From the NCBI RefSeq assembly GCF_000197735.1, contig NC_014550.1:1798001-1862000 (forward strand): a DNA stretch of 64,000 nucleotides. Reading direction: 5' to 3'. This DNA is from Glutamicibacter arilaitensis Re117. Lineage in GTDB: Bacteria > Actinomycetota > Actinomycetes > Actinomycetales > Micrococcaceae. Both the position numbers and the translations under genes were made by a program. Below, piece after piece: positions 1 to 64,000 of the stretch (position 1 is its first letter; the number at the start of each line of letters is the position of its first letter). The notes below the pieces were generated by a model, which ran no database searches, was not told where the DNA came from, and saw only the letters and a list, made by a program, of their open reading frames with translations.

Positions 1-1844
1 GGGGCAAGGTCGTAGTGCTTGGCACCGGAGTTGGAAACGACGTACACCGGACCGTCGGTAACACCCTCATGTTCGGTGGTATTCGAGTTGTGGTAACCGC
101 GAGCGTAGACGTGGTCGTGGCCCATCTGCACGAGGTCGATATTGTGCTTCTGGAAGACCGGAACCCAGTGCTCACGCAGCACCGGCTCATTGCGGCCGGC
201 GGAAGCCGAGTAGACCGGCTGGTGGAAGGTGACAACGTTCCACTTGGAATCGCTATCTTCTAGGATGTGGTCCAACCAGGCGGCCTGGAACTGAACCCAA
301 AGCGAGCTGACATTACCGGCCGGGCAGTCACTGCCTTCACAGGCCGGCAGGTTATCCGGAACCAAGAAACCAGTGCTACGGGTGGCGTTGATGGTAATGA
401 AACGCACGCCCTGGTAGTCAGTGAAGTAGACGGTTTCCTTGGCGAATTCGGTCCAGTGCTCGAAGAGTGCGCGGTACTGGATGGCCTGTGGGGTGTCGCC
501 CACGGTCAGCTTCGCCAGTTCGCCGGCGGTCTCAACGCTTGGGTTGTTGCCTGGGTACTCGAAGTTGGCCTTCCATGCCAGAAGCTTGTTATCTCCGGAG
601 TACTCGTGGTTACCCGGAGCTGCCATCACGTTGGTGGTCGCGCCGGAATCCTTCATACCTTTGAACCAGTTGGTCCACTCGGTCTCGTTGCTGCCGGTGT
701 TGATGAGATCGCCCGCGTGTACCGATCCCACAATATTTGGGGCGGCGGCCATGGCCTGCTTAACAACCTTTGGCCAGGTAGTATCCAAACCGATCTGTGC
801 ATCGCCAAAGTAGATGTACTGGAAATTCTTTGCGTTCGGATCTGCGGTCTTAAAGGTGTACCACGGGCTGTAGGAGCCCGCGTTACCCACCCGATAGGTG
901 TAGCTGGTTGCCGGGGTGAGACCGGTGAGCTCTGCCGAGAAATGTGGCAGCGGGTTGTTATTTACCCGATCCACGAAGCGTGCGTCGATGCTGCGTACTT
1001 CGGTGCCAGCGGTTTCGCGGATCTCAACCACGCCGGTTTCCTCATTAGCGATTCCACCGAGCCAGGAAACGTACTGGGAAGTTTCCGGGGTTTCGGTCGG
1101 GGTGAGGATAACCCGCGATGGTGGTTCATGGTGCTCGGTGGTGTGCAGGCTCAGCTCTGGGAAATCCAAGTAGATGTCCGAGCTGACTTCACGGTCCTGG
1201 TGCAGGCTGACGGCCACAGTATTTTCTCCGTCAACCAGCACATCGGCTGGAATACGGAAGGTGCTGGTGACCGGGTCACCATTGGAACTACCCGCGTATT
1301 CCTGGTTGTTTTCGCCGGTGAGGCGATCGTCGAGAAAACCGGCAACCTTGGTGCCATTAACCCAGATGACTAGGGCATCGTCGTAGGTGGCTTCGCCGCT
1401 GAGTTCTACATACTGATCCGCTTGGCCGGCTTCAAGATCGAAGCTGGTGCGGAAGAAGTAGGTAGGGACGGTAGTCTTGCCCTGCTCGGGTAGATAGTGG
1501 TTCAGCAGAGTCTTAGGGGTGTAGGGGCCTACCGCACCCAATGAGCCGTTCTTGGCTCCGAAACTTCCCTTTGCGTTCTTCCATGTACTGTCATCGAAAT
1601 CATTTTCGGTCCAGGCATTTAGCGAGCTAAGGCCAGCGGCTGGGTCGCTTCCATCGTCAAGGAATTTCCACTCGGTATCAGCAGTGGTGATGACGGTCTG
1701 ATCTTCAATGTCAGTTTCAGGTGCAGCCAGTGCCGACTGGCCAGTAATAACTGTCGTTCCAAAAAGTGCCAACGCCATTGCGCCGACACCCGTTCGTTTA
1801 AGCCACGTTGTGGCTCGAGGATCTTGTCGCATCTCAACCTTCAT
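1..1844 (-). CDS. Secreted purple acid phosphatase-like metallophosphoesterase, 3' end cut off
   Basis: The frame reads leftward from ATG 1844 and is still open at the window edge, so the C-terminus is missing. The N-terminus has charged residues, a hydrophobic stretch and a Sec-type cleavage region ending SALAAPE near residue 40, so it is probably exported. A fibronectin-like domain typical of purple acid phosphatases follows (about residues 250-340). The dimetal phosphoesterase blocks come next: FGDAQ, HAGDLINTG, APGNHEY, TFHQPVYS and GHDHVYAR. The last five residues are characteristic of purple acid phosphatases. It probably hydrolyses phosphate esters outside the membrane. An internal ATG at 1832 has a slightly better purine-rich upstream sequence and is an alternative start. 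Confidence 0.88.
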   Translation of the reverse strand, partial: MKVEMRQDPRATTWLKRTGVGAMALALFGTTVITGQSALAAPETDIEDQTVITTADTEWKFLDDGSDPAAGLSSLNAWTENDFDDSTWKNAKGSFGAKNGSLGAVGPYTPKTLLNHYLPEQGKTTVPTYFFRTSFDLEAGQADQYVELSGEATYDDALVIWVNGTKVAGFLDDRLTGENNQEYAGSSNGDPVTSTFRIPADVLVDGENTVAVSLHQDREVSSDIYLDFPELSLHTTEHHEPPSRVILTPTETPETSQYVSWLGGIANEETGVVEIRETAGTEVRSIDARFVDRVNNNPLPHFSAELTGLTPATSYTYRVGNAGSYSPWYTFKTADPNAKNFQYIYFGDAQIGLDTTWPKVVKQAMAAAPNIVGSVHAGDLINTGSNETEWTNWFKGMKDSGATTNVMAAPGNHEYSGDNKLLAWKANFEYPGNNPSVETAGELAKLTVGDTPQAIQYRALFEHWTEFAKETVYFTDYQGVRFITINATRSTGFLVPDNLPACEGSDCPAGNVSSLWVQFQAAWLDHILEDSDSKWNVVTFHQPVYSASAGRNEPVLREHWVPVFQKHNIDLVQMGHDHVYARGYHNSNTTEHEGVTDGPVYVVSNSGAKHYDLA

Positions 1845-2056
1845 CGCACGTTGTATAGATGATTCCCTCTCAGGTCGTTGAGGGGGCGTAATTCATCTAA
1901 GGCGATGGAACTAACCAGCTGGGTAACACCTAGTAAACGGCTGATTAATCTATTGGAAGTTGATGAACAGTGGGCAAAGTTGAGTTAATTCTTCGTTTGC
2001 TCATTCGGCCTGGCATGCCGTGCTTAAATCTTCGACGGTGTGGTGCGACTCAAAGG

Positions 2057-2098
2057 CACACCTTTGGATTGCCAGGCCTTCGGGCAACCCAAGGTGTG
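2057..2098 (-). terminator. Long hairpin downstream of yaaA
   Basis: An outer stem (CACACCTTTGG with CCCAAGGTGTG, one mismatch) and an inner stem (TTGCC with GGCAA) start 23 bases after the yaaA stop. There is no clear T-run, so this is a structural call. The rest of 1845-2121 shows nothing recognisable. Confidence 0.5.
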
Positions 2099-2121
2099 AA
2101 TCCACGCGACGGTGGCAGTTC

Positions 2122-2901
2122 CTACGAGGCGGTGGTGAACTTATGACCTTCAGACAAAAGAATGTTTAGTGCAACGCCCTTCTTATCTTCGACCAATGAA
2201 GCTTCCCACTTGCTCTGGATCAAGGCCAGTAGTTCGTCTTTGTTCGTTGGTGCAACCGGCTGCTGGACCAGGAAACGGGCCACCTCACCGCGGGTGTGCT
2301 TGGCGAAGTGTGAAACTACTTTAGGTACTCCGTTGCGCAACTGGAAGACATTGACCGCAACGCTGTTGTCATTGGTTGGCTTATAAGCCGCAGCGTAGGT
2401 GCTCGACCGTGCATCAACGATCAGCTCATCCCCGGCGGCCGCATCTAATACGGGGGTCAGGCGTTTCTTCCACCAGCTGGCAAGCTTGCCCAAGGGTTCG
2501 AGCTTGACCGACATGGATAGGCGGTAGGGCGGAATGCGATCGGCAAAGCGAACGGCTCCCCACAGGGCGGAGATCACCAGGATGGACTCATCGGCTCGCT
2601 GCTGTGCGGCCTCATCCAGACTTGCGTAGTTCAAAGCTTCAAAGAGCACACCTGAATAAATATCGTGTGCTTTGGCGGCTGGTTCGGTGTGCAGAGAAAT
2701 ATTGCGAGCCACTTCATTGGCCAAGGTGGCGCCGACACCGAGGATCTCCATGGCGTCCTCGCGGGCTGACACCTCGGTCAGCGCAGCAAGTACCTGAGCG
2801 CGCTGCTCAGCAAGCTCCGGAAATGAAAGATCTTCGAATTCAAAGGGTGAGCCTTCGGTGTGGGCGTTCTTACCCTCGGAAGGCGGCAACAAAATAAGCA
2901 C
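2122..2901 (-). CDS. yaaA: YaaA family peroxide-stress protein (DUF328/UPF0246)
   Basis: A 259-residue protein, the usual length of the family. It begins with the signature MLILLPPSEGK and carries the conserved blocks ALWGAVRF, YRLSM, SWWKK and DARSSTYAAAYKP. Family members bind DNA and protect against peroxide by limiting free iron; that role comes from the E. coli homologue and is not visible here. It is a single gene, transcribed away from rnpB, with a hairpin just after its stop. Confidence 0.93.
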   Translation of the reverse strand: MLILLPPSEGKNAHTEGSPFEFEDLSFPELAEQRAQVLAALTEVSAREDAMEILGVGATLANEVARNISLHTEPAAKAHDIYSGVLFEALNYASLDEAAQQRADESILVISALWGAVRFADRIPPYRLSMSVKLEPLGKLASWWKKRLTPVLDAAAGDELIVDARSSTYAAAYKPTNDNSVAVNVFQLRNGVPKVVSHFAKHTRGEVARFLVQQPVAPTNKDELLALIQSKWEASLVEDKKGVALNILLSEGHKFTTAS

Positions 2902-3020
2902 GCTTTCCAGCTTATCGGAAGATCATTCTTCTCCCCATCTGGGCAGTAATCTGTAGCTTTGGGCTTGTCAGTGTGTTCAGAGGCTCATGGTCACGGTCAG
3001 CGCAGGTGAACTTACGGGGC

Positions 3021-3026
3021 TAGAAT
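3021..3026 (+). promoter_or_regulatory. -10 element of the rnpB promoter
   Basis: TAGAAT lies 8 bases before the first base of the RNase P RNA, as expected for its start point. No convincing -35 hexamer is visible 16-18 bases upstream. Confidence 0.55.
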
Positions 3027-3034
3027 AGTAACTG

Positions 3035-3389
3035 AATGGGATGGCCAGACGGTCGCGTGGCAAGTTATTGTCCCGAGGAACGTCCGGGCTCCGCAGAACA
3101 GGGTGGTGGGTAACGCCCACTCGGGGTAACCCGCAGGCTAGTGCCACAGAAAATAGACCGCCAGGTTTCCTGGTAAGGGTGAAACGGTGGTGTAAGAGAC
3201 CACCAGCGCCCCAAGTGATTGGGGCGGCTAGGTAAACCCCACCCGGAGCAAGGTCAGACAGACTGCGTTACGAGGGCTGTTCGCCCCATGCAGTCGGGTG
3301 GACCGCTAGAGGCTGTCGGCAACGGCAGTCGTAGATAGATGACCGTCCCGCTTCGGCGCGACAAAACCCGGCGTATCGGCCATCCCATT
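3035..3389 (+). ncRNA. rnpB: RNase P RNA, bacterial class A
   Basis: About 355 nt whose ends pair with each other (GAATGGGATGGCC at the start, GGCCATCCCATTC at the end), forming the P1 helix. The universally conserved core is present: GAGGAACGTCCGGGCTCC near 3078, the block around ACAGAAAATAGACCGCC at 3148-3164, the GGTAAGGGTGAAACGGTG block at 3172-3189, and AGATAGATGACCG near the 3' end, which pairs in P4. This is the catalytic RNA that matures tRNA 5' ends. A -10 box precedes it directly. Confidence 0.97.
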
Positions 3390-3610
3390 CACACTCTTCC
3401 TTCCCGCGATTGCGCCGGCATCAGCCCCTAATGCGCTGGTGAGATGATTCACAATCCGTAGCTCTCAGAATTTCTGCGCACGGTCTAGAATGGATCATGT
3501 ACTTACGAGGATGATCCTGTTACCTCGTACCACCGCAAAAGCAATGGTGCTTCCCACGGTGCCAACCGACTTTATGGATCTGCGAGTCGGCTGAATTGGA
3601 AGGATTTTCT

Positions 3611-5068
3611 GTGACCCAGCAGTCTGTCGTTGCCCAGCAAGAATGGAGCGGGCGCGAAGAGCTCGCCGAGGCCATGATCCCACTGATCGGACGTCTGTAC
3701 CGCAAGAACAATGTGGTGACCTCCGTCTACGGCCGCAAGCTGATCAATCAGTCCGCCATTGACATCATCAAGGCCCACCGCGTGGTGCGCCGCATCGATG
3801 GCGAAGAACTTGACCTGAATGACACCAAGGCCATCCTGGATGCCATCGAGACCCTGAATGTTGGCTCGGTTGCCGTTGACCTCGGTCGCGTGAACAAGAA
3901 GTTCAAGGAATCCGGATCCGCTGATCTGAACGCATTCCTCACCGAAGAATTGGGCGAGAAGGTTGGCCAGGCTGGCGCAACCGACGCAGAACCACAGGAC
4001 GTAGTGCTCTACGGCTTTGGCCGCATCGGCCGCCTGCTGGCTCGCATTCTCGTCGAGCGTGGCGGCTACGGCCTGCGCCTGCGTGCCATCGTGGTCCGCA
4101 AGGGCTCGGATGATGACATCGTCAAGCGCGCTTCGCTGCTGCGCCGCGACTCGGTCCACGGCCGCTTCGAAGGCTCGATCACCGTTGATGAGGAAAACAG
4201 CACGATCCTCGCCAACGGCACCCTGATCAAGGTCATCTACTCGAACGACCCGACCACCGTTGACTACACCGCACACGGCATCGACAACGCCATCGTGGTG
4301 GACAACACCGGCCGCTGGCGCGATGAGGCTGGCCTGTCCCAGCACCTGCAGGCCAAGGGCGTTTCCCGCGTCCTGCTGACTGCACCGGGCAAGGGCGATC
4401 TGAAGAACATCGTCCACGGCATCAACGATTCGTGGATCACCGCAGATGACAAGATCGTCACCGCTGCATCGTGCACCACCAACGCCATCACCCCAGTGCT
4501 CAAGGCCCTGAACGACAAGTTCGGCGTCATCCACGGGCACGTCGAGACCGTTCACTCGTTCACCAACGACCAGAACCTGATCGACAACTTCCACAAGGGC
4601 GAGCGCCGCGGCCGTTCGGCAGCGCTGAACATGGTGATCACCGAAACCGGTGCCGCCAAGGCAGTAGCCAAGGCCCTGCCGGAGTTCGAAGGCAAGCTGA
4701 CCGGTAACGCCATCCGCGTACCGACCCCAGATGTCTCCATGGCGATCTTGAACCTGAACCTGGAAAACGAGACCACCAAGGAAGAGCTCAACGCCTACCT
4801 GCGTGAAACTTCGCTGACCTCCAGCCTGCACAAGCAGATCGACTACATCGATTCGCCTGAGGTTGTCTCCACCGACTTCGTTGGCTCGCGCCGAGCCGGC
4901 ATCGTTGATGGCCTGGCCACCATCGTGACCGGCAAGAACGCTGTTGTCTACGTTTGGTACGACAACGAGTTCGGCTACTCCTGCCAGGTTGTGCGCGTCA
5001 TCGAATCGATGGCCGGCACCCACCCAGCAGCAGTTCCAGCTTTGAAGGCTGAAGCCGTCACCGTCTAA
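3611..5068 (+). CDS. gapB: Glyceraldehyde-3-phosphate dehydrogenase, long GapB type
   Basis: About 485 residues, some 125 longer at the N-terminus than standard GAPDH, as in corynebacterial GapB. That extension has the GapB-specific MIPLIGRLYRKNNVV block. The NAD(P)-binding motif is VLYGFGRIGRLLAR. The catalytic cysteine is in AASCTTNAITP (about residue 288), and WYDNEFGYS lies near the C-terminus. The start chosen is GTG 3611, because AAGGA sits 6 bases upstream; a TTG at 3596 is less likely. In Corynebacterium, GapB acts mainly in the gluconeogenic direction; that role is transferred by homology. A TAGAAT at 3485 may be its -10 box, leaving a leader of about 115 nt with a small ACGAGG/CCTCGT stem. 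Confidence 0.95.
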   Translation: MTQQSVVAQQEWSGREELAEAMIPLIGRLYRKNNVVTSVYGRKLINQSAIDIIKAHRVVRRIDGEELDLNDTKAILDAIETLNVGSVAVDLGRVNKKFKESGSADLNAFLTEELGEKVGQAGATDAEPQDVVLYGFGRIGRLLARILVERGGYGLRLRAIVVRKGSDDDIVKRASLLRRDSVHGRFEGSITVDEENSTILANGTLIKVIYSNDPTTVDYTAHGIDNAIVVDNTGRWRDEAGLSQHLQAKGVSRVLLTAPGKGDLKNIVHGINDSWITADDKIVTAASCTTNAITPVLKALNDKFGVIHGHVETVHSFTNDQNLIDNFHKGERRGRSAALNMVITETGAAKAVAKALPEFEGKLTGNAIRVPTPDVSMAILNLNLENETTKEELNAYLRETSLTSSLHKQIDYIDSPEVVSTDFVGSRRAGIVDGLATIVTGKNAVVYVWYDNEFGYSCQVVRVIESMAGTHPAAVPALKAEAVTV

Positions 5069-5088
5069 GACCTTCCCGGTTTTATGCC

Positions 5089-5133
5089 AAAGGGACCTTC
5101 TCCAACGCTTTACGCGTCGGAGAAGGTCCCTTT
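5089..5133 (+). terminator. Rho-independent terminator of gapB
   Basis: A perfect 15-bp stem, AAAGGGACCTTCTCC with GGAGAAGGTCCCTTT, around a short loop, 20 bases after the gapB stop. The 3' arm ends in TTTGTGGTT. Confidence 0.9.
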
Positions 5134-5148
5134 GTGGTTCAACGGCTG

Positions 5149-5350
5149 CTAGCTCGCGATGGATGAGGAACTATTCTTCGCCTCGCGTGAGCGCTGGGCC
5201 CCGTCATCGGCAATGATGGTGCCGTAGACCAGCCCCTGGCCGATAGTGGGGCCGGCGCCCGGGTAGACCTCGCCGAAGATATTCGAGGCAGTATTTCCCT
5301 GGGCGTAGAGACCTTGGATCGGCGAATCATCTTCGCGCACCACTACGGCC
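5149..5350 (-). pseudogene. C-terminal remnant of an FAD-dependent dehydrogenase (fumarate reductase / 3-ketosteroid dehydrogenase type)
   Basis: The last 66 or so codons of a flavoprotein survive, with an intact natural stop (TAG). The family's C-terminal signature is clear: GLYAQGNTASNIFGEVYPGAG followed by TIGQGLVYG, where such enzymes have GLYATGNT...YPGAG.TIG..L.FG. Upstream of about 5350 the frame stays open but has no similarity to the family, and at the same point a different remnant starts on the other strand. The FAD-binding N-terminal 400 or more residues are missing, so it cannot be functional. Confidence 0.8.
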
Positions 5351-5875
5351 AAGCTCGTCGCCCAGGATTTCGTGCTGGTTGACCAATGGGTCACCGGGCG
5401 CCATGAACCGGCGCAGCCCTTGGCAGAGCTCTTGCGCAGGTACCTTGCGTCCCATGGGCCAGCAACCATCCGCTACGCTGCCTGGTACTCGGGGCAAACC
5501 CTCAGCGATATGCGAGCAGCCAGCTAGACATTGGCAGAAGATCTCATCCGCGTAGGCAAGGATGAACGCGGTGAGGACTCCTGGGTGATAGCCCAAAGCC
5601 TGGCACACGTAGTACTTCAGCCGGAGCGAGTATCCTAGCTACCGTTGCGCCTGCGTGGACCCTTCGATGAGTACTGCCTGGGCTATGGCACGCGCACCCT
5701 GGTAGCTGATGAGCAGATGACAGCGCAGATCCTGCCGGGCAAGAACGGCATGTTCCTACCCTTCTGTCAGCAGGAGGGAAGGGCAGCAAAGATCTTGAAT
5801 GCAGAAACAGCGCCGACCGATAGTATCGGTGCGGCGCTGCATCAGCGGTATCTGGACTTCAAGACCGCCCGCTAG
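5351..5875 (+). pseudogene. Remnant of a winged-helix DNA-binding protein (AlkZ/YcaQ-like, HTH_42 family) with two in-frame stops
   Basis: One continuous frame from about 5351 to the TAG at 5873 shows the C-terminal half of the family: FVLVDQWVTGRHEPAQPLA, then RRYLASHGPATIRYAAWYSG, FDEYCLGYGTRTLV and LPGKNGMFLP. Two TAG codons interrupt it (at about 5525 and 5636), and the N-terminal half is missing. Relatives include the interstrand-crosslink glycosylase AlkZ. No frameshift was needed to follow it, so decay is point mutation plus loss of the 5' end. It begins exactly where the divergent flavoprotein remnant ends. Confidence 0.8.
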
Positions 5876-5887
5876 ACGGCCAAGTCG

Positions 5888-6460
5888 CTAGTGGCCGAAT
5901 GGATCCTCATCGGTACCCGGCAACCAGGTATTGCCCGGTACGCCCCAACCCAGAGCTTTCTTGGCCTTCTTCCAGCGTTTCTCCCAACGTGGCTGTAGCT
6001 TATCCACGTAGAGGTAGCCATCAAGATGGTCGTACTCGTGCTGCATGATGCGGGCGAACCAGCCATGAGCCTCGAAAGAGATCGGATTGCCGAACTCGTC
6101 AAAGCCTTCCACCTTCGCATAGTCTGCGCGCTGCAGCGGGTAGTTCAAGCCGGGAACCGACAAGCAGCCTTCTGAGTCCTCATCAGGGTGCGCAGGAGCC
6201 TGCGAAACCTTGGAGAGGGTCAGCTTCGGGTTGATCACCACGCCACGTTCGGGCGCATCGTCCTGATCGGCGAATACGTAGGTGAACATGCGCAGGCCCA
6301 AGCCGATCTGCGGAGCTGCAAGGCCGACGCCATGCGCTTCATCCATGGTCAGGTGCATATCGGCAACGAGCGCGCGCAACGCGTCATCAAACTCGGTTAC
6401 CTCAACGGCACGCTTGTGCAATACCGGTTCGCCGTAAACAGTGATCTGCCGAATAGGCAC
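5888..6460 (-). CDS. def: Peptide deformylase
   Basis: It removes the formyl group from the N-terminal methionine of nascent proteins. All three metal-site motifs are intact: GVGLAAPQIG, EGCLSVPG (Cys ligand) and QHEYDHLDG (two His ligands and the catalytic Glu). The start chosen is GTG 6460, because AAAGGA lies 9 bases upstream; an ATG six codons earlier overlaps that ribosome site. At 190 residues it is normal length. It follows the acyl-CoA dehydrogenase by 24 bases and is probably co-transcribed with it. Confidence 0.96.
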   Translation of the reverse strand: MPIRQITVYGEPVLHKRAVEVTEFDDALRALVADMHLTMDEAHGVGLAAPQIGLGLRMFTYVFADQDDAPERGVVINPKLTLSKVSQAPAHPDEDSEGCLSVPGLNYPLQRADYAKVEGFDEFGNPISFEAHGWFARIMQHEYDHLDGYLYVDKLQPRWEKRWKKAKKALGWGVPGNTWLPGTDEDPFGH

Positions 6461-6484
6461 GTGATCAGTTCCTTTCAAAAGTGC

Positions 6485-7633
6485 TTAGAGTGCTCGTCCA
6501 ATAGTTTCACGCATGATCTCGCTTGTGCCACCGAAGATGGTCAGCAAGCGCGAGGCAGTGAACGACTGGGCAATCGGGTACTCCATGATGTAGCCATAGC
6601 CGCCATGCAGCTGCAATGCCTTATCGGAAAGCTTTTTCGCGCTCTCACTAGCCCAAAGCTTCACCTCGGCGGCATCGGAAGCATTCAGCTCACCCTCATT
6701 GAAAGCCAGCACCGCACGGTCAACGAAGCTCTGGGTGACATGCGCCTCAGTTTTCAAATCAGCCAGCTCAAAACGCGTGTTCTGGTATTCGGTGAGTACC
6801 TGGCCGAAGGTCGAGCGGTTCTTCGTATGCTCAAGCGCCTGCTCGAAGGATGCAGAGCAGATCGCCGATGCGGCCACGGCGAGAGCCAAACGAGCCTGGG
6901 GCAGCTGCGCTTTGACATAGGACAGGCCCTGGCCGACTTCGCCAACAAGATCCGTCGCAGAGACGCGGACCTCGTCAAAGAACAGCTCAGCGGTATCTGA
7001 GGCGCGCAAGCCCATCTTGTCGAACGGCTTGCCGTTGCTGTAGCCCTCGGAACGCTCAACCATGAACAGCGAGAAAGAATGCGCGCCGGCCCGCGAGCTC
7101 TCGCCATCGGTACGCGCAAGCACTAGAGACGCATCGCCAAAGGCCGCATTGCCGATGAAGGTCTTCTGCCCGCTGATCAGCCAGTCATCGCCATCGCGCA
7201 CCGCCTTCGTGCGTACGGCACGCAGGTCAGAACCCGCGCCAGGCTCGGTCAGCGCGCAGGAGGTGATGGTAGAGCCGTCCACCATGCGTGGAAGCCACTT
7301 GGCCTTGAGCTCGGCAGAACCGTAGGACAGCAGATAAGGCAGCACCAGATCGTCATGCAGGTGGAACGCCAACGCCACGGCCAGGTGCCCGGAACGCACG
7401 AACTCCTCATCAAGCACTACACGGAAACGGTAGTCATCAATCCCCATGCCACCGAATTCTTCAGGCACGGCAAGACCTAGCAGGCCGTTCTCGCCGGCAG
7501 ACTGCCACACCTCGCGAGGAATCTGGTGGTCCTTCTCCCACTGAGCGTATTTGCCGGAAATCTCCCGGGCATTGAACTCCGTAGCCAATTCACGGAACTG
7601 CTCGTGGTCCTCTTCAAAGAGCGCGCGTTTCAC
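6485..7633 (-). CDS. Acyl-CoA dehydrogenase family protein lacking the usual catalytic glutamate
   Basis: A 382-residue flavoprotein with the full fold: N-terminal helical domain, ALTEPGAGSDL flavin/substrate block, the beta domain, and the C-terminal HGGYGYIMEYP motif. It resembles the long-chain type (IFGGTSEIMRE, where long-chain enzymes have IYGGTNEIM). In that type the catalytic base is the Glu of PQERL, but here the sequence reads PQARL, and the medium-chain position (IYEGT) is Gly. Neither known catalytic Glu is present, so it may be a different reaction type or a non-dehydrogenating relative. The start chosen is GTG 7633, with AAAGGT upstream. It lies first in an apparent operon with def. 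Confidence 0.88.
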   Translation of the reverse strand: MKRALFEEDHEQFRELATEFNAREISGKYAQWEKDHQIPREVWQSAGENGLLGLAVPEEFGGMGIDDYRFRVVLDEEFVRSGHLAVALAFHLHDDLVLPYLLSYGSAELKAKWLPRMVDGSTITSCALTEPGAGSDLRAVRTKAVRDGDDWLISGQKTFIGNAAFGDASLVLARTDGESSRAGAHSFSLFMVERSEGYSNGKPFDKMGLRASDTAELFFDEVRVSATDLVGEVGQGLSYVKAQLPQARLALAVAASAICSASFEQALEHTKNRSTFGQVLTEYQNTRFELADLKTEAHVTQSFVDRAVLAFNEGELNASDAAEVKLWASESAKKLSDKALQLHGGYGYIMEYPIAQSFTASRLLTIFGGTSEIMRETIGRAL

Positions 7634-8094
7634 AGGGGGAGTACCTTTCGGTAGAGGGGCGGGGCCTAATTTGGGGCAGGCCAGGAACATCGACCTGCCC
7701 GACTGTTCACTTCCATTATGGTCTTACCCAATGACATGCGCCTATTTGCGGCCGAGTATCTGTTGCCCACGTCATGTTTGAAGCAATAAGTCTCAAAAAA
7801 CACGGGTGTAGACTCCTCGCAGCCAGTGATTCGAACATAACTTCGAATATTGTCGAGGATCTGGTGTCACAAAGCTTAACGACAAGGTGCCAGCATCAAA
7901 GATGCTGGCACCGGTCTGTATCGGTGGGAGTCATCTGCGCTCATTGCGAGTGAATGCAATCTAAATTCCCGTGATCCGCTCCATCAACTACTGTGATTCC
8001 CCCAAGAGCCCACCGCATTGGTAGATCGAACAAGAATCATCCTATGGGCAAGTATGGACATCTAAGCTGCAAAACTGGGTGACTAGGTACGTCA
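7634..8094. other. Intergenic region between the acyl-CoA dehydrogenase and the LuxR-type regulator
   Basis: 461 bases with no credible gene. It should contain the promoter of the leftward acyl-CoA dehydrogenase operon; a CATAAT-like -10 lies around 7714-7719 on the minus strand. It also holds a perfect hairpin at 7886-7912 and a TTCGAA...TTCGAA repeat near 7830. Confidence 0.5.
7886..7912 (-). terminator. Hairpin terminator downstream of the LuxR-type regulator
   Basis: A perfect 12-bp stem, GGTGCCAGCATC with GATGCTGGCACC, and a 3-base loop. On the minus strand it is followed by TTGTCGTT. It lies about 180 bases past the regulator's stop. Confidence 0.6.
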
Positions 8095-10845
8095 TCACTC
8101 AAAAACAGGTAGGGCTAGAGTATCTTCTGCGGCCTGGAGCACTCCAGCATCCGTCGCGACACGCTCAGCCAGCAGTTGCCGACGGTCCGTGATACCCAAT
8201 TTCGCGTACGAGCGCTGCAAATGTCCCTCCACCGTACGCGGCGACAAAAACAGCTCCTGGGAAATCTCGTGATTGCTCGCCCCCGAAGCGGCCCTGATGC
8301 ACGTTGCATATTCACGAGCCGTCAACAGCGATTCATCAACACGAGCCCGACCCAATGCCGACGTATTAACATGTTCCAACGGCTGGGCGATGTCGACCGA
8401 AAGTCCCAGAAGATGGCTGGCCACCGTGCGCCGCCCCAGAACCCGAGCACGCTCCGAAGCACTCGCCGCCAGCTGGGCCGCCAGCAGCAGCTGCCCTCCC
8501 TCGATATGGGCCTGCACAAGCTGTCCCACATTCAGTTCCGCTGGATCCTCAAGCGCCGTCTGGTAGCCAGCCAGCGTCGCCGCCAACGGTCCCTGCACCT
8601 GCAACGCAGCTTCCGACAGCCGTGACGCATCGGCCAACAGTCCGCACTGCCATGCTTCGAGCAACAGGCGCATCACCAGGTTCTTACGCCCGAAGGACTC
8701 GGCCTCAGCAAGCAGCTTGTGCAATAAATCCTCAGCGGCCTGCTCGCCTTCAAGATCCAAAACCACCGATAGGAGAGACCGTTCGGCGATCGGACGCAAG
8801 ATCTGCCCCGAAACCTCAGGCTCCGCACGCGACATGTCCAGATAGTACGACGCCTTGGCCCGGTCGCCCAGCAGAGATGCAGCATACGCGGCAAACGCCG
8901 CGGCAAAACCCTTGACCAAATACGGGTCGCCTACCGACAGCAAACCTATCGCCTGCTCCAACGCCGCCAAGGCCTGTGAAGCCATCCCGGACTCCAGATA
9001 GCCCATGCCGATGCCCACGATGACGTTGCCGTGATCGACGTTTGCCTCCTTGAGGTTGTCACCCACCGTCAACTGGGCAAACTGCGCAGGATTCATCCCC
9101 AGCGCGAACGCCATCGCGGGGAACGCGAAGAGCAACTCGGAGCGTACCGAGGCAGACTCCGTTTTCCACTCCGGCGACGACGAGATCCGGACGTACTCGG
9201 CCATCGCCTCCTCGGCCGACCCGGAGTGCGACTTCTCGATCAGCACATGGGCCAGGCATGAAGCCCGACCTTCACTGCGCAGCTCGGGCATCGACGCATA
9301 CTGGCGCAACGAGGCGATATCAACAACCTTGTTGGCCCGCGACCGGATCAGCAGCAAGTACGCGGCAATGCCCGGTGGATCGCCAGGCCGGGGTTCCAGG
9401 ATCTGTTCAGCCAGCTCGAGACGCCCCAAACTCGCATACGCGATCTTGGCAGCGATAAAACGAATCTCCGGCGACCCCGTTGGCAGATGATCCTGCAGCA
9501 AGGCCAACGCGGCCTCCGGCTTGCCAAGTTCATACAACGCATCCGCTCGGGCAATCAGCAATGATTCCAGCTGGTCGGGGGAGTCGACCCGCTGCTGGTC
9601 CAGCAAATCGGTCAACGCGATCACCTGCGGAAACTGCCGTGCGCTAGTCAACTGCTCGACATCGGAGAGCAACTCGCGAATCGGAACGGTCAGCCCCATA
9701 TCCAGCCGATGCCGGGTGAACCGGCTTCGCGACTCCGCGTCGAACAGCTCCCAGGACAGCTTCTCGTCGATGGTATTGATATGCCGGCGCAGCGTGGACG
9801 AATCGAAACTGCTGAAAACTAGCTGAGAGGACAGGCCCGCACCGAGCCGGACGTGCTCCGTGCGCTCGCCGGTGACAGGGTTCTCCGAAACAAAATCGAG
9901 GCGGACCAGACCGGCGTCAATGGCATCGTAGATTGACTGACCCATGAGTTTGCGGGCAATCGGCAGTGGGAGCGGGCCGGTGACTGCCAGGAGCTCGAGA
10001 GCTTCCCGGACGTCCTCTGGCTGGTTGCTCAAGCGGGCGTTGATGAGGTCTGTGGTGCGCTTTCCATGCGGAGTCCAGCTCCGGTTCAGCGTCCAATAGT
10101 CCTGTTGCTTGCTCAGCGCCCCGGTCGACTGGGCATCCAGTGCCAGCTCGCGCAAATGCAGCGCATGCCCGCCGGAGAACTCCAGCAGCGAAGTGACGGC
10201 GCTCGAATTCACCTCGCCACCGAGGACCTCTGAAAGCATCACGCCCGCGTCGTCATAGGTGAGGGGCCCGAGTTCCATGCGCATGAAATTCGGGGAGGAA
10301 ATCATGGATCGCAGTTCCGAAGGCATCGCGTGAACCGCTGTCGTGGCGACGACCAGGCGAATATTGCCAGCCGTGGCGAACTGCTTGAGAACTGCGGCGC
10401 TTTGCTGGTCTACGTATTCCGCCTGATCCAGGAAAATCCACTGGGTGCGGTTGCTGGTGGCTCGGCCGATGCCGGTAACGAGTTCAGTGGGCGATGTCCC
10501 TGTCGAACCGTGGGGCAGCTGGGTTGCGAGTACGCTCAACGTGGAAAAAGGAACCGAGCTCAGCGCCTGGGAGCCGATGATCCAAATGAAATTGGATTCG
10601 ATGCGATCCATCAGTTGCAGTGAAAACGTCGTGCGTCCGGTCCCGACCTCGCCAATAATGAATATCGGGCCGCCAGTGCGGGCTGCTGTGAGCGCGGTGT
10701 TCAGGGCTTTGACACGGGAAGGCAGTACTTCTCTGCGTTCCATCTGGAAGCCAGGCATCTTATTAATATCGAACTCCCAGGTTGAGCCAGTCAAGTAGCG
10801 TTCCCTCTCAACTCGAGTAGTTTTGAGGGTATGCAAAAGTGACAT
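8095..10845 (-). CDS. Large LuxR-family transcriptional regulator with a degenerate ATPase domain
   Basis: About 916 residues if started at ATG 10845. The order is an N-terminal P-loop ATPase-like domain (about 50-300), a long helical repeat region resembling TPR repeats (about 400-820), and a C-terminal LuxR helix-turn-helix (about 841-893; LTAREYATCIRAA, then NHEISQELFLSPRTVEGHL). This is the LAL/MalT-like layout. The Walker A motif reads GEVGTGRTT, with Arg where Lys is normal, and the Walker B region is IFLDQAE. ATP binding may be weak or altered. A TTG at about 10797 preceded by GAGAGGGAA is an alternative start. No operon partner is present, so its target genes are unknown. Confidence 0.85.
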   Translation of the reverse strand: MSLLHTLKTTRVERERYLTGSTWEFDINKMPGFQMERREVLPSRVKALNTALTAARTGGPIFIIGEVGTGRTTFSLQLMDRIESNFIWIIGSQALSSVPFSTLSVLATQLPHGSTGTSPTELVTGIGRATSNRTQWIFLDQAEYVDQQSAAVLKQFATAGNIRLVVATTAVHAMPSELRSMISSPNFMRMELGPLTYDDAGVMLSEVLGGEVNSSAVTSLLEFSGGHALHLRELALDAQSTGALSKQQDYWTLNRSWTPHGKRTTDLINARLSNQPEDVREALELLAVTGPLPLPIARKLMGQSIYDAIDAGLVRLDFVSENPVTGERTEHVRLGAGLSSQLVFSSFDSSTLRRHINTIDEKLSWELFDAESRSRFTRHRLDMGLTVPIRELLSDVEQLTSARQFPQVIALTDLLDQQRVDSPDQLESLLIARADALYELGKPEAALALLQDHLPTGSPEIRFIAAKIAYASLGRLELAEQILEPRPGDPPGIAAYLLLIRSRANKVVDIASLRQYASMPELRSEGRASCLAHVLIEKSHSGSAEEAMAEYVRISSSPEWKTESASVRSELLFAFPAMAFALGMNPAQFAQLTVGDNLKEANVDHGNVIVGIGMGYLESGMASQALAALEQAIGLLSVGDPYLVKGFAAAFAAYAASLLGDRAKASYYLDMSRAEPEVSGQILRPIAERSLLSVVLDLEGEQAAEDLLHKLLAEAESFGRKNLVMRLLLEAWQCGLLADASRLSEAALQVQGPLAATLAGYQTALEDPAELNVGQLVQAHIEGGQLLLAAQLAASASERARVLGRRTVASHLLGLSVDIAQPLEHVNTSALGRARVDESLLTAREYATCIRAASGASNHEISQELFLSPRTVEGHLQRSYAKLGITDRRQLLAERVATDAGVLQAAEDTLALPVFE

Positions 10846-11111
10846 TACTAGCAATAATGCCCCGGTCAGCAACGAAGATTTTCCGGGTATTCGACAGATG
10901 CGAAAATGCGGACATACGGCTCAAATGTTTGTAGCTATAACGCCGTGCGTACGACGGAAGATGAAAATCCCCACTCGATCGAAACAATTTGGCTCTACTG
11001 CGTAATAATCCAAGAGGAACTTGGTCTTTGTGGAGTTAGTCCACAGGCAGCGTTGCCAAAATGTTGCTGTCAACTGAACCAATCGAGTTACTCGAACCCC
11101 TGCATCAGCAC

Positions 11112-11366
11112 TTAAAGCATTTCCAGAGGTGTTTGACGCTTGGGTGGTGGATGCGCGCGATGATCGAGGTCGAGATGGTGGTTGGAGAGCGCCAGCGGCG
11201 TTGCGTTTTCGTCAACATGCGCTGTATTCGATGCTTTCGGGATGGCGATGGTCCGGCCGTCTCGGATGGCTCAGGCGATCAGGATCTGGGCAACGCCGGC
11301 TCCAAGCTCCTCCGTGACCTCGAGGAGTTCAGGGCTTCCCAGAAGCTGGTCTTGTGCGATGGGGCG
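11112..11366 (-). pseudogene. C-terminal remnant of an aldo/keto reductase with one nonsense codon
   Basis: The minus strand encodes the final 85 or so residues of an aldo/keto reductase. It reads PELLEVTEELGAGVAQILIA, then a TGA (11271-11273) where the family has Trp, then AIRDGRTIAIPKAS, NTAHVDENA and the family ending PPPKRQTPLEML before the original TAA. The first 180 or so residues, with the catalytic tetrad, are gone. Both halves around the TGA are in the same frame, so TGG to TGA is the simplest event. It sits between the LuxR-type regulator and the first tRNA-His. Confidence 0.82.
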
Positions 11367-11499
11367 ACTAAGTGCCAATGAGCTGGCTGATCCCGCGAAT
11401 CGGGAACGTTGTTCGAGGATAGTCGTACTCGGAGAATCGCGCCTAGTCGGGCCGACGGAATGCTGCGAAATTTTGATGGGTGACGTACCGGAATGAAAA

Positions 11500-11546
11500 C
11501 GAGGTGCGAACCTCGACTGATTCAACAGTCAAGGGTTCGCACCTCG
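11500..11546 (-). terminator. Terminator of tRNA-His copy 1
   Basis: A 13-bp stem (CGAGGTGCGAACC with GGTTCGCACCTCG) plus an inner GACTG/CAGTC stem. On the minus strand it is followed by TTTTCATTCC, a good T-run. It starts a few bases after the tRNA 3' end. Confidence 0.85.
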
Positions 11547-11550
11547 ATAA

Positions 11551-11627
11551 TGGGGTGAGTAACGGGGTTTGAACCCGCGACCTTCTGGACCACAACCAGA
11601 CGCTCTACCGACTGAGCTATACCCACC
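11551..11627 (-). tRNA. tRNA-His (GUG), copy 1
   Basis: A complete cloverleaf with a 7-bp acceptor stem (GTGGGTA with TACTCAC) and the extra G-1 paired to C73 that is specific to tRNA-His. The anticodon loop is TTGTGGT, the T arm contains GGTTCGAACCC, and the CCA is encoded. Its sequence is identical to the copy at 13776-13852. Confidence 0.97.
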
Positions 11628-11941
11628 ATGTTTACTTCGATACTAGTCAGAAGCGATAGCTCTGAAGATTTCGTACCGGGCAACGAGAATTACTATACAC
11701 GTATTCGAACCAGAAATTCCAATCCACTGGGTGCCTTCTGCGGGATTGTGACGGGATGCTCATTTTTCAGTGTTCAGAACTGGTGGCGTACCGCTGAACT
11801 GCAATTACTGGTAGATCCCCGTGCCGAATTATTGCCATTTACTGCGCTACCTGAGTCCAACGTTTTGGCAAGAGGGTCAGGTATGCCGACGCTCCATGGT
11901 GGGTATAAGGGCCGTCGTGGATCGAATCAACGCCCCTCTCG
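11628..11941. other. Promoter region of tRNA-His copy 1 and left flank of the insertion sequence
   Basis: 314 bases without a convincing gene. The part nearest the tRNA holds two blocks shared with the second tRNA-His copy: 11628-11652 and 11673-11701. The second block contains TATAGT on the minus strand, and a TTGGAA lies 19 bases further upstream. The rest, up to the insertion sequence, shows nothing recognisable. Confidence 0.6.
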
Positions 11942-11994
11942 GTCAGGCTGTAAGTGAGTCAACCACGACCCACCACTGACCAGAAGGAACCACC

Positions 11995-12411
11995 ATGAGC
12001 ACCGTCGGCGTCACCCGCGAAGAAATCAGGGACTACGTCCACCAATACAACCTGCAGCCCCACGGCACCCGGACTGCATGGCTGCAGCAACAGCCCTTCT
12101 CCAGGGCCACGTTCTACCGCTGGAACCAGCTCGTCTTCGAAGGGGACCTCGACCGCAATCTCGTTCCACGAGATCATGGACAGATGAACACTACCCCGAG
12201 CCAACGCTCAGCCTTCGAGCAAGCCCGTGCCAAGGAACAAGCAGAACACGAGGACGAGCTCAAGGCGCTGCGTGAACGCGTCCGCCAGCTCGAAGGAACT
12301 AACGAGGCCCTGGGAAAAGCTATCGGGCTCTTGCACGCGTTGAACGAGCAAGAGCCCGCCACGTCAACGACGGACGAGCGCAAGAATTCATCGCCACGGA
12401 AAACGAACTGA
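11995..12411 (+). CDS. IS3-family transposase OrfA (helix-turn-helix subunit)
   Basis: 138 residues. The N-terminal part has a helix-turn-helix fold typical of IS3 OrfA proteins (TREEIRDYVHQYN, then PFSRATFYRWNQLVFEG). It is followed by a leucine-zipper-like coiled coil (EQAEHEDELKALRERVRQLEG). It binds the element's ends and, after frameshifting, forms the N-terminus of the OrfAB transposase. Residues after codon 108 read through the frameshift site and are probably just the short product's tail. The start ATG is preceded by AGAAGGAACCACC. Confidence 0.88.
   Translation: MSTVGVTREEIRDYVHQYNLQPHGTRTAWLQQQPFSRATFYRWNQLVFEGDLDRNLVPRDHGQMNTTPSQRSAFEQARAKEQAEHEDELKALRERVRQLEGTNEALGKAIGLLHALNEQEPATSTTDERKNSSPRKTN
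12312..12357 (+). promoter_or_regulatory. Programmed -1 ribosomal frameshift signal of the IS element
   Basis: The heptamer GGGAAAA at 12312-12318 lies in the orfA frame as G GGA AAA, a canonical X XXY YYZ slippery site. Six bases later begins a perfect 10-bp hairpin, GGGCTCTTGC (12325-12334) with GCAAGAGCCC (12348-12357). A slip back by one base at the heptamer enters exactly the frame of orfB. Confidence 0.85.
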
Positions 12412-13427
12412 TCCGAGCCCTAACGAGCCTTAACGGTTCGCAACGCCAAGCCCTCAAAGTCACCGGTCTTTCCCGTTCGACCTGGCACTACCGGAGCAGT
12501 CCGAGGCCCAGGGCAACGAACCCGATCCACCAGGCGGATCGCGCCTATTCCACCAGGATCAGCCCCGGGGACTGTGAGCGCATCGAAGAGCGTATTCTTG
12601 CCGGGTGGGCCGAGGGGAACTCGGTGGACCATTCCTTTGCCACAGCCTGGGATGAAGGACTCATGCTCGCCTCGCGGCGCGCATGGTGGCGTATTGCCGC
12701 AGCGCTCGAAGAGCAGATGCTCCGCCCGAAGGTGCCCACCCGAAAACAAAACCGCACAACACGAGGACAAAAGCCTGTGTTGAAAGCCACCGGTCCTGGG
12801 CAGATCTGGTCGTGGGACATTACCGACTTGTATTCGCCGTATAAGAACCGCGTGTTCAAGGCCTATTCGATCATCGATATTTTCTCCCGGCAGATCGTCG
12901 GGTACCGGGTGGAGGAGCGCGAAGCGGATCATCTGGCCGTGGAGATGTTCCAAGACGCTTTCAAAACCTACGGCGTGCCCCATGTAGTACATGCCGATTC
13001 TGGGCCGGCCATGAAGTCCAATGCCTTGAAAGACGCGTTGGAGGCCAAAGGTGTTGAGCTGAGCCATAACCGGCCCTACGTATCGAATGACAACCCGTTC
13101 AGTGAGTCCGGATTCAGGACGATGAAGTATCGTCCCGATTATCCAAAAGTATTCTCCGCGCTTGCCGATGCGCGAGCCTATTTGGATGGGTACGTGCCGT
13201 GGTACAACGGGCAGCACAAGCATTCGGGGATTGCTTTGTTCTCTCCGGCGCAGGTCCACGACGGGTCTTGGGAGCATGTTTGGCAGGTGCGGCAGCAGGC
13301 ATTGGAGGATTATTACCGGTTGCATCCGGCACGTTTTCATTACCGTCCGGTGACGCCTGCGCCTGCGGGGGTCGTGGGGATTAACCTGCCGTCAGAAGAG
13401 GCGGGTGTTGCGTTGCAGGCAGCTTAG
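12312..13427 (+). CDS. IS3-family transposase OrfB (DDE integrase), made as an OrfAB fusion
   Basis: This frame is open from 12303 and has no good start of its own near the front, so it is expected to be translated by -1 frameshifting from orfA, giving a fusion of about 477 residues. It begins with an HTH_21-like region (SLNGSQRQALKVTGLSRSTWHYR). The integrase core carries the catalytic residues in WSWDITDLYSPYKN (Asp), HADSGPAM (Asp) and NPFSESGFRTMKY (Glu). The motif WYNGQHKHSGI near the end is typical of the family. It cuts and joins the element's ends during transposition. Confidence 0.88.
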   Translation, partial: GKSYRALARVERARARHVNDGRAQEFIATENELIRALTSLNGSQRQALKVTGLSRSTWHYRSSPRPRATNPIHQADRAYSTRISPGDCERIEERILAGWAEGNSVDHSFATAWDEGLMLASRRAWWRIAAALEEQMLRPKVPTRKQNRTTRGQKPVLKATGPGQIWSWDITDLYSPYKNRVFKAYSIIDIFSRQIVGYRVEEREADHLAVEMFQDAFKTYGVPHVVHADSGPAMKSNALKDALEAKGVELSHNRPYVSNDNPFSESGFRTMKYRPDYPKVFSALADARAYLDGYVPWYNGQHKHSGIALFSPAQVHDGSWEHVWQVRQQALEDYYRLHPARFHYRPVTPAPAGVVGINLPSEEAGVALQAA

Positions 13428-13446
13428 TGACTCCACACAGCTTGAC

Positions 13447-13729
13447 ATTTTTCGCGCCTTCAAGGGATGGTGGAAGAAGTTGTGGATGTTGATGAACTTT
13501 GGGGGAGCATTGGATTCCGGGCGGCGATTTAACTCAGGGCTTGGGTCGCGAGCGGCACTTCTGTACTGAACGACGGCTGCCTCGGCCTAGGTGAAGTAGT
13601 TGGGTTGCTCCGATGATTGGCTGGCAGCAGGCATGCCCCTGGCTCGGTGGCTATGATACTCAACGCTTGGGACGTCACGATCGGCGGCATCCAGGGCCGG
13701 CTCATCGGCAAAAATCACTCGGGTAAAGC
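13447..13729. other. Right flank of the insertion sequence
   Basis: 283 bases between the element and the terminator of tRNA-His copy 2. A minus-strand frame is open through 13587-13820 but matches no family I know, and it runs into the tRNA. No gene is called. Confidence 0.4.
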
Positions 13730-13772
13730 AAAAGACCCGATTCAGAATTTTCATTCCGAATCGAGTCTTTTC
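13730..13772 (-). terminator. Terminator of tRNA-His copy 2
   Basis: The stem AAAAGACCCGATTC pairs with GAATCGAGTCTTTT (one mismatch) just after the tRNA 3' end. The T-run is on the minus strand. The sequence is unrelated to the terminator of copy 1. Confidence 0.8.
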
Positions 13773-13775
13773 TCT

Positions 13776-13852
13776 TGGGGTGAGTAACGGGGTTTGAACC
13801 CGCGACCTTCTGGACCACAACCAGACGCTCTACCGACTGAGCTATACCCACC
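13776..13852 (-). tRNA. tRNA-His (GUG), copy 2
   Basis: Identical over all 77 bases to copy 1, with the G-1:C73 pair, the GTG anticodon and the encoded CCA. Two upstream blocks (13853-13877 and 13898-13926) match those of copy 1 at the same distances, indicating a duplicated gene plus promoter. It lies directly downstream of orn and its terminator. Confidence 0.97.
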
Positions 13853-13950
13853 ATGTTCACTTCGATACTAGTCAGAACGCTTTTGCGAACCGTCTTTGTA
13901 TCGGGCAACGAGAAATACTATACACGCAATTTCCGGTTCGATGCCAATCG

Positions 13951-14001
13951 GAAAGCCCCTGGAGCACTGTGCAGTGCATCACCCATGCTCCAGAGGCTTT
14001 C
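13951..14001 (-). terminator. Terminator of orn
   Basis: The stem GAAAGCCCCTGGAGC pairs with GCTCCAGAGGCTTTC (one mismatch), starting 9 bases after the orn stop. Confidence 0.85.
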
Positions 14002-14010
14002 GCCTGGCAA

Positions 14011-14622
14011 CTAGCCGGCGTTCTGGCTGATCTCCGTGGCGATCTTCCGGGCCTCATCGGAGGTTGGGCCCGGAGCCGGAACCATGATGGCATCGCGGTA
14101 GTAGCGAAGCTCATTGATCGAATCCTGGATGTCACCGAGCGCCCGGTGGTTTCCGGTCTTAGCTGGTGCGCTGTAGTGCGCCTTCGGGAACCAGCGGCGG
14201 CTCAGTTCCTTCAAGGTCGACACATCGATAATTCGGTAGTGCAGGTGCTCGATGACCTCAGGCATATCGCGTGCCAAGAAGTTCTTGTCGGTGCCTACCG
14301 AGTTGCCGCCCAGCAATGCCTTGTTGGGTTCCGGAACGTGCTTCTTGATGTAGTCGATCACCAAGCGCTGCGCTTCATCCATGGCGATGCCGTTCTCCAG
14401 CTCGGGCAGCAAGCCGCTGACCATGTGCATGTTGCGAACGAAATCATCCATCTGCGCCAGTGCTGCCGGCTCAGGCTTGATGACTACCTGAATGCCTTCA
14501 TCGACGATCTGAAGATCCGAGTCGGTAATGAGTACTGCTACTTCGATCAATGCGTCATTAACCAGATCCAATCCGGTCATCTCGCAATCGATCCATACAA
14601 TTTTTTCTGAATTACTAGCCAC
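14011..14622 (-). CDS. orn: Oligoribonuclease
   Basis: 203 residues. This DEDDh-type 3'-5' exonuclease degrades 2-5 nt RNA fragments, including pGpG. The motifs are all present: WIDCEMTGLD (Exo I), GNSVGTDKNFLARD (Exo II) and KTGNHRALGDIQDS (Exo III, with the catalytic His). It starts at GTG 14622. It is a single gene with its own terminator, upstream of tRNA-His copy 2. Confidence 0.96.
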   Translation of the reverse strand: MASNSEKIVWIDCEMTGLDLVNDALIEVAVLITDSDLQIVDEGIQVVIKPEPAALAQMDDFVRNMHMVSGLLPELENGIAMDEAQRLVIDYIKKHVPEPNKALLGGNSVGTDKNFLARDMPEVIEHLHYRIIDVSTLKELSRRWFPKAHYSAPAKTGNHRALGDIQDSINELRYYRDAIMVPAPGPTSDEARKIATEISQNAG

Positions 14623-14834
14623 GTAACCAATCTACACTTCAGTGAACGCTGTGGGGGAGCGCACCTTGGCAACGGGGCAGAATAACAGTGTCTCAACCGG
14701 ATTGTGCGCATTGTCAATGCTAAAATCATCTGAGATTTCCGGCTGTTGAAACGCCACGCCTGCAAGGGCAAAGCAACTACGACGCTGGCTTAATTACTCT
14801 CGAACTCAAGTCCGCTACAGCCCGAGGTGTCAGT

Positions 14835-16358
14835 GTGTCAGCCAGCAAGCCAGCAGTGAGCTCTCCGCCCTACGCTGGAGTGAATAGGACCATTCTCAGC
14901 GGCGTCATCGGCTCATCCCTGATCCTCTTCGGGTCCTTCGGCACAGGTTGGCTGGCCAGCGTATCCCCGCTGAACCGCGACCCTTTCTTCATCATGCTGC
15001 GCACCGAACCAGCAGGCGTGATCACTTGCGTCGTCCTGCTGGCACTGGGCTGCTGGATCCTCTTCCGTTCCTGGTGGCGTCTGGGACAGAAGCTCAAAGG
15101 CTGGGGCGAAGGCTCGCTGACGGTGGTGCGCAAGGCAGTCTGGCTGTGGAGCATCCCGATGCTGGTCACCTTGCCGATCATGAGCCGCGACGTCTTTGCC
15201 TACATTGGCCAGGGCCGGTTGGTAGATGCCGGACAGGATCCCTATGTAGACGGAATATCCTCGCTGAACAACTGGTTCCAGCTGGGAACCGACACCATGT
15301 GGGCCCAGGACGGAACTCCCTACGGCCCGCTGTACCTGAGCATTGAATGGCTTGTAGTCAATATTGTTGGAGGCTCCACCGATGTGGCCATCCTGGTCTT
15401 CCGCGCCATTGCCTTCATCGGCGTGCTACTCTGCCTGCATTTCGTGCCGAAGCTGGCCGAACTGCATGCCGTGCCAGGGGCCAAGGCCACGTGGATGACC
15501 GTGGTCAACCCGCTGTTCCTGGTGAACTTTGTCGCCAGCGCCCACAACGACTCGCTGATGACCGGACTGGCCGTATGGTCGGTCTACCTGGCGTGCAAAC
15601 GCTACGGCTTCTGGGCCATTGTCGTGCTCGCAGCCTCGGTAGGCGTCAAGCCAATCACCTTGGTGCTGCTGCCATTCATCGGCCTGCTCTGGGCCGGCCC
15701 TGAGGCAAAATGGCCGCGCCGGATCCTGTACTGGTTCTACACCGGCATGCTCTTCCTGGCCTTGATGACTTTCGTAGGCTGGCTCAACGGCTACTGGTTC
15801 GGCTGGCTCTCGGTCATGCTCAACTACACCGGTGCCGGTTTCTCGATCTACGCACCACTGGGCCTGGCGACTATTGGCATCCAGAACATCTTCAATTCCT
15901 TCGGACTGGAATCCGGCGGCGTGCTCGACGTGGTCAAGACCGCTGGCCGTTTGGTCGGTGTGGCCATCGCCTTCATCTTGATGTTCCGCGGAAAGTATTC
16001 GCACCTGGTCCAGCGCATGGCCATCGCCTTCGCCGCAATTGTCGTGCTCTCTCCAGTGATCCAGCCGTGGTACCTGCTGTGGCTGCTGCCGTTCTTCGCA
16101 GTCACCGGCCTGCGCGATGACTGGCAGATGCTCTGGCTGCATCTGACAACGATCTTCTTCCTGGCCTATCAGGCCGCCGACCAGATCTTCGTCTGGCAGT
16201 TCCTGCAGGAGTCCTTGGTGCCGCGGATCCAGATGATCTCCTGGTGCATTTCCATCGCCTGCGCCGTATACCTGGTCTTCTTCGATCCCAAGACCAAGAA
16301 CATCTGCCCTGACCTGCTCAGCTCGACCAACTGGCTGAAGAGAACCAAGGAAGCCTAG
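14835..16358 (+). CDS. MptB-type polyprenol-phosphomannose alpha-1,6-mannosyltransferase (first of two)
   Basis: 507 residues with a dozen or so hydrophobic segments. It carries the GT-C acidic loop motif MSRDVFAYIGQGRL after the second or third segment, followed by PYGPLYL, AHNDSLM and SPVIQPWYLLWLLP, a pattern shared by MptA/MptB enzymes of actinobacteria. These extend the mannan chain of lipomannan on the outer face of the membrane using polyprenyl-phosphomannose. GTG 14835 is preceded by GAGGTG. Its stop overlaps the next gene's start by one base (TAGTG), so the two are translationally coupled. Confidence 0.85.
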   Translation: MSASKPAVSSPPYAGVNRTILSGVIGSSLILFGSFGTGWLASVSPLNRDPFFIMLRTEPAGVITCVVLLALGCWILFRSWWRLGQKLKGWGEGSLTVVRKAVWLWSIPMLVTLPIMSRDVFAYIGQGRLVDAGQDPYVDGISSLNNWFQLGTDTMWAQDGTPYGPLYLSIEWLVVNIVGGSTDVAILVFRAIAFIGVLLCLHFVPKLAELHAVPGAKATWMTVVNPLFLVNFVASAHNDSLMTGLAVWSVYLACKRYGFWAIVVLAASVGVKPITLVLLPFIGLLWAGPEAKWPRRILYWFYTGMLFLALMTFVGWLNGYWFGWLSVMLNYTGAGFSIYAPLGLATIGIQNIFNSFGLESGGVLDVVKTAGRLVGVAIAFILMFRGKYSHLVQRMAIAFAAIVVLSPVIQPWYLLWLLPFFAVTGLRDDWQMLWLHLTTIFFLAYQAADQIFVWQFLQESLVPRIQMISWCISIACAVYLVFFDPKTKNICPDLLSSTNWLKRTKEA

Positions 16359-17839
16359 TGGAAGTGCAAGAGCGAAAGCTCGAAGCCAACCGCCTGAGCC
16401 TGCGCTCCTTGGCATGGCAAGGTTTCAGCGCTTCGGCGCTGGTCACCATTGCCTCCTGGGGTGTCGGGTGGTTCCCGCGCAACCAGCTTTCCCCACTGGC
16501 ACGCACCGGGTTCTTCATCGAATTCCGCACCGATGCGATCGGCGTGATCAGCTGCATCGTGTTGATGGCACTGGGCATTGTCTGGCTGACCCGATGCTGG
16601 ATTCTGGCCCGCCCCTGGGTGCAAACCGCCGGGGAGATCACCGGCCGCCAGCTAGCCAGGATCCTTGCCATGTGGTCCGCACCGCTGATGCTCAGCTTCC
16701 CGATCCTCAGCCGTGACGTCTACTCCTATCTGGCCCAGGGCCGGATGCTGCATGCGGACAAGTCGCCCTATGCTGAAGGCATCTCCGCGCTGCCGGGCTG
16801 GTTCGACGGTGGATCCGATGGCCTGTGGGCGCAATCGCCTTCGCCCTACGGACCGTTCTTCCTGGTGATGGCCCGCATCATCTTCTTCGCCTCGAACGGC
16901 ATTCCCGAGGTCGGGGTGGGACTGCTGCGCATCATCGCGGCACTGGGAGTCTGGGGATGCTATCACTTCACAGCCAAACTGGCCCAGAAGATGGGACAGA
17001 GCGCCGATTGGGCCAACTGGGCCATCGTGGGCAACCCGCTGTTTTTGCTGACCATGATCGGCGGCGTGCACAACGACGCGCTGATGATTGCCGGTGTTTT
17101 CAGCGCCTTCGCCTACGCCTATGATCGCCGGCCGATAGCGGCCACGATGGCACTGGCCATTGCTGTCTCGGTGAAGCCGATCGTGCTGCTGGCCCTGCCG
17201 TTCATCGGGTTGATCTTGCTGGGCAAGAACCCGACCATGCGCCAACGCTGGAAAATCTGGGCCAAGGTAGCGGCCATGTCCCTGACCTGGCTGCTGCTGA
17301 TCGGGGCAGTCACCAACCTCTGGTTCGGCTGGCTGCTTGCAATGTTCACCGCCGGGGATGCGGCCTTCCCGTATGCGCCGGTGGGGCTGATCGGCTGGCT
17401 GGTGAGCAACCTTGCCGGAGCGCTGGGCGGAGATATCTCGCTGGTCAACTCCATCGTGGTGGGCATCTTCCAGGTCATTGCGCTGATCATCATCGCGCGC
17501 TTGGCGCTGGCAAAGGACATCTCCAACCCGGTACGCCTGGCAGCTTGGGCGCTGTCGGCCGCAGTGCTGCTGGCGCCGATCATCCAGCCTTGGTACATTC
17601 TGTGGCTGATGGCCCTGTTCGCCATTTCGCACAGGGTCTCCTGGGGATCGGAAAAGCTGATGATCCATGTCTCCAGCGTGATCCTGGTAGCCGTGTTCGT
17701 GGACCAACTGTCCATTGAGCAGTGGCATTCGGCCTGGATCATGAAATCGCTGGCCGGGGTGCTGGCCCTGGGGCTGTTCATCGGCCTATTCACCGCGGAT
17801 CGCAAAACCAGGCATGTGCTGCGCGGACCTAAAGCATAG
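16358..17839 (+). CDS. MptB-type polyprenol-phosphomannose alpha-1,6-mannosyltransferase (second of two)
   Basis: 493 residues, clearly a paralogue of the preceding protein. It shares SRDVYSYLAQGRMLHADKSPY, then SPYGPFFL, VHNDALM, SVKPIVLLALPFIGL and APIIQPWYILWLMALF. The conserved SRD acidic pair is intact in both, so both are probably active. The pair may supply consecutive steps, like MptB and MptA in Corynebacterium; which is which cannot be told here. It starts at GTG 16358 inside the previous stop. Confidence 0.85.
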   Translation: MEVQERKLEANRLSLRSLAWQGFSASALVTIASWGVGWFPRNQLSPLARTGFFIEFRTDAIGVISCIVLMALGIVWLTRCWILARPWVQTAGEITGRQLARILAMWSAPLMLSFPILSRDVYSYLAQGRMLHADKSPYAEGISALPGWFDGGSDGLWAQSPSPYGPFFLVMARIIFFASNGIPEVGVGLLRIIAALGVWGCYHFTAKLAQKMGQSADWANWAIVGNPLFLLTMIGGVHNDALMIAGVFSAFAYAYDRRPIAATMALAIAVSVKPIVLLALPFIGLILLGKNPTMRQRWKIWAKVAAMSLTWLLLIGAVTNLWFGWLLAMFTAGDAAFPYAPVGLIGWLVSNLAGALGGDISLVNSIVVGIFQVIALIIIARLALAKDISNPVRLAAWALSAAVLLAPIIQPWYILWLMALFAISHRVSWGSEKLMIHVSSVILVAVFVDQLSIEQWHSAWIMKSLAGVLALGLFIGLFTADRKTRHVLRGPKA

Positions 17840-17896
17840 CCAAGGTCACATGGCCCGGCACAGCTGCTCACAGGCTTCATCCGCTTAGATAGAAAT

Positions 17897-19000
17897 ATGC
17901 AAACGATGTTCTGGCCCGCAACTATCGCCATCCTCGGTGGTGCGCTGTTCTTGGGTGCTGCCGGCATCTTCCTGCTTGCAGTCCAGTACCGGCGCCACGG
18001 CCGGTTGTCATGGCGCCGGACGATCACTACGTCGATGGCCGCTGTGTACGGGTTCGGCCTGTTCAGCTACACCATGCTGCCGCTGCCTGAAACCCGCGAC
18101 GCCTATTGCCGTCCGGGCGTGGCCATCCCGCAGCTGGTCCCGGGCCGGTTCCTCGATGATTTCAAGGCGACGATCGTCGAACGCGGGCTAACTGGCTTTG
18201 CCACCAGCTTCACGCTCTGGCAGGTGCTGTTCAACATCATCTTGTTCATGCCGCTGGGAATTCTGGCGGTGCGCTGGCTTCGCTCAAACATCTTCACCGG
18301 GCTGATCCTGGGCTTCGCAGCCTCATTGGCTATCGAGCTGACCCAGTACACCGGCATCTGGGGTCTGTACACCTGCGCCTACCGCGTGGCTGATGTCGAT
18401 GATTTGATCGTGAACACCACCGGTGCGCTGATGGGCGCCATCATCGCCTACCTGCCAATCTTCAAGTTCCTCTCCGGCCCGGTCGAAGCAGACGCTGCAA
18501 CGGCTCCGGCACGTGCGGTCACCCGTTCGCGGCGGATCCTGGCTAACATCTTCGACGCGGCAATCACCACCGGAGTGCTCTTCGGCGTGACCGGCGCCGT
18601 GGAATTGCTTGAACGCCTGGGTGGCCCGGTGCTTGATGCACAGTGGAAGAACTTCTGGATCCCGCTGATCGTGGTCGCGTTCACCTTCTGGTTGCCTTCC
18701 CTGGCTCCAGGGCGAGCCAGCTTGGGCCAACGCTGCGCGTGGCTGATGCTCACCGATGGGCAAGGGAATCCGGCAAGTGCCAGCCGGGCTCTGCTGCGCA
18801 GCCTGCTCGGGTTCGGAGGAATCAACTTCCTTTTCCACATTTCAACCAATTTGGGCGAAATTACCGCCTACCCGCTATTGAACATGCTGCTTGTGATCTA
18901 TATCGCGCTGAGCGCTTTCTACTTCATCTTCGAGGCCAATCACCGCGGGCTTGCCGGAAAAATCAGCTCCACCGGTTTCATTGACCGCCGAGCCCTTTGA
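17897..19000 (+). CDS. VanZ-like membrane protein fused to an RDD domain
   Basis: 367 residues. Residues 1-195 look like a VanZ domain, with several membrane segments, FNIILFMPLGILAVRW, ELTQYTGIWGLYTC and RVADVDDLIVNTTGALMG (the VanZ DxxDlixNt.G signature). Residues 210-360 form an RDD-like four-helix membrane domain (RRILANIFDAAITTG, then LASLGQRC-like GRASLGQRCAWLMLTD). VanZ relatives are linked to cell-envelope antibiotic tolerance, but the biochemical role is unknown. No clear ribosome site precedes ATG 17897. TTAGAT lies 6 bases upstream, so the message may be leaderless. Confidence 0.8.
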   Translation: MQTMFWPATIAILGGALFLGAAGIFLLAVQYRRHGRLSWRRTITTSMAAVYGFGLFSYTMLPLPETRDAYCRPGVAIPQLVPGRFLDDFKATIVERGLTGFATSFTLWQVLFNIILFMPLGILAVRWLRSNIFTGLILGFAASLAIELTQYTGIWGLYTCAYRVADVDDLIVNTTGALMGAIIAYLPIFKFLSGPVEADAATAPARAVTRSRRILANIFDAAITTGVLFGVTGAVELLERLGGPVLDAQWKNFWIPLIVVAFTFWLPSLAPGRASLGQRCAWLMLTDGQGNPASASRALLRSLLGFGGINFLFHISTNLGEITAYPLLNMLLVIYIALSAFYFIFEANHRGLAGKISSTGFIDRRAL

Positions 19001-19130
19001 ATCAGCACACCCCAGCAGTGCACCTCGCACGCTAAAATAGAACGCGGTGGTCTGCGCCTTGTGTGCGGTCCAGCAAACTCGCGTTTGAAGACATACCGTT
19101 ATAGCTCAAAAGTTAGGTCTGCTCAGCAGC

Positions 19131-19907
19131 ATGGAAGATAAGAAACCAGAGATCCCGGCCGAACCGCATCGCGCCGTACTAGGCACGGCCGTTGGCGCGA
19201 CGGTCCTCATTGCCGTGGGCGCATTCGTGCTCTCCTTCGCTGCCCTGACCGACTTGGCAGAACGCTCGGGCATCAGCCCGCGCCTGGCATGGATCTGGCC
19301 GATCATCATTGACGGCATGATCGTGGCAGCCACCGTGGCCATCGTGGCCCTGAACGGCTTCAACCGCAAGGCCATGATCTACCCATGGTCGCTGCTGTTC
19401 TTCGGCGCGATCGTATCCACCGCGGCGAACTCCACCCACGCAATCCTGACCGTGGACTCCATTGAGAATGGCGTCCCGCCACTGGTTTCGGCGCTGGTGG
19501 CCGCAATGCCGCCAATCGTCTTGCTGGCAATTACCCACTTGACCGTGCACATGTACCAGAAGAAGTCCGAGGCTGCGAAGTTGCGCGCTGAACTGGAATA
19601 TGACGAAGCGCAGGAAAACGCCGAGAAATACGGTGTTGCCTACGACGATGGCTACAACGCGGCCCTGACCGACACCAAGACCGCCGAAGATGAGCGCCTG
19701 TCCCAGCTGGAGCAGGAACACCAGGATGCGCTGGCCCGTGCCCGCGCCGAAGGAATAGCCGCCGGCCGCTCGGACTCCAAGGTGACTCCGATCAAGTCCA
19801 GCGCCCAGCCAGCACCTGCCAAGCCAGCCAAGGCCGCAACCGCACAGCCAGGCGAAGACAAGGCACCATTGTTCGACGACATGGCCAAGCGCCTTTCCCG
19901 CCCATAA
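19131..19907 (+). CDS. DUF2637 membrane protein with a C-terminal coiled coil
   Basis: 258 residues. The first 150 form the DUF2637 domain with about four membrane helices (VLIAVGAFVLSFAALTDLAE, WIWPIIIDGMIVAATVAIVA and others). The rest is charged and helical, with an Ala/Pro/Lys-rich tail. DUF2637 proteins occur in actinobacteria and on their plasmids, some near transfer genes, but no function is established. It stands 83 bases before the ppGpp synthetase-like gene on the same strand. Nothing nearby suggests a plasmid. Confidence 0.75.
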   Translation: MEDKKPEIPAEPHRAVLGTAVGATVLIAVGAFVLSFAALTDLAERSGISPRLAWIWPIIIDGMIVAATVAIVALNGFNRKAMIYPWSLLFFGAIVSTAANSTHAILTVDSIENGVPPLVSALVAAMPPIVLLAITHLTVHMYQKKSEAAKLRAELEYDEAQENAEKYGVAYDDGYNAALTDTKTAEDERLSQLEQEHQDALARARAEGIAAGRSDSKVTPIKSSAQPAPAKPAKAATAQPGEDKAPLFDDMAKRLSRP

Positions 19908-19990
19908 GCTTGCAGGCACACCCGGCCGGTAAGGCCAGATGAACATAAGGACAGCATTTACACTTTCGCTTTAGCACTCAGGAGGCATCA

Positions 19991-21091
19991 ATGATGGATC
20001 CAGCTCAGGGCCAGGAACACGACGAATTTTCCGAACAGATTGCGGCCGCCGTTGAGCAGTACAAGTCTGTTACCGGCGAGCTGAATACCGTCATGTCGGC
20101 CATGAAAGCGAAGATCCGAAGGTTGTTTGCCAACTCCGAGGTGCAACCGCTATTCATCACCGGCCGGGTGAAATCCCCGCAGTCCTTTGCGGCCAAGGCC
20201 TCGCGCCAGCTGAAAGAGAATTCCGAGACCGCACCGGTCTTGGAATTCCCCAATCCGCTACGCGAAATCCATGACATGGTGGGCATTCGGATCATCGTGA
20301 TGCTGCCCCATGAAATCCAGCAGGTGGCCAGCCTGATCAAGTCGCACCGCGACTCCTTCGACTGCCGCAGCGACCGCGAGAAGGATATCGGTTCGGTGGA
20401 GTCCGGAACCTACGGCTACTCCTCGCGCCACCTGCTGCTCAAGACCCGCAGCGAACCAATCGTGCGCAAGTTCCAAGAAGCCTTGGGCAAGCCCGTGGTC
20501 GCCAGCGGCAATTTCGTCTTCGAAGTGCAGATCCGCACCGTGCTGCAGCATGCCTGGTCCGAAATGGAACACGACATCCGCTTCAAGCATCCTGGCGAAG
20601 CAGCCTGGAACCCGCAGATCGACCGGCATTTCACCGCCACCGCGGCGATGCTGGAAACCGTGGAAGACTATTTCACCGATATCGACGAGCTGTACCACCG
20701 CCTGAACGGCTACCACGACCAGCAGGGTGCTGGATCCGAGCCGTTGACCGGCGAGAAGATCGGCGAAATCTGGCAGACGCTGCTGCCGCACGTTGACCGC
20801 AAGCGCGATGACGATTGGTCCTGGGCCGCCGAGCTGCTCGGCTCCCATGGCATCGACCAGACCTGGCAGCTGGCGCAGCTGCTGGACGCGAACGTGGTCA
20901 CCGATGTGCGTGCCGCCTTGGACCACCGCTACTCGCCGGGTCCGGACCGGTTGCTTGACGACGTGCTGCTCTGGCGCTTCGGCAAGGACCACATCGACAA
21001 GACCAGCGGCGGGGACCTGCGCCGCGAAGCTTCCTTGCGCCGCCGCCTGATCCAGATGATGGACTACCGCTCGCAACCCAGCACCAAATAA
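19991..21091 (+). CDS. RelA/SpoT-domain protein (small alarmone synthetase-like)
   Basis: 366 residues with a single nucleotidyltransferase domain (about 45-215). It includes KSPQSFAAKASR, IHDMVGIRIIVMLP (metal-binding Asp) and FEVQIRTVLQHAWSEMEHDI (acceptor site Glu-x-Gln and downstream acidic residues). There is no HD hydrolase domain in front and no TGS/ACT at the back, unlike full-length Rel. Such proteins transfer pyrophosphate from ATP to GDP or GTP. The C-terminal 150 residues have no domain I recognise and make it longer than typical RelQ/RelP (about 220). AGGAGG precedes ATG 19991. Confidence 0.85.
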   Translation: MMDPAQGQEHDEFSEQIAAAVEQYKSVTGELNTVMSAMKAKIRRLFANSEVQPLFITGRVKSPQSFAAKASRQLKENSETAPVLEFPNPLREIHDMVGIRIIVMLPHEIQQVASLIKSHRDSFDCRSDREKDIGSVESGTYGYSSRHLLLKTRSEPIVRKFQEALGKPVVASGNFVFEVQIRTVLQHAWSEMEHDIRFKHPGEAAWNPQIDRHFTATAAMLETVEDYFTDIDELYHRLNGYHDQQGAGSEPLTGEKIGEIWQTLLPHVDRKRDDDWSWAAELLGSHGIDQTWQLAQLLDANVVTDVRAALDHRYSPGPDRLLDDVLLWRFGKDHIDKTSGGDLRREASLRRRLIQMMDYRSQPSTK

Positions 21092-21103
21092 GCATTGGAT
21101 ATC

Positions 21104-21142
21104 GAAGCCTGCACCACCACTGACGTGGACGGTGCGGGCTTC
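21104..21142 (+). terminator. Terminator after the RelA/SpoT-domain gene
   Basis: GAAGCC-T-GCACC pairs with GGTGC-G-GGCTTC around a loop, followed by TGCTTCTAAC, 12 bases after the stop. Confidence 0.7.
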
Positions 21143-21283
21143 GGTGCTTCTAACAGCACAACAAGTCAACTGTTAGTTTGTGCACGTTCGGCCAGCCAAC
21201 TGGTTGTTGGCCGGTAGACTAGTTAAGTTGCCCAATTTGTGGGCCGCAAAGTTTTATGTACCCGCGTGAAAGGGCCACACCAT

Positions 21284-22885
21284 ATGATTTCCGTAGCCAA
21301 CCTTGAGCTACGCGTCGGCGCCCGCCTGCTGATGGACGAAGTAAACTTCCGCATCGACAAGGGCGACAAGATCGGACTGGTGGGACGCAACGGTGCCGGC
21401 AAGACGACGATGACCAAGGTCCTCGCCGGCGAGACGCAGCCGGCCGCGGGCGAAGTGACTTTCAAGGGCTCCATCGGCTACCTGCCGCAAGACCCCAAGA
21501 CTCCGGACATGGAGCAGCTTGCGCGCAACCGCATCCTCGGCGCCCGTGGCCTGGATGTCGTCGTCACCAAGCTGGCCCAGAACCGCGAGGAAATGGCCAG
21601 CGAAGACCCGGCCGTCTCGGCCAAGGCCATGCGCCGCTATGACCGTCTGGAAGCAGAATTCATCGCTGCCGGCGGCTATGCTGCGGAATCCGAAGCAGCA
21701 GCTATCTGCGCCAACCTGGATCTGCCGGACCGCATCCTGGACCAGCCGCTGCGTACCCTTTCGGGTGGCCAGCGCCGTCGTGTGGAGCTGGCCCGCATCC
21801 TCTACTCGGATGCCGAGACCCTGCTGCTCGATGAGCCGACTAACCACTTGGACGTTGACTCGATCATGTGGCTGCGCGACTTCATCAAGAACTACGCCGG
21901 CGGCGTGCTGATGATCAGCCACGACACCGGACTGATGGAATCCACCGTGAACAAGGTGCTTAACCTGGACGCCAACCGCGGCGTGGTGGATGTCTACAAC
22001 ATGAACTGGAAGCGCTACAAGCTGCAGCGCGAAACCGATGAGCGTGCCCGCAAGCGCGAGCGTGCCAACATCGAGAAGAAGGCTTCGGTTCTGCTGACCC
22101 AGGCCAACAAGATGAAGGCCCGTGCTTCGGGTGCTTCGGCGGCCCAGTCCATGCTCAAGCGCGTGGACCGCATGCTTTCGGGTCTGCAGGAAGAGCGTGC
22201 CTCCGATAAGGTCGCGGCTCTGCGCTTCCCGGATCCGGCTCCTTGTGGCAAGACTCCGCTGATGGCAGAGGGCCTGTCCAAGGCCTACGGCTCGCTGGAA
22301 ATCTTCAACGATGTGTCGCTGGCTATCGACCGCGGTTCCAAGGTAGTGATCCTGGGCCTGAACGGTGCCGGTAAGACCACCTTGCTGCGCATGCTGGCCG
22401 GAGTTTCCGAGCCCGATACCGGCAAGATCATTCCCGGCCACGGCCTGAAGATCGGCTACTTCGCGCAGGAACACGACACGCTGGATCCCGAGGCTTCGGT
22501 GCTCGATAACATGCGCCGCAACGCGCCGGATCACCTGAACGACGCAGATGTGCGTTCGATCCTCGGCTCCTTCCTGTTCGTTGGCGATGACGTCACCAAG
22601 CCTGCCGGTGTGCTCTCCGGCGGTGAGAAGACCCGTCTGGCTTTGGCCACCATCGTGGCTTCCAGCGCCAACGTGCTGCTGCTCGACGAGCCGACTAACA
22701 ACCTGGACCCGGCCTCGCGCGCCGAGGTGCTCGGCGCACTGTCCACCTTCCCGGGCGCGGTAGTCATGGTGTCCCACGATGAGGGCGCAGTGATGTCGTT
22801 GCAGCCTGAACGCGTGGTCATCTTGCCTGATGGCGACGAGGACCTGTTCAGCGAGGATTACCTTGAATTGGTTTCGCTGACCTAA
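21284..22885 (+). CDS. ABC-F family ATPase
   Basis: 533 residues from ATG 21284 (AAAGGG about 10 bases upstream), with two ABC domains and no membrane segment. Domain 1 has GRNGAGKTT, LSGGQRRRVELAR and LLLDEPTNHLD. A charged helical linker (about 245-300) follows. Domain 2 has GLNGAGKTT, LSGGEKTRLALA and LLLDEPTNNLD. ABC-F proteins act on the ribosome, either in translation or in antibiotic protection. The subtype cannot be assigned from the sequence alone. A hairpin terminator follows. Confidence 0.92.
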   Translation: MISVANLELRVGARLLMDEVNFRIDKGDKIGLVGRNGAGKTTMTKVLAGETQPAAGEVTFKGSIGYLPQDPKTPDMEQLARNRILGARGLDVVVTKLAQNREEMASEDPAVSAKAMRRYDRLEAEFIAAGGYAAESEAAAICANLDLPDRILDQPLRTLSGGQRRRVELARILYSDAETLLLDEPTNHLDVDSIMWLRDFIKNYAGGVLMISHDTGLMESTVNKVLNLDANRGVVDVYNMNWKRYKLQRETDERARKRERANIEKKASVLLTQANKMKARASGASAAQSMLKRVDRMLSGLQEERASDKVAALRFPDPAPCGKTPLMAEGLSKAYGSLEIFNDVSLAIDRGSKVVILGLNGAGKTTLLRMLAGVSEPDTGKIIPGHGLKIGYFAQEHDTLDPEASVLDNMRRNAPDHLNDADVRSILGSFLFVGDDVTKPAGVLSGGEKTRLALATIVASSANVLLLDEPTNNLDPASRAEVLGALSTFPGAVVMVSHDEGAVMSLQPERVVILPDGDEDLFSEDYLELVSLT

Positions 22886-22913
22886 GTCCTTACCAATAGG
22901 GATGATTTCTCAT

Positions 22914-22953
22914 AGGCTTGGCACAACCCCAGCAGAAGGGATGTGCCAAGCCT
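22914..22953 (+). terminator. Hairpin terminator or attenuator after the ABC-F gene
   Basis: A perfect 12-bp stem, AGGCTTGGCACA with TGTGCCAAGCCT, starting 28 bases past the ABC-F stop. The right arm ends on the T of the likely TTG start of the next gene, so folding would affect that gene's initiation region. Confidence 0.7.
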
Positions 22954-23399
22954 TGAGTGCTTTAAAACGCAGATTGCCCGGGATCGCGGCCATGGCGCTG
23001 CTTGCCGCCAGCACGCTGGCCGGATGCTCCTCCCAGGTACCCGATGAGGTGAACGCCCAGTGGACGCTGATTGACCCGGCCGGGGTGAACGAATCGAGCA
23101 CTTCCCTTCAGCTCGGGGTGATGGCGATAGCCTGCACGTCAGGGACTACCGGGGAGATTACCGCCACCGATGTCGAACTGTCTAATGACCAGATCGTCAT
23201 CGGGATCGCGGTGGAACCGGCAGAAGGGGACACGCACACCTGCCCGGGCAATGAGACCGTGCCCTACACCCTTGAACTCGATGAACCGGTGGGGGACCGC
23301 ACCCTCATTGATGCATCGTGTCTGGAAGGCATAGGACAAAAAACTACAGCTTGCCAGGACGGCGGAATACGCTGGAGCCCGCCGGCAGAACAAAGCTAG
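22953..23399 (+). CDS. Putative lipoprotein of unknown function
   Basis: About 148 residues. The N-terminus is a lipoprotein signal: positive residues (LKRRLPG), a hydrophobic stretch (AAMALLAAS) and the lipobox TLAGC. The mature part has three more Cys (in AIACTSG, HTCPG and ASCLEG/TACQDG) and no known domain. The start is uncertain: TTG 22953 gives the best signal peptide, while ATG 22941 or ATG 22902 in the same frame have poor ribosome sites. It follows the ABC-F gene across a strong hairpin. Confidence 0.7.
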   Translation: MSALKRRLPGIAAMALLAASTLAGCSSQVPDEVNAQWTLIDPAGVNESSTSLQLGVMAIACTSGTTGEITATDVELSNDQIVIGIAVEPAEGDTHTCPGNETVPYTLELDEPVGDRTLIDASCLEGIGQKTTACQDGGIRWSPPAEQS

Positions 23400-23418
23400 C
23401 AACTACCTGCATTAAGCA

Positions 23419-23466
23419 GAAGAACCGCGCGGCTGCTGGATCATTCCAGCTGCGGCGTGGTTCTTC
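23419..23466. terminator. Bidirectional terminator between lipoprotein and SURF1 genes
   Basis: The stem GAAGAACC...GCTGG pairs with CCAGC...GGTTCTTC (inner mismatches), between two convergent genes. T-rich bases lie on both sides. Confidence 0.75.
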
Positions 23467-23472
23467 GCTTCT

Positions 23473-24384
23473 CTACTGCTGCTTATGTCCACCTGGCGTG
23501 TTTTCCGCCTGGTCCAGCAACGCATCTTCGATGGCCTCATCGGTCAGCGTGCCGTCTCGGCGGACCTTCTTATCTGCCTTGATGCGGATCTTGCGCACCT
23601 TGTGCATCGGCTCTTCCAGGCCCAGCGCTTCGGCCTCAGCCCGTTCGGCGGCATCCTCGGCGTTCAGCTTCTTCTGCTGGCGGGCGGCATACCAGAAGCC
23701 TACGAATGCCAGCACACCGAAGATGTACCACTGGATCTCATAGGACAGGTGCGGACCCTCGTCCATATCCGGAGCATCAAGCTGCAGCGGAGAGGTGGCC
23801 GGTGCCGGATCCTCTTCGTACATCAGGCCGTAGGCGCCCTGGGCGATCGGGTAGTCCAGGTGCTTGGCGTAGTCCTCAAGCTGGATGGAAGCCAGCTGGC
23901 CCTCAGGTGCACCGCGGTCCAAGCGGATCTCCGCTGGCTTCATGCGCACATCGACGTTCACTTTGCCAGTTGGGGGAGCGGGAACCGTATCGGGGTGCCC
24001 GCCTTCCTTATTGCCGATGGGCAGGTATCCGCGGTCCACGATGACCGTTGTTCCCTGCTCGGTCTTGAACGGGACCAGCACCTCGTAGCCAGGACGTCCG
24101 GCCTTGATCCGGTTGCGCACGATCATGGTGTCTTCGGCAAGATATTCGCCGGTCAGTTCCGCTGTGATCCAGATCTTCTGCTCATCGAGGTGCTCGAAGT
24201 TCTCCAGCGCCTGCTTGCCGGTGACCGGTTCGGCGAAGTAGTTGCGGTTGACCCGCTCGATGCCTTCAAGAACTTCAGTACGCCGGTCGGACTGCCAGTT
24301 GCCCAAGCTGATGCACGCGGCGGCGAAGATCGCCACCAGGACAAGCCAGCCGACCCAACGGGTACTTGCCAGAAAACGGTACAT
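23473..24384 (-). CDS. SURF1 family protein, cytochrome oxidase assembly
   Basis: 303 residues with one membrane segment at each end of the SURF1 domain: an N-terminal one (WVGWLVLVAIFAAACISLG) followed by NWQSDRR, and a second near residue 225 (IQWYIFGVLAFVGFWYAA). Between them are VRNR...GYEVLVPF and VIVDRGYLP, typical SURF1 blocks. The family helps insert heme into the aa3 oxidase. The last 75 residues form a charged cytoplasmic tail that other SURF1 proteins often lack. It is the last gene of a three-gene operon, starting immediately after the previous stop. Confidence 0.88.
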   Translation of the reverse strand: MYRFLASTRWVGWLVLVAIFAAACISLGNWQSDRRTEVLEGIERVNRNYFAEPVTGKQALENFEHLDEQKIWITAELTGEYLAEDTMIVRNRIKAGRPGYEVLVPFKTEQGTTVIVDRGYLPIGNKEGGHPDTVPAPPTGKVNVDVRMKPAEIRLDRGAPEGQLASIQLEDYAKHLDYPIAQGAYGLMYEEDPAPATSPLQLDAPDMDEGPHLSYEIQWYIFGVLAFVGFWYAARQQKKLNAEDAAERAEAEALGLEEPMHKVRKIRIKADKKVRRDGTLTDEAIEDALLDQAENTPGGHKQQ

Positions 24385-24630
24385 CTAGTTGCGTTCTCCT
24401 TCATTGCCAGCCATTGGCAGTGTTTCCTTGTAGAGCAATCGTTCCTTCAAATACGTTTCAAGCCAATCGCGATGCTCTTGGCAGGCCAGCCAGATCTTGC
24501 GCCGCTCGGGCGTGTGGATCTTCGGGTTGTTCCACAGCAGCTGGTAGTCAGCTGCGTTGCGGCAGCCCTTGCGCGAGCACTGGATTTCAGGGGCGGCAGA
24601 AGAGCCGCCCAGCGAACCTAGCAGATCCAC
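24385..24630 (-). CDS. Small putative zinc-binding protein in the SURF1 operon
   Basis: 81 residues, starting at a GTG that overlaps the upstream stop (TAGTG). It has the pattern Cys18-x4-Cys23 ... Cys50-x2-His53 (CSRKGC and CQEH), which could form one zinc site. The sequence LLWNNPKIHTPERRKIW is conserved in my recollection of actinobacterial homologues, sometimes mislabelled acetone carboxylase. The function is unknown. Its position between DUF3099 and SURF1 suggests a link to respiratory-complex assembly, which is inference. Confidence 0.7.
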   Translation of the reverse strand: MDLLGSLGGSSAAPEIQCSRKGCRNAADYQLLWNNPKIHTPERRKIWLACQEHRDWLETYLKERLLYKETLPMAGNEGERN

Positions 24631-25046
24631 TAGTCCTCCTTGGGCGCAGAAGTAGTCGGTGGGCCCGAGGCATCGTCATCGATGAAGTTTCCGTCGATGA
24701 CCTCAGGATCCTGGGCCTCTTGCGGTGCAGTTTGCTCCGGAGCGGCAATAGGCCGGGCATCGGGAGTCTTGTAGAACTCGGCAGGCGGTTCACGCTTGGT
24801 CAGATCTGCTCCGCCGTTGGCGATGACCACTGCAATGTAGGGAAGCACGATGGCCCCGGCCAGGAAGACCCAGCGCAGCCAGCCGTCGACGAAGAAGGCG
24901 AGGATGAAGCAGATCAGGCGCACCGTCATTGAAATCGTGTATTTGCGCACACGTATATCGCGCTCGGAGGTATGCGACTGCCGAGCTTCGGTGATGCGGT
25001 GAACTTCCGGCCGGTTAGAACCGTGATTCGTGGGCTGAGAGGACAT
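24630..25046 (-). CDS. DUF3099 membrane protein
   Basis: 138 residues from ATG 25046. The DUF3099 core is ITEAR...RVRKYTISMTVRLICF, followed by two closely spaced membrane segments (about 45-85) and a short acidic, Pro/Ala-rich tail. It is widespread in actinobacteria with no known function. It is first in the operon with the small zinc protein and SURF1, and the coding ends overlap by one base. A start 13 codons upstream is also open but less likely. Confidence 0.82.
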   Translation of the reverse strand: MSSQPTNHGSNRPEVHRITEARQSHTSERDIRVRKYTISMTVRLICFILAFFVDGWLRWVFLAGAIVLPYIAVVIANGGADLTKREPPAEFYKTPDARPIAAPEQTAPQEAQDPEVIDGNFIDDDASGPPTTSAPKED

Positions 25047-25241
25047 GTAGAAGACTTCGCTTTGCACTGTGGGATCTGCTCCCATTGTCTCACCTGTGGC
25101 ACGAAGAGTGTAATTTCTACGCGCTGTCGAAGCGGTAAAACTGGTCAGTAACTAATAGGATTGTTCACGGAGAAGCTACTTAACTAGGCAAAGTGCGTTT
25201 TGCGGCTGGTGAATCCAGGGATTTCCATGCCACGACAGTGA

Positions 25242-25985
<744 letters not shown>

Positions 25986-26019
25986 AAGTTTTAAAGCAAG
26001 AAATCTAAGGAGTATCACC

Positions 26020-26769
26020 ATGAGTGAATTCAAGGGTGGCATTGTCACCGGATCCTCGCGCGGCATCGGTGCGGTTACCGCACAGCTGCTGGCCGAGCAG
26101 GGTATCGGAGTAGTCGTGAACTACCGTGCCAAGGCACCACGCGCCAATAAGATCGTCGCTTCCATCGAAGAAAAGGGCGGCAAGGCCGTAGCCGTGGGCG
26201 CGGACCTGACCACCGTCGAGGGCCCGCAGGCCCTGGTTGACGCGGCCGTAGAGAACTTCGGTTCGCTCGATGTTGTCGTACTCAACGCCTCGGGCGGCAT
26301 GGAAACCTCCATGGGCGAGAACTACGCACTGCGCCTGAACCGCGATGCCCAGGTAGCGATGCTCGAAGCTGCGCTGCCGAAGCTGAGCGAAGGCGGCCGC
26401 GTGGTATTCGTGACCAGCCACCAGGCACACTTCATCAACGACGTATCCACCATGGACGCGTACGACGCAGTGGCCAAGTCCAAGCGTGCCGGTGAAGATG
26501 CGCTGCGCGAGATGATCCCGAAGCTGGCCGAGAAGAACATCACCTTCGTGGTGGTCTCCGGTGACATGATCGAAGGCACCATCACTGCCACCCTGCTCAA
26601 CCGCATGGAGCCAGGTGCTATCGATGCCCGTCGCGAAGCTGCCGGCAAGCTGTACTCCGTGGAGGAGTTCGGCGCCGAGGTCGCAAAGATGGTCTTCGCC
26701 GACGTCGAGACCGGCCACACCGAGCTGGTAGGCGGCGCAGGAGACTTCCTGAAGGCCTCGGGCAACTAA
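26020..26769 (+). CDS. SDR family oxidoreductase with a shifted active-site motif
   Basis: 249 residues from ATG 26020 (AAGGAG upstream). The Rossmann motif GSSRGIG and the NASGG block are clear. The catalytic region reads TSHQAHF then Tyr148-DAVAKSK, so Lys falls at +5 or +7 and not at +4 as in the usual Tyr-x3-Lys. This matches a distinct actinobacterial SDR subfamily (conserved SKRAGEDALRE and SGDMIEGTITATLL). It follows fabG, so a role in fatty-acid metabolism is plausible, but it is not an obvious enoyl-ACP reductase. Confidence 0.85.
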   Translation: MSEFKGGIVTGSSRGIGAVTAQLLAEQGIGVVVNYRAKAPRANKIVASIEEKGGKAVAVGADLTTVEGPQALVDAAVENFGSLDVVVLNASGGMETSMGENYALRLNRDAQVAMLEAALPKLSEGGRVVFVTSHQAHFINDVSTMDAYDAVAKSKRAGEDALREMIPKLAEKNITFVVVSGDMIEGTITATLLNRMEPGAIDARREAAGKLYSVEEFGAEVAKMVFADVETGHTELVGGAGDFLKASGN

Positions 26770-27091
26770 AGCCTCCAGAGAGCTTCTGTAAGCTGGCGTC
26801 CGGCATCAGTTCGAGCCGGGTTCTCACGGTCGTTGCAACACCCTGATCAATCAGGAGTTGCAACGGCTGTCTCTCGTTTAACCCAGATTGATCACCTGGA
26901 ATCCTTCTGGATCAAGCCCCAGGGCAAGGAGCGCTGATCATGGAAAGCTACGCACCAATGGCGTGCCGAAGTTTTCGCGGTACAGCAACAGCACCGGGTA
27001 CAAGCAACTCACTGCGATGAAAGCGCTGAAAGAGCAGTGGTGTGCGCCTAAGATCGAGTCATACTGCCCGTTCGACTAGCGAAGGCCGCTG
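26770..27091. other. Intergenic region with one terminator
   Basis: 322 bases. A hairpin at 26831-26865 ends the fabG operon. The rest (26880-27080) contains a short open frame of about 60 codons with no recognisable family and no good ribosome site, so no gene is called. Confidence 0.45.
26831..26865 (+). terminator. Terminator of the fabG operon
   Basis: The stem CGTTGCAAC...CCTGAT pairs with ATCAGG...GTTGCAACG, followed by CTGTCTCTCGTTTA. Confidence 0.75.
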
Positions 27092-27508
27092 ATGAATCTA
27101 CGACGTACCTGCCGCATTGCCGCCGTTTCATTGGTTTTGCCGTTGGCTTTGGCTGCCGTTGGATGCTCAGCGGTCCATGAGGAAACCTGCGACGGCGGTT
27201 GGCCTGTCAGCGATCCGCAAACGGCTGTGCAGGGTCTGCTTGAAGCGGCGGAGAGTTCTGACTACGAGAAAGCGTGTTCAGTCATCAGCCTGAAGCTTGA
27301 TGATGAGGCCATTGAAGAGCATTTGACACCGTTGAAAAGCGAAATGGATTCGAAGCAGGTCAGCTCGTCGAACTTCAAGATGCACAAGTATGAACGTGGC
27401 GGATCAGCGCATTTCTACAATGTCTATGCCGAACAGCCTGAAATGGCCATCGATATTGTCGTGGTCAATGTCGGCAAAGGATACCGAGTAGCCTTCGGCG
27501 AAGAGTAA
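27092..27508 (+). CDS. Putative lipoprotein of unknown function
   Basis: 138 residues. The signal peptide (MNLRRTCRIAAVSLVLPLAL) ends in a lipobox (LAAVGC). The mature domain begins with PVSDPQTAVQGLLEAAESSDYEKACSVI-type helices (here split over residues 40-70) and resembles small NTF2-like or DUF4878-type extracytoplasmic domains. That resemblance is weak. It is a single gene with a hairpin terminator 50 bases after its stop. Confidence 0.75.
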   Translation: MNLRRTCRIAAVSLVLPLALAAVGCSAVHEETCDGGWPVSDPQTAVQGLLEAAESSDYEKACSVISLKLDDEAIEEHLTPLKSEMDSKQVSSSNFKMHKYERGGSAHFYNVYAEQPEMAIDIVVVNVGKGYRVAFGEE

Positions 27509-27556
27509 TGCTCGTCGGCCTGCAGGCACCCAGTGGTGTTCTTGTGGCATCCAGCT

Positions 27557-27591
27557 TTGCATCTGCCCTGCGACTGCGCAGGGTATGCAAA
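27557..27591 (+). terminator. Terminator of the lipoprotein gene
   Basis: TTTGCAT...CCCTGCG pairs with CGCAGGG...ATGCAAA. It lies just before the oppositely directed VanW terminator. Confidence 0.7.
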
Positions 27592-27628
27592 ACGCCGGGC
27601 ACTTCCTTTGGGGGAAGCACCCGGCGTT
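27591..27628 (-). terminator. Terminator of the VanW gene
   Basis: AACGCCGGG...CTTCC pairs with GGAAG...CCCGGCGTT, 11 bases past the VanW-family stop on the minus strand. Confidence 0.75.
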
Positions 27629-27638
27629 ATTGATGGAC

Positions 27639-29387
27639 TTAGTCCTTAGGCTTCTCGCCGCAAACGATCTTGTGCCATGGGCTGTAGGTCCAGCTCTTGG
27701 TCTCGGCTGGCAGCTTCTTGGAGCCATCGAAGGTCTCGCGGTAGCGGGTGATATCGATGCTGAAGCCCTTCTTGCCACCGGATTCGGAGACGCACTTCTC
27801 AGCAGGGTTATACTTGGTCTCAGGGTTGGTCAGGTTGTACTTGCCCGAGCTCTTTTGTGATACATCCCAGTATTTGGTGGACCATAGGCGGGTGTTGACC
27901 TTGTCGCCCGAAACCCATGCCTGGATCATCACGCCGTAGGGAGTGTTGTTCTCCCAGATCATGTCGATCTGGCCTTCCCACAAGGTTGCTTCGCGGCCTG
28001 CAGGGTAGCGTTCGAACCAGCGCGAGTGCGGCTTGTGGGTGATGTCGTCATAGCCGGCAAGGAAGCCGACGTTGTACATCTGGGTGGAGATCTGGGACAG
28101 GCCGCCACCGACAGCTTCGGTACTGAAGCCGCTTTCCACCACACCGGAGCTGAAGTAGCCATTGGCCACGGTGATTGGGCCCAGGGCCTCAAGCAGGGAG
28201 AAGCGTTCGCCGGGTTTGATGATGTCGCCGTTGACGCGGGCCGAACCAGCGTAGAGGTTCTTGGTGCGTACCTTATCCGAGGCAGGGTACGGGGTGGAGA
28301 AGGTAACGATCGGTTCCTTGATGCCCAGCTTCTTGGCATCTGCGGTGGTGAACTCCGCTTCGGTTTCGGTCATTTCCACGGTAGCCGTACGCTTCTTATC
28401 AGCGGTGGCTGCCAGCACCTTGGCGCCCAAGCCTTCAGTCTCCAAAGAGACGCCCTTGGAGGACTTCACGATGGAAGGCTTGCCATCCTTCAACACGATT
28501 TTTGCGTTCTCGGCAGTGCTGGAAAGATCAGAATTCTTGGTTGCGGCCTTGTACAGCTTCTTGTCATCCAAGGTGATCGCCGGGGCGCCGTCCTTGGGCG
28601 TGTAGCTTGCTGCCGCGACAATGGACTCTACCGAGATGGTTGCCTTCTTCTTATCCGAAGACAGGGTGACATCGTCCTTGAGCAGGGCCTTGATGTCCTT
28701 ATCGTAGAAAGCCTGCAGGCTTTCTGCGGAAATCTTCGGCTTAGTTACTTCTGCGGGCAAGGTGAGCGCCGGACCGGCAATTTCCCATTCATCGGTGATC
28801 AAGCTGGCCGCTTCATCAGCCTTCAATACGACCCCGTCAATCGGCTTGGTCAGCTTGGCAGTACCGTCCTTGAACTCGATAGCGCCTTCGGCCAGCTCAG
28901 CGTTGGCTTTCTTAGCCAAGGCTTCGAGCTGGGTGGAAAGCATCTCCTGGTCCACATCAACGGCCGGGTCCACATGGACATCTCCGGTCAGGCGCTCGTA
29001 GAGCTCAACAGGGTTGATTTCGTAGGAAGTCAGGTCATTGATGGTTTCATCAACGTTCAGCGCCAGACCGGCCTTAGCCGGATCCAACGTGTACTTTTCG
29101 CCATTGACGGTGACGTCAATGTCTTTTTCAGCAAGGGGGAGTACCTCGCGTTCCAACTCGCTGCGCGCTTGGTCCTTGTTCATGGACCCGATGTTCACGC
29201 CTGCAATGGATGCGTTAGCTGGAACCTGTGAGCTGACATAGGCCGCTCCGCCGAAATACGCTGCGGCTATGGCTGCAACACAAGAGCCGGTAATGATCCA
29301 AGGCTTGGCCTTGCTCTTTGGCTTCTTCTTGTCCTGCGGGGAGTGCGTAGGCGTAGTTGAGGAACTGTCCGGGGAGGGGGTCTGCAC
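27639..29387 (-). CDS. VanW family protein with peptidoglycan-binding-like domains
   Basis: 582 residues. A cytoplasmic Ser/Thr/Lys-rich N-terminus precedes one membrane anchor (PWIITGSCVAAIAAAYFGGA). Two extracellular PG_binding_4-type repeats follow (about 60-170 and 230-300), then the VanW domain (about 395-560) with SARVNGDIIKPGERFSLLE, AVGGGLSQISTQMYN and HSRWFERYPAGREATLWEG. This is the YoaR-like layout of surface proteins, and the exact role is unknown. It is a single gene on the minus strand between two terminators. Confidence 0.88.
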   Translation of the reverse strand: MQTPSPDSSSTTPTHSPQDKKKPKSKAKPWIITGSCVAAIAAAYFGGAAYVSSQVPANASIAGVNIGSMNKDQARSELEREVLPLAEKDIDVTVNGEKYTLDPAKAGLALNVDETINDLTSYEINPVELYERLTGDVHVDPAVDVDQEMLSTQLEALAKKANAELAEGAIEFKDGTAKLTKPIDGVVLKADEAASLITDEWEIAGPALTLPAEVTKPKISAESLQAFYDKDIKALLKDDVTLSSDKKKATISVESIVAAASYTPKDGAPAITLDDKKLYKAATKNSDLSSTAENAKIVLKDGKPSIVKSSKGVSLETEGLGAKVLAATADKKRTATVEMTETEAEFTTADAKKLGIKEPIVTFSTPYPASDKVRTKNLYAGSARVNGDIIKPGERFSLLEALGPITVANGYFSSGVVESGFSTEAVGGGLSQISTQMYNVGFLAGYDDITHKPHSRWFERYPAGREATLWEGQIDMIWENNTPYGVMIQAWVSGDKVNTRLWSTKYWDVSQKSSGKYNLTNPETKYNPAEKCVSESGGKKGFSIDITRYRETFDGSKKLPAETKSWTYSPWHKIVCGEKPKD

Positions 29388-29549
29388 TGGTCTAGTAGCT
29401 CTTTCGAAAGCGATAGGGGCTCGGCATCAGGCTCGGGGACAATTCCACAGGCCTTAAGACGCGTCAATAAAAATACTATCTGCTAGAACAACCGATCAAG
29501 ATATCGAAAGCCCAGATCTGCAAAATCGTTATGCAGTTGTTGGATTTCA

Positions 29550-30470
29550 CTAAGCCAAATCATCGAGAACTAGGTCAGCGATCACATCCAGCCAGGCAAA
29601 GTCCAAGCGGACATCTGCCTCGTTGCGCAGAGCAGGCTTCGCATTGAACGCAATGCCCAACCCGGACGCTGCAACCATCGCGAGATCGTTGGCTCCGTCG
29701 CCGGCGGCAATGGTTGCCTCCAATGGAATCTGGTGTTCCTCGGCCCAACCGCGCAGCATGGTTTCCTTCATTTCACGATCCACGATCTGGCCGTGAACGG
29801 TGCCATCGAGCACTGCGTCGGTGATGCCCAGGGTGTTAGCCAGCGCGTGATCCAGATCCAGCTGTGCAGCCAGCGGATCCAGGATCTGCTGGAACCCGCC
29901 GGAAACCACGCCCACCTTGTGCCCAGCGGCATGGAAGCGCTGGACCAGGCTCTGGGCGCCCTCGGAGAAGATGATGCGCTTGCCTACCTCGACCAGGACC
30001 GTATCTGGCAGGTCCTTGAGCGTTGCAACGCGCTGAATCAAGGACTGGGCGAAGTCCAGTTCACCGCGCATCGCGGCCTCGGTGACTGCGGCTACCTCTT
30101 TTTCGCGTCCGGCGTGGGCGGCCAGCAGTTCGATGACTTCCTGCTTGATAAGGGTGGAATCAACGTCCATGAGCAACAGCAGCTGGGGAGCATTGGTGAG
30201 TTCCGCAGGGACTGCCGCGAGGCACAAGTCGGCGTAATCAAGTGATCCGCCGGCCACTAGGGCATCGACGAATTCAGCGGCGGCCTGCTGCAACTGTGGA
30301 TGGTTGGCCTGTTCAATCTGGAACTTGGCGACCAGCCGCTGCCCACTGGTTTTGATCGAGTTCTCATCTGCTTTGGAGATCAGCCCTTGTGCTGCCGCTT
30401 GCTGCAATACAGCAATGAAGTCGGTGCGGGAAAGTGCTGGACGGGAAACGAATACCAATGATGAAGCCAT
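29550..30470 (-). CDS. serB: Phosphoserine phosphatase
   Basis: 306 residues from ATG 30470. The C-terminal HAD domain has the three motifs: LLLMDVDSTLIKQE (nucleophile Asp), GVVSGGFQQI (Ser), and the Lys/GDGANDLAM block. An N-terminal regulatory-like region of about 95 residues precedes it, as in long SerB proteins. It releases serine in the last step of serine biosynthesis. It diverges from the ABC ATPase operon over a 190-base gap. Confidence 0.94.
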   Translation of the reverse strand: MASSLVFVSRPALSRTDFIAVLQQAAAQGLISKADENSIKTSGQRLVAKFQIEQANHPQLQQAAAEFVDALVAGGSLDYADLCLAAVPAELTNAPQLLLLMDVDSTLIKQEVIELLAAHAGREKEVAAVTEAAMRGELDFAQSLIQRVATLKDLPDTVLVEVGKRIIFSEGAQSLVQRFHAAGHKVGVVSGGFQQILDPLAAQLDLDHALANTLGITDAVLDGTVHGQIVDREMKETMLRGWAEEHQIPLEATIAAGDGANDLAMVAASGLGIAFNAKPALRNEADVRLDFAWLDVIADLVLDDLA

Positions 30471-30659
30471 GCAACCATTTTTCATTGTTCTGTGCATTAC
30501 GACCAAACATGACGTGCTTGCATATCAATTGGTTACCGGGAACCAGGGAGTCAGGTGCCTTTGCCGTTGAACGCAATACAGGTCAATCCGGCGATTTTTA
30601 GGCCTCGTTCGGCATTTCCAATTAGTGAAACAGGGGTGAAAAGTCTAATCTTGAATACC

Positions 30660-31445
30660 ATGAGCGAAGTGCTAACTTTCAAAGATGTCAGCGTTGTACG
30701 CGGGCGAAAAGACCTGCTCAAGGACGTGTCCTGGGAAGTCAAAGAAGGACAGCGGTGGATTGTGATCGGCCCGAATGGCGCCGGCAAGTCGACCTTGATG
30801 AATATTGCGGCCACCCGGCTGCACCCTACCCGCGGTACCGCGGACATCCTTGGCGAGCGCCTGGGCAAGGTTTCGGTCTTCGATTTGCGTCCGCTGATCG
30901 GCCTGAGCTCCGCTCTGGTGGCCAATTCCATTCCAGCCAATGAAACCGCGCTGAACGTGGTGCTCACTGCCGCTTATGGCATGACCGGGCGCTGGCGTGA
31001 AAAGTACGAGAAGCTCGATGAGCGCCGTGCATTCCACCTACTGCACAACTGGGGCATGTCTACCTTCATGAACCAGCCTTTCGGCAAGCTTTCCGAGGGT
31101 GAGCGCAAGCGCGTGCTGATCGCTCGTGCACTGATGACCGACCCTGAACTGCTGATCCTCGATGAACCAGCAGCGGGCCTTGACCTTGCAGGTCGTGAAA
31201 GCCTGGTTGGCAAGCTGGCTGAACTGGCTGCCGACGAGGATGCGCCGGCTTTGGTTCTGGTTACCCACCACCTCGAAGAGGTACCAGCAGGCTTCACGCA
31301 CATCATGATGATGCGCGATGGCCAGGTTGTGGCTGCCGGCGAAATCGAATCCACGCTGAACGAAGCGAACCTGGAAGCTACCTATGGCATGGCACTGAGC
31401 CTGCGCCATGAAGGCGGACGCTACTCGGCATTCGCACGTAGCTAA
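30660..31445 (+). CDS. ABC transporter ATP-binding protein
   Basis: 261 residues from ATG 30660. Walker A GPNGAGKST, signature LSEGERKRVLIARAL, Walker B LLILDEPAAGLDL and switch His VTHHLEE are intact. It resembles the ModF/YlmA-type single ATPases (IPANETALNVVLTAAYG region). No cognate membrane subunit sits next to it. The following gene encodes a permease of another class (TSUP), so they probably do not form one transporter. No ribosome site is evident. Confidence 0.88.
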   Translation: MSEVLTFKDVSVVRGRKDLLKDVSWEVKEGQRWIVIGPNGAGKSTLMNIAATRLHPTRGTADILGERLGKVSVFDLRPLIGLSSALVANSIPANETALNVVLTAAYGMTGRWREKYEKLDERRAFHLLHNWGMSTFMNQPFGKLSEGERKRVLIARALMTDPELLILDEPAAGLDLAGRESLVGKLAELAADEDAPALVLVTHHLEEVPAGFTHIMMMRDGQVVAAGEIESTLNEANLEATYGMALSLRHEGGRYSAFARS

Positions 31446-31474
31446 CAGCAATATCTATAAGGGGAAAACTCCAC

Positions 31475-32272
31475 GTGATCGAATTTTGGCGTGAAGCCCT
31501 GGTCTTCCTAGGCGGACTGTGGGCTGGAACTATCAACACCGTTGTCGGTTCGGGCACGTTGGTCACCTTCCCCATACTCGTGGCGTTGGGCACGGCTCCG
31601 GTTAATGCCGTGGTCTCCAATGCCATGGGTTTGGTTGCTGGCGGCTTCTCCGGTGCCTGGGGGTATCGTCGAGAAGCCGCCAGCGTCAGGAAGACGCTGC
31701 TCAAGCTCGTCCCAGTTTCACTGGTCGGCGGCTTGATCGGCTCCCTGCTCCTTTTGAACCTGCCTGAGTCGGTGTTCGGTGTTGTCGCACCGGTTCTGCT
31801 GGTCTGCGCGCTGGTGCTGGTGATCTTCCAGCCTCGCCTGTCCAAATGGGCCGAGACCCGCCAGGCCGCTTCCGGCGGTACGGACCCCGATGATGCGGAC
31901 CGCGCTAAGATTCCGCTGATCCTGTACATCCTGGTGTTCATCATCGGTGTTTACGGCGGGTACTTCACCGCGGCACAGGGCGTGCTGCTCATGGCCGTCT
32001 TCGGCGTCTTCCTGCATGCCTCCTTGCAGCAGTCCAACGCCATCAAGGTGATCCTTTCCTTGATCGTCAATCTGGTGGCCGCCGCAATGTACCTGGTCAT
32101 CGCCCCGGAACGCATTCACTGGATCATCGTCTTGCTGATTGCCGTCGGCTCGCTGATTGGTGGATTTGTTGGCGCCAAGATTGGCCGCAAGCTTTCCCCG
32201 GGCCTGCTGCGCCTGGTTATCGTGATCCTGGGCCTGGTCGCCCTGGGCAACATGCTCTACAAGTTGGTGTAG
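31475..32272 (+). CDS. TauE/SafE (TSUP) family membrane permease
   Basis: 265 residues with about eight membrane helices in two repeats. It has the family pattern GTINTVVGSGTLVTFPILVAL near the start and GGYFTAAQGVLLM in the second half. TSUP proteins export or import small sulfur-containing or organic anions; the substrate cannot be read from the sequence. It begins at GTG 31475, preceded by AAGGGGAAA. It lies 29 bases after the ABC ATPase and 4 before the methyltransferase gene, so all three are likely co-transcribed. Confidence 0.86.
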   Translation: MIEFWREALVFLGGLWAGTINTVVGSGTLVTFPILVALGTAPVNAVVSNAMGLVAGGFSGAWGYRREAASVRKTLLKLVPVSLVGGLIGSLLLLNLPESVFGVVAPVLLVCALVLVIFQPRLSKWAETRQAASGGTDPDDADRAKIPLILYILVFIIGVYGGYFTAAQGVLLMAVFGVFLHASLQQSNAIKVILSLIVNLVAAAMYLVIAPERIHWIIVLLIAVGSLIGGFVGAKIGRKLSPGLLRLVIVILGLVALGNMLYKLV

Positions 32273-32276
32273 GTTC

Positions 32277-33110
32277 GTGCCTGAAATCCTGAATCCAGAA
32301 CGGATCATGCAGGTCGCTGACCTGTCCGATGCCCGCCTTGATGAATACCTGCGGCTGTCCGAAGCGCACCTGCGGATGCGCACCGATGTCGAAAACGGCC
32401 TGTACATCGCCGAGAGCACCAAAGTAGTGCAGCGCGCGATCAATGCCGAGCACGTGCCACGCAGCTTCTTGCTGGCCGAAAAGCATTTGGATCAGCTGGT
32501 GGAAGAGTTCAATCGATTCCCTGACGCTCCAATTTTTATTGGCGATGATCGCCAGCTTGAGGACTTGGTGGGCTTCCACCTGCACCGCGGTGCGATGGCT
32601 TCGATGAATCGTCCTGAGCCGCTGGATCTTAGCCAAGTGCTTGAAGCCAGCTCGCGGGTTGCCATCTTAGAAGACATTGCCGACCACACCAACCTTGGCG
32701 CCATTATTCGTTCTGCTTCCGGGCTGGGCGTTGACGCGGTGCTGTTGACCCCTAAATGCGTGGATCCCTGGTACCGGCGCAGTGCGCGCGTTTCCATGGG
32801 CACGGTCTTCGACCTGCCTTGGGTGCGCATGCTTTCGTGGCCAGAAGATATCCGGACCTTGAAGCAGCACGGCTATCAGATGCTGGCCATGGAACTGACC
32901 GACGATGCGATTCCGCTGAATGAAGTCCAAATCACCGCAGGCCAGAAAGTCGCTATGATCTTGGGCAATGAAGGCCGTGGCGTGACCGCCCAAGCTCTGG
33001 AAGCCGTGGACCAGACGGTGATCATTCCGATGCACCGCGAGGTCGACTCGTTGAACGTTGGTGCCGCTAGTGCGATTGCCTTCTGGCACTTGTGCTCGGC
33101 GCCACGCTAA
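32277..33110 (+). CDS. TrmH/SpoU family RNA 2'-O-methyltransferase
   Basis: 277 residues. The N-terminal 110 residues form a substrate-binding domain, followed by the knotted SPOUT catalytic domain. Its motifs are DHTNLGAIIRSASGLGVDAVLL (motif 1, with N and R), ILGNEGRGVT (motif 2) and IPMHREVDSLNVGAASAIAFW (motif 3). It transfers methyl from SAM to a ribose in rRNA or tRNA; the site is unknown. It starts at GTG 32277, four bases after the TSUP stop. Confidence 0.92.
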   Translation: MPEILNPERIMQVADLSDARLDEYLRLSEAHLRMRTDVENGLYIAESTKVVQRAINAEHVPRSFLLAEKHLDQLVEEFNRFPDAPIFIGDDRQLEDLVGFHLHRGAMASMNRPEPLDLSQVLEASSRVAILEDIADHTNLGAIIRSASGLGVDAVLLTPKCVDPWYRRSARVSMGTVFDLPWVRMLSWPEDIRTLKQHGYQMLAMELTDDAIPLNEVQITAGQKVAMILGNEGRGVTAQALEAVDQTVIIPMHREVDSLNVGAASAIAFWHLCSAPR

Positions 33111-33256
33111 GACGGTTTCGGGGCTCAGGCAATTTGCGATAGGATGGACTGTCTGTGTATCGAGGTTTCTTCACCGAGCCTTGAATGCGGGCACAATTTC
33201 CGAGTAAGTAGCTGCTGGCAAAATCCAGTGGCCATTAACAATAAAGGTGTATAGCT

Positions 33257-33514
33257 ATGAAGGCTGATATCCATCCACAGTACGGCCCAGTTGTCTTCAA
33301 CGACCTGGCGTCCGGCGAAAAGATCCTGACCCGTTCGACCGCTAAGTCGGACAAGACCATCGAATGGGAAGATGGCAACACCTACCCAGTAATCGACGTC
33401 GAAATCTCGGCTGCTTCGCACCCGTTCTACACCGGCAAGCAGCGCATCATGGACACCGCTGGTCGTGTCGAGCGCTTCAACGCCCGCTTCAAGGGCTTCG
33501 GCGGCAAGAAGTAA
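33257..33514 (+). CDS. rpmE2: 50S ribosomal protein L31 type B
   Basis: 85 residues beginning [16 protein letters not shown], with SHPFYTGKQ and [13 protein letters not shown]. No CxxC pairs are present, so this is the zinc-free form. Type B L31 often replaces the zinc form when zinc is scarce, but I see no convincing Zur-type palindrome in the 146 bases upstream. AAAGGTG precedes the ATG. Confidence 0.96.
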
Positions 33515-33540
33515 TAACTTCGCCCCAACGCAAGCTTATT

Positions 33541-33570
33541 ACGGCGTGCTTCCTTCGGGAAGCACGCCGT
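33541..33570 (+). terminator. Terminator of rpmE2
   Basis: A perfect 13-bp stem, ACGGCGTGCTTCC with GGAAGCACGCCGT, around a TTCG loop, 26 bases after the stop. Confidence 0.9.
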
Positions 33571-33651
33571 TGCTGCTTTAACCAGCATTCGTGCCAGACA
33601 GAGCCGACTTGGGTGATTCGACCAGCTCACGCTCGGCGATAGAATGGAGGC

Positions 33652-34707
33652 ATGATGCATCATGGCGAATACAAGGTAGTCGGTGGCAAATTAGTTGTTG
33701 TGGATTTGGATACCGCCGATGGCGTGATCACTGACGTTTCATTGAACGGCGACTTCTTCCTTGAACCCGATGACGCACTTGAAGACTTGAATGACGCGCT
33801 CCGCGGATTGCCGGTAGACGCCAGCAACAGCACCATTCGCGATGCAGTGAATCAGAACCTGCGCGAGGGTGCGGTGATGTTCGGCTTCGACGCTGACGCC
33901 GTGGCCCGCGTGGTGCGCCGCGCCCTGGGCCACGCGACCAAGTGGGAAGACCACGAATGGGAGATCCTGGCCCCGGAAATCATCCCGATTACCGAGCAGG
34001 TGGCCCTCGATGAGGTGCTTACCCGCCAGATCGCGAAGGGTACGCGCAAGCCGACCATCCGCTTCTGGGATTGGAACGAAGGCGCGGTAGTCATTGGATC
34101 CTTCCAGTCGCTGAAAAACGAAGTGGACATGGAACAGGCGAACAAGCATGGCATCCAGGTAGTCCGCCGCATTTCAGGCGGAGGAGCGATGTTCATGGAA
34201 GCGGGTAACTGCATCACCTATTCGCTCTACGCCCCAGAATCTCTGGTCGATGGCATGAGCTTTGCCGATTCCTACCCGTTCCTTGACGCGTGGGTTATGG
34301 AAGCCCTGGAGAGCATCGGCCTGAAGGCCCACTACAAGCCGTTGAATGATATTGCCACGCCCGCAGGCAAGATCGGCGGCGCGGCACAGAAGCGCCTGGC
34401 CAACGGTGCGATGCTGCATCACGTGACCATGAGCTACGACATCGATGCACAGAAGATGACCGACGTGCTGCGCATCGGCCGCGAAAAGATTTCCGACAAG
34501 GGCATCGCCTCGGCCGTCAAGCGCGTGGATCCGCTGAAGTCCCAGACCGAGCTGGAGCGCATGGAAATCATCGAGATCATGATGGACACTTTCGCCAAGC
34601 GCACCGGGGCAACCCGCACCCAGCTCGATGAAGCCTCCCGCAAGGACGCCCAAGAGCTGGCCGAGACCAAGTTCGCTACCGAGAAGTGGACTGCGCGCGT
34701 TCCATAA
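33652..34707 (+). CDS. Lipoate-protein ligase A-like protein with an N-terminal accessory domain
   Basis: 351 residues. The first 95 resemble the small lipoate-ligase accessory domain, and the remainder is the ligase/acyltransferase fold. It has VVRRISGGGAMFMEAGNCITYSL (binding loop) and NDIATPAGKIGGAAQKRLANG (the Lys that contacts lipoate or lipoyl-AMP). Family members attach lipoate to dehydrogenase E2 or GcvH subunits, though some relatives act on biotin or octanoate. TAGAAT at 33640-33645 places the likely transcription start on the ATG, so it may be leaderless despite the GGAGG in between. Confidence 0.85.
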   Translation: MMHHGEYKVVGGKLVVVDLDTADGVITDVSLNGDFFLEPDDALEDLNDALRGLPVDASNSTIRDAVNQNLREGAVMFGFDADAVARVVRRALGHATKWEDHEWEILAPEIIPITEQVALDEVLTRQIAKGTRKPTIRFWDWNEGAVVIGSFQSLKNEVDMEQANKHGIQVVRRISGGGAMFMEAGNCITYSLYAPESLVDGMSFADSYPFLDAWVMEALESIGLKAHYKPLNDIATPAGKIGGAAQKRLANGAMLHHVTMSYDIDAQKMTDVLRIGREKISDKGIASAVKRVDPLKSQTELERMEIIEIMMDTFAKRTGATRTQLDEASRKDAQELAETKFATEKWTARVP

Positions 34708-34719
34708 GCCTGCAGGTGC

Positions 34720-35475
34720 TCAACGCGGGTTGCGTGCCAGTGCGGCGTGCACCGCTTCAGCCGGTTGGCAGTGCAGTGCCTTGCCATGGCCGGGCAGGAT
34801 CGAGTCGGCGTCGAGGCCATCGAAGGCCGTAAGGGCTTGATAGGCCTGCTGCCGCTCGTGGTGGAACATAGGGTGCAGCATCTGCGCCCCGGTGGTGGTA
34901 CTGAGCGCGTGGCCGGAGATCAGTGCATCTCCGGAGATAAGTACCTTTGCATCCGGCAGGTGGAATGCGCTGTGGCCAGGAGTATGACCTGGTGTAGGCA
35001 CGGCCACCGGTGCACCGGGCAGTGCGGCAAGTTGCTGGGTTGTCCAAATTTTTGCTTCAAGAACCTTGGTTCCCTCGGTGCCTCCGACAGTGAGTACATG
35101 GCGCATCCATTTGAATACCCGAGGCTGCCACGCGCGGACCAGGATTTGCACGGGGGAGACTTGGAAGCGTTCTTCCCCGGTCATCTGCGTATGCTCGGCG
35201 TGAGAGCTCAGCACCGGAACACATAATTCCGAGGCGAAGTAGGCTGCCGCTCCGGTGTGGTCCACATGCCCGTGGGTGATCAGCATGGCCGCGGCATCCT
35301 TGACCGAAAGGCCAAGCCGCCTAATTGAGTCGAGCACCAGCGGCACATCCCCGGGGTAGCCTCCGTCAATCACCGTGTAGACTCCATTGTCTTCCAAGAT
35401 GATCCAGTTCGAGGCCGGACCTTCAACCATGTAGGTGCCTTGGGCATGCTCGGTGATGTGGAACTGATGTGGCAA
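34720..35475 (-). CDS. MBL-fold metallohydrolase
   Basis: 251 residues with the metallo-beta-lactamase signature THGHVDHTGAA. The other zinc ligands are in HTPGHSA (His), ISGDALI (Asp) and ILPGHG (His). The closest general group is the glyoxalase II-like hydrolases, with no substrate assignment possible. It converges with the lipoate ligase-like gene, with only 12 bases between stops. It starts about 155 bases from the pepN 3' end. Confidence 0.87.
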   Translation of the reverse strand: MPHQFHITEHAQGTYMVEGPASNWIILEDNGVYTVIDGGYPGDVPLVLDSIRRLGLSVKDAAAMLITHGHVDHTGAAAYFASELCVPVLSSHAEHTQMTGEERFQVSPVQILVRAWQPRVFKWMRHVLTVGGTEGTKVLEAKIWTTQQLAALPGAPVAVPTPGHTPGHSAFHLPDAKVLISGDALISGHALSTTTGAQMLHPMFHHERQQAYQALTAFDGLDADSILPGHGKALHCQPAEAVHAALARNPR

Positions 35476-35570
35476 GAGGACTCCTGGATCTATCAGGCGA
35501 AGTTCGCTGGCGGCGCGATGCCCTCAGTATGCCAGCGGGCCAGGCTCCGAGAAAGGGCCGGGTAAATGCA

Positions 35571-35611
35571 CCACGCCCGGTTCCGCTTAGACGAAGCGGA
35601 ACCGGGCGTGG
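35571..35611 (-). terminator. Terminator of pepN
   Basis: A perfect 18-bp stem, CCACGCCCGGTTCCGCTT with AAGCGGAACCGGGCGTGG, 19 bases past the pepN stop on the minus strand. Confidence 0.92.
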
Positions 35612-35630
35612 ATTGATCTCCCCAGAAGAA

Positions 35631-38279
35631 TTAGCCTCTGGTGCGGCTGTAGGCCTGGGCCTTCAGCGAGCGTTCCAGCTCGGCACGTTCCTCCAGCAGG
35701 ATGCGCTTCAGGGCCGTTGGCGCGCCTTCATGGCGTTCGAGCCAATTGGTTGAGGCAGCCAGTGCCTGGTTCTGCTCAACTGCCCCATCCAGATCCTGGT
35801 GGCCTGGGAATAGGCCTTCGATCACGCGGGTGGCGAATTCCATGCCCATGGTCTCGAAGACCGGAAGCACCGCGGCCCAGTAACGCTGTTCGAATGGTGC
35901 CAGCAGCGCAGCTGATCCCATGGTGAAGCCCAGTGCGGTGGCCGAAAGCGCATCGTTGGACAGCTCGCCCTGCTCATCGCGGGCCATCAGCACGGTGTCG
36001 AAGGCGGTTTCCTTCACCTGTGCATCCGGGCGTGCGGCCAGCGCGGTGCGCACCGCGTTCAGAGCCACACTGGTTGGCTTCGCTTTGGCCGCTTCATGCA
36101 TGCGGGCCTCAGCAGCTTCATCCAGCCGGCCTGCCGCGGCCAGCGCAATGTAGGAAGCCCACAGCAGCTGCTCGTCTACGGTGACTTGGTACTGGTTCGG
36201 CTGCTCGCCAAGGAAAGCATCGATCACTTGGCCAGCCACTCCGGCGCGGGCCAAGCGGGCCAGGGTACGCGCGGTGGTGGTCTGCTGATCGCTGCCGGAC
36301 TCGAATTCGGTCAGCCAGCCGGTGAGCACGCCAGCGGCGCGGGTGCGCAGTTCGGCGCGCAGCTCAGGGGCCGCATACTTGGAAATCGAGGTGATCAGCT
36401 GGTCGGTGAGCACGCCGAAGACGCCTGCGTCGGTGACCGTGTGCGCGTGGTCCAAAATGGCCTGCACATAGCTTTGGGCATCCAAGGTGGCTGAACGCAC
36501 CGCATCCCACAGCGAAGCCCAGCAAGTGGCGCGCGGCAGCGAGTCGGTCAGGCCCGAGAGATGAGCGAGCAAGGTGGCCCGCGAAACCTGGTCGAACTCA
36601 ATCAACGCATAGGTTTCATCGCCATCATTGGGCAACACCAGGTCCGGGACCTTGGAACCTACAAGGAAGTCCAGGGCTGCCGATTCGCCGGCCAATTCCA
36701 CACGCGCGGAGTCGCTGCGGCTCAGCTTGCCATCGGCCAGCTGGTAGGCGCCCACAGAGAGCACATGCGGGCGCGCGATCTTTTCACCGGTGACCGGATC
36801 GGTGCCGGACTGGATCAGCGATGCGGCGGTAATGGTGCCGGCTTCATCGGTATCGTACTGCACGTGCAGCTTGGGCACGCCACTGGTCTTCAGCCACGCC
36901 TCGGCCCAGGCACCCATATCGCGTCCGCTGGCCGTTTCCAAAGCCTCGAGGAAATCATCCAGCGAGGTATTGGAGTAGGCATGCTTGCGGAAGTAAGCGC
37001 GGGCGGCGTCGCGGAAAGCGTCGGCTCCAACGAAGGCAGCCAGCTGCTTGAGCACGCTGGCGCCCTTGGCGTAGGTGATGCCATCGAAGTTCTGGTCCGC
37101 GGCCAGCAGGTCCGGGATGTCAGCGACAATCGGGTGCGTGGTGGGCATCTGGTCTGCCACATAGGCCCAGGCCTTGCGGCGGGCGGCGAAGGTGGTCCAG
37201 GCGGTGGTGAAGTCGGTGGCCTCGTCATTGGCCAGGGTGCCAATGTAGTCCGCGAAGGATTCCTTCAGCCACAAATCATCCCACCACTTCATGGTGACCA
37301 GGTCGCCGAACCACATGTGCGCCATTTCGTGCATCAGGGTGTTGGCGCGCTGCTCGTGCTGCGCCTCGGTGGCCTGGGAGGTGAACACGTAGCGTTCGGT
37401 GAAGGTGACCAGGCCCGGGTTTTCCATGGCGCCGAGGTTGTATTCGGGCACGAACGCCGAGTCGTACTTGCCCCATGGGTAGGGGTAGTCGAAGAGCAGG
37501 TGGTAGTAGTCCAGGCCCTGGCTGGTGAGCTTGATGATCTCTTCACCATCGAAATGCTTGGCCAGCGAGGCGCGGCAGGTGGCGGCCATCTCGATGCTCA
37601 GCTCTTCGCCGTCCTCCAGCTTCTGGATGTGCTCGCCGCGCACCACGTGGTACGGGCCGGCCAGCACTGCGGTGATGTAGCTGGAAATGGGGGGAGTCGG
37701 GGCGCAGGCCACGGTCTTGGTGCCGTTATCGTGCAGTACCTCATCAACGATCGGCTGGTTGCTGGCCAGGTGCCAGGCGGCCGGTCCGGTCAGGGTGAAG
37801 CGGTAGCTGGTCTTCAAGTCTGGTTGTTCGAAGCAGGCGAAGACGCGGCGGGCCTCGGAAGGTTCGAATTGGGTGTAGAGGTAGGTCTGCCCATCTTGCG
37901 GATCCACGAAGCGGTGCAGGCCCTCTCCGGAGCGCGAGTACAGTGCCGTACCGGTGATCTTCACGGTGTTGGGCACGTCGGTGCGCAGGTTATCCAGGTA
38001 GATGCGCGCGTCGAGCACGGCGCTGTCCAGGTCGACCGCGGTGCCGTTGACCAGCACTTCGTCCACGGATTCGTGGATGAAGTCGATGAAGGTCTCGGCC
38101 CGCTTGGAGCTGAAGTTCAGCGTGGTGATTGAGCTGTATCCGGAGGCGGAAGAATCGGTGGCGTTGGAGACATCGAGCTGGATTTCGGCGAAATGCCAGT
38201 CGATGTTCTGTGCGCGCCAAGCCGCTTCATCGCGCCTGAGGTTTTCATTGGGTGCATAGCGTTCTAATGTGTCCACCAT
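35631..38279 (-). CDS. pepN: Aminopeptidase N (M1 family)
   Basis: 882 residues, close to the actinobacterial PepN length. It has the substrate-binding GAMEN motif (NLGAMENPGLVTF, about residue 280) and the zinc site HEMAHMWFGD followed 18 residues later by Glu in LKESFADY (about 314-340). The C-terminal half is the ERAP1-like helical domain. It removes N-terminal residues from peptides in the cytoplasm; there is no signal peptide. It is a single gene with a strong terminator. Its start lies 27 bases from the GntR-type remnant. Confidence 0.96.
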   Translation of the reverse strand: MVDTLERYAPNENLRRDEAAWRAQNIDWHFAEIQLDVSNATDSSASGYSSITTLNFSSKRAETFIDFIHESVDEVLVNGTAVDLDSAVLDARIYLDNLRTDVPNTVKITGTALYSRSGEGLHRFVDPQDGQTYLYTQFEPSEARRVFACFEQPDLKTSYRFTLTGPAAWHLASNQPIVDEVLHDNGTKTVACAPTPPISSYITAVLAGPYHVVRGEHIQKLEDGEELSIEMAATCRASLAKHFDGEEIIKLTSQGLDYYHLLFDYPYPWGKYDSAFVPEYNLGAMENPGLVTFTERYVFTSQATEAQHEQRANTLMHEMAHMWFGDLVTMKWWDDLWLKESFADYIGTLANDEATDFTTAWTTFAARRKAWAYVADQMPTTHPIVADIPDLLAADQNFDGITYAKGASVLKQLAAFVGADAFRDAARAYFRKHAYSNTSLDDFLEALETASGRDMGAWAEAWLKTSGVPKLHVQYDTDEAGTITAASLIQSGTDPVTGEKIARPHVLSVGAYQLADGKLSRSDSARVELAGESAALDFLVGSKVPDLVLPNDGDETYALIEFDQVSRATLLAHLSGLTDSLPRATCWASLWDAVRSATLDAQSYVQAILDHAHTVTDAGVFGVLTDQLITSISKYAAPELRAELRTRAAGVLTGWLTEFESGSDQQTTTARTLARLARAGVAGQVIDAFLGEQPNQYQVTVDEQLLWASYIALAAAGRLDEAAEARMHEAAKAKPTSVALNAVRTALAARPDAQVKETAFDTVLMARDEQGELSNDALSATALGFTMGSAALLAPFEQRYWAAVLPVFETMGMEFATRVIEGLFPGHQDLDGAVEQNQALAASTNWLERHEGAPTALKRILLEERAELERSLKAQAYSRTRG

Positions 38280-38305
38280 CCCAGCTTAGCTGTGAAACGA
38301 ATGCT

Positions 38306-38450
38306 TTAGGGTTTTATCTGGGAAACTTCTCGCTGGGCCAGCAGTGTGCGGATGCCGTGGAAGTGCCCGGAGATCAGCTCGCGGGCGGTGTCCACGTCCT
38401 TGCTGCGCACCGCATCGAGGATATCGCGGTGATCCTGGGCGGTTTTGTCC
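38306..38450 (-). pseudogene. C-terminal remnant of a GntR-family regulator (FCD ligand domain)
   Basis: About 48 codons survive with the original TAA. They read QDHRDILDAVRSKDVDTAREL, then GHFHGIRTLLAQREVSQ, which matches the last two helices of FCD domains (the H..I..A...D...A pattern and the final His). The DNA-binding domain and most of the ligand domain are absent. At about 38450 the similarity stops, and a different remnant starts on the plus strand. Such regulators often sit next to sugar-acid or sialic-acid genes. Confidence 0.7.
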
Positions 38451-38530
38451 GGCTGGGTGTGGTGGTGGGAACCGCGATTTCCCATCCGGCCAGCATCACC
38501 GGTTGGTTCGACGCCGCCCTGCGCGCCTAG
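38451..38530 (+). pseudogene. C-terminal remnant of a NanE-like epimerase (ManNAc-6-P 2-epimerase)
   Basis: The last 26 codons before a TAG read LGVVVGTAISHPASITGWFDAAL. This closely follows the conserved NanE ending (VVVGSAITrP..ITxwF..A). All catalytic residues lie in the missing N-terminal 200 residues. Together with the divergent GntR/FCD remnant it suggests a lost amino-sugar or sialate catabolic locus. Only a short segment supports the assignment. Confidence 0.58.
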
Positions 38531-38604
38531 GCATTTTCACCGGGGCTGGTATCTGACCTACGCTTAAGCGCAGAACCTAATTCCTGCAGAATCGGAGATA
38601 CCCC

Positions 38605-39165
38605 GTGGACGTCTTTATCAAAGGCCCTTCCAAGCGCGATGTAGCTGGCATGAAAGCGGCCTTCGGCGAGGTGGCGGCCGGAGACGTGATCTCGGTGCTG
38701 TACAAGACCACCCGCTTTGGCAACTTCCTGATCACTGGTGCCGCGCACGCCACCGTGCTTGATGACGTGATGGTCGGCGGGCTGAACGCAGCCGCGGCCA
38801 AGAAGAAAGCCAAAGACGCTGATGGTGGGGAAACCATGGCCCGCCAGCCCGATAAGGATGTTCGTGCCTTCCCTGCAGTCTTCGAGGGCGAATTCGCTCC
38901 CGAGGACATCGAGGTTTCCGAGCTGTCCCACGGCGACCTGGTCGTTGCATCTTTCAGCCAGGAACCTTACGGCGATTTCGTGATCACCGGTGTGGTCACC
39001 GAAGCAGAAAATGATCGCAGCTACCTGATGGTCGGTCCGTGGATCCTGCAGACCGCAGAAGAGGCGGCGCCGAGGCTGCTTTCGGTGCAGCGTGTGGCTG
39101 CCAATGGCACGCATGTGGCCCCGGTGCCTACGCTCCGCGGCTTGGTCGAGGTCGACGGCTTGTAA
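38605..39165 (+). CDS. Uncharacterised protein with an internal twofold repeat
   Basis: 186 residues from GTG 38605 (CGGAGA upstream). I do not recognise the family. Two halves resemble each other: residues 25-60 (AAGDVISVLYKTTRFGNFLI, then TGAAHATVLDDVMVGG) and 108-147 (SHGDLVVASFSQEPYGDFVI, then TGVVTEAENDRSYLMVGP). The shared pattern is GD-hhh...-G-x-F-hITG...-hMVG, joined by a Lys/Ala-rich linker. The predicted content is mainly beta strand. It may be a duplicated beta-barrel domain. It is intact, with a terminator 16 bases after the stop. Confidence 0.72.
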   Translation: MDVFIKGPSKRDVAGMKAAFGEVAAGDVISVLYKTTRFGNFLITGAAHATVLDDVMVGGLNAAAAKKKAKDADGGETMARQPDKDVRAFPAVFEGEFAPEDIEVSELSHGDLVVASFSQEPYGDFVITGVVTEAENDRSYLMVGPWILQTAEEAAPRLLSVQRVAANGTHVAPVPTLRGLVEVDGL

Positions 39166-39181
39166 CGAGCAAAGAGTCCGA

Positions 39182-39224
39182 CAGGCCCCAGTGAATGAAA
39201 TTATTTTTCATTCACTGGGGCCTG
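39182..39224 (+). terminator. Terminator after the repeat-containing gene
   Basis: A perfect 19-bp stem, CAGGCCCCAGTGAATGAAA with TTTCATTCACTGGGGCCTG, around a short AT loop. Confidence 0.92.
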
Positions 39225-39410
39225 AGCTCTTATATGAGTCGTCGGGGCGCAGCGAACTGATTATTGCTTTTAGAACCTACGAGGCGCGCGCATGATGACG
39301 ACTAACTTAGCCAACTGAATCGCCACGCGTTTCGTGCCGCTTTATCTTGGGCTTTCCAGACGGGCTCAGGATGAGTCTTATTTGTCCTTCCTAATCGCTA
39401 CGATCCGGAT

Positions 39411-39902
39411 ATGGATAAGGTGATGGACTCAATCGGGCAGCTGCGCTCAAGCAGGAAGTTCAACTGGTTTAACGCCACCGAGCTTGATGCCCTCTTGGAG
39501 GAGGAAGTGGCCCCGGAGGAAATCTGGTGGGGCACTAGCCGGCATGACGAGTTGCATAAGCTCGAATCGGTGGCCCAGATCCCCTCAATATTGCGCATGG
39601 TCCTTGAATGGGGAGAAAACTATTCCTTTGAAAACGATCCGATGACCAAATATGCCCAGGGCACCAAGCTCGTCGACGGGAACTACACTTTGGAGCTCGC
39701 TGTCGTTGGCCATCAGGCGTGCAACATCAGGATCGGCTACGGTGCAGACCCGGACTGCCTGTCGAGCCATCCTGATGCGGACGTGGAATTCGAAAGCCCG
39801 CAATCCCTGAGCATCGCCCAGGTCACCGAAGTGCTCGGCCAGTGGTTGCTAGGCCGAGGTCTTCCCTCCGGGTATGGCGGCAGCATCCATATCTACGGGT
39901 AG
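39411..39902 (+). CDS. Hypothetical soluble protein
   Basis: 163 residues, no signal peptide or membrane segment, no family I recognise. It is rich in acidic residues and tryptophan (EEIWWGTSRHDELH) and has an amphipathic N-terminus, as in many small immunity-like or orphan proteins. That comparison is only compositional. TACGAT lies 6 bases before the ATG, consistent with a leaderless message. It has no operon partner and lies between a terminator and a remnant. Confidence 0.6.
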   Translation: MDKVMDSIGQLRSSRKFNWFNATELDALLEEEVAPEEIWWGTSRHDELHKLESVAQIPSILRMVLEWGENYSFENDPMTKYAQGTKLVDGNYTLELAVVGHQACNIRIGYGADPDCLSSHPDADVEFESPQSLSIAQVTEVLGQWLLGRGLPSGYGGSIHIYG

Positions 39903-40085
39903 CACCGAATACTGAAAACAGTAGTGGGAAACCTTCTGGCATCCTGAGTAGCAGGACAATGCCGCAATGCTGGCGAAGACCTTGCCGGACAAAACGGAGT
40001 TGATGATCTTAGGTCCTGTCCTCGACCCTCGGACCTCGCAGCCCTACGAAGACCAGACGCTTTAGCCGGCCCCTTCGCATTGGAC

Positions 40086-40340
40086 CTAGCCACGCAGCAC
40101 CTGGCCGATGATCTCCACTCCCTGGCTGAAGGCTCCGGGATTCGGGCCAGCAAAGTTCAACCGCAGATAGCGTCTGGTCGGCTCGGCTGGGAACCAGCTG
40201 TCGCCGGCCACGATCGCCACACCGCGCATTTCGCAGTCGCGCACCAGTTGTGCTGGATTAGCGGTATCGGGCAGCCGAACCCACAAATTCAGTCCGCCCT
40301 GGCGTTTGCCGCCGTGCAAGGCGGTGGTCTTGGCGGCCTG
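40086..40340 (-). pseudogene. C-terminal remnant of a MocR-type (GntR/aminotransferase) regulator
   Basis: About 80 codons with the original stop. They read GGLNLWVRLPDTANPAQLV, then GVAIVAGDSWFPAE and RYLRLNFAGPNPGAFSQGVEI, the small domain of MocR/PdxR fold-type I aminotransferase-like proteins (GGLNLWVRLP ... PGDxWFP ... LRLSFA). The helix-turn-helix and the PLP-binding Lys region are missing. Upstream of about 40340 the frame continues without similarity. Here the divergent EamA remnant begins. Confidence 0.8.
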
Positions 40341-40793
40341 CACACAGCAGACCTGTTGCTCTTCGGCGCCGTACTGGCTTGCGCCATCGGCTACGCGGAA
40401 GGCGGCCTGCTCTCGCGCGAGCTCGGCTCGTGGCAAACAATCTCTTGGGCGCTGGCTCTCGCCGCTCCGGTGATGTTGACGCTCACCGCCAACTGAGCGG
40501 TGCAGCACCCGCCCACAGCAACGCCGGGCGAGTGGGTGGCCTTCGCCTATCTCGGTGTAGTGAGCTTGTTCCTGGGTTTCATCGCGTGGTATCGCGGACT
40601 GGCTATCGGTCCCATGGCGCAGGTCAGCCAGGTGCAATTGGCGCAACCGGTGATGACCATCTGCTGGGCAGGTCTGCTGCTGCACGAACGCATCGGTTGG
40701 CCTACCGTCGTGGGCGGTTGCGCGGTCATCCTCTGCGCATTGCTCGCCGTAAGATCGAGGAACCAACGCATCACCGAGGAGAACCGAGCATGA
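40341..40793 (+). pseudogene. C-terminal half of an EamA/DMT-family exporter with an in-frame stop
   Basis: One frame encodes about 150 residues of the second EamA repeat: DLLLFGAVLACAIGYAEGG, LSRELGSWQTISWALALA, a TGA at 40494-40496, then WVAFAYLGVVSLFLGFIAWY, GLAIGPMAQVSQVQLAQPV and VVGGCAVILCAL. The first repeat is missing. The stop overlaps the start of the following aldolase gene (ATGA), so the two were once an operon. MocR regulators commonly control divergent EamA transporters, matching the neighbouring remnant. Confidence 0.83.
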
Positions 40794-41728
40794 CTTTGGC
40801 AGCGAAAAGTACCGCAGGACCAGCAACTGCGTGGACTGGGCTCAGCGCCTTCCCGCTTACGCCATTGCGAGATGACCGGCTCGACGAGGCGGCGTTCATT
40901 GGCCTGGTGCAGCGACTGGCCCGGGCCGAGGTGGATTCGATTACCGTGCTGGGCTCAACTGGTTCGTACATGTATCTGGATCGCGCCGAGCGACGGCGCG
41001 TGATCGAGTTGGCCGTGCAGCATGCGGATCGGATCCCGGTGCTTGCCGGCGTGGGTGCACTGCGCACTTCCCGCGTCCTGGAACATATTGACGATGCCCG
41101 GATCGCCGGTGCCGTCGGCGTGCTGCTTGCCCCAGTGGGCTATCAGCCGCTGAATGATGATGAGGTCTTCGCCTTGTTCAAGGCAGCCAGTGAACACAGC
41201 GACGTGCCGGTAATTGTTTATGACAATCCCCGGACCACCCACTTCTCCTTCAGCAATCGGCTCTACGGGAGGATCGCGCAACTGCCAGGGATCGTGTCAA
41301 TCAAGATTCCAGGGGTTCCCGCCGATCCGGTAAAGGCCAAGGAGCATGTAGCGGCGATTCGTGCGGTGCTGCCCGAGCACGTGGGCATCGGTGTATCGGG
41401 CGATGCTTTAGGGGCAGCTGGCTTGATCGCAGGATGCAACGCGTGGTTTACCGCGGTGGGAGGAACGATCCCCGGCCCGATGGTTGGGATTACGCGTGCG
41501 GTGCAGGAAGGCGACCCGAAAAAGGCGCTGGCGATCTCGGCCAGACTGGAGCCGCTGTGGGAGCTGATGGCACAATGCGGCGGGAGCCTTCGGATCAGTG
41601 CCGCCATCGCCGAGCACTTCGGCTGGGTTGCTGAAAATTGCTTGCCGCTGCCGGTTCAGGCGGTGAGCCCAAAGCAGCGGGAACTGGTAGCCAAGGTGGT
41701 GGCCGACCTTTCTCTGGGGGCAAGCTAG
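40790..41728 (+). CDS. Dihydrodipicolinate synthase family (DapA/NanA-like) aldolase
   Basis: 312 residues with the class I pyruvate-aldolase barrel. GSTGSYMYLDRAERRRVIE is the pyruvate-binding loop, with Ser where DapA usually has Glu in GTTGE. VIVYDNPRTTH holds the catalytic Tyr, and IVSIKIPGVP the Schiff-base Lys. These differences from DapA suggest a different substrate, as in many DHDPS-family enzymes. The ATG overlaps the stop of the broken EamA exporter, and CGAGGAG lies upstream. With the promoter region of that operon deleted, how it is expressed is unclear. Confidence 0.85.
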   Translation: MTLAAKSTAGPATAWTGLSAFPLTPLRDDRLDEAAFIGLVQRLARAEVDSITVLGSTGSYMYLDRAERRRVIELAVQHADRIPVLAGVGALRTSRVLEHIDDARIAGAVGVLLAPVGYQPLNDDEVFALFKAASEHSDVPVIVYDNPRTTHFSFSNRLYGRIAQLPGIVSIKIPGVPADPVKAKEHVAAIRAVLPEHVGIGVSGDALGAAGLIAGCNAWFTAVGGTIPGPMVGITRAVQEGDPKKALAISARLEPLWELMAQCGGSLRISAAIAEHFGWVAENCLPLPVQAVSPKQRELVAKVVADLSLGAS

Positions 41729-41822
41729 TTTGCAAGTTGCCGAAAGGCAGCTGGGTTCTGGTTCGCCTCCCTCCAAGCACGTAAGCTGAAGCCCATCTTC
41801 GATCGAGAGCGAGCCGAGTCCG

Positions 41823-42269
41823 ATGCCACGAATAATCCGCTTTGACCACATAGGCGTGACCGTTTCCGATCTTGATCTGGTCACCGAGTTCTTCACCAGC
41901 CTGGGGTTGGAAATTGAAGGCCGGGCCAACGGGCTTGAAGGAGAGTTCTTGGAGACCGTGTGCGCGGTGCCCGACTCGCGCACGAACATCGTGATGCTCA
42001 AGGCTCCCGGAACAGATGTGGGAATCGAGCTGTCCAGTTTTGAGAAGCCTGGGCATCTGCCGGGCAACCCTAAGGTGATGGCCAATGAGCTGGGTCTGCG
42101 CTCCATCGCCTTCGAGGTCGATGACCTGGATGCGATCCTCAACCAGCTGGCGGCCGATGGCTATGGCCTGGTCGGGGGAGTCGGCCAGTACCAGGGAGCC
42201 TGGAAGATGGCCTACGTTCGCGGACCAGAGGGAATCATTGTCGCGCTGGCCCAGCGTTTAGATGATTAA
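41823..42269 (+). CDS. VOC family (glyoxalase-fold) protein
   Basis: 148 residues with the paired beta-alpha-beta-beta-beta units of the vicinal oxygen chelate fold: FDHIGVTVSDLDLVTEFF at the start, LRSIAFEVDDLDAILNQL in the second unit, and YVRGPEGIIVALAQ (metal-ligand Glu region) at the end. Metal ligands His near residue 9 and Glu near 139 are plausible. The substrate is unknown. It is a single gene convergent with the acyl-CoA oxidase gene. Confidence 0.85.
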   Translation: MPRIIRFDHIGVTVSDLDLVTEFFTSLGLEIEGRANGLEGEFLETVCAVPDSRTNIVMLKAPGTDVGIELSSFEKPGHLPGNPKVMANELGLRSIAFEVDDLDAILNQLAADGYGLVGGVGQYQGAWKMAYVRGPEGIIVALAQRLDD

Positions 42270-42272
42270 GCA

Positions 42273-42317
42273 GGCAGATGCCCGTACCCAAGAAGTTCTT
42301 GGGTACGGGCATCTGCC
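42273..42317. terminator. Bidirectional terminator between the VOC and acyl-CoA oxidase genes
   Basis: A perfect stem of about 22 bp, beginning GGCAGATGCCCGTACCC and closing GGGTACGGGCATCTGCC, between two convergent genes. Confidence 0.92.
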
Positions 42318-42327
42318 AGGCTAGGGG

Positions 42328-44343
42328 TTAGCCCTTGGGCTTCTGCAGCGACTTCTCGCTGATTGGCGCGTCATCGCTGGCGCGCAGCTTGCGGAAGTAC
42401 TCCATGGCCTCGTCCTGGCGCTCGGCTTCGCCGCCCGAGGAGATGTCCGCACGCAGGTGGTCCTGGGTGTAGGCGAAGGCCTCGACCAGGTCCTGGGCAT
42501 GCGGGCGCAAGCGGGCCAGCAGGCGATTGAGGTAGCCAGGCAGGGTGCGAGCACGCTGCATGGAGAGCAAGCCGTTGGACAGGTACCAGCCCAGGTCATC
42601 TTCGATCAGGCTCAGGGCGAACACATCGCGCAACCAGGTCAGCACCTCCTTGGTGGCCGCATCCGAGGTATTTTCCAAGGCGGCGGTGAACGCTTCCCAG
42701 CGCAATAGCTGGCCATGATCGCGGGCGGCGGAGATCAGCAGGTCCTGGTTCTCATTGAATGCCGCAGCGCCCTTGGCCTTGTCCTTGCCAGCAGTGCGCA
42801 GGGCGCCGGCAACTTCTGCCACCTTGGCCTTGATGCGCCCGGTGAGCAGCGCGCGCTGGTTGTCCGGGTCCTTGAAGAAGTTGGCGCTCTTGCGCTCATC
42901 GGAGATATCGGCGAAGGCCTGGCCGACGCTGCGCAAGCCCGAACGGTGCAGCGCAGTGGTGCCCACCTGCTTGGCCACGTACAGGGCCATCGCGCCGGTG
43001 TCGAGCTTGCGGAATTCCGCGGCGTAGTCGGTGAGCAGGCGCTTGCCCACCAGCTGCAGCAGCACGTTGTTATCGCCCTCGAAAGTCACGTAGACATCGA
43101 GGTCAGCGTAGAGCTGGGTGAAGCGATTCTTGGCGATGTACCCGGCGCCACCGCAGGCCTCGCGGGCCTCCTGCAAGGTGTCCAGCGCATCCCAGGTGCT
43201 CAGCGGCTTCAATGCAGCGGCCAGGGTTTCCAAATCCTGGCGGTCCGTGTCGGTGTCTTCGCGGCCGGAGAAGACCGCGTCGAACTTCTCCAGCAGCCCA
43301 TCGTGGGCGAAGGAGGCAGCGTAGGTGCGGGCCAGGCGGGTGATCAACCGGCGCTGGTGGCGCTGGTAGTCCAGCAAGGTGGTTTCCTCGGTGTCCGAGG
43401 TGGAGTTGAACTGGCGGCGCTGGTTGCCGTAGGTGATCGCGATCTGCAGGGCGATCTTCGAGGCGTTGGTGGCGGCGCCATCAAGCGATACGCGGCCCTG
43501 GACCAGGGTGCCGAGCATGGTGAAGAAGCGGCGTCCCGGGGAGGGAATCGGCGAGGAATAGGTGCCGGTTTCATCCACGTTGCCGTAGCGGTTGAGCAGG
43601 TTGGTGCGCGGCACGCGGACGTTGGTGAAGTGCAGACGGCCGTTATCGATGCCGTTCAGCCCGCCCTTCAGCCCGTCATCTTCGCCTCCGATGCCTTCAA
43701 GGAAGTTGCCTGCTTCATCGCGGATCGGCACGTAGAAGCAGTGCACGCCGTGGTTCACGCCCTTGGTGATCAGCTGCGCGAAGACGGTGGCGGCCTTGCC
43801 GTGCAGGGCGGCGTTGCCCAGGAATTCCTTCCAGGCGGCCTTGAACGGAGTATGGATGACGAACTCATCGGTGGCTTCGTCGTAGGTAGCGGTGGTGGCA
43901 ACTGCGGCCACATCGGAGCCGTGGCCGATTTCGGTCATGGCGAAGGCGCCGGGGGTGTCCAGGTTCATCGCCCCTGGCAGCCAGGCCTTGTGGTGCTCTT
44001 CGCTACCCAGGTGCAGGATCGCCCCGGCGAACAGGCCCCACTGCACACCGGCCTTGATCTGCAGCGACGGGTCGGCGGCGACCAGTTCCTCGAAGGCGGC
44101 GATGGAACCGCCGTGGTCATTCTGTCCACCGAATTCAGTGGGAAAGGCGCGCTGGACGGCTTCCTGCTGCACCAGGATGCCCAGCTGGCCCAGAACGCGT
44201 TCGCGGTGCTCATCCATGCCCAGCAGCGGGTCGCGCTGCAGCTGCGGATCCGCGGCGCGGGCGCGGGAGGCCTTGCGGATTTCGGCATAAGGACCGAAGA
44301 GCTGTTCGGACAGGGCGTTGACGTTGATGCGGTTCTCGCTCAT
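42328..44343 (-). CDS. Acyl-CoA oxidase
   Basis: 671 residues from ATG 44343 (AAAGGT upstream), the length of acyl-CoA oxidases. The acyl-CoA dehydrogenase core has FAMTEIGHGSDVAAVAT for FAD binding, CGGAGYIAKNRF, and the catalytic Glu in VTFEGDNNVLLQLVGK. A C-terminal ACOX domain follows (about 480-650). It oxidises acyl-CoA to trans-2-enoyl-CoA. It lies 46 bases downstream of a TetR regulator and next to divergent thiolase, reductase and hydratase genes, a complete beta-oxidation-type set. Confidence 0.92.
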   Translation of the reverse strand: MSENRINVNALSEQLFGPYAEIRKASRARAADPQLQRDPLLGMDEHRERVLGQLGILVQQEAVQRAFPTEFGGQNDHGGSIAAFEELVAADPSLQIKAGVQWGLFAGAILHLGSEEHHKAWLPGAMNLDTPGAFAMTEIGHGSDVAAVATTATYDEATDEFVIHTPFKAAWKEFLGNAALHGKAATVFAQLITKGVNHGVHCFYVPIRDEAGNFLEGIGGEDDGLKGGLNGIDNGRLHFTNVRVPRTNLLNRYGNVDETGTYSSPIPSPGRRFFTMLGTLVQGRVSLDGAATNASKIALQIAITYGNQRRQFNSTSDTEETTLLDYQRHQRRLITRLARTYAASFAHDGLLEKFDAVFSGREDTDTDRQDLETLAAALKPLSTWDALDTLQEAREACGGAGYIAKNRFTQLYADLDVYVTFEGDNNVLLQLVGKRLLTDYAAEFRKLDTGAMALYVAKQVGTTALHRSGLRSVGQAFADISDERKSANFFKDPDNQRALLTGRIKAKVAEVAGALRTAGKDKAKGAAAFNENQDLLISAARDHGQLLRWEAFTAALENTSDAATKEVLTWLRDVFALSLIEDDLGWYLSNGLLSMQRARTLPGYLNRLLARLRPHAQDLVEAFAYTQDHLRADISSGGEAERQDEAMEYFRKLRASDDAPISEKSLQKPKG

Positions 44344-44389
44344 GACGTACCTTTCATTCAATGGTGAGGCAGGGATGGATGCTGGTAAT

Positions 44390-45049
44390 TCAGCGGGTCG
44401 TTGGTGCATTGGTGGAAGCGATGCCGTAAGCCAGCCAATTGGTCAGTTCTTCGGCCAGCGATTCCAAGCTCGGTTTCTGCTCCGAATCCGGTTGGCGCAG
44501 CCAGCGTTCGCCGGCGGCCCGAACCATGCCCAGGGCCGCGCGCGGCCACAGGTCCAAGGTGGCGGTGGTGGCTTGCTGGTCGTAGAGCCTGAGCAGGCGT
44601 TCACTGATCAAGGCGGAGGCTTCTTCGAAGAAGGTGGTCAGCGCCCCGGCTGCTTCATCTTCGGCCGAGCGCGGAGCGCTGGTGACGAAGAAGTAGAGGT
44701 TCGGGCTGTTGGTGGCCAGCTCCAAGTAGGCGGAGACCATGGCATGCAGCGCGCTTCCTTCATCTTCCTTGGCTTGGCCTGCGGCGATGACGCGTTTGCG
44801 GAAGTCGTTGATGACCATGGCGCTCAGTGCCTGGCGCAGGCCTTCCTTGTCGCCGAAGTACCGGTAGTACACCGGCTTGGAGGTCTTTGCGTGTCCGGCA
44901 ATGTCCTCCATGGAGACCTGGGGACCGAGCTTGTGCACGGCTTTGCGTGCCAATTTGAGCAGTTCCTCGTGGCGCGCGGTGCGATGCGCTTCCCAGCGAG
45001 CTGCCCGGCCGTCGGTCTCGCGGTCGATTTCCTCAGTGATCTTGTTCAC
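44390..45049 (-). CDS. TetR-family regulator of the fatty-acid module
   Basis: 219 residues. The N-terminal helix-turn-helix is clear: VSMEDIAGHAKTSKPVYYRYFGDKEGLRQAL (residues about 45-76). The C-terminal domain would bind a ligand such as an acyl-CoA. It is encoded just before the acyl-CoA oxidase and diverges from the thiolase operon. A 31-bp inverted repeat starts one base upstream of its ATG. By position it probably represses both directions, including itself. Confidence 0.88.
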   Translation of the reverse strand: MNKITEEIDRETDGRAARWEAHRTARHEELLKLARKAVHKLGPQVSMEDIAGHAKTSKPVYYRYFGDKEGLRQALSAMVINDFRKRVIAAGQAKEDEGSALHAMVSAYLELATNSPNLYFFVTSAPRSAEDEAAGALTTFFEEASALISERLLRLYDQQATTATLDLWPRAALGMVRAAGERWLRQPDSEQKPSLESLAEELTNWLAYGIASTNAPTTR

Positions 45050-45080
45050 GTAACTCAGAGTATCATGTACTCTTGGTTAC
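45050..45080. promoter_or_regulatory. Candidate TetR operator between divergent fatty-acid operons
   Basis: The inverted repeat GTAAC-TC-AGAGTA, 5 central bases, then TACTCT-TG-GTTAC has 11 of 13 arm positions matching. It abuts the TetR ATG and lies just upstream of a TAATAC -10 candidate (45083-45088) for the rightward thiolase operon, overlapping where its -35 would be. Confidence 0.7.
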
Positions 45081-45124
45081 AGTAATACTTGTCACACCAG
45101 AATATTTGTAGGAGTTCAACGAAC

Positions 45125-46420
45125 ATGAGCCAGCCTTCTGTGCGCAACGCCGTGATCATCGGTGGCAACCGCATTCCCTTCGCCCGTTCCAACACCGCCT
45201 ATGTGAATGCGTCCAACCAGGACATGTTCACCGCCGCACTCGAGGGCCTTGTTGCCCGCTACGGACTGCAGGGACAGCGCATCGGTGCAGTCTCCGGCGG
45301 TGCGGTGCTCAAGCACTCCAAGAACTTCAACCTGATCCGCGAATCGGTACTCGGCTCCTCGCTGGACCACGCCACCCCGGCCTACGACGTGCAAATGGCC
45401 TGCGCCACCGGCATGGAAGCCATCGGCTCGCTGGCCAACAAGATCAAGCTCGGCCAGCTCGACTCGGCCATCGGCGGCGGCGTGGATACCACCTCCGACG
45501 CGCCCATCGCCGTATCCGATTCGCTGCGCGCGATCCTGATGGAACTATCCCGTGCCCGCTCCACCAAAGCCAAGCTGGCCGCGTTGGCCAAGCTGCGCCC
45601 AGGCCACCTGGCCCCAGCGGCTCCAGGCACCGGCGAACCACGCACCGGACTGTCCATGGGCGACCACCAGGCGATCACCACCAAGAAGTGGGGCATCAGC
45701 CGCGAAGCACAGGATGAACTGGCCTTGGCCAGCCACAAGAACCTGGCTGCAGCCTATGATCGCGGTTTCTTCAACGACCTGATCACCCCATTCAACGGCC
45801 TGGCCAAGGATAACAACCTGCGCGCCGACTCCAGCATGGAAAAGCTGGGCAAGCTCAAGCCGGCCTTCGGCAAGAACCTGGGCGAAGCAGCGACCATGAC
45901 CGCTGGCAACTCCACCCCGCTGACCGACGGCGCCTCGGCAGTGCTGCTGGGCAGCGAAGAGTACGCCCAAGCCAACGACCTGCCAATGCTGGCGAACTTC
46001 GTGGACTTCGAAGCCGCCGCGGTGGACTTCGTGCACGGCGAAGAGGGCCTGTTGATGGCCCCGGCCTACGCCACCGCCCGCATGCTCAAGCGCAACAACC
46101 TCACCTTGCAGGACTTCGATTTCTACGAGATCCACGAAGCCTTCGCCGGCACCGTGCTGTCCACGCTCAAGGCATGGGAAGACGAAGAATTCTGCCGCGA
46201 GAAGCTTGGCTTGGATGCCCCGCTGGGCGCCATCGACCGGTCGAAGCTGAACGTCAACGGCTCCTCGCTGGCAGCCGGACACCCATTTGCCGCCACCGGC
46301 GGCCGCATTATCGCCAGCACCGCAAAGATGCTGCATGAAAAGGGCTCGGGCCGCGCACTGATTTCGGTCTGTGCCGCAGGTGGCCAGGGCGTCGTCGCAA
46401 TTCTGGAGGCTCGCAACTAA
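45125..46420 (+). CDS. fadA2: Acetyl-CoA C-acetyltransferase (thiolase, FadA2/FadI-like)
   Basis: 431 residues from ATG 45125 (TAGGAG upstream). The thiolase residues are in place: nucleophile Cys in VQMACATGMEA, His in YEIHEAFAGTVLS, and the second Cys in SVCAAGGQGVVAI, plus NVNGSSLAAGHPFAATGGR. It splits 3-ketoacyl-CoA or condenses acetyl-CoA units. The order thiolase-FabG4-MaoC dehydratase matches fadA2-fabG4-htdX in mycobacteria, hence the symbol. Its stop overlaps the next start (TAATG). Confidence 0.9.
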   Translation: MSQPSVRNAVIIGGNRIPFARSNTAYVNASNQDMFTAALEGLVARYGLQGQRIGAVSGGAVLKHSKNFNLIRESVLGSSLDHATPAYDVQMACATGMEAIGSLANKIKLGQLDSAIGGGVDTTSDAPIAVSDSLRAILMELSRARSTKAKLAALAKLRPGHLAPAAPGTGEPRTGLSMGDHQAITTKKWGISREAQDELALASHKNLAAAYDRGFFNDLITPFNGLAKDNNLRADSSMEKLGKLKPAFGKNLGEAATMTAGNSTPLTDGASAVLLGSEEYAQANDLPMLANFVDFEAAAVDFVHGEEGLLMAPAYATARMLKRNNLTLQDFDFYEIHEAFAGTVLSTLKAWEDEEFCREKLGLDAPLGAIDRSKLNVNGSSLAAGHPFAATGGRIIASTAKMLHEKGSGRALISVCAAGGQGVVAILEARN

Positions 46421-47757
46421 TGGCAGACAAGTACATGGAACTGGTCAACACCGGGCTGACCAAGAAGCTGGCCACCATGCTGGGCCTGCCGCGTCCGCCT
46501 CGGCTGCGCCGCTACAGCCCGGATGCCGCGCTGCTGCCCGGCCCGGTACTGATCCTCGGCGCTTCGGCCAAGGCCCAAGACTTGAGCGACACCTTGGTCT
46601 CCTGGGGCCTGGATGTGCGCCGCCACGACGCCGGGGATGCCAAGCTCGGCGCTCTGGTCCTGCTGCTTGACGAGCTCGAGCGCCCCACCGACCTTTCGCC
46701 GCTGATGCTGGCGGCCGGACAGGCGGTGCGCAAGCTGCTTCCCGGTGCACGCGTCGTCGCCATCTCGCGGGAAACCACCGATGAAGATGCCCCAGCGCTG
46801 GCCGCCGTACGCCAAGGCATTGACGGTGCGGTGCGCTCCCTGGGACGGGAAATGCGCGGGGGAGCCACGGCCAACGGCATCGTGCTTGCCGAAGGCACCC
46901 ACGTTGCCAGCCCTAGTGCGCTGGCCGCTGTGCGCTTCTTCTTCTCCGGACGCAGCGCGTATGTCGATGGGCAGTTCCTGAACGTGCGCACCAACGACGG
47001 CGTGCTGCCAGCCGACTTCGCCAAGCCGCTGGCTGGCAAGGTCGCTGTGGTCACCGGGGCCGCCCGCGGCATCGGCGCGGCTATTGCCAAGACCCTGTCC
47101 CGAGATGGCGCCCAGGTAGTCGTAGTGGACATGCCACAAGCCGGAGAAGCCTTGGCCAAGGTAGCCAACTCCATCGGTGCAACCACCTTGCAGCTCGATG
47201 TCACTGCGCCGGATGCCGGACAGCAGATCATGGATCACGCCATCGGCCGCCACGGCTCGCTGGATCTGGTGGTCCACAACGCCGGCATCACCCGCGACAA
47301 GCTGCTGGCCAACATGGATGCCGGACGCTGGGACTCGGTGATCGCGGTGAACATTGCTTCGCAGCTGCGCATGAACGAAGCCTTCCTGGCCGCCAAGCTG
47401 CCCGGGCTGCGCATCGTTTCGCTGGCTTCCACCTCCGGCATTGCCGGAAACCGCGGCCAGACCAACTATGCCGCTTCCAAGGGCGGGGTAATCGGCATGG
47501 TGCACTCCAGTGCCAAGCTGTTTGCAGAAATAGGCGGCTCTATCACCGCGGTGGCCCCTGGCTTCATTGAAACCGAAATGACCGCCAAGATCCCATTGGG
47601 CACCCGCACCGTGGCACGCATGGTGCTGCCTTCGCTGATGCAGGGCGGCTTGCCGGTAGACGTGGCTGAGGCCATCAGCTTCCTGGGATCCGATGCGGCA
47701 GCCGGGCTGAACGGCCAGGTGCTGCGCGTGTGCGGCCAGTCGCTGGTAGGTGCCTAG
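46420..47757 (+). CDS. fabG4: High-molecular-weight FabG (FabG4-type 3-oxoacyl reductase)
   Basis: 445 residues, twice the size of ordinary FabG, as in mycobacterial FabG4. The N-terminal half is a degenerate Rossmann-like domain (about 1-200; FFFSGRSAYVDGQFLNV at its end). The C-terminal half is a complete SDR with VTGAARGIGAAIAKTL, VVHNAGITRDKLLANM, NYAASKGGVIGM and APGFIETEMTAKIP. It reduces 3-oxoacyl-CoA, and FabG4 prefers NADH; that preference is from the homologue. It is coupled to both neighbours by overlapping or abutting stop/start codons. Confidence 0.92.
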   Translation: MADKYMELVNTGLTKKLATMLGLPRPPRLRRYSPDAALLPGPVLILGASAKAQDLSDTLVSWGLDVRRHDAGDAKLGALVLLLDELERPTDLSPLMLAAGQAVRKLLPGARVVAISRETTDEDAPALAAVRQGIDGAVRSLGREMRGGATANGIVLAEGTHVASPSALAAVRFFFSGRSAYVDGQFLNVRTNDGVLPADFAKPLAGKVAVVTGAARGIGAAIAKTLSRDGAQVVVVDMPQAGEALAKVANSIGATTLQLDVTAPDAGQQIMDHAIGRHGSLDLVVHNAGITRDKLLANMDAGRWDSVIAVNIASQLRMNEAFLAAKLPGLRIVSLASTSGIAGNRGQTNYAASKGGVIGMVHSSAKLFAEIGGSITAVAPGFIETEMTAKIPLGTRTVARMVLPSLMQGGLPVDVAEAISFLGSDAAAGLNGQVLRVCGQSLVGA

Positions 47758-48618
47758 ATGGGTGCGCAGATCGTAACAGCGATTCCCTCGATGGCCTCGG
47801 TTTATGCCAAGGCCGTCAAGACGCTGAACCGAAAGCCCAAGAACCCCGTGCTTCCCGATACGGTGCTGGTCTTCCAGGGTGCCGTCGCGGATCCGGTGAA
47901 ACTGAGCGAGTACCGCAAGGCCGTGGGCGCGCCGATGACCGGTGTGCTGCCGAGCCTCTATGTGCATTCCTTGGCGTTCCCGCTGGCCATGAGCCTGATG
48001 GTGCAAGATGATTTCCCCTTGCCGCTGCTGGGCATGATCCACCTGACCAACCAGGTCGATGTGGTTGCGCCGCTGGCTGAGGATGAGGTTTTTGACATCG
48101 AGGTGCACAGCGAGAATCTTGTGGCTCATGCCAAGGGCGTGACCTGCGATCTCGTGGTGCGCATCGTGGTGGACGGACAGGACCGGATGCTGCTGCGCAG
48201 CACCTTCCTGGCCAAGGGCATGAAGCTTGCAGGCGAAGCTCCGCAGCAAAGAACCCAGGTGCCATTCTCCGCGCCGCAGCGTACCGCCAGCTGGAAGCTG
48301 GACGCCGGAACGGGACGACGCTGGGCTGCGGTGGCCGGGGACTACAACCCGATCCACCTCTCGGCACTCAGCGCCAAGGCGTTGGGGATGCCTGCGGCCA
48401 TTGCTCACGGCATCTATCTGGCCGCCAGGGCGTTGGCTGGAATTGAACCGGCCCAGGGCAACTACTCATGGAATATCGAGTTCAAGACTCCGGTGGTCCT
48501 GCCAGCCAGTGTGGATCTGGCATTCGCCGCGCAGGCTGAAGGATTCACGGTGAACGCGTGGCATGCCCGCAAGGGCAAGCCGCACTTCGAACTCGAATTG
48601 GTTCGTACCGAGTCCTGA
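47758..48618 (+). CDS. htdX: MaoC-type 3-hydroxyacyl dehydratase (HtdX-like)
   Basis: 286 residues, double-hotdog fold. The C-terminal hotdog has the hydratase 2 motif: VAGDYNPIHLSALSAKALGM (catalytic Asp and His) and AIAHGIYLAARAL. The N-terminal hotdog lacks that motif, as in HtdX/HtdZ. It reversibly hydrates trans-2-enoyl-CoA. ATG 47758 directly follows the FabG4 stop. With acyl-CoA oxidase, thiolase and FabG4 it completes a four-step cycle. Confidence 0.88.
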   Translation: MGAQIVTAIPSMASVYAKAVKTLNRKPKNPVLPDTVLVFQGAVADPVKLSEYRKAVGAPMTGVLPSLYVHSLAFPLAMSLMVQDDFPLPLLGMIHLTNQVDVVAPLAEDEVFDIEVHSENLVAHAKGVTCDLVVRIVVDGQDRMLLRSTFLAKGMKLAGEAPQQRTQVPFSAPQRTASWKLDAGTGRRWAAVAGDYNPIHLSALSAKALGMPAAIAHGIYLAARALAGIEPAQGNYSWNIEFKTPVVLPASVDLAFAAQAEGFTVNAWHARKGKPHFELELVRTES

Positions 48619-48623
48619 AGAAA

Positions 48624-48667
48624 ACACGGTTGGCTGCTCTTGGTTTTCCAAGAGCGGCCAACCGTGT
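48624..48667. terminator. Bidirectional terminator between htdX and mshA
   Basis: ACACGGTTGGC...GCTCTTGG pairs with CCAAGAGC...GCCAACCGTGT between convergent genes, starting 6 bases after the htdX stop. Confidence 0.9.
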
Positions 48668-48681
48668 GCTTTAACCGCAAC

Positions 48682-49866
48682 CTACAGTTGCGACTTGGCC
48701 ATCCGATAGCTGGCCAGAGTCTCTACCGCCGCACGCTCCCAGGTGAACTCACCAGAATGTTCCAACGCTCCGTGGCCGGCCAAAGTGATCTGTTCGGGCT
48801 CGCGAGCTAACTCAATCAGCTTCGCTGCCCACAGCTGCGGATCGGGTTCGGGCATCAGCCAGCCAGATTTGCCATCGTGCACCGCGTAGCTCAAGCCGCC
48901 CACCGCGTTGGCCAGCACCGGGGTGCCGCAGGCCTGGGCTTCGGCGGCCACGAGTCCAAAGGTCTCCGAAAGCGATGGCACAGCGACCACATCTGCGTTC
49001 GAAAAGACCAGCGCCAGTTTTTCGGGGGATAGTGGATCGTAGAACCGCACGACATCGGTCAGCTCTTCGGCTGAGGCCAATGCCGGCAGGTCGTACTCAG
49101 TAGATCCGGAGAGCGCCCCGAACAGCGATGCGGTAATGCGCAGCTCGGGAGCTTCACGTCGGGCGATGCCCATGGCTTCAAGCAACAGGTGGGCGCCCTT
49201 AAGCGGTTGCATGCGTCCGGCATAGATCAGATGCAGATCATCCTCACCCAACGGCCGGCGCAGCTTGTCCTGGTTCGGGTGGAAAATACGGTGGTTGACC
49301 CCGGGCATCACGACATCAAGCTTGCCCGCAGGAACCGAGTAGAAACGGGCCAGTTGCTTGGCTTCCACCGGAGTATTGGCGATGATCCGGGCCGCTTCAG
49401 CTAGCAGCAGCGTTTCGGCGCTCTTGCGCTCGGCGGGCTCGCTGATCCCTGATTCATGTTCCTTGGCCGCCGCTGAGGTATGCATGGAGACCAGCAGCGG
49501 AACATTCCACTGGGCCGATAGCTGCAGCCCCACCATGCCCGAAAGCCAATAGTGCGCATGGATGATATCGATCTTCAAGCCCTGCAGATGTGCGTTGATT
49601 TCCTGCACGGCAGGATCGATGATCTGCGCGAGGTCTTCCTTGCTCAATTTCTGTTCTGCGGCGACCTGTACCTGATGCATCCACACGCCCTCACTGACCT
49701 GAAGCGATTCTGATTCGTTGGCGGTGCGGGTGATCATATGGACTTCGTGGCCCAAGGCTCCAAGCGCGTAAGAAAGGTTCTGGATATACACGTTCATGCC
49801 CCCTGCATCGCCAGAGCCGGGTTGCTGCATGGGAGAGGTATGCAGGGACAGCATGGCAATGCGCAT
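48682..49866 (-). CDS. mshA: D-inositol-3-phosphate glycosyltransferase MshA
   Basis: 394 residues, GT4 family with a GT-B fold. The N-terminus matches MshA closely: RIAMLSLHTSPMQQPGSGD, then AGGMNVYIQNL. Donor-site elements are YAGRMQPLKGAHLLLEA and VPSLSETFGLVAAEAQACGTP (the EX7E motif). It joins N-acetylglucosamine to inositol-3-phosphate, the first step of mycothiol synthesis. It is a single gene; mshC lies 12 kb away. It is somewhat shorter than mycobacterial MshA (about 450-480). Confidence 0.9.
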   Translation of the reverse strand: MRIAMLSLHTSPMQQPGSGDAGGMNVYIQNLSYALGALGHEVHMITRTANESESLQVSEGVWMHQVQVAAEQKLSKEDLAQIIDPAVQEINAHLQGLKIDIIHAHYWLSGMVGLQLSAQWNVPLLVSMHTSAAAKEHESGISEPAERKSAETLLLAEAARIIANTPVEAKQLARFYSVPAGKLDVVMPGVNHRIFHPNQDKLRRPLGEDDLHLIYAGRMQPLKGAHLLLEAMGIARREAPELRITASLFGALSGSTEYDLPALASAEELTDVVRFYDPLSPEKLALVFSNADVVAVPSLSETFGLVAAEAQACGTPVLANAVGGLSYAVHDGKSGWLMPEPDPQLWAAKLIELAREPEQITLAGHGALEHSGEFTWERAAVETLASYRMAKSQL

Positions 49867-49932
49867 TAGAGAGCTCCAGTAAGGCTAGGGGAGTGACGGA
49901 ATTTTTCATTCAAAACTCCGCCTTTGATGCTA

Positions 49933-50910
49933 TCAAGAAGCCAGGTCGAGCATCTTACTGTTCGCTGAATTCCAATGCTCCACCATCGATTGGCCTCCGT
50001 GGCCATCGTTCTCGCAGATGACCAGTTCGGAGTTCGGCAAGGCTTGATGCAGCCTCCACGCGGTGCGCACCGGTCCGGAGATATCGCTGCGTCCGTGGAT
50101 CAGCACCGCCGGCAGATGCGCAATACCAGCCATGTTCTCGAGCAGTGGAGGATCGCAGAACCCATCGTGTGCCCAGAAGTGCGTGGTCAGCCTTGTCAAG
50201 GAATGACGCAATCGCTGGTCCTGCCAGCGCGGATCACGGATCACCTGTTCACTTCCCAAGGAAATATGGGTATCTTCCCACAGCGCCCACTGCTGCGAAG
50301 CGGCATCGCGAAGGGATAAATCGTCGCTGTTCAGCAGCTGCGCATAGGCTTCAACCAGCCGCAGGCTTCCGGCGGCATACCCGGGAGCATGCTCACGAGC
50401 GAATCCTGCCAGGCGATCCCATGCTTCCGGGAAGATGGCTCCTACGGTCTCGGTAATCCAGGTGACTTCTTCGCGGCTGGTACTGGTGACGGCAAAAAGC
50501 ACCATGCCGATGACACGCTGTGGATGCGCTTGCGCATAGGCCAGTGCCAAGGTTGATCCCCAAGAGATTCCATTGAGAATCCACTTCTCAATGCCTAGGG
50601 AAATGCGAAGCTCCTCGATATCTGCAATCAACTGCTGCGTCGTGAAGCTGTGAATGCTGGTTTCTGCATCTGCCGCTGAGGGGATGGACCGTCCGCATCC
50701 ACGCTGTTCGAGACCAATGAGCCTGGTACGAGCCAGATCCCATCGATTGCGATAGCCGCCAGCCCCAAGTGTGCTGCCTGGGCCTCCGTGCAAATGCAGC
50801 GCGGGGATGCCGTCAGGCACTCCGGATTCTTCCCAATACACGTGGTGCCCACCGGCAACGGGCAACAGTCCATGGAGCGCATCAGCATTCTGCGGGGCGG
50901 GGGATGTCAT
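49933..50910 (-). CDS. pip: Proline iminopeptidase, alpha/beta hydrolase
   Basis: 325 residues. It has the oxyanion-hole motif LHLHGGPGSTLG, QRGCGRS, and the nucleophile elbow NGISWGSTLALAYAQ (Ser). Asp in GRSDISGPV and His in NDGHGGQSM complete the triad. These match S33 proline iminopeptidases, which remove N-terminal proline from peptides. No signal peptide is present. It is separated from mshA by 66 bases and may have its own promoter. Confidence 0.9.
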   Translation of the reverse strand: MTSPAPQNADALHGLLPVAGGHHVYWEESGVPDGIPALHLHGGPGSTLGAGGYRNRWDLARTRLIGLEQRGCGRSIPSAADAETSIHSFTTQQLIADIEELRISLGIEKWILNGISWGSTLALAYAQAHPQRVIGMVLFAVTSTSREEVTWITETVGAIFPEAWDRLAGFAREHAPGYAAGSLRLVEAYAQLLNSDDLSLRDAASQQWALWEDTHISLGSEQVIRDPRWQDQRLRHSLTRLTTHFWAHDGFCDPPLLENMAGIAHLPAVLIHGRSDISGPVRTAWRLHQALPNSELVICENDGHGGQSMVEHWNSANSKMLDLAS

Positions 50911-51015
50911 GTGAACAGCCTATGCCTGATGCGCTGATGCAGTGGAAGTGCACTCGCTCATCTCCAGACGGAACTTCTAATTAAGCCGAGTTCCTGCCGA
51001 CAACGAATAGGCCCA

Positions 51016-51135
51016 ATGAAGTTTTCCATCATCGAACGCAGTGCCGCGTATTTTATTGATCTGATGGAACCCGCAGAACGGGAGATCTGGGAATCTAATG
51101 TGCCAAAAGGAGCACTTGATACTGAGCTCGCTTAG
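51016..51135 (+). CDS. Possible very small protein of 39 residues
   Basis: ATG 51016 opens a frame ending at TAG 51133-51135, convergent with and overlapping the last bases of the next gene. The sequence (MKFSIIERSAAYFIDLMEPA, then EREIWESNVPKG) is well composed for a protein but matches nothing I know. AGG lies about 6 bases upstream. It could equally be the tail of a lost gene. Confidence 0.3.
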   Translation: MKFSIIERSAAYFIDLMEPAEREIWESNVPKGALDTELA

Positions 51136-51527
51136 GCTGCGCTGGGACTACTCAGCTTCGTTTTCTTGGCCAGCAAATAAATGGTGATCGTTGAAGGAAC
51201 GAGAGCAGTTGCCATCGCTAACAAAACTCGCGCGCCCTGCGCCTTAGGACAAGGCCAGGTGCCCTCATACTGCGGCAACATCACGTATGTTTCTGGATAT
51301 ATGAAAATTCCGAAAGCCGATTCTTCCATGCAATTTGCTCCGTCGCCCTGTGTTGCGGGCGAGCTAAGCAGGTAAAGCGCGATTGCGTGAGCCACCCAGA
51401 TAATGAAGAGGCCGGATAAGGCCATCGATTGATGGTTAGTATTCTTCTGCCGATATGCCATGAAGAAAAACGCAAGCAAGCTGACGCCAATAACTATGTA
51501 CGACAAGTAGCCAATAAATTCGTTCAA
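51132..51527 (-). CDS. Small membrane protein of unknown function
   Basis: 131 residues with three probable membrane segments: YLSYIVIGVSLLAFFFMAY, a second near 37-55 (LSGLFIIWVAHAIALYLL) and a third near 102-120 (LLAMATALVPSTITIYLLA). The loop between the second and third has two Cys (GANCMEES and WPCPKAQ) that could form a disulphide outside. No family is recognised. The local sequence is less GC-rich than its neighbours, so it may be a recent arrival. Confidence 0.6.
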   Translation of the reverse strand: MNEFIGYLSYIVIGVSLLAFFFMAYRQKNTNHQSMALSGLFIIWVAHAIALYLLSSPATQGDGANCMEESAFGIFIYPETYVMLPQYEGTWPCPKAQGARVLLAMATALVPSTITIYLLAKKTKLSSPSAA

Positions 51528-51878
51528 CTCTCCCTACTTATTATCTAGTCGTGAGATTTGGCGTACCGAACTATTTTGTAGACTCTATCCTATTTAGGCG
51601 TTGTTGAGTGACGCCGCAATGAGGATGCTAAGCCGGTGAGAGTTTTTCTGATGGCCGAAGAATTTGTCGAGCTTGCGTGGAATCGAACCACTTAGCTGAA
51701 GCAAAAATTTCTTACCCTTGGAGAATGAAGATCCGTAGCTAGAACGTGGGGTCTTCTTTTTAGTGGGGAAGACGGTAAGGGGCTCTAGAAAGATCTGGCG
51801 GTGCGGTGGCGTTAGCCCCCTGAACGCGTTGGGGCATGTGCCCAACTTGTGTAAGAAGACCTGCCGATTAAATAAAGA
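51528..51878. other. Intergenic region upstream of the tRNA-Leu terminator
   Basis: 351 bases, comparatively AT-rich. A minus-strand frame of 83 codons (51594-51845) is Lys/Ser/Pro-rich and resembles no known protein. No gene is called. Confidence 0.4.
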
Positions 51879-51910
51879 AATCCCCGGTTGACCGAAGTCA
51901 ACCGGGGATT
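51879..51910 (-). terminator. Terminator of tRNA-Leu
   Basis: A perfect 14-bp stem, AATCCCCGGTTGAC with GTCAACCGGGGATT, and a CGAA loop. On the minus strand it is followed by TCTTTATTT. Confidence 0.9.
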
Positions 51911-51917
51911 CTACCTG

Positions 51918-52002
51918 TGCGCGAAAGGGGACTTGAACCCCTACCCTCTAAACGAGGACTAGCACCTCAAGCTAGCGCGTCTACCTATTCCGCCACCCGC
52001 GC
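51918..52002 (-). tRNA. tRNA-Leu (GAG)
   Basis: 85 nt with the long variable arm of a class II tRNA. The acceptor stem GCGCGGG pairs with the 3' TTCGCGC (two G-U pairs), the anticodon loop is TTGAGGT (GAG), and the T arm contains GTTCAAGTC. CCA is not encoded (ACAG follows). Confidence 0.95.
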
Positions 52003-52230
52003 AGGTTGTCTGTTGTTCGCGTTGTTATCGCTGGCAACGAAGTAAAACTTTACCACCCTCAACTGGGGATTTCCAATCGACGAACTCTGGGTCGCTCTTG
52101 CGTGAAATCCCCGGAATTCCGCGGGAAAAGCGGGTTTGATTAGAGGTTTAAGGGCCAATATTCGAAATTCTGTGTCGAGCGTCACGGAAAATTGGTGCGA
52201 TTTGCCTAGTGAAGTCCGGGTTTGGCTTCT

Positions 52231-52875
52231 TTAGTCGGTGTTCAGGCCCAGTCGCTCGGCCAGCTCCACGGCATCGAGCACCTCGTTGAAGACGGCACCA
52301 CCAGGTTCCATCCCGCGACCAGCGGCCAAGCTGGGCAGGGCTACGGGTGAAAATCCCAGTGCTTGGGTAAGTTCACAGACCGTACCAGCATTCTCACTGC
52401 TGTCCGAGGCCACACCCAGGGCGCGCTGCGCGGCCTGCTTGGTTGCACGGTCTGCGTCCATGTCCCAATGGCTGATGTGATTCAAGGCCTTGACGACATG
52501 AGAGCTCTTGAAATGGGCTGCGATCGCTTCGGAACTGGACAAGCCGGCATCCAAGGCAGATTCAAACCAGTGGGGAAGGGGTTCATCTTCCCAACGGTTG
52601 GTCGCATCGATGAGCAGCGTACCTGCCAAGGAGGAGACATCAATATCATCGAGTTCTTCCTGCGGAACCATCAGCACCACCAGATCAACATCGTGCGCAA
52701 TGTCCTCGGCCAGTACTCCGGTGGCGTGGGAGGCGTACTGTGCCAAGTGGTACTTCAGCATCCTTGGTGGCCGTGAAGCTGCAATATGCACTTCAATGCC
52801 AGCTGAAGCCGCTGCGCGGGCGAGGGCTGTTCCAGCGCGGCCCGCTCCAAGGATTCCAATCCGTTTGATGCTCAT
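52231..52875 (-). CDS. NAD(P)-binding oxidoreductase (F420/NADPH reductase-like)
   Basis: 214 residues. The N-terminal Rossmann motif is IGILGAGRAGTALARAA, and VVLMVPQEEL and LLIDATNRWEDE follow. VVKALNHISHWDM resembles the KAFN block of F420-dependent NADP reductase/NPD-type proteins (VVKAFN). The substrate is uncertain. Its start lies just downstream of a terminator that separates it from the Nramp-like gene on the same strand. Confidence 0.78.
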   Translation of the reverse strand: MSIKRIGILGAGRAGTALARAAASAGIEVHIAASRPPRMLKYHLAQYASHATGVLAEDIAHDVDLVVLMVPQEELDDIDVSSLAGTLLIDATNRWEDEPLPHWFESALDAGLSSSEAIAAHFKSSHVVKALNHISHWDMDADRATKQAAQRALGVASDSSENAGTVCELTQALGFSPVALPSLAAGRGMEPGGAVFNEVLDAVELAERLGLNTD

Positions 52876-52890
52876 ATCACCAGCCTAAAC

Positions 52891-52940
52891 GCGAAGGCCG
52901 TGGTGGCATGCAATTTATTGCATGCCACCACGGCCTTCGC
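52891..52940 (-). terminator. Terminator of the Nramp-like gene
   Basis: A perfect 24-bp stem, beginning GCGAAGGCCGTGGTGGCATG and its complement, with an AATTTATT loop, 15 bases past the gene's stop. Confidence 0.93.
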
Positions 52941-52955
52941 TGAAGCTCTAGGAAA

Positions 52956-54236
52956 CTAGCTCCAGAGCGGAGACAGCGTCTTTATCAGCTGTTGTACGCC
53001 CAGAACGATGAATAGTACTGCGGTGATCGCCAGTGCAGTGTTGGTGTGCCAGCGGTTGGCCCACGCCTTTGGAATCCGCTTGCCGTTGAGCAGGCCCAAG
53101 AGGGTCACAGCGAGGAATGGCATGAACAGCGCACCGAGCACACCGTAGGCCAGGATCAACGCAATTGGCTTGTCCAGCAGGAACAGCACCATTGGCGGGA
53201 AGGTCAGCCACAGGACATAGAACTTGAAGTACTTGCCGCCGGTCAGGGTATCCGGGTGGTTTGCCGGCTTCTTGCGCATGTGGCCCCAGAAATCAGCGAA
53301 CATCAGCGAAACACCATTCCATACGCCGATGATCGACGAGAAGGAAGCGGCCCAGAAGCCAATCAGGAAGCCATTGCCAACTACGGTGCCGTATTCGGCT
53401 CTCAGCACGTCGCCCAGTTCAAGCAAGCCCTTGTCGCCACCGGAGATGGTCACGCCAGCGGCGCGAACAACTTCAGCGCCAACGATGAGCATGGCAAGCA
53501 CGAAGATACCGGTCATGACGTAAGCCATGGAGTTGTCGATGCGCATGACGCGCATCCACTTAGGGGTGTACCAGCCCTTTTCACGCAGCCAGTAGCCGTA
53601 GGCTGCCAAGGTGATGGTGCCGCCAACGCCGCCGGCTAATGCCAGAGTGTAGACCACGCCGCCCTCTGGAATCATCGGGATCAGGCCCTTGAGCATTTCT
53701 GGAATGTTCGGAACAGCGATGAATGCCAAGCCGACCACGGTGATGAACATGATGCCCACCAGCACGGCGGTGACCTTCTCGAAGAAGCTGTACTTGCCGA
53801 ACCAGACCATCACGAAGCCCAGCAGGCCCATGATGACTGCCCAGATCTTCAGATCCACAGCCGGCATCAGCGCAGCCAGCGGGAGAGCCGCGGAACTCAT
53901 TGCCGTCGCACCGTACACGAAGCCCCAGAGGATGATGTACGGACCGAAGTACCAAGTGGTCCACTTGCCCAGGGTCTTCCAACCCTCGAAAATGGTCTTG
54001 CCGGTTGCCAAGGTGTAGCGGCCGGCGCCTTCAACCAAGACGATCTTCAAGATCACGCCGACAATCACTGCCCACAGCAGGGCGTAGCCGTACTGGCTAC
54101 CGGCTACCAGGGTGGCAACCATATCTGCTGCGCCAACGCCGGTGGCGGCAACTACGAGGCCGGGTCCGATAACTTTCCAGCGCGGTGGCCCGCCGCCGTC
54201 CAGGTCGGCGCGTGGCGCCTGGGTATTTTCGCTCAT
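52956..54236 (-). CDS. Nramp-fold transporter lacking the canonical metal-binding motifs
   Basis: 426 residues with about 11 membrane segments, Nramp-like spacing and the shared block AGSQYGYALLW. Where Nramp helix 1 has Asp-Pro-Gly-Asn, this protein has Gly-Ala-Ala-Asp (TGVGAADMVATLV). Where helix 6 has the MPH motif it has LAGGVGGTITLAAYGYW. Both half-sites that hold the metal in MntH are therefore changed. It belongs to a divergent branch, and a different substrate (for example Mg2+ or an organic solute) is possible. It is a single gene with a strong terminator. Confidence 0.83.
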   Translation of the reverse strand: MSENTQAPRADLDGGGPPRWKVIGPGLVVAATGVGAADMVATLVAGSQYGYALLWAVIVGVILKIVLVEGAGRYTLATGKTIFEGWKTLGKWTTWYFGPYIILWGFVYGATAMSSAALPLAALMPAVDLKIWAVIMGLLGFVMVWFGKYSFFEKVTAVLVGIMFITVVGLAFIAVPNIPEMLKGLIPMIPEGGVVYTLALAGGVGGTITLAAYGYWLREKGWYTPKWMRVMRIDNSMAYVMTGIFVLAMLIVGAEVVRAAGVTISGGDKGLLELGDVLRAEYGTVVGNGFLIGFWAASFSSIIGVWNGVSLMFADFWGHMRKKPANHPDTLTGGKYFKFYVLWLTFPPMVLFLLDKPIALILAYGVLGALFMPFLAVTLLGLLNGKRIPKAWANRWHTNTALAITAVLFIVLGVQQLIKTLSPLWS

Positions 54237-54478
54237 CTAGTATTCCTTTGACACAGTGCGAGTCCACCATGGACTTGCGTCAGCAGTGACGCGGACCACG
54301 GGGGTATGAGATCGTATTCAATCTTGGTAGTGATCTTCCTTACGGGCAAACTCCCAGTCAAGTACTAACACTTTCTTAGGAAAGCACGTGACGTGAAAAA
54401 CACTGCGCGTTCCAATTGCTAGAATCAAGCAGTTACCTCCGGGCATTTGGCCCGGATCCGGACACCGAGGATGATGCC

Positions 54479-55147
54479 GTGCAGCTTTTGATCGTCGAAG
54501 ACGACCAAGCCGTCGCCCACGCCCTTATTGACGCCGTACGATCGGCAGGCCATCAGGCAGAACATGTCAGCCGCGGAGCCGACGCCCTGTTGAACCACCA
54601 CAATGCCCAAGTGATCCTTCTGGATCTCGGCCTGCCGGACATGGACGGGCTGGAAGTCCTGCGCAAACTGCGTCAGGTCAGCGAGGTTCCGGTGGTGATC
54701 CTTTCAGCCCGCAATGACGAGCGCAGTGTGGTGCGCGGCCTGCGCCAGGGTGCCGATGATTTCCTGGTAAAGCCCATCGGGCTCACGGTCCTGCTTGCCC
54801 GTCTCGAAGCGGTGGCTCGCCGCGCCAAAGTCGAGGTGGCTGAGCGTGCCGGAGTGTTCAACACCGGCGGGCTGAGCGTGGACGCCAGCAAGCATGAAGC
54901 AAGCCTGGATGGACGGGACCTGAAGCTCACGGCCAAGGAATTCGACCTGCTTGCCTTGCTCGCGCAGTACGCAGGATCCGTAGTGACCAGGGAGCAGATC
55001 CTTGACCACCTGTGGGGAGATGCGTTTATTGCGGTCTCACGCTCCTTGGATGTGCATCTGACCGGCCTGCGCGCCAAACTGGCAACACCCGGACTGATAG
55101 TCAACGTGCGCGGAGTCGGCTACCGGCTGGAAACCCGGAACCCATGA
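54479..55147 (+). CDS. OmpR-family response regulator
   Basis: 222 residues from GTG 54479 (GAGG 9 bases upstream). The receiver domain has acidic EDD at residues 7-9, phospho-acceptor Asp49 in VILLDLGLPDMDG, and the conserved Lys in FLVKPIG. A winged-helix DNA-binding domain follows (LKLTAKEFDLLALLAQ; VNVRGVGYRLE). TAGAAT at 54420 is a possible -10 box. Its stop overlaps the kinase start (ATGA). Confidence 0.93.
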   Translation: MQLLIVEDDQAVAHALIDAVRSAGHQAEHVSRGADALLNHHNAQVILLDLGLPDMDGLEVLRKLRQVSEVPVVILSARNDERSVVRGLRQGADDFLVKPIGLTVLLARLEAVARRAKVEVAERAGVFNTGGLSVDASKHEASLDGRDLKLTAKEFDLLALLAQYAGSVVTREQILDHLWGDAFIAVSRSLDVHLTGLRAKLATPGLIVNVRGVGYRLETRNP

Positions 55148-56580
55148 GACTGCGCGTACTGGGCATCGTAGGCACCTTGCTGCTGGTGATCGTCGGGATC
55201 GTCAGCGGCGTGCTGCTGCAAAGCGTCAGCCGTGACGCCACCGCAGATCTCCAGCTGAATCGGCTGTCGTCGCTGAACCGGTTCGTCCACCTCGCATCCC
55301 AGGCCGATCGTCGCAGCGATTTGTCGATGCTCCAGCTGGAAATGGATACCTACAGCCATCTCTACGGCGAGGGCCTGCTGGTCACCATCGGCCAGCAGCA
55401 ATTGGTCTCCGGACCCATCGATCCGGCGAATCCTGAAGTCGCAGGCACCGTGCGCAACGCCGAGCTGAACCTGGGGCTGAACCAGATCCCGGCAATTGAT
55501 CCATTCTCGAACTCATCCGCCTTGCTTTCCCAACCTTTCGGCAATTCCGCACAGGTACTGGGCTCGGTCACGATGCAAGTGAACTTGGAAACTGCGCGTG
55601 CCAAGGTGCTGGAAAAATCCAGCCTGTTGTGGCTGGTTGTCGTCGCCATCGGCGCCGGCCTGCTGCTCTTGACCAATCGCGTCACCTCGTGGGTGTTGCG
55701 TCCGGTGCACCGGCTCAACAATGCGGTCAACGATATTGCCCGACACCAAGCACCAGTGCGCTTGGAAGAACAGGGGCCGCCAGAATTACGCGAGCTCGCA
55801 CGGTCCTTGAGCGAGATGGCCCGGACGCTGGCAAACAGCTTGAAGCAGCAGCAAGAACTCATCGCGGAGACTTCCCATCAGCTGCGGAACCCGGTGGCCG
55901 CCTTGCGCCTGCGTGTAGATCTGCTGAAAATCCGCCTGGGCGAAAGCGTAGACCTGGATGGAGTGCAGGCCGTTGAAAATGAACTAGACCGGGTCGAGAC
56001 CTTGTTAGATGGGGTCATGCGGTTGGCTAGCGCGGAGCATCGGCTCACCGAGCAAAGTGCAGGGGAGTCGATGCTGCCGTCAGTTGAGCACGGCCGCTGC
56101 ATCGATGTCGTTCAAATGCTGGCCGAGGAAGTGGAACGCCAAACTGAGGCGGCCCGGCGCTTCGGAAACCTACTGGTACTTGATCTCGACGAGGCGCCCA
56201 CGGCACCAGTAGTAGCCTGGTGCAATGGGTTCGACCTGCAGCAGATGCTTGCAGAATTGCTGGAAAACGCGTTCAAATACGCTCCAGCTAGCAAAATTGT
56301 CCTGAGCGTGGCCTCAACGCCGAAAGCAATCGAAATCCAGATACAAGACCATGGAGCCGGCATGAGCGAGGCTGAACTTGCCAGGGCCGGAGAACGATTC
56401 TGGCGTGCTGAACACGTGCGCCAAAGCCCGGGAACAGGTCTGGGCCTGGCCATTGTGGATCGGCTGGCACGCGCCAACAATGGCGAACTGATACTCGCAT
56501 CCGTTGCCGGAGCTGGATTGAAAGCGAGTATCATCCTGCCCCGCGCCGTACAACATGAGGCGGTGAGCCATGATTCGTGA
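55144..56580 (+). CDS. Membrane sensor histidine kinase
   Basis: 478 residues. Two membrane helices (about 4-24 and 160-180) flank an extracytoplasmic sensor domain. A HAMP segment follows, then the dimerisation domain with phospho-acceptor His in AETSHQLRNPVAALR, and the ATPase domain with N box (LAELLENAFKYAP), G1 (IQDHGAGMS) and G2 (SPGTGLGLAIVDRLA). It overlaps the regulator by 4 bases and the binding-protein gene by 11, so the three form one operon. The sensor domain probably works with the secreted binding protein; that is inference. Confidence 0.93.
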   Translation: MRLRVLGIVGTLLLVIVGIVSGVLLQSVSRDATADLQLNRLSSLNRFVHLASQADRRSDLSMLQLEMDTYSHLYGEGLLVTIGQQQLVSGPIDPANPEVAGTVRNAELNLGLNQIPAIDPFSNSSALLSQPFGNSAQVLGSVTMQVNLETARAKVLEKSSLLWLVVVAIGAGLLLLTNRVTSWVLRPVHRLNNAVNDIARHQAPVRLEEQGPPELRELARSLSEMARTLANSLKQQQELIAETSHQLRNPVAALRLRVDLLKIRLGESVDLDGVQAVENELDRVETLLDGVMRLASAEHRLTEQSAGESMLPSVEHGRCIDVVQMLAEEVERQTEAARRFGNLLVLDLDEAPTAPVVAWCNGFDLQQMLAELLENAFKYAPASKIVLSVASTPKAIEIQIQDHGAGMSEAELARAGERFWRAEHVRQSPGTGLGLAIVDRLARANNGELILASVAGAGLKASIILPRAVQHEAVSHDS

Positions 56581-57543
56581 ATCCGGCATCAGCAGGAGGA
56601 ACCTGCTGAAATACCTGCTGGCGCTTCCGGCAGTAGCAGCGCTGCCCGCACTGGCTTCCTGCAACCAGATGGCACAGGTAAGCCAGCTGAACATCGCCTC
56701 CGGTGAAGACGGAGGCATGTACTACCAATTCGCGTCATTGCTCTCCAAGGCTTTAGTGGAAAATGCTGTTGCAGAGCAATCGCAAGCGTTGAATACCCAA
56801 GCCAGCGCGCAGAACTTGAGCATGCTTGCAGGAAACAAGGCAGAATTGGCCTTGGTACTGGCCGATACCGTGGACCAATACCGCAAAAGCAACCAGCAGA
56901 AAACTGACGTGATGGCGCTGGGACGGGTCTACCAGAACTACTTCCATTGCATCCTGCGCCCAGACTCCGGCATCAAATCCTTGCAGGATCTAGCTGGCCG
57001 GACCATTGGCACCGGCGCCCCTGGTTCAGGAACCTGGGTGACCGGACAACGCATCCTGCAGGCCGCGAAGCTCAAGGGCACTGATAAGGCTCCGAAAGAA
57101 CTGCAATACGGATACGTCGCGGGGCTCAAGGCCCTTGACCGAGGAATCATCGACGCATTATTCCTCTTTGGCGGGCTGCCAGTAACTTCACTGGCTGAGC
57201 TGGCTTCGTCGACGGATCTGGCTTTATTGGATGTTTCTTCAGTCCTGCCGCAGCTTCGCGAGCAATATCCGAATCTTTACGACCGGGTGGTCATCCCGAA
57301 GGCACTTATCGCGCAATCCCATCCGTAGACACCATCGGTGTGGGCAATCTGTTAATGGCCCGGGCAGATATGCCCGAGGAGCTGGCCGGGGCGATCGTGA
57401 AGCTCTTGGCGAACCACGCAGATCAGCTCATCCCGGAATCCAGTTCCGGCATTCAGTATTTGACCCCGGAAACCTTGATCAGTACCGGAAACCAGCCCTT
57501 GCACCCCGGAGCGCGCAAAGCCTACCAAGAGCTTCACGGCTAG
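56570..57543 (+). pseudogene. TAXI-family solute-binding lipoprotein with a frameshift
   Basis: The N-terminus carries a twin-arginine motif (SRRNLLK), a hydrophobic stretch and a lipobox (LASC), so the product would be a Tat-exported lipoprotein. The TAXI domain follows (NIASGEDGGMYYQFASLL; GTGAPGSGTWVTGQRIL). The first frame ends at TAG 57326-57328, but similarity continues one frame over from about 57298 (GTYRAIPSVDTIGVGNLLMA) to TAG 57541. Loss of one base near CCGAAGGC, such as AAA to AA, explains this. It is either a real inactivating deletion or a sequencing error. No TRAP permease genes accompany it. Confidence 0.82.
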
Positions 57544-57627
57544 GGTTTACGCACGTCAGCACAAGACGAAAGCGGTATTGAGCACTAGTGTGTAATGCAA
57601 AGTACTGTTGCGAGAGGATCATTTGGG

Positions 57628-58944
57628 ATGCCCACCGTTGACGCGATTGCCGTGATGGAAAATGAAGCCGTTGAAATCTGCAGGAAGCTGATCCAGATCG
57701 ACACGACGAACTATGGCGGAAATAAGGGAGCTGGCGAGCTGGAAGCCGCACGCTATGTTGCCCAACTGCTTCAGGAAGTAGGCCTGGCGGCCCAGATCTA
57801 CGAGTCCGCCCCGGGCCGAGCCAACGTACTGGTCCGCATCCCCGGAGCCGACAGGACCTTGCCCGCACTGGTGGTGCACGGACACCTTGATGTCGTTCCG
57901 GCCATCGCCGAAGACTGGAGCGTGGATCCCTTCGGAGCTGAAATCATCGATGGAATGATTTGGGGCCGTGGCGCAGTGGACATGAAGAACATGGATGCCA
58001 TGATCATCGCCGCCGTGCGCCACCTGCAACGTGAAAACATCACCCCGCCGCGCGACCTGATCATCGCCTTCTTTGCTGATGAAGAAGCAGGCGGGGACTA
58101 CGGCTCAGGATGGATGGTCCAGAACCATCCAGAACTTTTCGCCGGGGCAACCGAAGCGATCAGCGAAGTCGGCGGATTTTCGGTGGAAATCAACGGCCGG
58201 CGCGCCTACATGCTGCAGACCGCGGAAAAGGGCATCGCCTGGCTGAAACTGACTGCCCAGGGAATGGCAGGGCACGGCTCGCAGCTGAACCCCGACAACG
58301 CGGTCACCGCCCTGGCCGGAGCAGTGCACCGCATCGGTGAACACCAGTGGCCGCTGTCGTACACCAAAACCACCCGGGCCCTACTTGAACAGGTCGCAGA
58401 GCTGGCCGGACTGGACTTCGATGAAGCCAACCCGGCCCCACTGCTCACGGCCATGGGCAACGTTTCCAGATTCGTCGGAGCCACCTTGCAGAACACCGCA
58501 AATCCCACGGCGCTGGAAGCCGGCTACAAGCACAATGTGATTCCCGGCCAAGCCCACGCGCTGATCGATTGCCGCACGCTGCCCGATCAGCACGAAGCCA
58601 CCCTCCAAACCCTGCGCGAGCTGGCCGGGGAGCATGTGGAGGTATCCATGATGCATGAACAAGACTCCCTGGAAGTACCATTCGCCGGGCCGCTGGTTGA
58701 ATCGATGGTCCAGTCCTTGCTGGCCGAAGATCCTGACGCGGTGGTGCTGCCGTATATGCTTTCTGGCGGAACCGATAACAAATGGCTGGCCAAGCTGGAT
58801 ATCACCGGATACGGTTTTGCGCCGCTGCAGCTTCCAGCCGAACTGGATTTCACCGGCATGTTCCACGGCGTAGACGAACGCGTGCCGGTGGACTCGATCA
58901 AGTTCGGAGTCAGAGTCCTGCACAAACTCTTGCAGGAATACTAG
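57628..58944 (+). CDS. M20 family peptidase
   Basis: 438 residues from ATG 57628. The metal-binding motifs are HGHLDVVPA (His and Asp), WGRGAVDMKN (Asp), ADEEAGGDYG (catalytic Glu and ligand) and a late His in GMFHGVDERVPVD. A dimerisation domain lies at about 190-330. This family cleaves dipeptides or N-acyl amino acids. It follows the TAXI remnant but has its own leader. Confidence 0.9.
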   Translation: MPTVDAIAVMENEAVEICRKLIQIDTTNYGGNKGAGELEAARYVAQLLQEVGLAAQIYESAPGRANVLVRIPGADRTLPALVVHGHLDVVPAIAEDWSVDPFGAEIIDGMIWGRGAVDMKNMDAMIIAAVRHLQRENITPPRDLIIAFFADEEAGGDYGSGWMVQNHPELFAGATEAISEVGGFSVEINGRRAYMLQTAEKGIAWLKLTAQGMAGHGSQLNPDNAVTALAGAVHRIGEHQWPLSYTKTTRALLEQVAELAGLDFDEANPAPLLTAMGNVSRFVGATLQNTANPTALEAGYKHNVIPGQAHALIDCRTLPDQHEATLQTLRELAGEHVEVSMMHEQDSLEVPFAGPLVESMVQSLLAEDPDAVVLPYMLSGGTDNKWLAKLDITGYGFAPLQLPAELDFTGMFHGVDERVPVDSIKFGVRVLHKLLQEY

Positions 58945-58993
58945 AACCCACAGTTGGCGCAGCCAACCTATTGAATATTCAGGAGCAGAACCC

Positions 58994-60133
58994 TTGTCCA
59001 TTGAATCAGTGCTGACCGATCAGCTGCTTGAACGCTTCCGCACCCGTGCGGCCGGATATGACCAGGAAAACACCTTCGCAATCGAAGATTTCAAGGAACT
59101 GGTGGAACTGGGCTATCTCAAGGCATTGGTTCCGGTAGAGCGCGGGGGACTGGGCTGGGACTTTCAAATGCTGGCCCTGGCCCAACGCCGACTGGCTACC
59201 GCGGCACCCGGCACGGCTCTGGCCATCAACATGCACCAGGTGTGGGCCGGCGTGGCCTACCTGCTGAACGCACGCGCAGATGATCGCCTGAACATGGTCA
59301 CCGATTGGATTGCCGACGGGGAAGTCATGGCCTTTGGCATCTCGGAACCGGGCAATGACGCGGTACTCTTCGACTCGAAGACCAAGGCGCGCACCGCCGA
59401 TGACGGGTCGGTGGCATTTGACGGGGTGAAGATCTTCACCTCGCTGGCCCCGGCATTCACTCGCTTGGGAGTTTTCGGCAAAGACGAGGCAACCGGGGAA
59501 CTGGTCCACGGATTTGTTGCCAAGGGCCCCGGAGTGAATTCACTGAACGACTGGAATACCTTGGGCATGCGGGCCAGCCAGTCCCACACCACCAAATTGG
59601 AAAATGCTGTGGCGCCGAGCCAGTGGGTGCATTCGCGGCTGCCGGTGGGGCCGAATGCCGATCCGCTGATTTTTGGAATCTTTGCCTCATTCCTGACCCT
59701 GACTGCCAGCGTCTATGTGGGTATCGCCGATCGCGCGGTCACCTTGGGCCAAGAAGCCTTGAATAAGCGGGTGCATCACGACGGCAGCAAGTATTCGCAG
59801 GATATCCGCGCCCGCGGGCTGCTGGCCGAATCGGCGATGCGCCTTTTGACCTTGGATGCCTTGCAGCGTTCGGTCGCCGGGGATTTGGAAGCAAAGGTTG
59901 ATCACCAGAGCGCCTGGTTCCCCAAGCTGGTCACCTTGCGCACCGTGGCAGGGGATACCGCGCGGGAGAACATCCAGAGCGCAGGGCAGCTGCTGGGCGG
60001 CGGGGGATACTTCCGCGGCTCGGAATTCGAACGGCTCTACCGTGACGTTCAAGCCAGCTGGTACCACCCATCCAACGCCGCGTCGGCCGCGAACACCATC
60101 GCGTCCTGGCTGGTTGGTCCGCTGGAAAGCTAA
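58994..60133 (+). CDS. Acyl-CoA dehydrogenase-like flavoprotein
   Basis: 379 residues starting at TTG 58994 (AGGAGC upstream). It has the acyl-CoA dehydrogenase fold (LVPVERGGLGWDF, then FGISEPGNDAVLFD and LGMRASQSHTTKL). The C-terminal region reads QLLGGGGYFRGSEFERLYRDV followed by YHPSNA, without the Glu-Gly-Thr catalytic segment. This resembles the branch that includes flavin monooxygenases of the DszC type as well as unusual dehydrogenases. The reaction is therefore uncertain. It lies 49 bases after the M20 peptidase gene. Confidence 0.85.
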   Translation: MSIESVLTDQLLERFRTRAAGYDQENTFAIEDFKELVELGYLKALVPVERGGLGWDFQMLALAQRRLATAAPGTALAINMHQVWAGVAYLLNARADDRLNMVTDWIADGEVMAFGISEPGNDAVLFDSKTKARTADDGSVAFDGVKIFTSLAPAFTRLGVFGKDEATGELVHGFVAKGPGVNSLNDWNTLGMRASQSHTTKLENAVAPSQWVHSRLPVGPNADPLIFGIFASFLTLTASVYVGIADRAVTLGQEALNKRVHHDGSKYSQDIRARGLLAESAMRLLTLDALQRSVAGDLEAKVDHQSAWFPKLVTLRTVAGDTARENIQSAGQLLGGGGYFRGSEFERLYRDVQASWYHPSNAASAANTIASWLVGPLES

Positions 60134-60135
60134 GC

Positions 60136-60369
60136 TCAGGTGCCCAGGGTGCTGCGGATTCGCATCACCCTGCGGCGCAACCAGTACTTGTAGGCGCCGC
60201 CTTCGTAGCGGCAGGTGCGCATCAGCTCCCATTTGCCGTTATCGGCATGCTCGCGCAAGGCGGCGCGAGCCAGGTGCTTGGGCTCGCCGGGGAAGGACGT
60301 GATGACCAGATATTCGAAGCGCTGGTCATCTTCATGATGCAGGGCTGGCTTAATTCTTTCTTCGAGCAT
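60136..60369 (-). CDS. DUF5703 family small protein
   Basis: 77 residues. The conserved pattern is FEYLVITSFPGE at 19-30 and the basic C-terminus YKYWLRRRVMRIR. It is widespread in actinobacteria, of unknown function, with no signal peptide. It converges with the flavoprotein gene (2 bases between stops) and diverges from the next small gene. Confidence 0.75.
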   Translation of the reverse strand: MLEERIKPALHHEDDQRFEYLVITSFPGEPKHLARAALREHADNGKWELMRTCRYEGGAYKYWLRRRVMRIRSTLGT

Positions 60370-60413
60370 CTTGCCCCCTATCTAAAGAACGCGGTGCGTT
60401 GTAGCCTCAAGCT

Positions 60414-60623
60414 ATGAGTACTGAACCGAGTTTTGCACTGCAAGCCCTTATTGCCCGCCTTGAGCAGCATCTTGCAATTGTGTCGCAGAGCCGCGGGGCT
60501 GGTGAAGCATCCATCGATGCAGCTTTTGGTGCGCTGGCTGATGCCTTCGAAGACTATGAAGATGCCCTCTACGATCAGTATTCCGAGCTTTTGCCTTTCA
60601 CCATACCCTCGGATGACGAGTGA
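60414..60623 (+). CDS. Small acidic conserved protein
   Basis: 69 residues, very acidic in the second half (AFEDYEDALYDQYSELLPF). No family is named. TAGCCT ends 6 bases before the ATG, and there is no ribosome site, so the message is probably leaderless. It faces the DUF5703 gene and precedes uppP. Confidence 0.62.
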   Translation: MSTEPSFALQALIARLEQHLAIVSQSRGAGEASIDAAFGALADAFEDYEDALYDQYSELLPFTIPSDDE

Positions 60624-60701
60624 GTACGACCACGGAGTGAATTTTGCAGATTCCGTGTTTCTGAGTCCCGATAGTCGCCTAGGGTGAAGTAATGTCGAGG
60701 G

Positions 60702-61526
60702 GTGAATTGGTTTGAAGCAGCTTTCCTGGGATTGATCCAAGGCCTGACCGAGTTCCTCCCGATCTCGTCCTCAGCCCACTTGCGAATCGTTGGCGAACTC
60801 CTGCCCAACGCCCAAGACCCCGGCGCGGCATTTACCGCCATTACCCAGCTGGGTACCGAAACCGCAGTGATCGTCTTCTTCTGGCGTGACATCGTGCGGA
60901 TCATCGGCGCCTGGTGCAAGGCATTGGTCGGCAAGATCCCGCATTCGGACCCCGACGCCAAAATGGGTTGGCTGATCATCATCGGCTCCATCCCTATCGC
61001 GGTGCTGGGCCTGCTGCTGGAAGACTACATCGATACGAACTTCCGTTCGCTGTGGATCGTAGCGACCACACTGGTGGTCTTCGGCCTGATCCTGGCCATA
61101 GCCGACCACTACGGCAAGCAGCAGCGCACCTTGGAGAAGCTGACCGTCAAGCACGGCATCTTCTACGGCCTGGCCCAGGCCATGGCACTGATCCCGGGCG
61201 TCTCCCGTTCCGGTGGCACCATCACCGCAGGCTTGCTCATGGGCTACACCCGTGAAGCAGCGGCCCGCTATTCCTTCTTGCTGGCAATCCCCGCAGTCTA
61301 CGCCTCGGGCCTGTACAAGCTGGTGAAGTCCTTCGACGAACCAGGGGTGTACACCCTGGCGCAGACCGGTGTGGCCACTGCCGTGGCCTTCGTAGTCGGC
61401 TTCCTGATCGTGGGCTGGTTCCTGAAGTTCGTTTCCAACCACTCCTACAGCTTCTTCGTTTGGTACCGCATCCTGCTGGGTCTGGCGCTATTCGTCGCAC
61501 TGGGCTTGGGCTGGATGGCCGCCTAA
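60702..61526 (+). CDS. uppP: Undecaprenyl-diphosphatase
   Basis: 274 residues with about eight membrane helices. It has the BacA/UppP motifs [20 protein letters not shown] near the N-terminus and [17 protein letters not shown] in the middle, which hold the catalytic Glu, Ser and Arg residues. It recycles undecaprenyl pyrophosphate for cell-wall synthesis and confers bacitracin tolerance. It begins at GTG 60702. Confidence 0.95.
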
Positions 61527-61538
61527 AAGCAAGCTTCC

Positions 61539-61570
61539 AAGATGTCCGTGGAACACTTCACGGACATCTT
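61539..61570 (+). terminator. Terminator of uppP
   Basis: A perfect 12-bp stem, AAGATGTCCGTG with CACGGACATCTT, followed by CTGGTT, 12 bases after the stop. Confidence 0.85.
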
Positions 61571-61653
61571 CTGGTTAAAGGGAATAAACCCAGCCCTGTT
61601 TCACTTGGAGTTAAGGGAAGTATTTCGTCGCATCTGCGAAAGGATGTTCATAA

Positions 61654-62916
61654 GTGCACGCGTGGAAAGACCCTGAGGTACCTCAGGTGGCTGGTTCGGC
61701 ACCAACACTGGAACTTTTCAACACCGCCACCGGAACCCAGCAGGTAACCGCGCCAGCGGACCAAGCTGCCGCCCCGGCAAGCATGTACGTCTGCGGCATC
61801 ACCCCGTATGACGCCACCCATATGGGCCACGCCGCCACCTACGTCACCTTCGACTTGGTGCAGCGCACCTGGCGCGATGCCGGACGCTCGGTGGCCTACA
61901 CCCAGAACATCACCGATGTCGATGACCCGCTGCTGGAACGCGCCGAGGCCACCAACGTGGACTGGCGCGAGCTGGCCGAGTCCCAGATCCAGCTCTTCCG
62001 CGATGACATGGAAGCGCTGAACGTCATCCCGCCGCAGAACTACATCGGTGCCGTGGAATCCATCCATTGGCTGGTCCCGGTTGTCGAGCAGCTGCTCGAA
62101 GCGGATCTGGCCTACGTGGTTCCAGCAGGTGCCGACGGAGTGGAAGGCGATGTGTACTTCGATACCATGGGCGCGCAGAACGATGCCTGGAAGCTGGGCA
62201 GCGTCTCGAACTACGACCGCGAAACCATGCTCCGCTTCTTCGCTGAACGCGGCGGAGATCCACAGCGCGCCGGCAAGCGCGACGCGTTGGATCCGCTGTT
62301 GTGGCGTGCCGCGCGTGAAGGCGAACCGTCATGGGATGGCGGCAAGCTCGGTGAAGGCCGTCCCGGCTGGCACATCGAATGTTCGGTCATTGCCCGCAAG
62401 ACCCTGCCGGCCCCGTTCACCGTCCAAGGCGGCGGCTCTGACCTGATCTTCCCGCACCACGAATTCTCCGCCGCGCACGCCGCTGCCGGCGATCATGCCG
62501 AACTGGCCCAAACCTACGTGCACACCGGCATGGTGGGCCTGGACGGCGAAAAGATGAGCAAGTCGCTGGGCAACCTGGTGCTGGTCTCCAAGCTGCGCGC
62601 GGCCGGGGTGGAGCCGGTGGCCATCCGCGCCGTACTGCTCTCCCAGCACTACCGCACCGACTGGTTCTGGACCGACGAGCTGCTTGCCGGCGCACAGCAG
62701 CGGGTGGCCACCTGGCGCAAGGCATTGGAATCTGCCAGCATGCAAGACGCCCAGCAGGTAATTGCAGGCATCCGCGAGCACATGGCCAATGACCTGGATG
62801 CGCCATCGGCGCTGAAGGCCATTGACCAGTGGGCAACGCAGCCTGCCAGCTCGCAGGGCGAAGGCGCTACGGCGCTGCGCGATGGCATCAACGCACTGCT
62901 GGGGCTCAAGCTCTAA
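61654..62916 (+). CDS. mshC: Cysteine:glucosaminyl-inositol ligase MshC
   Basis: 420 residues, derived from cysteinyl-tRNA synthetase but without its tRNA-binding C-terminus. It has the HIGH-like motif [10 protein letters not shown], the KMSKS loop [11 protein letters not shown], and zinc/cysteine-site residues in [10 protein letters not shown] and WHIECSVIA. It activates cysteine with ATP and links it to GlcN-inositol, the third committed step of mycothiol synthesis. It starts at GTG 61654 with GAAAGGA upstream. With mshA in the same window this confirms a mycothiol-producing actinobacterium. Confidence 0.95.
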
Positions 62917-62939
62917 GCATCTGGCAAAAAGTGTTCACG

Positions 62940-62970
62940 GGGTCCGGCTTCAGATATCGAAGTCGGACCC
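62940..62970 (+). terminator. Hairpin terminator of mshC, overlapping the 3' end of the PAC2 gene
   Basis: GGGTCCG...CTTC pairs with GAAG...CGGACCC. It begins 23 bases after the mshC stop and includes the last codons of the convergent PAC2 gene. Confidence 0.55.
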
Positions 62971-63858
62971 TGAGCCGTCTTTGCGGTACTTGCCGCGACG
63001 GCGCAGGTAGCGCTCGAACTCGCGGGCGATGGACTCGCCGCTGGCTTCGGGCAGCTCACTGGTATCCGTAGCCTGCTCCAGCAGCGCAACGTACTTGGCC
63101 ACGTCCGGGTCCGCTGCCGCCAGCTCATCGACACCATGCTTCCAAGCCAATGCGTCTTCGCGCAGCTTCTGGTCGGGCACCGAGACCGGGATGATCTCCT
63201 CGAGCAGCTCGATGATGGCTAATTGCACCCGCGGGCTGGGGGACTGGGCCACATAGTGGGAGAGCTGCGCCCAGAGCGAGAGGCTGGGAATCCCGTACTG
63301 CTCAAACTGCACGCCGAGCACCGAAGGGATGCCCGTGGGTCCCTCATAGGTCGAGGCGCTGATCTTCAGATGCGCTTGGAGGCGCGGATCATCGCTGGCC
63401 AGCGAGGTCGGTACCGGACGGGTATGCGGTACATCGGCCAGCAAAGCGCCCAGGGTGATCACCGCATGGGCGTTATGGGTTTGGGCTTCCCTGATGATCC
63501 GCGAGCAGAAAGCCTGCCACTTGAACGTCGGTTCCACCCCGAGCACCACCAATAGGTCAGCTGCCGCGTTGGGCAAGAGGATCTTGTAGATCTCGGTGCG
63601 CGGCCACTGCACTTCCCGCCCGGTTTCGGTGCGCCGTGTCGTGGGCCGGGTGAACTGGTAGTCGTAGAAGTCGTCTTCGCCCACGGTCGCCACATGCTCA
63701 TAGGCATTGGATTCCAGCAGCAGGCGGACCGCATCGGTGGCCGCCGAGCCGGCATCATTCCACCCCTCGAAGGCAGCCAAGACGATGGTGGGACGGATCT
63801 CATGCTGGGTCTTGGCGATATAGCTGTTCAGCGTCGGGGCGTGGTATTCCTCGTTCAT
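62950..63858 (-). CDS. PAC2 family protein
   Basis: 302 residues from ATG 63858 (AAGGAG upstream). It has PAC2 blocks IVLAAFEGWNDAGSAATDAV at the start, WPRTEIYKI, LLVVLGVEPTFKWQAF, VITLGALLADVPHTRPV, and YEGPTGIPSVLG. PAC2 proteins are related to proteasome assembly chaperones; bacterial members have no settled function. A start seven codons upstream is possible but overlaps the ribosome site. Confidence 0.88.
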   Translation of the reverse strand: MNEEYHAPTLNSYIAKTQHEIRPTIVLAAFEGWNDAGSAATDAVRLLLESNAYEHVATVGEDDFYDYQFTRPTTRRTETGREVQWPRTEIYKILLPNAAADLLVVLGVEPTFKWQAFCSRIIREAQTHNAHAVITLGALLADVPHTRPVPTSLASDDPRLQAHLKISASTYEGPTGIPSVLGVQFEQYGIPSLSLWAQLSHYVAQSPSPRVQLAIIELLEEIIPVSVPDQKLREDALAWKHGVDELAAADPDVAKYVALLEQATDTSELPEASGESIAREFERYLRRRGKYRKDGSGSDFDI

Positions 63859-63942
63859 TTCAAGACTCCTTAGCAGCACTGGAGCTCATCGGCGTGGCTA
63901 GCCGAAGCGGCTTAGCCCCACTCTTCCATCTAGAATGGACTC

Positions 63943-64000
63943 ATGCCAAGCACCAGTTTTGACTTTGACGCCGGAAGCGAGAGCCCCGTCCCACACGCTG
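63943..64000 (+). CDS. Start of a gene cut by the right window edge
   Basis: ATG 63943 opens a frame to the window end (19 codons, PSTSFDFDAGSESPVPHA). TAGAAT at 63931-63936 leaves 6 bases before the ATG, which is the spacing expected for a leaderless message. Too little is visible to name a product. Confidence 0.5.
   Translation, partial: MPSTSFDFDAGSESPVPHA

Follow-up and report, generated by a model that had tools for sequence, protein, structure and literature searches.

The analysed window, a stretch of 64,000 nucleotides, covers positions 1798001–1862000 of contig C3 in the 3.9-Mb genome of a Glutamicibacter (G000); positions prefixed with w are numbered within it. G000 was compared with 17 relatives, which gives a set of 18 genomes of the genus. 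Its closest relatives among them are G012 and G015; in a tree of gapA, def and pepN (18 genomes, gapA being missing for G010), G000 is sister to G012 + G015 (supports 1.0 and 0.997; identities 89.5% and 88.2%). At three places, the junctions J1, J2 and J3 in window order, the 3′ tail of a minus-strand gene directly meets the 3′ tail of a plus-strand gene, with no filler between them (Table 1). All three junctions are present in the sequence with sharp edges, and the recurrent geometry noticed in the preliminary description is borne out. The relatives refined all three of its estimated places; J3 lies at w40296–40299 and not at 40340. The idea that every tail keeps its natural stop holds in part: ahead of its own stop codon, the AlkZ-like tail carries two in-frame stops (w5525–5527 and w5636–5638), and the EamA tail carries one (w40494–40496). 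The GntR tail ends five codons later than in G012; GntR C-termini differ among relatives, and its stop may not be the natural one.

Table 1. Gene remnants and junctions in the window (positions within the window)
Feature	Position	Strand	Basis and remarks
J1 left: flavoprotein 3′ tail, 65 codons + stop	5149–5346	−	FAD-binding, 3-ketosteroid-delta1-dehydrogenase-type; 68% identity to residues 519–571 of the full-length G003 protein
Junction J1	5346–5348		Similarity to G012, G015, G004, G005, G013 and G006 starts at w5348
J1 right: decayed 3′ half of AlkZ-like (PF06224) gene	5345–5875	+	tblastn to the 348-aa protein of G012, query residues 174–348, 69%
J2 left: 3′ tail of nan-cluster GntR/FCD regulator	38306–38459	−	G012 GntR, query residues 208–252, 84%; Pfam GntR + FCD
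Junction J2	38458–38459		Site of 8,779-bp deletion relative to G012
J2 right: last 23 codons of nanE + stop	38459–38530	+	G012 NanE, query residues 206–227, 95%; PF04131 on intact copy
J3 left: 3′ tail of MocR-type (GntR + aminotransferase) regulator	40086–40299	−	G012 MocR, query residues 398–466, 87%; Pfam
Junction J3	40296–40299		Site of 1,635-bp deletion relative to G012; 3–4-bp overlap
J3 right: 3′ part of EamA transporter	40296–40793	+	tblastn of G014 EamA, query residues 112–274
DHDPS-family gene, open frame	40790–41728	+	ATG overlaps EamA stop

At J2, G012 matches w35632–38459 and w38459–39223, the two alignments sharing the single nucleotide w38459; the 8,779 bp that separate them in G012 hold a minus-strand GntR/FCD regulator opposite a plus-strand operon of seven genes, SBP-DppB-DppCD(fused)-DppF-NanA-NanK-NanE. 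G000 retains some 45 codons from the 3′ end of the regulator gene, and the partner tail comes from nanE, the last gene of the operon. The genome search found no other nanE in G000. In the intact relatives, nanA, nanK and nanE stand together with the transporter (Pfam DHDPS, ROK, NanE and SBP_bac_5). Of the NCBIfam models, NanE scores above its cut-off and the NanA-, NanK- and NanR-type models score below theirs; NanR is nevertheless the best NCBIfam match of the regulator. Sialic-acid catabolism is the predicted function of the lost module, and the event at J2 is the loss of a pathway and not of a promoter alone. As its sister genomes G012 and G015 both keep the module, the deletion in G000 dates after its split from them. 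In G015, a gene for a 940-aa BNR-repeat (sialidase-type) protein follows nanE (L082:3648–6470).

Six of the 18 genomes (G012, G015, G011, G004, G005 and G001) have the complete nan module at this place, and G003 and G017 have a full-length nanE at another location. Scars like that of G000, with other breakpoints, were found in further relatives. G002 and G013 share one different join, also of two-tail geometry, in which GntR is kept from residue 139 and NanE from residue 85; compared to G004, ∼8.3 kb are missing from G002, with a 3-bp overlap at the join. G014 retains a NanK tail and a frameshifted NanE, and in G010 a GntR tail is fused to DNA that is found just beyond nanE in G001. A single shared event for G000 and G002/G013 was considered and rejected, since the joins are not the same and the module is still present in G012 and G015. 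Because the breakpoints differ, the module has been cut at least four times, with G002/G013 counted once. The remaining seven genomes have no nan trace at this place, where the module was possibly never present. Gain and loss of nan clusters across Actinobacteria have been published (PMC8754123); like the clusters here, those in the passages of that paper are patchy, have consecutive nanA-nanK-nanE and were in part lost with decayed remnants, there in Alloscardovia, and Glutamicibacter nicotianae is listed among the nan-positive species. Different from those passages, which do not describe such an event, one 8.8-kb deletion runs here between a divergent regulator and nanE, and the loss recurs with other breakpoints inside one genus. 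We regard this repeated loss of one nan module as the most useful part of the finding; it shows how an accessory pathway vanishes, by one cut through a divergently built module, recurring in related species and leaving a recognisable two-tail signature.

Divergent pairs of a MocR/GntR regulator and a transporter are a known arrangement. In G012, a MocR-type regulator of 467 aa on the minus strand lies back to back with EamA on the plus strand, followed by the DHDPS-family gene, and in this it is such a pair; different from it, both genes are without their 5′ parts in G000. The 1,635 bp missing relative to G012 correspond to the 5′ parts of MocR and EamA and the space between them; despite this loss, the DHDPS-family gene is still open. 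A full-length MocR is found at 8 of the 17 relatives' loci, and EamA is near full length in G012, G011 and G013. G015 separately lost MocR entirely together with most of EamA, of which a weak match remains (residues 244–280 in G014 EamA numbering). J3 is thus a true divergent pair cut by one deletion, and it fits the model of the preliminary description.

J1, between gapA and def, is of a different kind. The right-hand tail belongs to an AlkZ-like gene (PF06224 was assigned by Pfam on the intact G012 copy) that 13 of the 17 relatives carry, near full length, between gapA and def; among the exceptions, it is frameshifted in G017, reduced to a tail in G001, absent from G009 and represented by a distant version in G010. 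At its left edge, the match to the 17 relatives' loci starts at w5348 in the six listed in Table 1, at w5360 in G002 and G014, and further right in the remaining ones. The flavoprotein gene, in contrast, has no match in any of the 17 gapA-def loci. Its close full-length copies, in G003 (876 bits against NF009479, cut-off 793), G017 and G008, are all on other contigs. No AlkZ-like match at E 1e-4 was found near the flavoprotein gene in 80 loci from other genomes, of which 79 extend at least 2 kb and 75 at least 5 kb beyond its 5′ end; another 29 loci, from the family search, were left out, as they end inside or just at the flavoprotein 5′ end. Since the flavoprotein gene is absent at 17 loci and has no AlkZ-like neighbour in 80, an ancestral pair cut by a single deletion is not shown for J1. 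None of the relatives compared has the two genes as a pair at this place, and the AlkZ-like tail is native. Gene content of the gapA-def interval differs from species to species, and J1 is a composite, in which the native AlkZ-like gene is missing its 5′ half beside the flavoprotein tail within this variable interval.

Relocation of the flavoprotein gene from the site where G003 has it was rejected, as G000 joins the flanks of that site without the gene or a trace of it; other former sites are possible. For J1 only, the tail may instead be a short fragment captured during repair, so that a full gene never stood here. The absence of the gene from this place in all relatives, the location of the full-length copies on other contigs and the empty G003 site all favour capture, and so does the position of the tail's stop, 15 bp beyond the point where the alignment to G012 behind gapA ends. 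However, the tail ends with its own stop and is oriented like a gene, and the comparison covers 18 genomes of one genus; we consider capture quite possible, though somewhat short of probable. Just upstream of the gapA-type gene, an RNase P RNA (RF00010) lies on the plus strand at w3037–3391.

Intact divergent genes thus stand at the same place in a close relative for J2 and J3, and not for J1. The flanks join without extra bases, with a 1-bp overlap at J2 and a 3–4-bp overlap at J3; at J1 the right side alone is alignable. The proposal of one deletion per locus is upheld at J2 and J3 by the clean joins, the alignment of both flanks and the intact order in G012, but not at J1. The more specific proposal, a divergent pair that lost its shared promoter and both 5′ halves, describes J3 only: at J2 eight genes were involved, six of which are gone whole, and at J1 the relatives show no pair. 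Taken together, these observations indicate that all three junctions are very probably scars of lost accessory genes. An assembly error is extremely improbable as their source: two of the tails have decayed internally, J2 and J3 align cleanly on both sides, the genome is rated 100% complete in 3 contigs, and comparable scars occur in other genomes.

A similar remnant lies ∼139 kb beyond the window end. In G012, an ArsR gene is paired divergently with an MFS gene beside thrS, a position that was checked in G012 and G014; in G000, an ArsR tail remains at w202708–202794 (extended window coordinates). ArsR is full length in 15 of the 18 genomes, the query's own G012 counted, and only its last 28–32 codons are left in G000, G002 and G011. 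Next to the tail, upstream of thrS, lies a stretch that hardly differs among the five genomes aligned. Such a position would be expected if deletions stop where the control region of a neighbour begins. Rfam gave no match at the junctions or upstream of thrS.

Why, then, do two tails meet? The alignments show that at J2 and J3 one deletion each fell within a module in which both outermost genes point away from the centre (GntR and the nan operon; MocR and EamA-DHDPS). With the flanking genes (PepN, a 186-aa gene and DHDPS) retained, nothing but 3′ ends can remain of such a module, and the tail/tail geometry follows. This covers J2, J3 and the nan scars of G002/G013, G014 and G010, with no special mechanism; the geometry is thus mostly a matter of architecture. 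We infer a short-overlap illegitimate deletion, by which a dispensable function was lost, followed by neutral decay; the in-frame stops in the AlkZ-like and EamA tails represent decay following truncation. Where measured (J2, J3 and G002 against G004), the overlaps at the joins are 1–4 bp, which argues against homologous recombination between repeats. No match to a Ku gene (PF02735) was found in G000, and one is present in 9 of the 18 genomes of the genus; Ku-dependent joining is therefore unavailable to G000 now, although the deletions may predate a loss of Ku. The likeliest route is slippage or alternative end joining. Any signal of relaxed constraint is weak: codon position 3 takes a share of 0.58–0.60 of the mismatches in the tails versus 0.68–0.87 in three neighbouring intact genes, but between G012 and G015, where both genes are intact, the corresponding AlkZ-like and GntR stretches give a likewise low 0.55–0.60. 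The finding is mostly an ordinary one, gene loss by deletion.

The preliminary description had also suggested a deletion mechanism focused on divergent promoters, or selection to silence regulator/target pairs, and had pointed to microhomology as a check. All three junctions are tail/tail, and the ArsR/MFS pair of G012 adds a fourth divergent regulator/transporter pair that is gone from G000. However, the check gave 1 bp at J2, 3–4 bp at J3 and no repeats; the breakpoints of G000, G002/G013, G014 and G010 all differ, and neither shared breakpoints nor repeats were found at the joins. The ends of one deletion are separated by as much as 8.8 kb rather than placed around a promoter, and J1 is no pair in the relatives. 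Together with the short overlaps and the missing Ku gene of G000, this speaks against a promoter-focused mechanism, and any process aimed at divergent promoters or regulator/target pairs is very unlikely. That three of three junctions are tail/tail, described as striking, is indeed uncommon (random two-gene cuts on the G012 gene map give tail/tail in 15–19%), but the test is post hoc and the sample very small. In that tally J3 was one-sided, since our home-made gene caller missed EamA in G012, and EamA was added from tblastn.

To place the junctions in a wider context, 864 kb of G000 were compared with 837 kb of G012, in a chain that spans 795 kb of G000 with 654 kb aligned. We found 16 sharp length differences, J1 being classed as replaced and not as sharp. 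Eleven of them have both ends outside called genes, versus 5–6% expected under random placement. This counts against module architecture as the whole explanation: scars that end inside genes and are all tail/tail within 36 kb are unusual, and architecture alone leaves their clustering unexplained; J1, moreover, departs from simple module loss.

Truncations surviving inspection between G000 and G012 number nine tails and one plausible head stub of ∼15 codons in G012, whereas random cuts give about half tails. Seven tails are in G000 (AlkZ-like, flavoprotein, GntR, NanE, MocR, EamA and ArsR) and two in G012, from an MFS gene, whose closest relatives in the genus are located elsewhere, and from a 221-aa gene, which has a full-length counterpart in five genomes, free of stops in G000, G005, G010 and G001 and with a single stop in G009. 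A tail beside an IS-like ORF in G005 and the scars in other genomes were left out of this count. Among 108 G012 genes without a full-length ortholog, 55 had no trace, 42 no local interval, 5 were near full length or frameshifted, 5 were tails and 1 was a head; in the reverse direction (n = 122), the figures were 71, 1, 3, 2 and 1, with 44 outside the anchors. Several candidates were dropped: a head at G012 612628, whose ORF is the antisense of a neighbour plus an MFS tail; a head at G012 256177, a nuclease-like gene with a frameshift, of which the C-terminal end can be traced too; a tail at G012 647732, where the gene is intact; and a head in G017, a frameshifted gene. Four rows of the tblastn screen (G004, G006, G011 and G014) were not counted, owing to a wrong start in one G012 gene. 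Of three stubs at BLAST edges (38, 50 and 103 bp), judged by eye, one is the plausible 15-codon head, one is terminator-like and one lies in a doubtful ORF. The other in-gene alignment ends keep nearly the whole gene, fall within one gene or belong to J1–J3.

The survey of tail orientation called for in the preliminary description thus returned mostly tails, but from few events. The bias is suggestive; the set is small, and events that share a locus do not count as independent. One explanation is that cuts leaving a 5′ head, with promoter, ribosome site and start codon, are selected away and silent 3′ tails persist, so that scars would be mostly tails anywhere. The excess of tails over the single head stub agrees with this, as does a comparison of G002 with G014 over 200 kb, in which the single in-gene end seen by alignment was the ArsR tail of G002. 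A 2026 paper (PMC13345370) argues, in the part available to us, that selection removes the expression signals of new pseudogenes. On the other hand, independent events are few, and several sit in divergent modules where no head is possible. The screens are also incomplete, since tblastn gave no candidate in the G002/G014 stretch and thus overlooked the ArsR tail. Such selection may have shaped the remnants seen here, but we hold this to be doubtful, and the general form of the claim, that deletion scars of free-living bacteria are overwhelmingly outward 3′ tails because promoter-bearing 5′ heads are purged, is more unlikely still. If it were true, selection on gene loss could be read from the orientation of remnants; should the tail bias hold on more genomes, orientation would offer an inexpensive way to test whether expressed fragments of genes are selected against. 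Like the truncated pseudogenes treated in that part of PMC13345370, the remnants here retain under 65% of the length of the gene; different from them, they are abutting opposite-strand 3′ tails in a 3.9-Mb genome that is not that of a symbiont with a high pseudogene load. Titles and abstract openings of the literature searched contain no orientation rule for gene remnants, although such a rule may be in print.

Besides the junctions, a 324-aa gene of G012 is split by a frameshift in G000 (w56570–57540), and 46.7 kb of G012 (C1:502317–549014) are absent from G000, with a sharp join at w169645 (extended window coordinate). The window also contains two tRNA-His (GTG) genes on the same strand, ∼2.2 kb apart (w11551–11626 and w13776–13851); two copies in this interval are seen in the alignments of many relatives as well.
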